DNA of 23,834 nucleotides from a virus. Position numbers and translations under genes: made by a program. Shown one piece after another: positions 1 to 23,834 of the stretch (positions within the stretch are counted from its first letter, which is position 1; every line of letters starts with the position of its first letter). The notes below the pieces were generated by a model that had not been told where the DNA came from, did no database searches, and saw only the letters and a program-made list of their open reading frames with translations. The stretch spans positions 1 through 23,834 of the IMG/VR virus record IMGVR_UViG_3300046328_000403; one strand, written 5' to 3'.

Positions 1-150
1 GAAAAAAGACAACAATTATTATTGCAGTTATTGGAATCAATTGAACCCCGTGAAGCAGAAGTAGTCATGGGAATTTTACAAAAAGACCTAGGCGTAAAAG
101 GCTTAGATTATAAATTTGTTAAAGAGGCATTTCCAAACTTAATACCATAA
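1..150 (+). CDS. C-terminal end of a conserved phage protein (5' partial)
   Basis: The frame is open from base 1 to the TAA at 148-150, giving 49 residues that end in EAFPNLIP. Residues such as LLESIEPREAE and the closing KFVKEAFP segment resemble, from memory, the C-terminus of a protein family common in T4-like phages of aquatic bacteria (DUF6433-like). That family assignment is recall, not a search. Its stop overlaps the ATG of the next gene by one base (TAATG), so the two are probably translationally coupled. The N-terminus lies outside the window, so no function is proposed. Confidence 0.75.
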   Translation, partial: EKRQQLLLQLLESIEPREAEVVMGILQKDLGVKGLDYKFVKEAFPNLIP

Positions 151-521
151 TGTTCGAAAAAGATAGAATAATAATAACTTGTGGCATATATGATCCACTA
201 TCTGTCGAGGAATTAAAGTTCCTTAAAAAATGTAAAGCTAAGGGTGATTGGTTAGTTGTCGGCGTCCATTCTGATTGGTGGATGCAATGGTCAGAAGGTG
301 GTTATGTACAAGAATATGAAACTCGCCGAGAAATTATATCAAATTTAAAGTGTGTCGATGAAATATTTTCATTCAATGATTCTGATGGTACAATCATTCA
401 ATTATTAAAACTTGTAAAAATTTGTTATCCTCATTCCGATATTACCTATATTTCGGATGAAGATATGCATAATATGCCTGAATCTAAAATTAAAGGCATA
501 ACTTTTGAAACTATGAAATAG
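150..521 (+). CDS. cytidylyltransferase-like nucleotidyltransferase fold protein, degenerate HxGH motif
   Basis: This 123-aa protein has the layout of small nucleotidyltransferases of the TagD/RfaE/phosphopantetheine adenylyltransferase type. A first beta strand runs into GIYDPLSVEELKFL (residues about 12-25), followed by a second strand GDWLVVGVHSD, an R-E pair near residue 59, and VDEIFSFNDSDGT at residues 69-81, which is typical of phage members. In active enzymes the first motif reads GxFDxxHxGH and the His residues bind the nucleotide phosphates. Here HxGH is replaced by SVEE, so catalysis is doubtful. The length fits the family. It overlaps the upstream gene by one base. It may be a non-catalytic binding protein or a phage-specific variant. 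Confidence 0.8.
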   Translation: MFEKDRIIITCGIYDPLSVEELKFLKKCKAKGDWLVVGVHSDWWMQWSEGGYVQEYETRREIISNLKCVDEIFSFNDSDGTIIQLLKLVKICYPHSDITYISDEDMHNMPESKIKGITFETMK

Positions 522-530
522 GAGAAGTAA

Positions 531-713
531 GTGACAAAATTTGTAGGTAAGTTCCGTAAGAACCAAGACTATAATGACGATTACACATATGCAAAGAACT
601 TTTTGCATAGTAAGAAAAGACAATCAGAACATCCAGAGGTCAAAAAGTATATCAAGAATACTGAAGATGTATTTGAAGAAGAACTTGAAATTTCACCTGA
701 TGATAAAAACTAA
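531..713 (+). CDS. small conserved phage protein, GTG start
   Basis: A 60-aa charged protein beginning MTKFVGKFRK, with an acidic tail (EEELEISPDD). The start is a GTG at 531, chosen because AGGAG at about 521-525 sits at normal spacing and no in-frame ATG is available. Similar short proteins beginning with a TKFxGKFxK pattern are familiar from T4-like phages, but no function is known to me. It follows the nucleotidyltransferase-like gene by nine bases and probably closes that operon, since a promoter and dyad occur downstream. Confidence 0.75.
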   Translation: MTKFVGKFRKNQDYNDDYTYAKNFLHSKKRQSEHPEVKKYIKNTEDVFEEELEISPDDKN

Positions 714-740
714 GTATACCACTTAATTCTTGAAATTTCA
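684..740 (+). repeat. 12-bp direct repeat CTTGAAATTTCA containing a palindrome
   Basis: CTTGAAATTTCA is present at 684-695 (in the 3' end of the preceding gene) and again at 729-740 (non-coding). The core TGAAATTTCA is itself a perfect 10-bp palindrome. It may be a small duplication or a paired site; nothing else supports a function. Confidence 0.45.
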
Positions 741-785
741 TCATAAGTAGGTATGTCCGCCTTTGAAATAAGGTATTGGTAATGT

Positions 786-803
786 TGTTGTTTCCATACA
801 ACA
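786..803. promoter_or_regulatory. dyad TGTTGT-N6-ACAACA, copy 1
   Basis: A perfect inverted repeat with 6-bp arms and spacer TTCCAT. It ends six bases before the -35 box of the promoter at 810-838, so its centre is near -50 relative to the inferred start. It is one of eight copies in the window whose arms are conserved while the spacer varies. There is no useful U-tract after it, so a protein-binding operator is more likely than an intrinsic terminator. Confidence 0.75.
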
Positions 804-809
804 CTTTGC

Positions 810-838
810 TTGACACCACCATCAAACTGTAATACAAT
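810..838 (+). promoter_or_regulatory. sigma70-like promoter, TTGACA-17-TACAAT
   Basis: A perfect -35 hexamer at 810-815, a 17-bp spacer and TACAAT at 833-838 (5/6), followed by GG as in most promoters of this window. It lies 25 bases upstream of the gene at 863 and just downstream of dyad copy 1. Confidence 0.85.
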
Positions 839-862
839 GGTTCTTCAGTCACGGAGAATTAT

Positions 863-1207
863 ATGTTAATTTACGGTTATATTCCAAAATCCAAGAAACG
901 TAAAGTTTCTAAAGCCAAGAAATTACAGCACGAAGAATGGTTACTATCCATTAATTCGATGTCTACCAATTTCAGTAAAAATAAATCCACGAAGTTTTCC
1001 AAAGTAACTCCAATGTTTACCGTTCCGGCCGGTCGAGAATCTCCTAACATTGCGTCCTTGGATACTGGATTTATTGCTTGTACAAAGAAATTCGGAAATT
1101 CATATACAGGTGACAAGATTAAAGGAATTGGTACGATGCATAAAAGTAATGCTGTGCCAGTATTTACCGACAATGAAGCAAAAGAGATAGCGAGCATGAG
1201 AAGATGA
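863..1207 (+). CDS. conserved phage hypothetical protein (KGIGTMHKSNAVPVF family)
   Basis: A 114-aa basic protein with a Lys-rich N-terminus (KKRKVSKAKK), a central segment PAGRESPNIAS and a strongly conserved-looking C-terminus: YTGDKIKGIGTMHKSNAVPV, then EAKEIASMRR. I recognise this C-terminal pattern from hypothetical proteins common in T4-like cyanophages and other phages; the role is unknown to me. CGGAG at 854-858 precedes the ATG at good spacing, and the gene is first after the promoter at 810-838. Its TGA overlaps the next start (ATGA). Confidence 0.85.
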   Translation: MLIYGYIPKSKKRKVSKAKKLQHEEWLLSINSMSTNFSKNKSTKFSKVTPMFTVPAGRESPNIASLDTGFIACTKKFGNSYTGDKIKGIGTMHKSNAVPVFTDNEAKEIASMRR

Positions 1208-1362
1208 GTATTACACAAGATGAATGGGAAGAATATGAAGATTATCTTTTCGAATTGACTGATGAAGAACTAAAAATTGAGTTACAATGGTTACAATCAG
1301 TAGGTAAAGCGAAGCAAAGAGGTAGTGTAGTGTCATCCGTTGAAAATTTTACTATACAATAA
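1204..1362 (+). CDS. small acidic hypothetical protein
   Basis: A 52-aa acidic protein (SITQDEWEEYEDYLFEL, then DEELKIELQWL) that is probably alpha-helical. It starts at the ATGA overlap with the preceding stop, so it is likely translated by re-initiation. The C-terminal tail after residue 35 is low in conservation-like features. Short acidic proteins of this sort are common in phage early regions; no function can be given. Confidence 0.65.
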   Translation: MSITQDEWEEYEDYLFELTDEELKIELQWLQSVGKAKQRGSVVSSVENFTIQ

Positions 1363-1369
1363 GGTTATT

Positions 1370-1558
1370 ATGTTAAGCAAACATGAAGAAAAAGACATTT
1401 TGAGAGGCATTGATGATATTATGTTCAATATGCGGCACATTCCAGCGCAGGATGTTGCATATTTTCTTGTAAAATTCAATCCGAATCTTGCCGAAGAATT
1501 GGCCAGCGCAATTGAGCAACAAATTTTTGATAAAAATGAAGGAAAAAATCATGGATAG
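1370..1558 (+). CDS. small hypothetical protein
   Basis: A 62-aa protein, MLSKHEEKDILRGIDD at the start, mixed helical, with IPAQDVAYFLVKFNP and AEELASAIEQQI segments. An ATG at 1340 extends the frame, but 1370 is preferred because AAGG at 1361-1364 precedes it and the longer form would overlap the previous gene by 23 bases. It overlaps the next gene by eight bases. No family recognised. Confidence 0.65.
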   Translation: MLSKHEEKDILRGIDDIMFNMRHIPAQDVAYFLVKFNPNLAEELASAIEQQIFDKNEGKNHG

Positions 1559-1742
1559 TAGTAAAATTGGTTTACAAGAGCAATTAGACAAGATTGATAC
1601 GCAAATTTTTGCTTTGGCAGACAAATACGACTTCCAATCCTTGGATAATGTTGTTCGAGGTTGGGTTGCCTTGTCTGGATTCGAAAAAGACCAACAAAAT
1701 TATGCAAATTTAGCGGATTTATACAATTTTAAATCAGTTTAA
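1551..1742 (+). CDS. small hypothetical protein
   Basis: A 63-aa protein starting MDSSKIGLQEQLDKIDTQIF, with a short coiled-coil-like N-terminal helix and a C-terminal NLADLYNFKS segment. AAGGA at 1538-1542 sits about eight bases upstream of this ATG, which is why it is preferred over an upstream in-frame ATG at 1488. It is the last gene before dyad copy 2, which begins eight bases after its stop. No family recognised. Confidence 0.65.
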   Translation: MDSSKIGLQEQLDKIDTQIFALADKYDFQSLDNVVRGWVALSGFEKDQQNYANLADLYNFKSV

Positions 1743-1749
1743 TGAAATG

Positions 1750-1767
1750 TGTTGCTAAAAAACAACA
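1750..1767. promoter_or_regulatory. dyad TGTTGC-N6-ACAACA, copy 2
   Basis: Matches the dyad family with one innermost substitution (C for T in the left arm) and spacer TAAAAA. The centre lies about 60 bp upstream of the inferred start site of the promoter at 1784-1812. It sits directly between the end of one operon (1742) and the next promoter. Confidence 0.7.
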
Positions 1768-1783
1768 CCTTTACAAAAAGCAT

Positions 1784-1812
1784 TTGACGGTAAGCATTAT
1801 TTGTAGTATAAT
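1784..1812 (+). promoter_or_regulatory. sigma70-like promoter, TTGACG-17-TATAAT
   Basis: A near-perfect promoter: TTGACG (5/6) at 1784-1789, 17-bp spacer, perfect TATAAT at 1807-1812 followed by GGTTT. It drives the metalloprotease/VWA operon, whose first ATG is at 1836 with CGGAG at 1826-1830. Confidence 0.9.
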
Positions 1813-1835
1813 GGTTTCATTAAATCGGAGAACTC

Positions 1836-3995
1836 ATGGAACTAATTGAATCAAAATCACTACTTGCCAAATTAATGGCTACCGAAAACTTGACCATTGA
1901 ACAGCGCAACGTACAAACTGCCGCTTTCGATGTAAAGAATCGTATTCTTACGGTTCCTATTCTTGATAAGAATATTTCTGGTTACTTGTATGACCTTTTC
2001 ATGGGTCATGAAGTTGGCCATGCTCTCTACACTCCGTTAGAAGGCATGACTAAGGCTTACGAAGAAAAGATTCCAATGGGCATTATGAATGTATTGGAAG
2101 ATTCCCGTATTGAGCGTAAAGTCAAAAACAAATATCCTGGTATTCGTTCCTCTTTCATTCGTGCATACAAAGAATTAATCGATAAAGATTTCTTTGGTAC
2201 TGCAGGTATTGATTTAAATGATTTAAACTTTATTGACCGTGTTAACCTTTACACCAAGGGTGGTGCATCACAAGGTATCAAATTTACCGATTTTGAGAAA
2301 ACTTTGGTTGATAAAATTGAAAATACTCAATCTTATGATGATGTGATGGAAGTGGCCAGATTGGTGCAAGCATATCTCAAAGAAGAAAACGAAAAACGCA
2401 AATCCGAAACACCAACATACGAAGAAACCAATGAAGAAGCGGATGGAGAAATTGATCCGTTTGGTTATGGTGATATTGATGATGAGAATGATTGGGATGA
2501 TGAAGAAACTCAATCCAAAAAATCTAATCAACCTTCTGATGAAGGCGAAAGTGAATCAGATAAAGAACCTACCGAAGGTGAAGAATATGGAATGAATCCT
2601 GAGAATCCACACAATTCTTCTGCCGAAGATGGAATCCGTTCACACACCGATGATGCCTTCCGTAAAAATGAATCCAAGTTGTTTGCTAATGATAAGCGAG
2701 CATTTTATTATGGTAATATCCCCGATATTAATTTGAGTGAAGCAATCTTCTCATACAAACAAACTTGGACCCGATATAAAGGTGATGTTCAGCGTATTAA
2801 AGATAGTTATAATTCTCCATACGAAAATACTTTCGGTGTTGATGTTGCTAAATTTACTAAGATGCGTAATGATGCCAAGAAAGTTGTTGGTTACTTGTCC
2901 AAAGAATTTGAACTCCGTAAAAATGCCGAGCAAATGAAACGTGCATCAGTTGCTAAAACTGGTGAATTGAATATGTCCAAGATTTATGGTTATCAATTGA
3001 TGGATGATATTTTCAAAAAGGTTACAGTTGTACCTAATGGTAAATCACATGGTCTTGTAATGTTCTTAGATTGGTCAGGTTCTATGCACCATCACATTGA
3101 GAACACCATGAAACAATTGATTAACTTGGTGATGTTCTGTAAGAAGGTAAACATTCCTTATGAAGTATATGCCTTTAGTTCAGAATTTGATGAACCATAC
3201 ACACCTAAAGTTGTAGTTGGTGATATTGTTATGCATGGTTTTAAATTGATTAATATCTTGTCCAGTAAAATGACTGCTTCTGAATTTACATATGCTGGTT
3301 CAGCATTGGTTAATATGGCACAACAACGTGGTTGGAAACCAGGTTGGTTTCAGATGGGTGGAACTCCACTAAATGAAACTGTTATTGCAGCAACTAAGAT
3401 TATTCCAGAATTTCAGAAACAATATAAACTACAAGTGGTGAATACAGTATTCTTAACCGATGGTGAAGGCCAAAGTTTAAGAAATGTATATACAAAATAC
3501 CCAAATGGTTATATTAGTTCTGGTTATAATAATCCAGAACTCGATGGTAACGGTGGTTATAATATTGAGAAAAGCTTTGTAATGCGTGACCCAATTACTA
3601 AACATGAGGTACGAGTTGATTATGCTCGTGGTCGTGAATTGACAGGACACTTTATTTCTATTCTAAAGAAAAGAACTGGTTGTAATATTGTTGGTTTCTT
3701 TGTATTATCCGGTCGTGAATTTGGTCGTGAAGTTTATAACTTCTTTCCAAGAGCCGCCAATATGGACAAATATAAATCTGAGTTCCGTAAGAACAAATGT
3801 TTAACTGTTACTAATGCTGGTTACGATGAATATTATTTACTCCGTTCAGAAGGCCTAGATACAGATGATGATGTTGAATTTGTTGTGAAAGAAAACGCAA
3901 CGACCCGTGGCTTGGTTTCCGCATTTAGTAAATTTGCCGGTAACCGTTTGTCTAACCGTGTTGTATTAAACCGATTTATTGGAATGATTGCATAA
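1836..3995 (+). CDS. CobT-like VWA-domain protein with N-terminal zinc-metalloprotease-like motif
   Basis: This 719-aa protein is the largest in the window. Residues 58-62 read HEVGH, an HExxH zinc-protease-type motif in MGHEVGHALYTP; 29 residues on, LEDSRIER (87-94) offers Glu/Asp ligands. Residues about 190-265 form a very acidic, probably disordered linker. The C-terminal half is a von Willebrand A domain: MIDAS motif DWSGSM at 412-417, Thr510 in GGTPLNE, and TDGE at 541-544. Similar proteins in T4-like phages are annotated as peptidase or CobT-like. VWA proteins of the CobT/MoxR-partner kind act with AAA+ ATPases, and such an ATPase is encoded at 17161-18336. Whether it cleaves protein, helps metal insertion into a corrin, or remodels a host complex cannot be told from sequence. 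Confidence 0.85.
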   Translation: MELIESKSLLAKLMATENLTIEQRNVQTAAFDVKNRILTVPILDKNISGYLYDLFMGHEVGHALYTPLEGMTKAYEEKIPMGIMNVLEDSRIERKVKNKYPGIRSSFIRAYKELIDKDFFGTAGIDLNDLNFIDRVNLYTKGGASQGIKFTDFEKTLVDKIENTQSYDDVMEVARLVQAYLKEENEKRKSETPTYEETNEEADGEIDPFGYGDIDDENDWDDEETQSKKSNQPSDEGESESDKEPTEGEEYGMNPENPHNSSAEDGIRSHTDDAFRKNESKLFANDKRAFYYGNIPDINLSEAIFSYKQTWTRYKGDVQRIKDSYNSPYENTFGVDVAKFTKMRNDAKKVVGYLSKEFELRKNAEQMKRASVAKTGELNMSKIYGYQLMDDIFKKVTVVPNGKSHGLVMFLDWSGSMHHHIENTMKQLINLVMFCKKVNIPYEVYAFSSEFDEPYTPKVVVGDIVMHGFKLINILSSKMTASEFTYAGSALVNMAQQRGWKPGWFQMGGTPLNETVIAATKIIPEFQKQYKLQVVNTVFLTDGEGQSLRNVYTKYPNGYISSGYNNPELDGNGGYNIEKSFVMRDPITKHEVRVDYARGRELTGHFISILKKRTGCNIVGFFVLSGREFGREVYNFFPRAANMDKYKSEFRKNKCLTVTNAGYDEYYLLRSEGLDTDDDVEFVVKENATTRGLVSAFSKFAGNRLSNRVVLNRFIGMIA

Positions 3996-4222
3996 TGAAT
4001 AGAGAGAGATTGGCTACCTTCATAGGAAATTTTGCTCAAAAAATGTCAGATATATATTATGACGGTGAGTTAAATGAATATTATGTCCATTACAGAGAAG
4101 TTCAAAAAGAACCTGGTGCGGGTGACTTGGGCATGATAGAATATTTTAACTCTGAAGAACAAGCTGAACTGGCAGCTAGAAAATATGCTTTTGGAGAGAA
4201 ATATGGAAATAGCAATGTCTAA
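3995..4222 (+). CDS. small hypothetical protein
   Basis: A 75-aa protein with NFAQKMSDIYYDGELNEYYV near the N-terminus and an acidic/alanine helical C-terminus (SEEQAELAARKYAFGEKYG). It is coupled to the VWA gene by a one-base overlap (TAATG) and overlaps the next start by about 20 bases, consistent with one operon. No recognised family; the co-transcription with the VWA protein is the only clue to its role. Confidence 0.7.
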   Translation: MNRERLATFIGNFAQKMSDIYYDGELNEYYVHYREVQKEPGAGDLGMIEYFNSEEQAELAARKYAFGEKYGNSNV

Positions 4223-4412
4223 ATTTATGAATGGCAACAAAAGAGCCGATGTATTAAAGACTGATGGTGGTTATACTATCAATATGTATTTGGATGACAA
4301 GTTCTACCAAAAACGAAATGTTTTTAATATTGATGATGCTGAGGCACTAGCGGAAGATTTTGTTTTAGAAGAAGGTGATTCTGGACCTAAATTTCTGAAC
4401 GAAAATGCCTGA
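4203..4412 (+). CDS. conserved phage hypothetical protein
   Basis: A 69-aa protein containing NKRADVLKTDGGYTINMYLD, then DDAEALAEDFVLEEG and a C-terminal PKFLNENA. The pattern (basic start, GGYxxxMYLDDKxYQxR, acidic helix, NENA end) is familiar from hypothetical proteins of T4-like aquatic phages. The start at 4203 is chosen because GGAG at 4193-4196 has proper spacing; the ATG at 4215 (MSKF) is an alternative that matches my recollection of relatives. It overlaps genes on both sides. Confidence 0.72.
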   Translation: MEIAMSKFMNGNKRADVLKTDGGYTINMYLDDKFYQKRNVFNIDDAEALAEDFVLEEGDSGPKFLNENA

Positions 4413-4659
4413 AATATCAGACGAACCATTTAATCCCAAAAAGATATACGAAGATTTAATCAATAGGTGTAAAGAAGCCAAAGCTTGGTACATCAGATGT
4501 ATTGTAGATGAATCTTTTGTTGGTTATGCACCCTTTGATATTATCATTGAAAACGGCATATTCAATTGCCGTGTTGTTGCACCAACATTAAGAGATGCGT
4601 ATATCGAAGTTGCGAACAAATTACCCGTAATTAAATTTTTAAAATATGATGAAGAATAA
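4405..4659 (+). CDS. small hypothetical protein
   Basis: An 84-aa protein: EISDEPFNPKKIYEDLINRC at the start, then a hydrophobic/aromatic beta-rich middle (WYIRCIVDESFVGYAPFDII) and a C-terminal helix RDAYIEVANKLPVIKFLKY. The overlap with the previous gene is eight bases and with the next one base. Two cysteines (Cys22, Cys32 approximately) are not in a recognisable metal motif. No family recognised. Confidence 0.7.
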   Translation: MPEISDEPFNPKKIYEDLINRCKEAKAWYIRCIVDESFVGYAPFDIIIENGIFNCRVVAPTLRDAYIEVANKLPVIKFLKYDEE

Positions 4660-4778
4660 TGGATCACAAGAACTTACTGAGATTGTTAACACACATTAAA
4701 GTTTGGATTCCCTATGGTAATCCCATTAGAATTGAAATCGAAGATATTATTGCCCAACTAAAACAACAAATCCAATGA
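4659..4778 (+). CDS. very small hypothetical protein
   Basis: A 39-aa ORF, MDHKNLLRLLTHIKVWIPYG at the start and a C-terminal helix IEIEDIIAQLKQQIQ. It is below typical gene-finder length but is tied to both neighbours by a TAATG overlap upstream and an ATGA overlap downstream, and it bridges a gap that would otherwise be the only one in this operon. No function is suggested. Confidence 0.6.
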   Translation: MDHKNLLRLLTHIKVWIPYGNPIRIEIEDIIAQLKQQIQ

Positions 4779-5005
4779 TACCAAAATATAAAATACCAGA
4801 ATCTATTAAACTGATATTTTTTATATTGAGTTTTTCCACTATCTATGGTTATATTTCTGATGATGATTACCATAAAGCATTTGACATTCCTGAATTAGTC
4901 CGTTATAATTGTGATATGTTAGTTGGTGGTTGGCATCCGGATGTTCCGGTAAAAGTAATTGAAGAATGTAGAAAAAAGAAAGCGAATGATGTTAAAACCT
5001 ATTAA
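4775..5005 (+). CDS. membrane-anchored conserved phage hypothetical protein
   Basis: A 76-aa protein with an N-terminal hydrophobic segment (LIFFILSFSTIYGYI, residues about 13-27) that could be a signal anchor. The polar domain ends in the conserved-looking motif YNCDMLVGGWHPDVPVKV and ECRKKK. I recall similar CxMxxGGWHPDVP segments in T4-like aquatic phages with no known function. The two cysteines could form a disulfide if the domain is periplasmic. It overlaps groES by 17 bases. Confidence 0.72.
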   Translation: MIPKYKIPESIKLIFFILSFSTIYGYISDDDYHKAFDIPELVRYNCDMLVGGWHPDVPVKVIEECRKKKANDVKTY

Positions 5006-5249
5006 AAAGAATATTATTGTCCAAGTCATTGAGAAAGAGAAGGTCACTTCTTCTGGTATCATTCTCAAATCTGCGGATCCTGCCGAAGTTAATAAGGCTA
5101 CTGTATTAAAAATTGGTAGTGAGGTTACTTTGATTGAAGAAGGCCAATTAATTCTTCCTAACTGGAACAAAGCAGTTCCAACCAAGTTTGATGGTGAAAG
5201 TTATTTCATTGTGAATGAAGATGATGTGGTGTTGATTTTCGAAGATTAA
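4989..5249 (+). CDS. groES: GroES-like co-chaperonin
   Basis: An 86-aa protein that reads as a chaperonin-10: LKPIKKNIIVQVIE at the start, a mobile-loop segment with the GroEL-binding tripeptide-like IIL at residues 24-26 (EKVTSSGIILKSAD), the ATVLKIGS strand, and a C-terminal FIVNEDDVVLIFED matching the family ending. Length is slightly shorter than bacterial GroES (about 95). In T4 the functional analogue gp31 replaces host GroES to fold the major capsid protein; a similar role is inferred here. Start choice: adjacent ATGs at 4986 and 4989 both have a weak AAGAAAG upstream; an upstream in-frame start at 4959 would give a non-GroES lysine-rich extension. No GroEL is present in the window. 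Confidence 0.9.
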   Translation: MLKPIKKNIIVQVIEKEKVTSSGIILKSADPAEVNKATVLKIGSEVTLIEEGQLILPNWNKAVPTKFDGESYFIVNEDDVVLIFED

Positions 5250-5268
5250 TTTGAATCGGAGGTATTAA

Positions 5269-5589
5269 ATGTACCAACAACAAATTGAGTTTTTCTGGCC
5301 TTTAACAGAACAGATTGATTTAGATTTAGATTTTTCACATTGCTCTGCACATGAGTATTATTTGAGAGTACAAGGTATCGGCCGAGAAGGACCTTATCCA
5401 ACGGGTATGTTATATGTAAATGCCGAGGCAACATGGGCAACCAACATTGCACCACAACTGACAGTATCTCCTATTAATTCTGTTGGAGAATTGTCAATCG
5501 GTGGTATTAGTGTAGGAATGGAATCTGAACCGAAATGGTATCAGAGAGTATTATATAAAGCTTTAGGATTTAATTGGAAGAATAAGTGA
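5269..5589 (+). CDS. conserved phage hypothetical protein (QQQIEFFWPLTEQ family)
   Basis: A 106-aa protein with an excellent ribosome binding site (GGAGGT at about 5259-5264). The N-terminus YQQQIEFFWPLTEQIDLDLD is distinctive and I associate it with hypothetical proteins of T4-like aquatic phages. A low-charge middle (SVGELSIGGISVGME) and a basic end (KWYQRVLYKALGFNWKNK) follow. No catalytic motif is visible. It overlaps the next gene by one base. Confidence 0.8.
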   Translation: MYQQQIEFFWPLTEQIDLDLDFSHCSAHEYYLRVQGIGREGPYPTGMLYVNAEATWATNIAPQLTVSPINSVGELSIGGISVGMESEPKWYQRVLYKALGFNWKNK

Positions 5590-5705
5590 TGGCAACTAAA
5601 CAGAAACAAACTCATAAATCTGGTGGATTTAAAACCACCAAGAAAACGGATACCAAAACTGGTAAATCTAAAGTGATTACTGAACGGGTTAAAAAGTCCA
5701 AGTAA
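5589..5705 (+). CDS. very small basic Lys/Thr-rich protein
   Basis: A 38-aa protein of almost only Lys, Thr, Gly, Ser and Gln, strongly positively charged (ATKQKQTHKSGGFKTTKK at the start). TGATG overlap with the gene before. It may bind nucleic acid non-specifically, but this rests on charge alone. It is the last gene of the operon; a hairpin begins at the base after its stop. Confidence 0.55.
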   Translation: MATKQKQTHKSGGFKTTKKTDTKTGKSKVITERVKKSK

Positions 5706-5725
5706 GGAGATTAATAAGAATCTCC
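5706..5725. terminator. hairpin between convergent genes
   Basis: GGAGATT (5706-5712) pairs perfectly with AATCTCC (5719-5725) across a 6-base loop. It sits exactly between a + strand gene ending at 5705 and a - strand gene ending at 5733. The position suits a two-way terminator, but there is no run of T on either side, so intrinsic termination would be inefficient. Confidence 0.45.
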
Positions 5726-5732
5726 ATATTCA

Positions 5733-5879
5733 CTATAGACCACGGATAGCGTAGTAGTCACGAACAACTCTTTCCAGTTCTTCATGAGTTTGTGGATTCT
5801 TAGACTTGATATACTGTTCCATTCTGGCATAGTAACCAAGGTCAAAGAAGAAGTTATAGATTTTTTTTAATAGTTTCAT
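5733..5879 (-). CDS. lone minus-strand small phage protein
   Basis: A 48-aa protein, KLLKKIYNFFFDLGYYARME at the start and KNPQTHEELERVVRDYYAIR near the end, amphipathic and basic. It is the only convincing gene on this strand. Support: a ribosome site AAGG about nine bases upstream of its ATG, a T4-type late promoter TATAAATA about 60 bases upstream, clean non-overlap with + strand genes on both sides, and a family-like YYARMEQYIKSKNPQT motif that I recall from T4-like phages. Probably expressed late, opposite to the early/middle operons. Function unknown. Confidence 0.75.
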   Translation of the reverse strand: MKLLKKIYNFFFDLGYYARMEQYIKSKNPQTHEELERVVRDYYAIRGL

Positions 5880-5938
5880 TGTATTACCTTTTGAGATTTT
5901 TTATTGAACACCATTTGTGATAGTGTTTACGATATTAG

Positions 5939-5946
5939 TATTTATA
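5939..5946 (-). promoter_or_regulatory. T4-type late promoter TATAAATA
   Basis: The - strand reads TATAAATA, the exact consensus of T4 late promoters (recognised by the gp55 sigma factor with gp33/gp45). It lies about 60 bases upstream of the - strand gene at 5733-5879 and points toward it. No -35 box is expected for this class. It is the only perfect copy in the window. Confidence 0.75.
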
Positions 5947-5962
5947 CTTAGATAGATTTGAT

Positions 5963-6217
5963 ATGATAACAGATTATGCATGGGAAGATGGCCAGTTAGC
6001 TGGTAATCACCTATACTTTGAAGTACAGACCGGTAGAATCGTTGGTGAAGTATCTCGTATTGGAATGTCAGGTAATCGGTCTTCCGCAACTTCTTTTGTT
6101 ATTATTGGTAAAGATGAATATCTCGGTAATTACATTAATCCTCGCCACGCTAAGAACGCAGTAGAACGATATACACTTAGACACAATATGATACTTGACG
6201 GGAATATATTAGAATGA
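5963..6217 (+). CDS. small conserved phage hypothetical protein
   Basis: An 84-aa protein with alternating strand-like segments: HLYFEVQTGRIVGEVSRIG, SATSFVIIGKDEYLGNYI, then a C-terminal helix HAKNAVERYTLRHN. The arrangement (beta strands, then a GKDEYLGxYI-ARxAVERY ending) is reminiscent of small phage proteins found next to each other in T4-like genomes. No clear ribosome site is seen before the ATG, which is a weakness. The next gene starts in its ATGA. Confidence 0.68.
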   Translation: MITDYAWEDGQLAGNHLYFEVQTGRIVGEVSRIGMSGNRSSATSFVIIGKDEYLGNYINPRHAKNAVERYTLRHNMILDGNILE

Positions 6218-6405
6218 GAAAATTGATTAAGACCGTATATTACTATGATGACGGTACCTTTGAAGAATTCAACGCACTCTCCGGTGGACCTATCTCACCA
6301 CAACAATATTCATTTCTAAACCAGAATATTTTCCCTATTCTCAAACCGGCACCTAATACCGTTCAAACAGACAAGACGAGCGAAACATACGATGGCAACC
6401 TCTAG
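6214..6405 (+). CDS. small hypothetical protein
   Basis: A 63-aa protein beginning MRKLIKTVYYYDDGTFEEFN, a short beta-hairpin-like start, then a proline-rich tail (SGGPISPQQYSF, LKPAPNTVQT). It starts at an ATGA overlap with the upstream stop and overlaps the Tat-signal gene by 14 bases, implying coupled translation. Codons are richer in C than in the neighbouring operons. No family recognised. Confidence 0.65.
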   Translation: MRKLIKTVYYYDDGTFEEFNALSGGPISPQQYSFLNQNIFPILKPAPNTVQTDKTSETYDGNL

Positions 6406-6676
6406 AAGAACCTTTCTTAAATTCCTCTCAGTTTCACCGGCGATTTTCCAGGCGCTTCCGGCATTCTCTCAGTCCAGATTCAAGAAGAAGATACCAAAAG
6501 ATACCAAAGGTACTCAGAAGAATTCTAATGAGCCTCTCAGCAATCCGAGAGGTACTGGATCCGTCATTATGACTTATCCAGGAAAACCCACAGGAACCGG
6601 TGGTACTATATCATACAACGCAGAGAAAAACATGACTACGCATACCTTCACTCGAAGTGGTACATATCATGGTTAA
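6392..6676 (+). CDS. small protein with a twin-arginine (Tat) export signal
   Basis: A 94-aa protein whose N-terminus contains SRRTFLK at residues 4-10, an exact Tat consensus (S/T-R-R-x-F-L-K), followed by a weakly hydrophobic stretch (FLSVSPAIFQALPAF) and a plausible signal-peptidase site AFS-Q at 24-27. The mature part would be about 68 aa: a basic RFKKKIPK patch, then Gly/Thr/Ser-rich sequence (GTGSVIMTYPGKPTGTGGTI). Tat exports folded proteins, so a phage-encoded small Tat substrate is unexpected; it could act in the periplasm or envelope. It overlaps genes on both sides, and its base composition is more C-rich than most of the window. No homologue recognised. Confidence 0.7.
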   Translation: MATSRRTFLKFLSVSPAIFQALPAFSQSRFKKKIPKDTKGTQKNSNEPLSNPRGTGSVIMTYPGKPTGTGGTISYNAEKNMTTHTFTRSGTYHG

Positions 6677-6812
6677 ACCTTGGTATATCACTTGCTTCTG
6701 GCTAGACCCTAAACTATGGGTACAGAAAAGGTTCTGGTATTCTCGATTCATTACAAAGAAACACATCCTCTTGACCATACTCAGAATCTCCATGATTTTT
6801 GACAAAACTTAA
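6669..6812 (+). CDS. possible small basic aromatic protein
   Basis: A 47-aa ORF rich in Trp, Phe, Lys and Arg (VKPWYITCFWLDPKLWVQKR at the start), overlapping the end of the Tat-signal gene by eight bases. There is no good ribosome site and no family match. It is listed because it fills an otherwise empty 158-base gap in a region where genes are packed end to start. Treat it as a weak call. Confidence 0.4.
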   Translation: MVKPWYITCFWLDPKLWVQKRFWYSRFITKKHILLTILRISMIFDKT

Positions 6813-6829
6813 CAAAATTTAATTATACT
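6799..6829 (+). promoter_or_regulatory. possible promoter, TTGACA-19-TATACT
   Basis: A perfect TTGACA at 6799-6804 is followed by TATACT at 6824-6829, but the 19-bp spacer is long (18 bp if TTATAC at 6823 is used). The inferred start would fall at about the ATG of the next gene (6835), giving a leaderless or nearly leaderless message. Weaker than the other promoters in the window. Confidence 0.4.
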
Positions 6830-6834
6830 ATATT

Positions 6835-7080
6835 ATGACGAACATAAACTTCTTTGATATCTCACTATTCTCCCTTAACCTATTCTCTTTTATGTTAGGT
6901 GTAACTTGGGCTTTCTTTAATCAAGGCCTCTTTGGTAAACGAATAGGTTACTATATCTTTATGTACTTTGCTGGATTGGCAGCATGGTACGCAGCTCTCT
7001 ATTACTTCTCAGCGAATCCAGATTGGTATTCTCAGTTCCAAGAATTAATGAAAACTCCTATTAATCTGAATCCTCAATAA
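6835..7080 (+). CDS. two-helix membrane protein
   Basis: An 81-aa protein with two predicted transmembrane stretches, about residues 9-27 (ISLFSLNLFSFMLGVTWAFF) and 38-58 (GYYIFMYFAGLAAWYAALYY), joined by a basic loop GLFGKRI, and a polar C-terminus. No Shine-Dalgarno is visible, in line with the possible leaderless start. It might act in the host inner membrane. No family recognised. Confidence 0.62.
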   Translation: MTNINFFDISLFSLNLFSFMLGVTWAFFNQGLFGKRIGYYIFMYFAGLAAWYAALYYFSANPDWYSQFQELMKTPINLNPQ

Positions 7081-7089
7081 GGTACTGTA

Positions 7090-7272
7090 ATGGATAACTC
7101 GAAGGTTACGAAGGTCCTTGTGGTCGATTCACATGGTAATTTGGTAGAAAAGAAAGAAACGACTAAGAAGGTTCCAGTGATTACGGGTACCAGGAAAAAA
7201 ATTCTGGAGACACAGAGTCCTCCTTCAAAAATTTCCTCCAGGAAAAAGTCAGGAATTCGAAAAATCGGTTAG
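7090..7272 (+). CDS. small basic hypothetical protein
   Basis: A 60-aa Lys/Ser-rich protein: a short strand (KVTKVLVVDSHGNLVEKKE) then a basic disordered tail (SSRKKSGIRKIG). AAGG at 7080-7083 gives an acceptable ribosome site. The stop lies in the left arm of the 12-bp inverted repeat 7269-7280/7311-7322. No function can be proposed. Confidence 0.52.
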   Translation: MDNSKVTKVLVVDSHGNLVEKKETTKKVPVITGTRKKILETQSPPSKISSRKKSGIRKIG

Positions 7273-7322
7273 AAAAAAAGTTATCTAAACAACAGTCCGA
7301 CCACCACCAGCTTTTTTTCTAA
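7269..7322. repeat. 12-bp perfect inverted repeat around a 30-base loop
   Basis: TTAGAAAAAAAG (7269-7280) and CTTTTTTTCTAA (7311-7322) are exact reverse complements. The left arm includes the stop codon of the gene ending at 7272. The A/T stem is weak as RNA, but the T-run in the right arm could contribute to transcription termination of the 5963-7272 operon. Confidence 0.6.
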
Positions 7323-7334
7323 TACTGTCTGTTT

Positions 7335-7352
7335 TGTTGTTTTTTTACAACA
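7335..7352. promoter_or_regulatory. dyad TGTTGT-N6-ACAACA, copy 3
   Basis: A perfect copy with spacer TTTTTT. It follows the end of the 5963-7272 operon by about 60 bases and is about 170 bases upstream of the nearest promoter, so it differs in placement from the six promoter-proximal copies. Confidence 0.65.
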
Positions 7353-7520
7353 CATCGTGGCACCGTAACAGAATATCCACCAAGCAACACGCCAATCCTA
7401 TCACCATCCGTAGCACCACTCCTATACCACTCCAAGCGCCATTATTACCACTAAAATAATACTCCAGTCTTCCGCTATACTACTCTCCGCGCCCAGCCCC
7501 AAACGGCTCAAATCTTTCGC

Positions 7521-7548
7521 TTGACACTCCGGCCAGTTCCTGTATACT
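7521..7548 (+). promoter_or_regulatory. sigma70-like promoter, TTGACA-16-TATACT
   Basis: Perfect -35 at 7521-7526, 16-bp spacer ending CCTG, and TATACT (5/6) at 7543-7548 followed by GGTTTTATT, matching the shared downstream pattern of the other promoters. It gives a leader of about 63 bases before the ATG at 7618; dyad copy 4 lies in that leader. Confidence 0.87.
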
Positions 7549-7583
7549 GGTTTTATTGAATGAAAGCGGCACGAAAAGTCCGC

Positions 7584-7601
7584 TGTTGTTCCGATACAAC
7601 A
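7584..7601. promoter_or_regulatory. dyad TGTTGT-N6-ACAACA, copy 4, in a leader
   Basis: A perfect copy with spacer TCCGAT, identical over all 18 bases to copy 5. It lies downstream of its promoter, centred near +37, and ends seven bases before the ribosome site AAGGAG (7608-7613). A bound protein here could block transcription, or the RNA hairpin could affect translation. Confidence 0.72.
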
Positions 7602-7617
7602 CTTTATAAGGAGTCCT

Positions 7618-7956
7618 ATGGAATTAGCTGGTTTATCTATCACGGAATTAAAGCGTATGCTGGCGCTTGTGAATCACGACCTCAAAATGAATAAGCCCAC
7701 TATGAGCCGTGCTGCCAAGCGTGCCTCTAAGGCTGTCGCTCCGATTATCTCGGAATATGCTGAATGTAATATTATTGCTCAGAAATTCACTGGTACCAAA
7801 GCATTATCTCCAGTACATAATGCTAAACTCAAAGCGGATATTCAGATCCAGCGTGATATTCTCGATTTTATCCATAATGGCGGCAATATTATCACAAGAA
7901 AATCCCGCAAGAATATCAAGCCATTAACCATTACCAATAGTATTATATCATTATAA
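7618..7956 (+). CDS. basic helical hypothetical protein
   Basis: A 112-aa basic protein with a strong ribosome site (AAGGAG) and its own promoter. The N-terminal half is helical (LSITELKRMLALVNHDLKM), then a basic SRAAKRASKAVAPIISEY segment, and a C-terminal KSRKNIKPLTITNSIISL. The basic helices would suit nucleic-acid binding, but there is no recognised domain. It starts the odd region 7618-9217, where I recognise no gene. Confidence 0.68.
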   Translation: MELAGLSITELKRMLALVNHDLKMNKPTMSRAAKRASKAVAPIISEYAECNIIAQKFTGTKALSPVHNAKLKADIQIQRDILDFIHNGGNIITRKSRKNIKPLTITNSIISL

Positions 7957-8059
7957 AGCAGTATAAGCAACACCATTAACCATTATTACCATTACATTAT
8001 AGAAAGCATTATACATTATGACCACTACCAATACATTTGACATTAACCAATTATCATTA
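7922..8059. repeat. CATTA-rich low-complexity stretch
   Basis: Eleven CATTA pentamers occur between 7922 and 8059, spanning the end of one gene, the 61-base gap and the start of the next. Spacing is irregular, so it is not a simple tandem array. Confidence 0.5.
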
Positions 8060-8242
8060 TCCGCTAAGCGTGACCTAGTAAAAGCATTAAAAGAGTCCAT
8101 TAAGCAGTCCGTTACCATTCAGAAGCATAATAGAGTATTAATTAAACAGAATAAAGAAGCAGAAAAGAAAGCGAAAGTATTAGCTCAGATTAAAGCTGCT
8201 GAAGATAAACTTGCCAGATTAACTGCTAAATTATCAGTATAA
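8018..8242 (+). CDS. small coiled-coil protein
   Basis: A 74-aa highly charged protein. After TFDINQLSLSAKRDLVKALK, residues about 30-72 form a Lys/Glu/Ala heptad-like coiled coil (NKEAEKKAKVLAQIKAAEDK). The ATG is embedded in a CATTA-rich stretch and only a weak AGAAAG serves as ribosome site. It probably shares the promoter at 7521. No family recognised. Confidence 0.6.
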   Translation: MTTTNTFDINQLSLSAKRDLVKALKESIKQSVTIQKHNRVLIKQNKEAEKKAKVLAQIKAAEDKLARLTAKLSV

Positions 8243-8583
8243 CCATATAGTAGTATTATAATGGGCTCTGAAATATACCGAGTCCATTAGTAATATTATT
8301 AAGCTATTGATATTATTAGAGTTTTTATTATTGAGATTATCTGAGGATGCTTAGGAATACCTTTTAGGATTAACTAGGAACCACGGAGAATCACAGGAAG
8401 AAACTAAGAGCCATTCATAGCACCATAGTCCCGACTGGTATCCCGACTATATTACGGAAAGTAATAAAGGTTATAACTGGTGGTTATTAACGGAGTGCTT
8501 AGTGTATATTATAATGATTAATATAGTGGATTTTCTATTATATTGCTTATTATAATGTATATTAAATTAAAAGGAGTATTATT
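8243..8583. other. 341-base non-coding region
   Basis: Very AT-rich with many stops in all frames; only frames under 20 codons are present. It contains a weak GC-containing hairpin (GGGCTC/GAGTCC near 8263-8285), a repeated word TCCCGACT (8429-8436 and 8441-8448) inside an ATAGTC/GACTAT inverted repeat, and a possible promoter at 8487-8515. A strong AAGGAG ends it just before the gene at 8584. Confidence 0.5.
8487..8515 (+). promoter_or_regulatory. possible promoter, TTAACG-17-TATAAT
   Basis: TTAACG (4/6) at 8487-8492, 17-bp spacer and perfect TATAAT at 8510-8515, upstream of the small-gene cluster starting at 8584. It lacks the GG that follows the -10 box in the stronger promoters, and there is no dyad nearby. 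Confidence 0.42.
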
Positions 8584-8766
8584 ATGGGTTATTTTAAAGA
8601 AGTGATGATGGAGAATGAAGGTCGTTTTTATGATTATGTAGAAGAAAATGGTATTAAAATTGATGGTATTATCTTTAGTGATGCCGAAGCATTATTATCT
8701 GAGAAACCAGACCATTACTATTCAGCATTAGAAGCATTTGTATCTGAATTATATTGTGAGGAGTGA
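8584..8766 (+). CDS. small acidic protein, paralogue of the next gene
   Basis: A 60-aa acidic protein with a strong AAGGAG site. The core reads GRFYDYVEENG, then IDGIIFSDAEALLSEKPDHYY and a helix SALEAFVSEL. The next gene product has the same order of features (aromatic-rich helix, GI-FS motif, DP-Y motif, acidic helix), so the two look like diverged tandem duplicates. Acidic small proteins of this size can be DNA mimics or inhibitors, but nothing specific supports that. Confidence 0.68.
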   Translation: MGYFKEVMMENEGRFYDYVEENGIKIDGIIFSDAEALLSEKPDHYYSALEAFVSELYCEE

Positions 8767-8770
8767 TTAT

Positions 8771-8962
8771 ATGAGTATTAAATCTGAATTAGAAAGAGAT
8801 TTTCAGTATTATTTTGATGATTTACATGGTGATGTGATTATTGCTGGTATATCATTCTCTCCAAGTGATATATTGAAAGAATTAGATCCAATTGCTTATA
8901 ATGAGGAGTTTAATCATTATCTGGATGATATTAATGTGGATATTTACTCGGAAGAAGTATAA
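8771..8962 (+). CDS. small acidic protein, paralogue of the preceding gene
   Basis: A 63-aa protein from an ATG with GAGGAG at 8758-8763; an upstream in-frame start at 8738 lies inside the previous gene and has no site. The core IIAGISFSPSDILKELDPIA and acidic helix NHYLDDINVD align in order with the preceding protein (IDGIIFSDAEALLSEKPDHY). Together they form a short tandem family. The stop overlaps the next micro-ORF (TAATG). Confidence 0.68.
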   Translation: MSIKSELERDFQYYFDDLHGDVIIAGISFSPSDILKELDPIAYNEEFNHYLDDINVDIYSEEV

Positions 8963-9051
8963 TGGTTGATAAGGTGATTATCCCTATTATTGCTATTATT
9001 GATGTGGTATTTACTGTTATTATTATTAATTTACATTATAAGGTTATATGA
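8962..9051 (+). CDS. single-helix membrane micro-protein 1
   Basis: A 29-aa ORF, MVDKVIIPIIAIIDVVFTVI at the start: almost all Ile/Val, a single transmembrane helix with a short charged N-terminus. TAATG overlap with the gene before and ATGA overlap with the next. Too short for ordinary prediction, but the coupling and the repeated pattern across three ORFs support translation. Confidence 0.5.
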   Translation: MVDKVIIPIIAIIDVVFTVIIINLHYKVI

Positions 9052-9116
9052 TTATATTATCAGCGTTTGTATTATCTAATATTATGGTAGTTTATTTTAT
9101 GAAAGGTTGTAAATGA
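9048..9116 (+). CDS. single-helix membrane micro-protein 2
   Basis: A 22-aa ORF (MIILSAFVLSNIMVVYFMKG, then CK), a hydrophobic helix with a positively charged C-terminus, as expected for an N-out single-pass peptide or the reverse by the positive-inside rule. It starts in the ATGA of the upstream stop and ends in the ATGA of the next. The shortest of the three; it could be a chance frame, but the chain of overlaps argues otherwise. Confidence 0.42.
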   Translation: MIILSAFVLSNIMVVYFMKGCK

Positions 9117-9217
9117 GATTATTCTATAATGTATTAGGATTAATTGTTTGTGGTGTAGGTGTATTATTTGTTTTTAATATAGTAATGGTTAGTTTATATT
9201 ACCATTTTTACTTATAA
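9113..9217 (+). CDS. single-helix membrane micro-protein 3
   Basis: A 34-aa ORF (MRLFYNVLGLIVCGVGVLFV, then a hydrophobic stretch ending LYYHFYL), one transmembrane helix with a basic residue at position 2 and an aromatic C-terminus. It starts in the ATGA overlap with micro-protein 2 and ends nine bases before dyad copy 5. Small phage membrane peptides can act in lysis, superinfection exclusion or membrane-enzyme control; which, if any, is unknown here. Confidence 0.48.
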   Translation: MRLFYNVLGLIVCGVGVLFVFNIVMVSLYYHFYL

Positions 9218-9225
9218 TGGTGGTA

Positions 9226-9243
9226 TGTTGTTCCGATACAACA
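9226..9243. promoter_or_regulatory. dyad TGTTGT-N6-ACAACA, copy 5
   Basis: A perfect copy with spacer TCCGAT, located right after the last micro-protein gene and 48 bases upstream of the -35 box of the promoter at 9292, with its centre near -91. Its right half also overlaps a second possible hairpin, CCGATAC (9233-9239) with GTATCGG (9253-9259). Confidence 0.75.
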
Positions 9244-9270
9244 CTTGTGGAAGTATCGGCCAATCATAGT

Positions 9271-9309
9271 TATTGGAATATGCCATATTGATTGTGGTCT
9301 ATTCCAATA
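9271..9309. repeat. 10-bp inverted repeat bracketing a -35 box
   Basis: TATTGGAATA (9271-9280) and TATTCCAATA (9300-9309) are exact reverse complements separated by 19 bases. The -35 box (9292-9297) lies between them and the right arm is inside the promoter spacer, so a repressor or DNA-bending site is possible. Confidence 0.6.
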
Positions 9310-9319
9310 CCTGTATAAT
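9292..9319 (+). promoter_or_regulatory. sigma70-like promoter, TTGTGG-16-TATAAT
   Basis: TTGTGG at 9292-9297, 16-bp spacer ending ACCTG, perfect TATAAT at 9314-9319 then GGTATTTTT. The spacer carries the dyad GGT(C)T-N6-ATACC at 9296-9311. It is very similar to the promoter at 16719. It drives the GP88-like gene at 9371. Confidence 0.87.
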
Positions 9320-9370
9320 GGTATTTTTAGTGGTCATCTTGATTGTAATTTTTAAGAAAAGTGAGTTTAT

Positions 9371-10120
9371 ATGAATTTGTTATCAGTCGGTAATCCCAAG
9401 ACTTTAAAGGGAATGAAGCAAGGGTATAATACCTACATCCTGCACCTTGCACCTGCTTCATTATCTGGTCATAATACCTGTCCTAAAGCAACGGAAGGCT
9501 GTAAAACTGCCTGCTTGAATACGGCTGGTCGTGGCGGTATGTTTAAGCGTGGTGAGAATACCAATACTATCCAGAAAGCACGGATTCGTAAAACTCAGTT
9601 ATTCTATAATGACCGTGACCAGTTTATGGCACTATTAGTAAAAGATATTAACTTAGCGATTAAGCAGTCCGCTAAAGCAGGTCTTATCCCTGTTATCCGT
9701 TTAAATGGTACTTCCGATATTGCTTTCGAAAAGTATAATGTAACGGTTGACGGTATTACCCACTTGAATATCTTCTTTGCTTTCCCTGATATTCAATTCT
9801 ATGACTATACAAAGGTTCTAGGTCGTAAAGTAAATGGTATTGATAACTATTCACTAACATTTAGTGCGGCTGATGGTAATGATGCTGATGTATATGCTGC
9901 CATTCAGCAAGGTTACAATATTGCTACTGTATTTGGTATCAAGAAAACCTTGCCAATGCCTGAGTTTTACAATGGATTACCAGTATTTAATGGTGATGAA
10001 AGTGACCTCCGCTTCTTGGATCCAAAAGGTGTGGTTGTCGGACTATATGCCAAAGGTAAGGCTAAGAAGGATACAAGTGGTTTTGTTAAGTTTCCACAAT
10101 TTATGATGAAGGCGGCATAA
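9371..10120 (+). CDS. GP88 / DUF7227-like conserved phage protein
   Basis: A 249-aa protein. The N-terminus has LSVGNPKTLKGMKQGYNTYI, then LHLAPASLSG and a cysteine cluster NTCPKATEGCKTACL (Cys37, Cys44, Cys48), followed by NTAGRGG. This CPxAxxGCxxACL-xxxGRGG signature is what I recall for the 'gene product 88' family first named in mycobacteriophages and seen widely in phages. A long alpha/beta region with IPVIRLNGTSDIAFEKY follows. The cysteines may bind a metal or Fe-S cluster; the biochemical role of the family is not known to me. It has its own promoter and the next gene is coupled by TAATG. Confidence 0.82.
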   Translation: MNLLSVGNPKTLKGMKQGYNTYILHLAPASLSGHNTCPKATEGCKTACLNTAGRGGMFKRGENTNTIQKARIRKTQLFYNDRDQFMALLVKDINLAIKQSAKAGLIPVIRLNGTSDIAFEKYNVTVDGITHLNIFFAFPDIQFYDYTKVLGRKVNGIDNYSLTFSAADGNDADVYAAIQQGYNIATVFGIKKTLPMPEFYNGLPVFNGDESDLRFLDPKGVVVGLYAKGKAKKDTSGFVKFPQFMMKAA

Positions 10121-10281
10121 TGAAAGAATATATTGTTCGTAAATGGTTTTATGTTGATTATTTTGTCAAGGCAGAAACTCCAGAAGATGCCAATCGTATT
10201 ATAGAGGATAATGAGGTCGACCTCAAGAATCTGGAGTATTTTGGTGACCTTGACAAGTTACCGGATGTACAAGAAGCGTAG
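10120..10281 (+). CDS. small acidic hypothetical protein
   Basis: A 53-aa protein: EYIVRKWFYVDYFVKAETPE (a beta strand pair) then DANRIIEDNEVDLKNLEYFG and a terminal LDKLPDVQEA. The strand-helix form with a xAETPEDAxRI motif is like many small phage proteins with a beta-beta-alpha fold. TAATG overlap with the GP88-like gene implies co-translation. It is followed six bases later by a stable hairpin. Confidence 0.68.
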   Translation: MKEYIVRKWFYVDYFVKAETPEDANRIIEDNEVDLKNLEYFGDLDKLPDVQEA

Positions 10282-10286
10282 TTTTA

Positions 10287-10315
10287 TAGTAACCACTAAC
10301 AAATAGTGGTTATTA
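10287..10315 (+). terminator. strong hairpin after the GP88-like operon
   Basis: TAGTAACCACTA (10287-10298) pairs with TAGTGGTTATTA (10304-10315) over a 5-base loop: 12 pairs with one G-U. It lies six bases after the stop at 10281. There is no T-run behind it, so it may act as an mRNA 3'-end stabiliser or factor-assisted terminator rather than a classic intrinsic terminator. Confidence 0.55.
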
Positions 10316-10352
10316 GTAAGATTATGTAAGTAGTTATTAACTAGGAAAGTTT

Positions 10353-10520
10353 ATGAGATTAAAAGATAAGATTAAAGATTTGGTTGAGTATGATTTAGAA
10401 ATGGTCTCGGCTGTTTCTGAAGCAGAAAAATTGGCATTTATTAAAGAATTGTTGGAGTTTAAGTATGAACGGACTCCAATTGTTGATATTGAAGCAAAAC
10501 ATGAGGAACTGGATCTATGA
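10353..10520 (+). CDS. small charged helical protein
   Basis: A 55-aa protein, nearly all helix (RLKDKIKDLVEYDLEMVSAV, then EAEKLAFIKELLEFKYERTP), acidic C-terminus. AGGA at 10343-10346 serves as ribosome site. No promoter is visible directly upstream, so transcription may read through the hairpin from the GP88-like operon. The next gene starts in its ATGA. No family recognised. Confidence 0.65.
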   Translation: MRLKDKIKDLVEYDLEMVSAVSEAEKLAFIKELLEFKYERTPIVDIEAKHEELDL

Positions 10521-10630
10521 GTTATATTTGTGATGGTGATGTATTTGAAACATTGGAAATGGCGATTGAATATGCCAACCATGTATATTGTAAAACTGGT
10601 ATTATATTAGGTATTGAGGAGCTGAAATAA
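10517..10630 (+). CDS. very small conserved phage protein
   Basis: A 37-aa protein reading SYICDGDVFETLEMAIEYAN, then HVYCKTGIILGIEELK. The pattern xxCDGDxFxTLExAxEYAxxxxxxTGxILGIEE is one I recall from short T4-like phage proteins, and the strand-helix-strand layout is compact. ATGA overlap upstream and TAATG overlap downstream. Function unknown. Confidence 0.65.
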   Translation: MSYICDGDVFETLEMAIEYANHVYCKTGIILGIEELK

Positions 10631-10821
10631 TGTGGGATAGAACCGAAGCGATTGATACCTTAATCAATGACGATATGAATACCGTTGAGAATGATGATGG
10701 TTGGTATTTGAGTAGTTTATTAATTAATGGTTTTAAAGGGTATGCCAATTATACCGATGAAGAATTAATGAATGAATTAATGGAAAGAGATATTTCCATC
10801 CTTTTTGGAGAAACTGAATAA
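10630..10821 (+). CDS. small acidic hypothetical protein
   Basis: A 63-aa strongly acidic protein (MWDRTEAIDTLINDDMNTVE, then a middle WYLSSLLINGFKGYANY and an acidic helix TDEELMNELMERDI). The segment YxxxTDEELxxEL is typical of small phage helical proteins. One-base overlaps on both sides (TAATG). No known function. Confidence 0.68.
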   Translation: MWDRTEAIDTLINDDMNTVENDDGWYLSSLLINGFKGYANYTDEELMNELMERDISILFGETE

Positions 10822-10994
10822 TGAATACATGGGAATTCGTGGTACTTGAATTAAAATCACTCCAAAAAGGTTTTGAAGATTATCAACCAATTGTGGAATT
10901 GTTTGTTGAACAAAAATTGTTGTGTGGATACAACATTATTAAAAGTAAGGACCAAGTATATCGACTCCAAGATGCCAAAATGCTTGAGGTATAA
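10821..10994 (+). CDS. small hypothetical protein containing dyad copy 6 in its coding sequence
   Basis: A 57-aa protein (NTWEFVVLELKSLQKGFEDY at the start, YNIIKSKDQVYRLQDAKMLE near the end). Two unusual things: codons for QKLLCGYN contain the full TGTTGT-N6-ACAACA dyad at 10918-10935, and the -35 box of the next promoter (10984-10989) lies in its last codons. The protein may therefore be constrained by regulatory DNA. TAATG overlap upstream. Confidence 0.65.
   Translation: MNTWEFVVLELKSLQKGFEDYQPIVELFVEQKLLCGYNIIKSKDQVYRLQDAKMLEV
10918..10935. promoter_or_regulatory. dyad TGTTGT-N6-ACAACA, copy 6, inside a gene
   Basis: A perfect copy with spacer GTGGAT, 48 bases upstream of the -35 box of the promoter at 10984. 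This is exactly the same distance as copy 5 from its promoter. Conservation inside a coding sequence argues for a DNA-level function. Confidence 0.72.
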
Positions 10995-11011
10995 TGTGGT
11001 ACCTGTATAAT
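10984..11011 (+). promoter_or_regulatory. sigma70-like promoter, TTGAGG-16-TATAAT
   Basis: TTGAGG at 10984-10989, 16-bp spacer ending ACCTG and perfect TATAAT at 11006-11011 followed by GGTTGTATT. The spacer holds GGTAT-N6-GTACC at 10988-11003, like the promoters at 9292 and 16719. It drives the gene at 11039. Confidence 0.87.
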
Positions 11012-11038
11012 GGTTGTATTAATTGATTAGGAGCTTAT

Positions 11039-11317
11039 ATGAAATTTACAAATATTGCAAAAATTGGTGACATTATCCGTGCATATGATTTTAAACCATG
11101 TGCCGGTCGTGATGATGCCTTTATTGATGGTATTGTGGAAGATGCCAACAATACAGAAATGGGTTACACCGCTTATAAGATTACAGTAACCGCTGACAAG
11201 TTTACAAAGTATGAAACCAAAGCAAAAAAGGAAAATCGTGTAGGTCGTATCTTCTTTGTACCGCATCAAATTAGTTTTATGGAGTTTAATCACCGTATTG
11301 TGAATTTATCGGAATAA
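11039..11317 (+). CDS. conserved phage hypothetical protein (GDIIRAYDFKP family)
   Basis: A 92-aa protein with TAGGAG at about 11028-11033. The N-terminus KFTNIAKIGDIIRAYDFKPC, the AGRDDAFIDGIVED segment, TEMGYTAYKITVTADKF and the C-terminal HRIVNLSE form a beta-rich, small-barrel-like pattern. I recall closely similar proteins (VGDVIRAYDFKPxAGRDD) in T4-like cyanophages. Function unknown. Its own promoter and the terminator at 11325-11361 make it a nearly single-gene unit. Confidence 0.82.
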   Translation: MKFTNIAKIGDIIRAYDFKPCAGRDDAFIDGIVEDANNTEMGYTAYKITVTADKFTKYETKAKKENRVGRIFFVPHQISFMEFNHRIVNLSE

Positions 11318-11324
11318 TGGTTGA

Positions 11325-11361
11325 ATGAGGCATTCTGTCGGATGTAAGACCTCATCTTTTT
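11325..11361 (+). terminator. intrinsic-type terminator
   Basis: ATGAGG (11325-11330) pairs with CCTCAT (11350-11355), with a smaller CAT/ATG helix possible inside the loop, followed by C and five T (11357-11361). It lies eight bases after the stop at 11317. It is the best U-tract terminator in the window, though the stem is short. Confidence 0.55.
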
Positions 11362-11370
11362 GGAGTTTAT

Positions 11371-11556
11371 ATGAGTAGAAAAATTGACCACTTTATTAGT
11401 GAATTGATTGCCAATGATATGCTTGATATTAATAAGTTGAAAAAAGCAGATTTGAAAGTATTGGCAAAGCAGTTGTTAGAGAATAATTACCGTGAGTTGC
11501 ATAATGATACTATTGTGGAGTTGTATGAGAATACATTCCATACTTTTGTGAGATAA
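11371..11556 (+). CDS. small helical hypothetical protein
   Basis: A 61-aa mostly helical protein (SRKIDHFISELIANDMLDIN, then KKADLKVLAKQLLENNYREL and a short tail). GGAG at 11362-11365 is directly behind the terminator T-run. No family recognised. It is followed after one base by the next gene and starts a run of overlapping genes up to 16684 without another strong promoter. Confidence 0.68.
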   Translation: MSRKIDHFISELIANDMLDINKLKKADLKVLAKQLLENNYRELHNDTIVELYENTFHTFVR

Positions 11557-11557
11557 T

Positions 11558-11860
11558 ATGGATTATAGAGAAAAAGAAATGAAAATGTATATGTTTTTGG
11601 CAGATTACCAGGCACCAACAGGTTTCAGGTCATCATACAAAGGCGTACCATATTCAATGTATGGTTTATTGAAGCCTTATATTGATTATACCAAGTATTA
11701 TGTAATGTTTAGAGGTCCTCGTCCTAATCGTTCTCAATCATCTACCCGTAAGCGTGATGCTAAAGCATTTGATATTTACAAGTTTAGTGACCGTGATTGT
11801 AGAGAGAACCGCATAGAGCGTGAGGCATTTATTAGAGGAGTTGAATATGGGCAAGTTTAA
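11558..11860 (+). CDS. basic hypothetical protein
   Basis: A 100-aa aromatic and basic protein: MFLADYQAPTGFRSSYKGVP, LLKPYIDYTKYYVMFRGPRP, then a basic segment SQSSTRKRDAKAFDIY and a charged end. The N-terminal methionine/aromatic cluster could pack as strands; the RGPRPN and STRKRD patches could contact nucleic acid. No domain recognised. It overlaps the next gene by 14 bases. Confidence 0.66.
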   Translation: MDYREKEMKMYMFLADYQAPTGFRSSYKGVPYSMYGLLKPYIDYTKYYVMFRGPRPNRSQSSTRKRDAKAFDIYKFSDRDCRENRIEREAFIRGVEYGQV

Positions 11861-12170
11861 TGAATTAGATTTAAGTATTCAGGAGTATGTGCAGCATTTA
11901 CAGAATGATTATAATAGTAAAGGCGGCAACCAATTCATAGAGTTTAGTTATGAATTAGGTCGTAAATATGTCCATGTGATTATGAACCATGTTGGCCAGT
12001 TTAGTGCCAATCAAAGGAGTTCTCATTCATGGATATTGATTAACGATGACAAACAGTTTAAGCAAGGTGAGATTCTAAAGTCGGCATCATGGAAGGCACC
12101 GGCACGGAACTTTGGTCGTGGTAATGTATTAACAGGTGATTATAAACAAATTAGATGGTGTGGAGTATAA
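11847..12170 (+). CDS. conserved phage hypothetical protein (LKSASWKAPARNFGRGN family)
   Basis: A 107-aa protein with AGAGGAG at 11834-11840; an earlier in-frame start at 11820 has no site. It carries a highly recognisable sequence: NQRSSHSWILINDDKQFKQG, then GEILKSASWKAPARNFGRGN and a final YKQIRWCGV. I recall this SxHSFI-GDILKxASWKAPAxNFxRGN pattern from hypothetical proteins of many phages, with no assigned function. The WKAPARNFGRGN motif could be an RNA/DNA-contact loop, but that is a guess. Confidence 0.82.
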   Translation: MGKFNELDLSIQEYVQHLQNDYNSKGGNQFIEFSYELGRKYVHVIMNHVGQFSANQRSSHSWILINDDKQFKQGEILKSASWKAPARNFGRGNVLTGDYKQIRWCGV

Positions 12171-12171
12171 T

Positions 12172-12612
12172 ATGGGCACTCGCTCACTCACATTCGTGTA
12201 TGAGAAGTATGGACAAGTCCAGAAACCAATCGTTAATATGTACCGCCAGTTTGATGGTTATCCAACCGGTCATGGTGCAGAGTTGGCAGAGTTTTTAAAT
12301 GGTGGCAGATTGGTGAATGGTCTTGATGGCATTGGCAAAGAATTACAATTCAATGGCATGGCGTGTTTGGCTGCTCAGTTGGTTTCTCATTTCAAGAAAG
12401 AATCAGGTGGATTCTATTTGCATCCAACCGATGTAACCGATTGTGGCCAAGATTATGAGTATCATGTATTCCTTAAACAGGATGAATTGTATATTGAAGT
12501 ATATAATTGTGGTTGCAATTTCTTTGGTGTGAGTGGTGATTCTCGTGATTTAGAATTTAAAGGCACATTGAAACAATTTACCAAGTTTTGTAAAGAAAAG
12601 GAAGTAGCATGA
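12172..12612 (+). CDS. conserved phage hypothetical protein (MYRQFDGYPTGHG family)
   Basis: A 146-aa protein with GGAG at 12162-12165. The start MGTRSLTFVYEKYGQVQKPI and the segment VNMYRQFDGYPTGHGAELAE are typical of a widespread phage hypothetical family. Four cysteines (GMACLAAQ, TDCGQDYEY, YNCGCNFFG) are spread through it without a clear zinc motif. The protein looks alpha/beta and soluble. The role is not known to me. An upstream start at 12136 lies in the previous gene and is rejected. The next gene begins in its ATGA. Confidence 0.82.
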   Translation: MGTRSLTFVYEKYGQVQKPIVNMYRQFDGYPTGHGAELAEFLNGGRLVNGLDGIGKELQFNGMACLAAQLVSHFKKESGGFYLHPTDVTDCGQDYEYHVFLKQDELYIEVYNCGCNFFGVSGDSRDLEFKGTLKQFTKFCKEKEVA

Positions 12613-12782
12613 GAAAACAAATGATTGATCCACCTAGTGGATGGTTATATGGATTTCCTAAAGAATTACCAGAAGGTGTTGAAGATACCTTGGCGTGGTT
12701 GGTAGAGAATGGTTATCCACAGAAAGAGATTGATAAACTAGGTGAGCATTTTTATTGTAGCCATTGGTATAGAGAAGAATAA
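12609..12782 (+). CDS. small conserved phage protein (IDPPSGWLYGFPKELP)
   Basis: A 57-aa protein reading MIDPPSGWLYGFPKELPEGV, then TLAWLVENGYPQKEID and a C-terminal HFYCSHWYREE. The IDPPSGWxYGFPKxLP motif is one I recall from small proteins of T4-like phages. ATGA overlap before and TAATG overlap after. No known function; His/Cys near the end could bind a metal but do not match a defined motif. Confidence 0.75.
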   Translation: MRKQMIDPPSGWLYGFPKELPEGVEDTLAWLVENGYPQKEIDKLGEHFYCSHWYREE

Positions 12783-12868
12783 TGGAATATCTAACATATT
12801 ACCTTGTGTATGCTGCTGGTTATATCATTGGTTCTATTATCACATATTACATAATGAAACAGAAATAA
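12782..12868 (+). CDS. single-helix membrane micro-protein
   Basis: A 28-aa ORF, MEYLTYYLVYAAGYIIGSII at the start and a short basic end YYIMKQK: a single transmembrane helix with positive C-terminus. TAATG overlap upstream and one-base gap to the next ATG. Coupling to neighbours supports it despite its size. Confidence 0.52.
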   Translation: MEYLTYYLVYAAGYIIGSIITYYIMKQK

Positions 12869-12869
12869 A

Positions 12870-13247
12870 ATGACAATTAGATATTCTACCAATTGGATGG
12901 GAGTGGTCAATAAGCAATGGTACATAGACCGTGGACTCACCAAAAGAGTAACTAAAACATTAACCGAAGATTCCAAATTAACTGGCAGAAAAGCTGGTGA
13001 ATCGTTTGAGTATGATGAGATTACACAAGGTTATTCATGTGGTCGTATTGATTGCCGTGGTACAGGATTAGGACCATATGGTGCAGAGATTAGTATACCA
13101 CCAATGACTGAGCAAGATTGGGGTAGATTTAGTAGATGGTTGAATACATTTGAAACTGATGCAATGTGGAGTTTTAAAGATATTGTTGAATTGTATGAAA
13201 TAACAAATCCCAAAATAAGTTGGGCGGAAGGATATGATGATTTTTAG
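12870..13247 (+). CDS. conserved-looking phage hypothetical protein
   Basis: A 125-aa protein: TIRYSTNWMGVVNKQWYIDR, EDSKLTGRKAGESFEYDEI, a CGRIDCRGTGLGPYGAEISI region with two Cys, and a C-terminal PMTEQDWGRFSRWLNTFETD followed by ISWAEGYDDF. It looks like a soluble beta-rich domain followed by helices; the TEQDWxxFSxWL segment recurs in small phage proteins. No enzyme motif is seen. Confidence 0.75.
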   Translation: MTIRYSTNWMGVVNKQWYIDRGLTKRVTKTLTEDSKLTGRKAGESFEYDEITQGYSCGRIDCRGTGLGPYGAEISIPPMTEQDWGRFSRWLNTFETDAMWSFKDIVELYEITNPKISWAEGYDDF

Positions 13248-13464
13248 ATTAACACAAATTGTTAAGGCTCGTGATGGCACATGGTATGATAAAAGTGTTA
13301 GAGTGAATAGTAGTCAGATTCAATATTATTATACAGATTTCATTTATAGAGATGGTAAAAGAGATTGGGAAATTACTAGAATTGTGTTTGGTGGTTCGCC
13401 TGATATTATAGTAACTCAAACAACAGAAGAAATTGATTTATTTTATGCGAGTGCAAAGATATGA
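13237..13464 (+). CDS. small hypothetical protein
   Basis: A 75-aa beta-rich protein (IFRLTQIVKARDGTWYDKSV, then SSQIQYYYTDFIYRDGKRDW). Adjacent ATGs at 13234 and 13237 are possible; 13237 has better spacing to AAGG (13228-13231). It overlaps the preceding gene by 11 bases and ends in an ATGA overlap. No family recognised. Confidence 0.65.
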   Translation: MIFRLTQIVKARDGTWYDKSVRVNSSQIQYYYTDFIYRDGKRDWEITRIVFGGSPDIIVTQTTEEIDLFYASAKI

Positions 13465-13640
13465 ACAACCTGTTCTTTAATTCTGGTGATACTATTATTG
13501 TAACCAAAACACCGAGTGTGGAGTTTAATGATTATGTACCACGATGGTTTATTCAACAATTTATAAAGTATATGGGTAAAGGCCATATTAAAGTTAAAGA
13601 TTATCAAGGTAATGAATTGAAATTATATTATGAAGAATAA
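13461..13640 (+). CDS. small hypothetical protein
   Basis: A 59-aa protein: NNLFFNSGDTIIVTKTPSVE, PRWFIQQFIKYMGKGHIKVK, then DYQGNELKLYYEE. It looks like a small beta-helix-beta fold. It starts in an ATGA overlap and overlaps the next gene by 11 bases. No family recognised. Confidence 0.65.
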   Translation: MNNLFFNSGDTIIVTKTPSVEFNDYVPRWFIQQFIKYMGKGHIKVKDYQGNELKLYYEE

Positions 13641-13926
13641 CCTTGTAGAATTTGCCGAGTGGTGGAAATCTGTTTATAAAGAGAAACTGGCCGCTGTGTA
13701 TATTGATGAAAGATTTACAAACGATAAGAGATATGAAATGAACGAGAAGATTAAACAACTTGCCGAGCAGTCCGGGCTTGATTATATGCCAGACCACGAT
13801 TTGGCCAAGTTCGCCGAGTTGATTGTTCGGGAATGTGCTGAAGTTGCTAATGAACATAATACGGAAGCTGAAGGCATTACTCTTGGTGTAGGCAGAGTAA
13901 TTAAAGAACATTTTGGAGTTGAATAA
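13630..13926 (+). CDS. conserved phage hypothetical protein (FAELIVRECAE family)
   Basis: A 98-aa helical protein. KNNLVEFAEWWKSVYKEKLA is followed by EKIKQLAEQSGL, then the very characteristic FAELIVRECAEVANE and IKEHFGVE end. The FAELIVRECAxxA motif occurs in a great many phage hypothetical proteins, so this is a real gene with confidence; its role is not established to my knowledge. It overlaps the genes on both sides. Confidence 0.8.
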   Translation: MKNNLVEFAEWWKSVYKEKLAAVYIDERFTNDKRYEMNEKIKQLAEQSGLDYMPDHDLAKFAELIVRECAEVANEHNTEAEGITLGVGRVIKEHFGVE

Positions 13927-14324
13927 TGGGAATTAGTGCATATAAAGAAGTAACAGAGTGGGACAATAGTGAGTTCGTGGTGCCTAACCATACTTACTTG
14001 TTCGATGGTAAGTCCAATATATTGGCCTATGCCAAGGCAAGCAATGATGAGTTGGTGATATTGCATAAGCCATTGCCGCTTGATGGTCGCCGCCGTAAGT
14101 TTATCAAAGTGAAACATGAGGCATTGGACGCCTATGGTGCTACCATTGTGTTGGCACCACCGCCAGTTGCAAACAATATTAATATATTCATGGTCAAGTC
14201 GGATTCAGGCAAAGAATATACAGTAGAAAAGATTGATGGAAAGTATAGTTGTAATTGTGTGGGTTTTGCCTATCGTGGTAAATGTAAACATAGTGATGAG
14301 ATAAGGAATAGAAATGAACAATGA
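13926..14324 (+). CDS. SWIM-type zinc-finger phage protein
   Basis: A 132-aa protein. The C-terminal domain reads SGKEYTVEKIDGKYSCNC followed by GFAYRGKCKHSDEI: a CxC (Cys109, Cys111) and CxH (Cys120, His122) arrangement that matches a SWIM zinc finger (CxC-xn-CxH), known to bind DNA or protein. The N-terminal part (residues 1-80) is unassigned, with FVVPNHTYLFDGKSNILAYA and a basic GRRRKFIKVK patch. Phage proteins with this SxYTV-CxCxGFxxRGxCKH tail are common. The predicted role is nucleic-acid binding, inferred from the motif. TAATG overlap upstream. Confidence 0.78.
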   Translation: MGISAYKEVTEWDNSEFVVPNHTYLFDGKSNILAYAKASNDELVILHKPLPLDGRRRKFIKVKHEALDAYGATIVLAPPPVANNINIFMVKSDSGKEYTVEKIDGKYSCNCVGFAYRGKCKHSDEIRNRNEQ

Positions 14325-14634
14325 TCCGGTATTAAATACGGATAAAGAATTATGGCGTGAAATTCCAAACGACTACTATTCACCTTCTATTTTTGTAACA
14401 GAACAAAACAGCATTGGTATAAATGTTGGTGGCTGGGTTTATGTAAAGCCTGTTGAAGATTGGCATAAGTTAGCAGAACCAGCAAAGACACCAACGGATG
14501 AGGAAATAGACTACATTACAAAAAAGTATTTTAACATTCATCCTGAAGCAAAACTATCAGAACAATTCAAAATTAAATTGTATGAGTTAGAAGATTTTGC
14601 TAGAGCAATACTAAAGAAAGCGAGTGAGAAATGA
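14314..14634 (+). CDS. hypothetical protein
   Basis: A 106-aa protein with AAGGAA about 14303-14308. The N-terminal half is polar and beta-rich (YYSPSIFVTEQNSIGINVGG, then WVYVKPVEDWHKLAE). The C-terminal half is helical (TPTDEEIDYITKKYF, LYELEDFARAILKKA). The DEExIxxIxxxx-EDFARAIL layout resembles many small phage proteins that pair with others in this list. It overlaps both neighbours. Function unknown. Confidence 0.72.
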   Translation: MNNDPVLNTDKELWREIPNDYYSPSIFVTEQNSIGINVGGWVYVKPVEDWHKLAEPAKTPTDEEIDYITKKYFNIHPEAKLSEQFKIKLYELEDFARAILKKASEK

Positions 14635-14852
14635 AATGGAAAACTACTCGGTATAAACCAGAAGAAGGCCATAAAAGAAGGGTTAATAAGTTTGCTTTCT
14701 TTCCTAAAGTATGTGGAACATATACGGTTTGGATGGAATGGTATGAATCACACCAAGAATATAAAAAGATGGTTGTGTTTGATACATCTGGACCACAACC
14801 ACAAATGGAATGGGTAGAGTTTGAACGAAATCTTTTGGAGTTATATCCGTGA
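14631..14852 (+). CDS. small conserved phage protein (KFAFFPK-WMEWYE)
   Basis: A 73-aa protein: KTTRYKPEEGHKRRVNKFAF then FPKVCGTYTVWMEWYESHQE and an acidic, tryptophan-bearing end EWVEFERNLLELYP. The RxVxKFAFxPK...WxExY pattern is one I associate with short phage proteins. ATGA overlap upstream; its stop overlaps the GTG start of the next gene. Confidence 0.73.
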   Translation: MKWKTTRYKPEEGHKRRVNKFAFFPKVCGTYTVWMEWYESHQEYKKMVVFDTSGPQPQMEWVEFERNLLELYP

Positions 14853-15031
14853 GTGAGTATAGATACTTTGCCAGAGTGAATGGTAAGATGGTAGAAGAAA
14901 TGTATATGGCAGAACCTGATGATCCAGTATGTGATAGGTTCTTGGCAGAAGGATTGATTGAAGCAGGACCTACTGTTGGTTGTCCTGGTGATGAGTGGTA
15001 CAAACAAAAAGGAGAAGCAAATGAGCTTTGA
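14849..15031 (+). CDS. small conserved phage protein, GTG start
   Basis: A 60-aa protein starting at GTG 14849 (GTGA overlap with the preceding stop), with GGAG at 14837-14840 eight bases upstream. It reads SEYRYFARVNGKMVEEMYMA, then VCDRFLAEGLIEAGPTVGCP and a GDEWYKQKG end. The GPTVGCPGDEW segment is distinctive. Two Cys may pair. No function known. Confidence 0.7.
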   Translation: MSEYRYFARVNGKMVEEMYMAEPDDPVCDRFLAEGLIEAGPTVGCPGDEWYKQKGEANEL

Positions 15032-15224
15032 TAGAATCATATTGGTTATTGTTGCAGTATTGGTGATTGCTGGTGCATGGGCCAATTGGCCAAAAGATAA
15101 ACCAAGTGTAGAAGTTATGCCTGCACCTAAGGCAGAAGGATATGTGCGACCAGTTAAAGAGGGTAATTGCTGGCGTCAGTTTATTGGTACTGGTACCAAG
15201 GATAGTATTTTAGTTTGTGGATAA
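15021..15224 (+). CDS. small secreted or membrane-anchored protein
   Basis: A 67-aa protein with a strong AAGGAG at 15009-15014, which decides this start over an in-frame upstream one. The N-terminus MSFDRIILVIVAVLVIAGAW is a signal peptide or anchor, with an ANW junction. The exported part would be about 45 aa, proline-rich first (KPSVEVMPAPKAEGYVRPVK) then GNCWRQFIGTGTKDSILVCG with two Cys that could form a disulfide in the periplasm. It overlaps the gene before by 11 bases. No family recognised. Confidence 0.7.
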   Translation: MSFDRIILVIVAVLVIAGAWANWPKDKPSVEVMPAPKAEGYVRPVKEGNCWRQFIGTGTKDSILVCG

Positions 15225-15228
15225 GAAA

Positions 15229-16125
15229 ATGAAAATTGCTTTAGCGTCAGATGTTCACCTTGAATTTGGTGACCTCGTTATAAAGAATGAAGAAAATGCC
15301 GAAGTTTTAATACTGAGCGGCGATATTTGCACAGCTAAAGTTTTCAAACACAAACCCAAAGAACGAGCAATGGTTCGTGATTTCTTTAAACGGTGTTCAT
15401 TCGAATTTCCTCATGTGGTATATGTGATGGGTAACCACGAGCATTATGATTTTGATATGCGTGATACTTACGAACGATTGAAGTTTGAATTGGCACCATT
15501 TGAGAATATCCATTTATTGGAAAAAGAAACATGGGAACATAACGGCATCACCTTTGTTGGTGGTACATTATGGACTGATATGAATAAAGGTGATTCGTTG
15601 ACTTTGTGGCATTCTGGTCAGCGTATGAATGACTTTAGATTAATCAAGAATAGTAATCGTACCACACACCATAAGAATGTAATCTATGCCAAGAATCCTG
15701 ATGGTTCTGGTATGCACTTGAAAGATTCTGATGGTAATTTGGTTGTTGAGAGAATTGACCATTATGAGAAGCCATCAAGATGGTCAGCAGAAGATTCCGT
15801 GGAAGACCACAAGAAAATGGTTGACTATATCAATATCGTTACTCAGGATAAAACCAAGAGTTATGTTGTGGTGACACACCATGCACCAAGTGGTGAGAGT
15901 GTTGCTGAGGCATACAAAGGCGATACATTAATGAATGGTGCGTTTCGTTCTGATTTAAGTGAATTCATTTTAGATAGACCACAGATTAAAATGTGGACTC
16001 ATGGACATATGCACAATATGAGTAATTATTGGATTGGTGAGACCAGAGTGGTTTGTAATCCTCGTGGTTATATCAAATATGAAAGTTGTGCAAATTTCTT
16101 TCAATTGAAATATATGGAGGTTTGA
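15229..16125 (+). CDS. calcineurin-like metallophosphoesterase
   Basis: A 298-aa enzyme with the full set of metallophosphoesterase motifs: SDVHLEFG (Asp8, His10), LSGDIC (Asp32), GNHEHY (Asn69, His70, Glu71), VTHHAPS (His217) and THGHMHN (Gly259, His260, His262). These bind two metal ions and cleave phosphoester bonds; the substrate (protein, nucleotide or nucleic acid) cannot be read from the sequence. Family length is typical. The ATG at 15229 is preferred to a GTG at 15217, since the latter overlaps the previous gene and has no site, though AAGAAA before 15229 is weak too. An insert between the GNHE and THHAP motifs (residues about 110-200) is long and charged. Confidence 0.9.
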   Translation: MKIALASDVHLEFGDLVIKNEENAEVLILSGDICTAKVFKHKPKERAMVRDFFKRCSFEFPHVVYVMGNHEHYDFDMRDTYERLKFELAPFENIHLLEKETWEHNGITFVGGTLWTDMNKGDSLTLWHSGQRMNDFRLIKNSNRTTHHKNVIYAKNPDGSGMHLKDSDGNLVVERIDHYEKPSRWSAEDSVEDHKKMVDYINIVTQDKTKSYVVVTHHAPSGESVAEAYKGDTLMNGAFRSDLSEFILDRPQIKMWTHGHMHNMSNYWIGETRVVCNPRGYIKYESCANFFQLKYMEV

Positions 16126-16126
16126 T

Positions 16127-16276
16127 ATGATGTATAAGTTTTTATGGAATGTTAAATTGTGGTGTAAAGGCCTTATAATCATTATTATGGCACCATTTGT
16201 ATTTTTGTGGAAATTGTTGATTGATTTTCCAATTGAAGTTGCTAAACGATTTTTGAGTGAGAGTGATGAAAAATAG
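16127..16276 (+). CDS. small membrane protein
   Basis: A 49-aa protein with GGAGG at 16116-16120. Start MMYKFLWNVKLWCKGLIIII, then a hydrophobic stretch MAPFVFLWKLLIDFPIEVAK and a charged tail. It has one or two membrane-associated helices. The ATG pair at 16127/16130 leaves one residue of doubt. It follows the phosphoesterase directly and overlaps the next gene by 11 bases. Confidence 0.65.
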   Translation: MMYKFLWNVKLWCKGLIIIIMAPFVFLWKLLIDFPIEVAKRFLSESDEK

Positions 16277-16463
16277 AGAATCAATCATCCATAATATGTG
16301 TATGACCTTTCGCCATGATTATGGTTTACCAAAAACTACCGGCGAATTTGGTCCTTACCCGTTTGCATCCGGATTGACCGATGATGAACGCAAAGCCTTA
16401 CATAAACAGATGGCACAGATTTTTGATAATGACATTGCACCATATATGGAGTTTAAGAAATGA
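16266..16463 (+). CDS. conserved phage hypothetical protein (RHDYGL...QIFDNDIAPYM)
   Basis: A 65-aa protein, KNRESIIHNMCMTFRHDYGL then PYPFASGLTDDERKALHKQM and a final AQIFDNDIAPYMEFKK. The combination RHDYGL ... SGLTxxER ... QIFDNDIxPYM is one I recall clearly from T4-like phages of aquatic bacteria. An upstream GTG at 16257 is in frame, but the ATG gives the family-like start. The next gene begins in its ATGA. Function unknown. Confidence 0.78.
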   Translation: MKNRESIIHNMCMTFRHDYGLPKTTGEFGPYPFASGLTDDERKALHKQMAQIFDNDIAPYMEFKK

Positions 16464-16684
16464 ACATTTACATTGGTAATTATTGGGTGCCATTCCCTAG
16501 GTCGGAATATGGCGGTACATGGACAGTCATTGCTGAGAATGAGGCACAATGTGTGGAACTACTCAAGGAGGGTTCATACGAGGATGAGTATGAACATCTC
16601 ATTGCTGGTGCAGTAGAGGCCTCCAAGCGTTTTGGACTGACTGGTGACCCAGCACCAATGGTCTTGGACACCTTCTACACCTAG
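16460..16684 (+). CDS. small conserved phage hypothetical protein
   Basis: A 74-aa protein: MNIYIGNYWVPFPRSEYGGT then WTVIAENEAQCVELLKEGSY and a helical end GAVEASKRFGLTGDPAPMVL. The beta strand followed by an AxNxxxCxxLLxE helix and a closing acidic/hydrophobic segment is common among small phage proteins. It is the last gene of the long operon; dyad copy 7 begins at the base after its stop. Confidence 0.7.
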   Translation: MNIYIGNYWVPFPRSEYGGTWTVIAENEAQCVELLKEGSYEDEYEHLIAGAVEASKRFGLTGDPAPMVLDTFYT

Positions 16685-16702
16685 TGTTGTACCAAAACAA
16701 CA
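16685..16702. promoter_or_regulatory. dyad TGTTGT-N6-ACAACA, copy 7
   Basis: A perfect copy with spacer ACCAAA, beginning immediately after a stop codon (16682-16684) and 16 bases upstream of the -35 box of the promoter at 16719. Centre near -60. Confidence 0.75.
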
Positions 16703-16718
16703 GCATGGCAGATAGTGC

Positions 16719-16746
16719 TTGTGGTATTCCAGGATACCTGTATAAT
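16719..16746 (+). promoter_or_regulatory. sigma70-like promoter, TTGTGG-16-TATAAT
   Basis: TTGTGG at 16719-16724, 16-bp spacer ending ACCTG and perfect TATAAT at 16741-16746 then GGTTTGTATTG. The spacer holds a perfect GGTAT-N6-ATACC at 16723-16738. It drives the operon starting at 16779 that includes the CobS/MoxR-like ATPase. Confidence 0.88.
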
Positions 16747-16778
16747 GGTTTGTATTGAGTGAGAGAGAGAGGAACTAT

Positions 16779-16994
16779 ATGAAACTGCCTTATAAAGATA
16801 TATTTGTAGCAGAAGTACCTGAGTTTATTACCAACCCATTTAGTGGTGAAGGCGTAATGCTTACACCTGAAGCAGTTGCTGTATATGATACAATTAAAGG
16901 TTGTGAGTTGTTCGGTGATTATGCCGGTGTTCGTAAAGGTTTGGATTGGTTTGCACAAAACTTTCCAAAAGAGTATATGATTTTATTGGATTGA
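16779..16994 (+). CDS. small conserved phage hypothetical protein
   Basis: A 71-aa protein with AGAGAGG about 16766-16772. It reads KLPYKDIFVAEVPEFITNPF then GVMLTPEAVAVYDTIKGCEL and YAGVRKGLDWFAQNFPKEYM. The LTPEAxAVYDxIxG ... VRKGLDWFxxxxPxEYM layout is one I associate with short phage proteins in cyanophage-like genomes. A TTG upstream at 16755 is rejected. Function unknown. First gene after the promoter. Confidence 0.78.
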   Translation: MKLPYKDIFVAEVPEFITNPFSGEGVMLTPEAVAVYDTIKGCELFGDYAGVRKGLDWFAQNFPKEYMILLD

Positions 16995-16996
16995 TT

Positions 16997-17164
16997 ATGG
17001 AAAAATATTTTGAAGAATTTGAGTATTTAAATACTCTGCGTGAATCTGGTGTTACTAATATGTTTGGTGCTTCACCGTATTTACAAGAAGCATTTGATAT
17101 TAGTAAGAACGAAGCAAGAACAATTTTAGGACTATGGATGAATTCATTTAAGGAAACAGTATGA
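16997..17164 (+). CDS. small conserved phage hypothetical protein (SGVTNMFGASPYL)
   Basis: A 55-aa helical protein: EKYFEEFEYLNTLRESGVTN then MFGASPYLQEAFDISKNEAR and a final ILGLWMNSFKET. The sequence is highly typical of a short phage family (ESGxTNMFGAxPYLxxxF-xxxKxEARxxLxxWMxSF). It may bind a partner through its helices; the role is unknown. It ends in the ATGA that starts the ATPase gene, so the two are coupled. Confidence 0.78.
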   Translation: MEKYFEEFEYLNTLRESGVTNMFGASPYLQEAFDISKNEARTILGLWMNSFKETV

Positions 17165-18336
17165 ACAAGAACGCTACCGCATTTATCGTTGCCGCAGAAG
17201 AAATCTTTGGTTCAGAACCAATTTTAACCCGTGATGATATTACCAGAGTTGTGAATGAATCTGGTGCCCCGTATCCATATTGGCTGGTTACTAAATCAGA
17301 GTTCCGTTATGACCGTGGACAATACAAAGTTCCACCTTCAGGTATTGTAAAGAAATCCAAAACTATTGTAAAGAATATGACTGAAGATTGTAAAGAACCT
17401 GAAACAGAAATGGCATATGCTCAACCTGCTCAAGTGTTAGAGTTCCGTCAACCAAAATTGATTGATGAGTCCGATAATGCCGTACCTGAAAAGTATGAGA
17501 ATTATGTACCATTTGGTTTCTTTAAAGATATGCGTAATATTGTATCGTCTAAGATGTTCTATCCTGTATTCGTTACCGGTTTATCAGGCAACGGCAAGAC
17601 CTTGATGGTCGAACAGGTATGTGCGGAGTTGAATCGTGAATGTATCCGTGTGAATATCTCAGTTGAGACCGATGAAACTGACCTACTAGGCGGTCCTACA
17701 TTGGTGAATGGTAACGTGGTCAATCGTGATGGTCCTGTATTACAGGCTATGAAGAAAGGTGCCGTGCTGTTAATCGATGAGGTCGACCGTGGTTCTAATA
17801 AGTTGATGTGTTTGCAAGGCATCATGGAAGGTAAACCACATTACAATAAGAAATCGGGTGAGATGGTTTATCCGAAGGCAGGATTTAATATCATTGCAAC
17901 GGCAAATACTAAAGGCCAAGGCAGTGATGAAGGCAAATATCTTGCTCAAATCTTAGATTCGGCTTTTCTTGAACGCTTTCCTATCACCGTAGAGCAAGAA
18001 TTTCCCGATATGAAAACTGAGAAAAAAATCTTGGCACCACTCATTGAAGATAAAGCTTTTCTTGAAAATTTATGCCAATGGGCAGATGTAATTCGCAAGA
18101 GTTATATGGAAGGTGCTGTTGATGAAGTAATTTCAACACGAAGATTGGTGCATATTGCAAAAGCATTCAACATTTTTAATGATAAAATGAAAGCTATTAC
18201 ATTGTGCGTTTCAAGATTCGATGAAGAAACCAAATTAGGTTTTCTTGACCTTTACAGTAAAGTTGATGCTACGGTTGAAAGTCCAGCCAACACAGCATCG
18301 GTTGTAACTAATACTGAAATGCCAGAATATAAGTAA
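17161..18336 (+). CDS. cobS: CobS/MoxR-like AAA+ ATPase
   Basis: A 391-aa ATPase. Walker A is GLSGNGKT (140-147), Walker B VLLIDE (202-207), a sensor segment IIATANTKGQGSDEG (244-258) and an arginine-finger-like SAFLERF (267-273), with a preceding NISVETDETDLLGG loop typical of the CobS/MoxR clade. T4-like cyanophages carry a very similar gene annotated cobS (aerobic cobalt chelatase small subunit) next to or apart from a VWA protein; here the VWA partner candidate is at 1836-3995. The first 110 residues are a phage-type extension that may bind DNA or partner. Cobalt-chelatase activity is not proven by sequence; a MoxR-like remodelling role is equally possible. It overlaps its neighbour by four bases. 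Confidence 0.9.
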   Translation: MNKNATAFIVAAEEIFGSEPILTRDDITRVVNESGAPYPYWLVTKSEFRYDRGQYKVPPSGIVKKSKTIVKNMTEDCKEPETEMAYAQPAQVLEFRQPKLIDESDNAVPEKYENYVPFGFFKDMRNIVSSKMFYPVFVTGLSGNGKTLMVEQVCAELNRECIRVNISVETDETDLLGGPTLVNGNVVNRDGPVLQAMKKGAVLLIDEVDRGSNKLMCLQGIMEGKPHYNKKSGEMVYPKAGFNIIATANTKGQGSDEGKYLAQILDSAFLERFPITVEQEFPDMKTEKKILAPLIEDKAFLENLCQWADVIRKSYMEGAVDEVISTRRLVHIAKAFNIFNDKMKAITLCVSRFDEETKLGFLDLYSKVDATVESPANTASVVTNTEMPEYK

Positions 18337-18349
18337 AACTCTAAGAACG

Positions 18350-18357
18350 CATAAATA
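18350..18357 (+). promoter_or_regulatory. T4-late-like promoter word CATAAATA
   Basis: CATAAATA differs by one base from the T4 late consensus TATAAATA and sits 25-32 bases before the ATG of the GIY-YIG gene, where no sigma70-like promoter is visible. Late expression of homing endonucleases is known in T4 (I-TevI), which makes the match plausible. Confidence 0.45.
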
Positions 18358-18381
18358 TATCATGTGTTCTTGGAGAAAAAA

Positions 18382-18918
18382 ATGAAAATTTATAAACTGG
18401 TCAATAATGTAAATGGTGATTTCTATGTGGGTAAGACAACCCAATCGTTAAACAAAAGGTTGTCTAACCACAGAAACACCGCCAACCATGGTTCAACCTA
18501 TTATTTGCATAATGCAATGAGGTACTATGGTTACAATAATTTTACTATTGAATTGCTTGAAGAAGCAACAAATGAACAAGAATTAAATGAAAAAGAAATT
18601 CATTGGATATCTGAATTAAAACCAACATACAATATGCATGAAGGTGGCCAAGGAGGTAGTTTACCTGGTCGTCCAGATATTGTTGGTGAAGCAAGAGAAA
18701 ACTGGTTGAGTGGTTTTAATAGAAAAGGCAAAACACCTTGGAACAAAGGTAAAACCGGACTAGGTGGTTATAAATGGTCTCAACCTATGTCGGATGAGAA
18801 ACGAAAACAAATTTCTGAATTTCAGAAACAAAATCGTGCTCAATGTATTCATTGTGGTATTGTTACCAATCCAGGAAATATTAGTAGATATCATAATGAT
18901 AAGTGTGGTAAGAAATAA
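18382..18918 (+). CDS. GIY-YIG homing endonuclease-like protein
   Basis: A 178-aa protein. The N-terminal GIY-YIG nuclease domain has KIYKLVNNVNGDFYVGKTTQ (residues 2-21, GIY as IYK, YIG as YVG), catalytic-type Arg in NKRLSNH (about 24-30), and a Glu near 71 (LNEKEIHWI). A GKTPWNKGKTG segment at 113-123 looks like a NUMOD3-type DNA-binding module and is followed by SDEKRKQISEFQ. The C-terminus (CIHCGIVTNPGNISRYHNDK, then C) is a CxxC-H-C zinc-finger-like end. Similar stand-alone enzymes are the Seg proteins of T4. It was probably inserted between the ATPase operon and the promoter at 18943. GGAG at 18372-18375 decides the start. Confidence 0.88.
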   Translation: MKIYKLVNNVNGDFYVGKTTQSLNKRLSNHRNTANHGSTYYLHNAMRYYGYNNFTIELLEEATNEQELNEKEIHWISELKPTYNMHEGGQGGSLPGRPDIVGEARENWLSGFNRKGKTPWNKGKTGLGGYKWSQPMSDEKRKQISEFQKQNRAQCIHCGIVTNPGNISRYHNDKCGKK

Positions 18919-18940
18919 AGTGGCAAACTTGAAGTATACT

Positions 18941-18962
18941 GGTTGCCATTTAAGTGGTAACC
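18941..18962. promoter_or_regulatory. dyad GGTTGCCA-N6-TGGTAACC over the -35 box
   Basis: Eight-base arms with one mismatch and a six-base spacer (TTTAAG). The left arm contains the -35 box (18943-18948) and the right arm ends in the spacer just before TGTATAAT. A protein bound here would block RNA polymerase. Confidence 0.55.
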
Positions 18963-18970
18963 TGTATAAT
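18943..18970 (+). promoter_or_regulatory. sigma70-like promoter, TTGCCA-16-TATAAT
   Basis: TTGCCA (5/6) at 18943-18948, 16-bp spacer ending AACCTG, perfect TATAAT at 18965-18970. Unlike the other strong promoters it is not followed by GG and has no TGTTGT dyad nearby. It drives the winged-helix gene at 19030. Confidence 0.83.
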
Positions 18971-19029
18971 CAGGTATGTAGTTCCTTTAAGTAGTTTTAT
19001 ATTATGTTTAATTTGATTAGGAGTTTTAA

Positions 19030-19350
19030 ATGGCTTTAACAGTTCGCAAAGGTAAGGTAAACCGTCATGAGAAAATTACCCAAGTATTATTGAGTGGCAA
19101 ACCTGTATCACCACAGGAGATTGCTGATGTATTTAAAGGCACAAACCAAGAGGCAGTTCTATATCGTTTGTCTACCAACATCTATAACATTCGTAAAGAT
19201 GGTGGTATCGTCAAAGTGATTAAGAGTGGTCGTAAGGTAACAGGTTATCAATTGGTTAACTATTCAGAGTTCGATGCTAATGGTCGTTATCAAGGTCCAG
19301 TTAAGACTGCTCCATTAGTTAAGTCAACCCCTGAAGTTGTAACTGCTTAA
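19030..19350 (+). CDS. winged-helix DNA-binding-like phage protein
   Basis: A 106-aa protein with TAGGAG at 19018-19023. Residues about 13-72 read as a winged helix: EKITQVLLSGKPVSPQEIAD (helices 1-2), a recognition-helix-like segment EAVLYRLSTNIYNIRK (41-56), and a beta wing GGIVKVIKSGRKVTGYQLVN. The N-terminus MALTVRKGKVNRHEKI is basic. Similar proteins are common in T4-like cyanophages. It is a candidate phage transcription regulator, perhaps acting on the dyad at its own promoter or on the TGTTGT dyads; that link is inference only. Confidence 0.78.
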   Translation: MALTVRKGKVNRHEKITQVLLSGKPVSPQEIADVFKGTNQEAVLYRLSTNIYNIRKDGGIVKVIKSGRKVTGYQLVNYSEFDANGRYQGPVKTAPLVKSTPEVVTA

Positions 19351-19362
19351 TAAGGAGATATC

Positions 19363-19662
19363 ATGGAAATTCAAACTAGAGTTCGTCACGCTGAAGTTAG
19401 TAACATTGTAAAGATTTCTAAAGGCAAACGCCAAGAGATTTTGAGAAACAGCAAAAAGAATAAAGGTGGTTATGGTGTTTCTCAAATGGTTCGTGAGTTA
19501 CAAGTAGATGATGGATTTTTCGTGATGTGTGAAAACCAAGACCGAAAATTCTCTCATGTGTATACTGTAGCGAAAGAAGCTGGAATTCCTGTAACCGTTG
19601 TAGCAGGACAAGATGAAAATGGCAAAAAAGGTTTTTGGATTCTCGAAGCAACAAACATTTAA
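19363..19662 (+). CDS. conserved phage hypothetical protein
   Basis: A 99-aa basic protein with a good AAGGAG site about 19352-19357. The N-terminal EIQTRVRHAEVSNIVKISKG is basic, followed by GGYGVSQMVRELQVDDGFFV and a beta-rich C-terminus (FSHVYTVAKEAGIPVTVVAG, then GFWILEATN). The GYGxSQxxRxLxVxDxFF pattern is familiar from phage hypothetical proteins and looks like a small nucleic-acid-type fold. It probably shares the promoter at 18943 with the winged-helix gene. Confidence 0.75.
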   Translation: MEIQTRVRHAEVSNIVKISKGKRQEILRNSKKNKGGYGVSQMVRELQVDDGFFVMCENQDRKFSHVYTVAKEAGIPVTVVAGQDENGKKGFWILEATNI

Positions 19663-19668
19663 GTTTTA

Positions 19669-19708
19669 TGTCGCCGCAGCCGTTGGGAAACGCCGTAAGT
19701 CGGTGACA
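19669..19708 (+). ncRNA. GC-rich structured RNA element, type unknown
   Basis: Between two genes, a 40-base patch much richer in GC than its surroundings folds as TGTCGCCG (19669-19676) with CGGTGACA (19701-19708), 8 pairs including one G-U, enclosing CGTT-GGGA-AACG (19681-19692), a four-pair stem with a GNRA-type tetraloop. It starts six bases after a stop codon and ends 17 bases before the next ATG. It has no U-tract. It could be a cis-regulatory RNA, ribozyme-like element or processing site; I do not match it to a named class. Confidence 0.4.
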
Positions 19709-19725
19709 CCACTATAAAGTAAAGT

Positions 19726-19905
19726 ATGATTACATATACTATTTTTGGTATTATTTTGATTGCTCTTATTGCTTTGATTGCAGATAAAGTAATGAAGATT
19801 AAAATGCTTGAAGAAGAATGTGCAGCAATGCGTGAACAGATGTACCAATCCGATCCCGATACTGCTGGTTATGGTATCAATGCTATTAAAGGTAAAAAGA
19901 AATGA
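19726..19905 (+). CDS. small membrane-anchored coiled-coil protein
   Basis: A 59-aa protein: an N-terminal membrane helix (ITYTIFGIILIALIALIADK), a short charged coiled coil (KIKMLEEECAAMREQM) and a polar tail (SDPDTAGYGINAIKGKKK). No strong ribosome site; AAAG just upstream is weak. The structured element at 19669-19708 lies in its leader. ATGA overlap with the next gene. No family recognised. Confidence 0.65.
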   Translation: MITYTIFGIILIALIALIADKVMKIKMLEEECAAMREQMYQSDPDTAGYGINAIKGKKK

Positions 19906-20117
19906 AATATATTGCAAAACCAAGATTGTTTAATTACACTCACTCAAAAGAATTTGATGATGTAGTTGATGCTATTAAGTATTTGAATGAGTACATGAGT
20001 GCTAAAGAAGGTGACCATTCAGATTATGTGTTTATTGCACCATCATTATCAAAGAAACAATTAAAGAAATCGATTGAAGAATATGTTGGTATTGGTAAAT
20101 TGGAAATCATGGCATGA
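19902..20117 (+). CDS. small hypothetical protein
   Basis: A 71-aa protein, KYIAKPRLFNYTHSKEFDDV then DAIKYLNEYMSAKEGDHSDY and a lysine-rich helix SKKQLKKSIEEYVG. Mixed alpha/beta, soluble. The ATG is in the preceding stop (ATGA) and the next gene starts in its ATGA. No family recognised. Confidence 0.67.
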   Translation: MKYIAKPRLFNYTHSKEFDDVVDAIKYLNEYMSAKEGDHSDYVFIAPSLSKKQLKKSIEEYVGIGKLEIMA

Positions 20118-20656
20118 GTTTGAAGTTACTTTGGCCTACTCCCGTATGGGAGATTGAAACGCCTGAGTTGGCAGATATCGTTGCGCCTTTGTTACATGAG
20201 ATTAAAACTACACCACCTGATCCAGAAAGTTTGTTCAAGATAGATTTGCCTGAAGCGAGTAAATTTGTTAAGATGTTAAAACCTATTGTGAATGATGCCA
20301 TGAAAGAAGGTGGATATCCGTGGGAATACAATAAATTATTATGGGGTCGTGCAGTTCGTATGACACAAGGTAATTGGGATTCACCACACATACACCTTGC
20401 ACCAATGTTAGTTGGAGTATTTTACTTGCAAGTACAAAGAGGTCATGGTGATTTGTTTTTGGTACCTAGTTCAGGTAATTCTGGATTTACTACACATCAT
20501 GATGGTATGAAAGGTACAAGATTGTATCACCAAATTGAAGCTAAAGAAGGTAAATTGGTTCTAATGCCAGCAGACTTGGCACATTTTGTATTGCCCAATA
20601 CACTACCATTACCACGATATTCAATAGCACTAAATTTTGAAATGAATGCACTATAA
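20114..20656 (+). CDS. 2-oxoglutarate/Fe(II)-dependent oxygenase-like protein
   Basis: A 180-aa protein of the small phage 2OG-Fe(II) oxygenase type. It starts LKLLWPTPVWEIETPEL (the usual TPVW opening), then a helix region, a double-stranded beta-helix with SPHIHLAPMLVGVFYLQV (His92 and His94), DLFLVP, KLVLMPADLAHFVLP (His157) and PRYSIALNF (Arg168). The His-x-His...His set and the later Arg fit iron and 2-oxoglutarate binding. The classic motif is HxD...H, so His94 in place of Asp should be noted. Many T4-like cyanophages have such proteins; the substrate is unknown. It overlaps the preceding gene by four bases. Confidence 0.85.
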   Translation: MSLKLLWPTPVWEIETPELADIVAPLLHEIKTTPPDPESLFKIDLPEASKFVKMLKPIVNDAMKEGGYPWEYNKLLWGRAVRMTQGNWDSPHIHLAPMLVGVFYLQVQRGHGDLFLVPSSGNSGFTTHHDGMKGTRLYHQIEAKEGKLVLMPADLAHFVLPNTLPLPRYSIALNFEMNAL

Positions 20657-20657
20657 G

Positions 20658-20675
20658 TGTTGTAATTTGGCAACA
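20658..20675. promoter_or_regulatory. dyad TGTTGT-N6-GCAACA, copy 8
   Basis: Matches the family with one innermost change (G for A in the right arm) and spacer AATTTG. It begins one base after the stop codon at 20656 and ends five bases before the -35 box of the promoter at 20681. Centre near -48. Confidence 0.7.
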
Positions 20676-20680
20676 AACGG

Positions 20681-20708
20681 TTGACCTATTCTGTGGTTGT
20701 GTTATAAT
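20681..20708 (+). promoter_or_regulatory. sigma70-like promoter, TTGACC-16-TATAAT
   Basis: TTGACC (5/6) at 20681-20686, 16-bp spacer and perfect TATAAT at 20703-20708 followed by GGTATTTTAA. GGAG at 20723-20726 then the ATG at 20733. It drives the last operon of the window. Confidence 0.88.
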
Positions 20709-20732
20709 GGTATTTTAAATGTGGAGAAATAC

Positions 20733-20873
20733 ATGGATCATATAAGTCGCAGTGATATAATTTTGATGTTATCATTTAAGGGATTTACTACTGAATACCT
20801 AATGTCCAAAGATGATGAAACATTGGACAATTTGTATATTGAATATATTGTATTAGCAGAGGATTATGTATGA
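20733..20873 (+). CDS. small acidic helical protein
   Basis: A 46-aa acidic protein (DHISRSDIILMLSFKGFTTE, then LMSKDDETLDNLYIEYIVLA). Probably two helices. It has a good ribosome site (GGAG at 20723-20726) and is first after the promoter. ATGA overlap with the next gene. No function can be given. Confidence 0.65.
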   Translation: MDHISRSDIILMLSFKGFTTEYLMSKDDETLDNLYIEYIVLAEDYV

Positions 20874-21046
20874 ACTATAAACCAAAATCGTATACACTTG
20901 GACCAAGAAGTTTGAAAGAAATCATGGTCGAGTTACATTTGAATTACCTACATAAAACTCAGCTTGATATGATTGATGAAGCAGTATTGAAATCCGATTG
21001 GAAAGAATCGAAAGAGGTTCTTAAACATATTATGGAGAAGAAATAA
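20870..21046 (+). CDS. small helical hypothetical protein
   Basis: A 58-aa protein: YKPKSYTLGPRSLKEIMVEL, then LHKTQLDMIDEAVLKSDWKE and a basic end. Mostly helical with a start/stop overlap (ATGA) upstream and a one-base overlap (TAATG) downstream. No family recognised. Confidence 0.65.
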   Translation: MNYKPKSYTLGPRSLKEIMVELHLNYLHKTQLDMIDEAVLKSDWKESKEVLKHIMEKK

Positions 21047-21423
21047 TGGCCACTTGGCAAATTGAACCAACATGGAAAAAATCTTTAATTGAAAGAACTT
21101 ACTACACCAAAGACAGTAAAACTATTGTTGTTGAAACTGGTTGGCGCTGGGGTAGTTTTACAATTGAAACTGATGATGATACACCTCCAGTTTTACAAGC
21201 TGGTGTAGACCTGCTTAATTGTGATTATGAAGTTGAAATGCAGGAAACTTTTGATGGATGTTGGGAGGACCATGAGTTTCATGGTTTTACCGAAGAAGAA
21301 CAAAAGGCCATGGAAGAATGGTTGGATGAAAATTCTGCATGGGATTTGGAGTCTGAAGGTTGGTCTCAGAATGATAATGAAATGATTTTGGATTGTGAAC
21401 CGTCAATTGAGAAAGTTGAGTAA
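21046..21423 (+). CDS. conserved phage hypothetical protein (ETGWRWGSFTIETDDDTPP)
   Basis: A 125-aa acidic protein: WQIEPTWKKSLIERTYYTKD, the distinctive ETGWRWGSFTIETDDDTPPV, then DLLNCDYEVEMQETFDGCW and an acidic C-terminus with SAWDLESEGW. Cys residues at NCDYE and DGCW are part of the pattern. I recall this WxxWKKS...WRWG...DxxPP...DGC layout from T4-like phage hypothetical proteins. It is probably soluble and beta-rich; the role is unknown. TAATG overlap upstream and downstream. Confidence 0.8.
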   Translation: MATWQIEPTWKKSLIERTYYTKDSKTIVVETGWRWGSFTIETDDDTPPVLQAGVDLLNCDYEVEMQETFDGCWEDHEFHGFTEEEQKAMEEWLDENSAWDLESEGWSQNDNEMILDCEPSIEKVE

Positions 21424-21521
21424 TGACTGAGTTTGATTTTCTTGGTGCCCTTGGTATAATTGCCTTATTTTGGATATTTGTGGTGATATTGATTTCATAC
21501 TTTATGAATGGTACAAAATGA
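21423..21521 (+). CDS. single-helix membrane micro-protein
   Basis: A 32-aa ORF (MTEFDFLGALGIIALFWIFV, then VILISYFMNGTK): one transmembrane helix with acidic N-terminus and a short basic end. TAATG overlap upstream and ATGA overlap downstream. Its coupling on both sides supports translation. Confidence 0.55.
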   Translation: MTEFDFLGALGIIALFWIFVVILISYFMNGTK

Positions 21522-21751
21522 ATATCGATGATTTAGATTTACAACCATCGGTGGATGCGGTAGATGAATTTCTACTCAAGTTTTGTATTCAGCATAAGTA
21601 TCCTTCCTTGATGGCATCTTCTATCATTCTTGCTCGATTGTTACACTTAAACAAACAGGCAGGTAATGTGAATGATTTTGGCAAATTGTTGCGTACTGTA
21701 TCTGATGGTATACTGAATAATGAATATGAAAAACCGGAGAATTTACATTGA
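21518..21751 (+). CDS. small helical hypothetical protein
   Basis: A 77-aa helical protein (NIDDLDLQPSVDAVDEFLLK, then KYPSLMASSIILARLLHLNK and GKLLRTVSDGILNNEYEKPE). The hydrophobic helices look buried rather than transmembrane. The start at 21518 is in the ATGA of the preceding gene; the longer in-frame start at 21470 would run through that gene. The next gene starts at an overlapping TTG. Confidence 0.7.
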   Translation: MNIDDLDLQPSVDAVDEFLLKFCIQHKYPSLMASSIILARLLHLNKQAGNVNDFGKLLRTVSDGILNNEYEKPENLH

Positions 21752-21933
21752 TTGAAATTGTTATCGCTCTCGTTGTTGGTACAATTTTAGGTTATGTTAT
21801 TCGTGGTGAACAAAAGGCCACGAATGATTCAGCTCAATCTAAAATTGACAAACTGAATGAAGATGTGATATACTACAAGAAACTAACCAAACAATTGGCT
21901 GAAGAAAATATGGAATTTCGGAGAAAACAATGA
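21748..21933 (+). CDS. membrane-anchored coiled-coil protein, TTG start
   Basis: A 61-aa protein starting at TTG 21748 (TTGA overlap with the preceding stop) with GGAG at 21736-21739. There is no usable ATG before the middle of the coiled coil, so TTG is the likely start. N-terminal hydrophobic helix (EIVIALVVGTILGYVIRG) then a charged coiled coil (SAQSKIDKLNEDVIYYKKLT). The layout resembles small phage spanin-like or membrane-linker proteins, but nothing more specific is seen. ATGA overlap downstream. Confidence 0.65.
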   Translation: MIEIVIALVVGTILGYVIRGEQKATNDSAQSKIDKLNEDVIYYKKLTKQLAEENMEFRRKQ

Positions 21934-22103
21934 GCACTGGTGATATAATTGTTTTAATAATTCTTGTTGCGTTGTTCCCAATATGGGCAACCGTAGCAGG
22001 TGTATTGTTGGTAGCACCGTTTGTGGTTATATACCATGTATGGGGTTCTTGGTTTGATTTGTTACGAGGACTTTGGCGAGATATTAAAGGATACAATAAA
22101 TGA
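21930..22103 (+). CDS. small membrane protein
   Basis: A 57-aa protein with a long hydrophobic region (IIVLIILVALFPIWATVAGV, then LLVAPFVVIYHVWGSWFDLL), one long or two short membrane helices, and a basic C-terminus (RGLWRDIKGYNK). ATGA overlap on both sides. No family recognised. Confidence 0.65.
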   Translation: MSTGDIIVLIILVALFPIWATVAGVLLVAPFVVIYHVWGSWFDLLRGLWRDIKGYNK

Positions 22104-22312
22104 GTGATGGCGGTAAAGGTAGTAATCCAAGACCAATTCTAATCGATAAAGAAGAATACAAACAAAGATGGAACAATATCTTTGGTGAGAAACCTATCCT
22201 TGTAGGTTACTGTGATGTGTGTAATAGAAAGTATAGTTGGTGTTCTTGTGGTCCTGCACCCAAAGAATTAGAAGAAGCAATTGATAAGGCCTTAGGCATA
22301 GAAAGAAAATAA
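22100..22312 (+). CDS. conserved phage zinc-binding-like small protein (MSDGGKGS)
   Basis: A 70-aa protein beginning MSDGGKGSNPRPILIDKEEY, an opening very common in phage hypothetical proteins, followed by a CDVCNRKYSWCSCGPAPK segment with CxxC and CxC pairs spaced for a zinc site, then an acidic helix (ELEEAIDKALGIERK). Many phage relatives have the MSDGGKGSxxRP start without the extra cysteines. The role is unknown. It overlaps its neighbours by four bases and one base. Confidence 0.8.
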   Translation: MSDGGKGSNPRPILIDKEEYKQRWNNIFGEKPILVGYCDVCNRKYSWCSCGPAPKELEEAIDKALGIERK

Positions 22313-22938
22313 TGAAAGTCTATACTTCAAAATATCGTAACCATTGGTTATCACCTTATGTTATTCTGAAACGAGTTTTGTTTTGGGTTGATGAAGACAA
22401 GATTTACAATACCAAAGATGAACCCAATAATCCATATGAGATTTTGGTTAATATATTAAATCCAGTTTGTGTTGGTCTTGCGAAGGTGTTGGATTTCATT
22501 CATCCACGCATTACCTATGTTAAAATTGACCGATGGGATACATGGTCAATGGACCACACCTTGGCTGAGATTGTTTTGCCGATGTTAAAACAATTACGAG
22601 CATCAAAGCAAGGCGCCCCACATACTGATGATGAAGATGTGCCTGAGTATTTGCGTAGTCATATGGCACAACCAAAAGAGAATGAATGGGACACCGATAG
22701 TTTACATTTTATGCGATGGGATTGGATTCTTGATGAAATGATTTGGGCATTCGAACAAAAGGTTGCTGACGATGCAGAAGGACAATTCTTTGACCATTCT
22801 GTGTGTAATGGTCTGAGTCCTTGGGATAAAGATTATATCGGACCAAAATACGATAAAGAAAACTACATGAAGTGGCATGACCGTAAGTCTAATGGTTTTA
22901 GATTGTTTGGTAAATACTATGAGAACTTGTGGGATTGA
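22312..22938 (+). CDS. conserved phage hypothetical protein (WDTWSMDHTLA family)
   Basis: A 208-aa protein with several blocks that I recall from a widespread phage family: WDTWSMDHTLAEIVLPMLKQ, GAPHTDDEDVPEYLRS, ENEWDTDSLHFMRWDWILDE and MIWAFEQ, then an acidic/aromatic C-terminus (NGFRLFGKYYENLWD). It begins with a short basic N-terminal region (KVYTSKYRNHWLSPYVILKR). No catalytic motif is known to me. The DEDVPEYLRS and RWDWILDEMIWAFE blocks suggest a defined fold. TAATG overlap upstream. Confidence 0.85.
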   Translation: MKVYTSKYRNHWLSPYVILKRVLFWVDEDKIYNTKDEPNNPYEILVNILNPVCVGLAKVLDFIHPRITYVKIDRWDTWSMDHTLAEIVLPMLKQLRASKQGAPHTDDEDVPEYLRSHMAQPKENEWDTDSLHFMRWDWILDEMIWAFEQKVADDAEGQFFDHSVCNGLSPWDKDYIGPKYDKENYMKWHDRKSNGFRLFGKYYENLWD

Positions 22939-22939
22939 T

Positions 22940-23182
22940 ATGATACCTTATTATTATTTGTATGAAGCAAAACGAAGATTGGTTAGTATCAAACAAACTA
23001 TTGCTATGTTGGGTGGTGAAGATGATTGCCAACCTATGTTACTTGGCCAAAGAGATATGTTGAAATTGGAAGTGGAATATTACCGCCAACAATCAGCAAA
23101 GTTTACCATATTTTTGTTGACTTTGATTGTGTTTTGTGTTAGCCTATATTATCTGTTTATAACTGGAGTGTTTAATGTTTAG
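22940..23182 (+). CDS. small protein with C-terminal membrane helix
   Basis: An 80-aa protein: a polar, coiled-coil-like N-terminal part (YYYLYEAKRRLVSIKQTIAM, then MLKLEVEYYRQQSAKF) and a C-terminal membrane segment TIFLLTLIVFCVSLYYLFIT. Tail-anchored membrane proteins of this size are often seen in phage early regions. An in-frame start at 22877 lies in the gene before and is rejected. It overlaps the next gene by eight bases. Confidence 0.66.
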   Translation: MIPYYYLYEAKRRLVSIKQTIAMLGGEDDCQPMLLGQRDMLKLEVEYYRQQSAKFTIFLLTLIVFCVSLYYLFITGVFNV

Positions 23183-23423
23183 TCCGTTGATTAATTGGTT
23201 TAGTAATAAAAAATCTTTATTGGTATTTGGTACCTTTATATTTTTGTTAACAGTTATTCTAATGCCTTATGTACAGAATAGACTTATGATGCAAACATCC
23301 GAAACTGATATTAAAAACCGATTGGTTTGGTCAGTTAAGGGTGATTGTTATTTTGTTAAACCCACCAATACAACCGACAATATGTTGGTTCGTGTAACCG
23401 ATTGTGATAAGGTAAATAAATGA
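23175..23423 (+). CDS. membrane-anchored small protein
   Basis: An 82-aa protein: a short basic N-terminus, a membrane helix (SLLVFGTFIFLLTVILMPYV), then a probable periplasmic part (MMQTSETDIKNRLVWSVKGD, CYFVKPTNTTDNMLVRVTDC) with two Cys that could form a disulfide. It follows the tail-anchored protein, so the pair might act together. ATGA overlap downstream. Confidence 0.68.
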   Translation: MFSPLINWFSNKKSLLVFGTFIFLLTVILMPYVQNRLMMQTSETDIKNRLVWSVKGDCYFVKPTNTTDNMLVRVTDCDKVNK

Positions 23424-23590
23424 AAACCAATAAAGATTTTAATCTAAGTAAATCCGCCAAGCGTTCCCTTGCTACACTACCTACTAGTATGCGAGGTCAT
23501 TGGAAAAAGATGATGATTGAAGCTGAAGTATTAGAAAAACGGGCCAAGTTGGCTAAGATTAGTAGTAAAACTGAAAAGGGAGAAGTATAA
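23420..23590 (+). CDS. small conserved basic phage protein
   Basis: A 56-aa basic protein: KTNKDFNLSKSAKRSLATLP, then MRGHWKKMMIEAEVLEKRAK. The pattern DFxLSKSxKRxLATxxxxxxHWKxMMIxAE is one I recall from T4-like phages. Helical, possibly nucleic-acid binding by charge. ATGA overlap upstream and TAATG overlap downstream. Confidence 0.75.
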   Translation: MKTNKDFNLSKSAKRSLATLPTSMRGHWKKMMIEAEVLEKRAKLAKISSKTEKGEV

Positions 23591-23834
23591 TGGCATTATT
23601 TGTTGAAGTGAATTCGGTAGAAAAAAATTGTAAAGTTGTTTTGAATATGGATGAGGTGATGGAAGTTGCACCAATGTCTACTGGTGGATGCCATCTGTTC
23701 TTGTCTGATGGTCGTATCTACAAAGTAAAAGATTCTTATCCATTGTTCCAACAATTTGCTATGCAAACTGTATCATCTGATGATGTGGCTGCTAAAGTTA
23801 AATCATTGAAGAAACAAATTGGTGTGGATATTCC
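23590..23834 (+). CDS. conserved phage protein (FVEVNSVEKNCKVVLNMDEV), 3' partial
   Basis: Open from the ATG at 23590 to the window end, 81 residues visible. It begins ALFVEVNSVEKNCKVVLNMD, then EVMEVAPMSTGGCHLFLSDG and VKDSYPLFQQFAMQ. The FVEVNSVEKxCxVVLNxDxVxEIxP layout, a beta-rich FlbD-like start, is familiar from T4-like phage hypothetical proteins. TAATG overlap upstream. The C-terminus lies outside the window. Confidence 0.78.
   Translation, partial: MALFVEVNSVEKNCKVVLNMDEVMEVAPMSTGGCHLFLSDGRIYKVKDSYPLFQQFAMQTVSSDDVAAKVKSLKKQIGVDI

Follow-up and report, generated by a model that had tools for sequence, protein, structure and literature searches.

Dyads and genes of the window

The stretch of phage DNA analysed here (the window, 23,834 nt) carries on its plus strand genes for a peptidase of phrog_459 (1836..3995), presumably CobT, a GP88-family protein (PF17338; 9371..10120), a CobS-like AAA ATPase of phrog_249 (17161..18336) and a winged-helix protein (wHTH) of 106 amino acids (19030..19350). 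The same strand holds eight copies of an 18-bp dyad, TGTTGY-N6-RCAACA. Both arms are perfect in six of them (786, 7335, 7584, 9226, 10918 and 16685), and the innermost arm base is the sole deviation in the other two, which have a left arm of TGTTGC (1750) or a right arm of GCAACA (20658). A sequence-only reading of this DNA had placed all eight copies correctly, and it had expected a 12-base pattern of this kind less than once by chance; the window contains 6 exact matches, and 100 dinucleotide shuffles gave 0.01 on average. Its count of seven intergenic copies and one within a gene also holds, once short doubtful ORFs are ignored.

Six of the eight dyads precede TATAATGG or TACAATGG, with gaps of 27 to 70 bp. 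Dyad 1 (786..803) lies upstream of ORF 863-1207 and is followed by a sigma70-like promoter, TTGACA-17-TACAAT (810..838), with TACAATGG 29 bp on. Dyad 2 (1750..1767) lies upstream of the CobT-like peptidase gene, with the promoter TTGACG-17-TATAAT (1784..1812) behind it and TATAATGG 39 bp on. For dyad 5 (9226..9243), upstream of the GP88-like gene, TATAATGG follows at 70 bp and a second TATAATGG is found just upstream of the dyad. Dyad 6 (10918..10935), the copy inside an ORF (10821-10994), is 70 bp before the TATAATGG of ORF 11039-11317. Dyad 7 (16685..16702) comes right after a stop codon and is followed by TATAATGG 38 bp on, small ORFs and then cobS, and dyad 8 (20658..20675) is 27 bp before the TATAATGG of ORF 20697-20873. 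The remaining two dyads do not fit this arrangement. Dyad 3 (7335..7352) has no good promoter, the best downstream -10 being a weak AATAAT at 102 bp with a -35 match of 2/6, and dyad 4 (7584..7601) falls between a promoter at 7521-7548 and ORF 7618-7956, within the 5' UTR of that ORF. An extra one-mismatch copy at 15864, inside a metallophosphoesterase gene and with no promoter seen there, looks like the product of chance or codon constraint.

Conservation of the dyad and its inner gap

Related phages were collected with the CobS-like ATPase as query, and the dyad is enriched across this clade down to a CobS identity of 69%. CobS identity reaches 69% or more at 50 loci, of which 46 have the dyad with at most one mismatch, a count that includes coding copies of the 15864 type, and 31 have it exactly; the winged-helix protein is encoded in 48, and the other two (L007 and L014) stop short of its position. 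Neither the dyad nor the winged-helix protein was found in any of the 16 loci with CobS below 60%, a co-occurrence that is confounded by descent. An exact dyad is likewise lacking in all six named relatives, and as far as searched the dyad is confined to one phage clade. Five of the 14 records searched as a whole (G010, G013, G014, G015 and G020) have no dyad at one mismatch or fewer. G014 and G015 say little in this regard because they cover mainly that side of cobS on which G001 has few dyads, and G020, which has the most diverged winged-helix protein (59%), shows no clear substitute dyad upstream of its promoters.

The consensus is TGTTGT-W-Y-NN-R-W-ACAACA, with 4-10 strict sites per record. 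TGTTG-N8-CAACA is the top dyad found de novo in G001 and G006 and the joint top in G018. When IMG/VR was scanned with inner gaps of 0-20 and dyad-to-promoter distances of 18-48 bp allowed, an inner gap of 6 accounted for 81 of 121 unique combinations among the matches listed, and no other gap for more than 5. A different dyad enriched in the phage Melnitz, TTGTT-N5-AACAA (17 copies), was dropped since promoter-like sequence occurs at 2 of its 17 places.

Dyads 7584 and 9226 have the same spacer and a few flanking bases in common, as would be expected if the copies were recent repeats. The other spacers and flanks differ, the enrichment extends through the clade, and the gap of 6 stands out among the IMG/VR matches listed. 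The sequence-only reading had named enrichment in relatives and paralogous flanks as the points to check, and both came out in favor of a conserved site; the idea of chance or recent repeat copies is already contradicted by these results and has next to no probability.

Promoter association and helical phasing

The dyad sits upstream of sigma70-like promoters, mostly ones with TATAATGG. Six phage records hold 43 dyad sites between them; a promoter scoring at least 17 follows 33 of these, compared with 44 of 1750 control positions, and the other 10 have none of that score. A weaker criterion (-10 match of at least 5/6 and -35 match of at least 3/6) is passed by 41 of the 43 sites and also by 980 of the 1750 controls, and the stronger score was therefore relied on; the best -35 match at these 41 sites ranges from 3/6 to 6/6. 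A GG following the -10 tracks the dyad, which accompanies 41 of 74 GG promoters and 11 of 102 others (p=1.5e-10).

The distance from dyad to -10 increases in helical turns (about 28, 38, 48, 59, 70 and 80 bp). Such steps also occur among homologous genes, with distances of 28-30 or 38-40 bp for CobT and of 27-28, 37-39, 70, 80 and 96 bp in the ORF-11039 family. Phasing over 39 families gives R=0.56 and p ~5e-6 in a Rayleigh test, which takes families as independent though related sites are not; periods of 8 to 12 also yield small p values because there are few modes. Strong promoters fall inside the phase windows, 21 of 100 distances that were chosen after inspection of the data, in 32 of 33 cases at dyads and 10 of 44 at controls. 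Among the matches listed, 80 of the 81 gap-6 combinations from IMG/VR are at 25-31 or 34-40 bp, as are 65 of 123 chance matches in a bacterial-genome control, which shows modest bumps at 25-26 and 36-37 bp that stem partly from homologous loci. With distances of 0-110 bp allowed, every exact dyad is at least 25 bp from TATAATGG, so none overlaps the -35; three imperfect copies do cover it, one with a single mismatch at 19 bp and two with two mismatches at 22 bp. The same 18-letter site precedes many promoters in this phage and its relatives and almost invariably occupies one side of the helix, a bias that points to a putative regulatory protein controlling a set of genes.

The dyad is probably an activator site, a DNA operator in phase with its promoter, whatever protein binds it, a judgment in which binding by a host protein is included as a sub-case. 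The earlier proposal that the site is a dedicated operator for a phage regulon is supported by the enrichment in relatives, the fixed inner gap, the link to a single promoter class and the helical phasing; the symmetry of the site and the lack of RNA covariation add to this support. In the proposed mechanism the dyad would serve as a double-stranded DNA operator to which a homodimeric transcription factor probably binds, each 6-bp arm taking one of its subunits, and would define a regulon in this clade of T4-like phages. The factor would be placed upstream of the -35, centered near -50, -60, -81 or -92 (taking the -10 to start at -12), where it may contact host RNA polymerase from one face of the helix, probably through the alpha C-terminal domain in the manner of a class I activator, and thereby turn on the promoter class marked by TATAATGG. 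We infer the dimer, the contact with alpha, and activation over repression, the predicted sign of regulation being read from site position.

It is conceivable, though unlikely, that the dyad is an operator for a phage repressor or a dual regulator instead of an activator. Action from -60 is known for GalR-like proteins, and the TATAATGG just upstream of 9226 would suit repression. The 5' UTR arrangement of dyad 7584 recurs in two other phages (L008:827 and G017:136513), each site lying behind a TATACTGG or TATAATGG promoter, and its retention suggests repression or another role there. Against repression, the other promoter-bearing sites of the window and nearly all promoter-linked sites from the scans (for IMG/VR, among the matches listed) show helical phasing and leave the -35 entirely downstream of the dyad.

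The sequence-only reading had left open whether the dyad is an operator or a shared RNA hairpin, and of these the operator is supported and the hairpin is not. The dyad often comes directly after a stop codon and before a promoter, and the gene strand could fold into a weak hairpin (about -5 to -6 kcal/mol). Comeau and coworkers reportedly described in 2014 PeSL promoter-terminator motifs in T4-like phages, in which, as here, an intergenic palindrome precedes a sigma70-type promoter; the strong promoter beside the palindrome is indeed present (33/43 sites versus 44/1750 controls in the six records). Arm changes at 213 clade sites, however, are one-sided in 88 cases and compensatory in 4, as counted at sites with up to two mismatches, where one compensatory change is still possible. 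C.A mismatches outnumber U.G at the inner pair (40 to 14). As had been noted earlier, a U-tract is rare (at least 5 T in the next 8 nt at 7 of the 213 sites), and the window has no Rfam match above gathering score. Unlike a PeSL, the dyad appears from its sequence to lack terminator features and RNA covariation, and its helical phasing to a downstream promoter would be meaningless for the 3' end of an RNA. An RNA hairpin or promoter-terminator cassette was rejected on these grounds and is regarded as very improbable.

Candidate binding proteins and comparison with known systems

Class I activators such as CRP bind dyads upstream of the -35 on one face of the helix, at positions that differ by turns, and the dyad follows this pattern, with a different sequence and with sites near -50 being common. 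The CRP class I registers resemble the centers near -60, -81 and -92, and FNR-type sites have the spacing of the inner TTG-N8-CAA. Both features would suit hijacking of a host activator of the CRP/FNR family by the phage, as would the result that a CRP-type HTH (PF13545) was found in none of seven phage records, five from the clade and two from relatives (14/14 controls positive). T4-like cyanophages have been proposed to use host NtcA in this way; the available passages of Sullivan et al. (2010, PMC3037559) give 1-16 palindromic NtcA sites per genome, on average 8.9, with the form GTA-N8-TAC, and state that they promote diverse phage functions. The 4-10 strict dyads per record are similar in number to these, and both sites have 8 bp between inner triplets. 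The triplets themselves differ, NtcA is a known host protein, and the phasing and promoter subclass present for the dyad are absent from those passages (PMC3037559). A host protein is harder to reconcile with the restriction of the dyad to one clade (see the six relatives and 16 loci above) and with the scattered dyad matches in unrelated bacteria among the matches listed for bacterial genomes, a listing that may have left out the host. Binding by a host CRP/FNR-like protein is accordingly ranked after binding by the winged-helix protein and is considered possible but doubtful.

Among phage-encoded proteins, the winged-helix protein specific to the clade (19030-19350) is the leading candidate and our best guess for the dyad-binding protein, though at a confidence well short of even. 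The dyad with up to one mismatch is found upstream of its gene in only 7 of 65 upstream regions, and 8 of 63 loci that encode it are without such a dyad, all of them fragments. ORF 7618-7956, which has a dyad in its 5' UTR, has no match at E 1e-3 in G006, G016 and G018; these have dyads, and a regulatory role for this ORF is therefore unlikely. Pfam domains were sought in 65 ORFs of the window and, among 122 further small genes of G001, in 51 (25 of 44 families listed), a scope that another DNA-binding protein may have escaped.

TyrR boxes (TGTAAA-N6-TTTACA) and PpsR sites (TGT-N12-ACA) share with the dyad its 18-bp length and TGT-N12-ACA geometry. The inner arm differs, and a Fis-type HTH (PF02954) was found in 0 of 7 phage records (9/14 controls positive). 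At T4 middle promoters, a Mot box (GCTT) occupies -30 to -27 and there is little similarity to a -35, according to the passages available from Nolan et al. (2006, PMC1524935). As with T4 MotA/AsiA, a phage-specific element marks a class of promoters that have a sigma70-type -10. In place of a Mot box that replaces the -35, however, the element conserved in the clade appears to be the dyad, which lies ahead of a -35, and the MotA DNA-binding domain (PF09158) was found in none of seven records, two from relatives and five, possibly fragments, from the clade (T4 control 7e-71). The statement that no T4-like system with this site had been described stands for the sequence, which is not described in the literature searched (with thin coverage of subscription papers), and has to be qualified by the NtcA sites of cyanophages as presented in the parts available of PMC3037559.

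These results bear on the timing of pre-late genes in T4-like phages that lack MotA. A middle consensus was not found for RB49, RB43 and Aeh1 (PMC1524935, available passages), and the accessible part of the Melnitz paper (PMC9004378) reports no identifiable middle promoters and suggests, among other possibilities, that divergence has put them beyond detection. With a clear phased operator, a promoter class that is defined and a few proteins to examine, the question of timing becomes directly testable. It may be, and we hold this tentatively, that this clade, in whose searched records MotA did not turn up, has a second promoter class of its own, a separate solution to the middle mode in which the phage winged-helix protein would act as activator on TGTTGT-N6-ACAACA from one helical face, with the regulator belonging to its own regulon in some genomes.

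A second winged-helix protein, of PF14090 (G001:40453), is a weaker candidate than that encoded at 19030-19350. It is present in five of seven clade records and, below the cut-off, in one of seven records from outside, and its gene has relatives of 33-40% in Melnitz and HTVC008M.

Occurrence of the dyad in the window and in related phages

The window has a G+C content of 36% and probably represents part of a T4-like phage genome. The phage collection held no near match to the window itself, and the nearest major capsid proteins there were those of the Methylophilales phage Melnitz (65.5%) and Pelagibacter phage Mosig (63.8%) of the family Kyanoviridae. IMG/VR record G001 (121,872 bases) possesses a cobS 100% identical to that of the window, as well as the same dyads. 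The eight copies of TGTTGT-N6-ACAACA listed in the sequence-only reading (starting at 786, 1750, 7335, 7584, 9226, 10918, 16685 and 20658) were all found as described, the six exact ones comparing with a mean of 0.01 in shuffled sequence, and a further one-mismatch copy lies within coding sequence at 15864. Two other parts of the window, 8243-8583 and 8963-9370, lack convincing ORFs although the phage is otherwise gene-dense, and no tRNA or Rfam match was found in either. An ORF at 4959-5249, assigned by eye, encodes a phage GroES-like co-chaperonin (Cpn10 match in a joint scan).

The reading had also called for enrichment in relatives, and this was observed. Among 66 CobS loci compared, the dyad occurs with at most one mismatch in 46 of the 50 whose CobS is at least 69% identical to that of the window (17161-18336; hereafter the clade), 31 of them having exact copies, and in none of the 16 with identity below 60%. 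Exact arm matches at other inner gaps (0 to 14 bases between the arms) are rare in the same loci. Similarly, in an IMG/VR scan that allowed inner gaps of 0 to 20 and distances of 18 to 48 from dyad to -10 element (at least 120 stretches and at least 121 unique combinations), an inner gap of 6 accounted for 81 of 121 unique combinations among the matches listed, and each other inner gap for 5 at most. When dyads with 5-bp arms were sought de novo, TGTTG-N8-CAACA ranked top in G001 (12 copies versus 0.13 expected) and G006 (13 versus 0.19) and joint top in G018 (10 versus 0.03). It also featured among the leading dyads listed for G002, G016 and G017; it was not among the leading dyads of G008, G011, G014, G015, Melnitz or HTVC008M. 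Exact copies were absent from six named relatives (Melnitz, Mosig, HTVC008M, AG-345-F15, DLP6 and S-SKS1), three of which carry one-mismatch copies.

Other repeated palindromes were encountered. TTGTT-N5-AACAA is strongly over-represented in Melnitz (MZ577097; 17 copies versus 0.43 expected), where 2 of the 17 lie in promoter-like sequence and the remainder appear coding. Sulfurovum genomes (L223, L254, L265, L285, L291, L310 and L333) carry a palindrome of the type GGTGTTGT-N6-ACAACACC(CTAC), probably as a REP- or MITE-like repeat with no relation to the phage dyad.

Association with promoters and helical phasing

Dyads with at most one mismatch form 201 unique pairs with TATAATGG within 110 bp, all in viral loci, and 181 of these have a downstream ORF, the ORFs falling into 39 families. 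With one gap (dyad end to -10) taken per family, the gaps are phased at 10.5 bp (R=0.56, p ~5e-6 assuming independent families), with small p also for periods of 8 to 12. The scan restricted to distances of 18-48 supplied many of these loci, a restriction that favors short gaps but no particular phase. In the 81 listed cases with an inner gap of 6, the gap is 25-31 in 55, 34-40 in 25 and 43 in one, with none elsewhere in 18-48. In the bacterial-genome matches listed, gaps occur throughout 18-48, and the two ranges containing 80 of the 81 viral cases take in 65 of the 123 matches. Gaps shift by helical turns within the families of the CobT-like peptidase (1836-3995; 28-30 or 38-40), GP88 (9371-10120; usually 70 or 37-38, and once each 25, 27, 29 and 80) and ORF-11039 (27-28, 37-39, 70, 80 and 96).

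Promoters were also scored (maximum 20 over -10, -35 and the GG that follows -10) at 15-114 bp from the 43 TGTTGY-N6-RCAACA sites of six records (G001, G002, G006, G017 and G018 whole, and G016 minus its last 498 bases). A strong promoter (score of at least 17) lies near 33 of the 43 sites versus 44 of 1750 control positions. All but one of the 33 (gap 67) fall inside the phase windows, compared with 10 of the 44 control promoters; these windows, chosen once the data had been seen, span 21 of 100 distances. The weak-promoter count used first, 41 of 43, carries little weight because of the control positions of the same test. Of the sigma70-like promoters in the clade's 50 loci, a dyad accompanies 41 of the 74 with GG and 11 of the 102 without GG. 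Many other sigma70-like promoters in these genomes carry neither feature, and the dyad promoters therefore constitute a subclass.

Nature of the site and candidate binding proteins

The sequence-only reading had left open whether the dyad is an operator or a shared RNA hairpin. Among 213 unique phased sites with at most two mismatches, the consensus at arm pairs 2 to 5 is kept in 203 to 210. Changes at the inner pair give C.A in 40 sites, U.G in 14 and C-G in 4, and those at the outer pair give C.A in 14 and U.G in 6. One-sided changes in 88 sites versus compensatory changes in 4 argue against the hairpin, as does the tendency of the spacer toward W-Y-N-N-R-W, a symmetric pattern about the center, in 105 exact sites; the operator half of the proposal is supported, and the pattern looks like the operator of a dimer rather than an RNA helix. 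A role as terminator was rejected, since the palindrome does not behave as one.

The dyad itself, its symmetry, its link to promoters and its phasing are observed; the binding protein, the sign of regulation and the contact with polymerase are inferences. Class I activation would fit a dimer bound upstream of -35, at gaps phased with the promoter over several turns. Whatever protein binds it, the dyad is likely, judging from sequence, to be a phased operator acting as an activator site. The promoter-distal arm is more tolerant (54 versus 20 changes at the inner and outer pairs, the sites being related), which would fit a proximal subunit in touch with polymerase. The nearest known system in form is the NtcA sites of cyanophage relatives, whose sequence (PMC3037559) is different from that of the dyad. 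By the tests that mark the MotA system, the dyad promoters fall outside it; middle promoters are reported missing from the relative Melnitz (PMC9004378).

A candidate binder, on circumstantial evidence, is a 106-residue winged-helix protein (wHTH; 19030-19350) encoded by 48 of the 50 clade loci and by 0 of the 16 outside. It has a weak HTH_20 match below cut-off (E=0.008). The predicted structure (mean pLDDT 74; 65-91 for blocks within residues 11-90) comprises helices and a two-stranded wing, and many of its best Foldseek matches in the PDB are winged-helix regulators, all at E of at least 0.001. The helix-wing segment is nearly invariant among 31 sequences. Searches of the phage collection (E 1e-5) and of seven named phage records, T4 included, found no match to wHTH. 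Of 65 regions upstream of the wHTH gene, 7 contain the dyad, with 4 copies exact. In many promoters of wHTH homologues (e.g., L362, L377, L378 and L388), the -35 element TTGCCA is overlapped by a different palindrome, GGTTGCCAACC, in which the GTTG/CAAC half-sites of the dyad recur at another spacing; this is possibly an autoregulatory site. The wHTH gene is separated from cobS by a gene for a GIY-YIG homing-type endonuclease (18364-18918). A less strong candidate is the second winged-helix protein of the clade (PF14090). Searches of five clade records for CRP-type, Fis-type and MotA DNA-binding domains found none.

Genes downstream of the dyad

Among the first ORFs behind the dyad are those of the CobT-like peptidase (22 unique sites), the ORF-11039 family (19), GP88 (16), a protein judged by eye to be ATPase-like (16), CobS (15), the ORF-16755 family (14), the ORF-863 family (13) and wHTH (6). 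In one gene family the dyad follows a TATACTGG or TATAATGG promoter and lies within the 5' UTR (window 7584-7601, L008:827 and G017:136513). Two of these three dyads have an outer C, and from their position they may be repressive.
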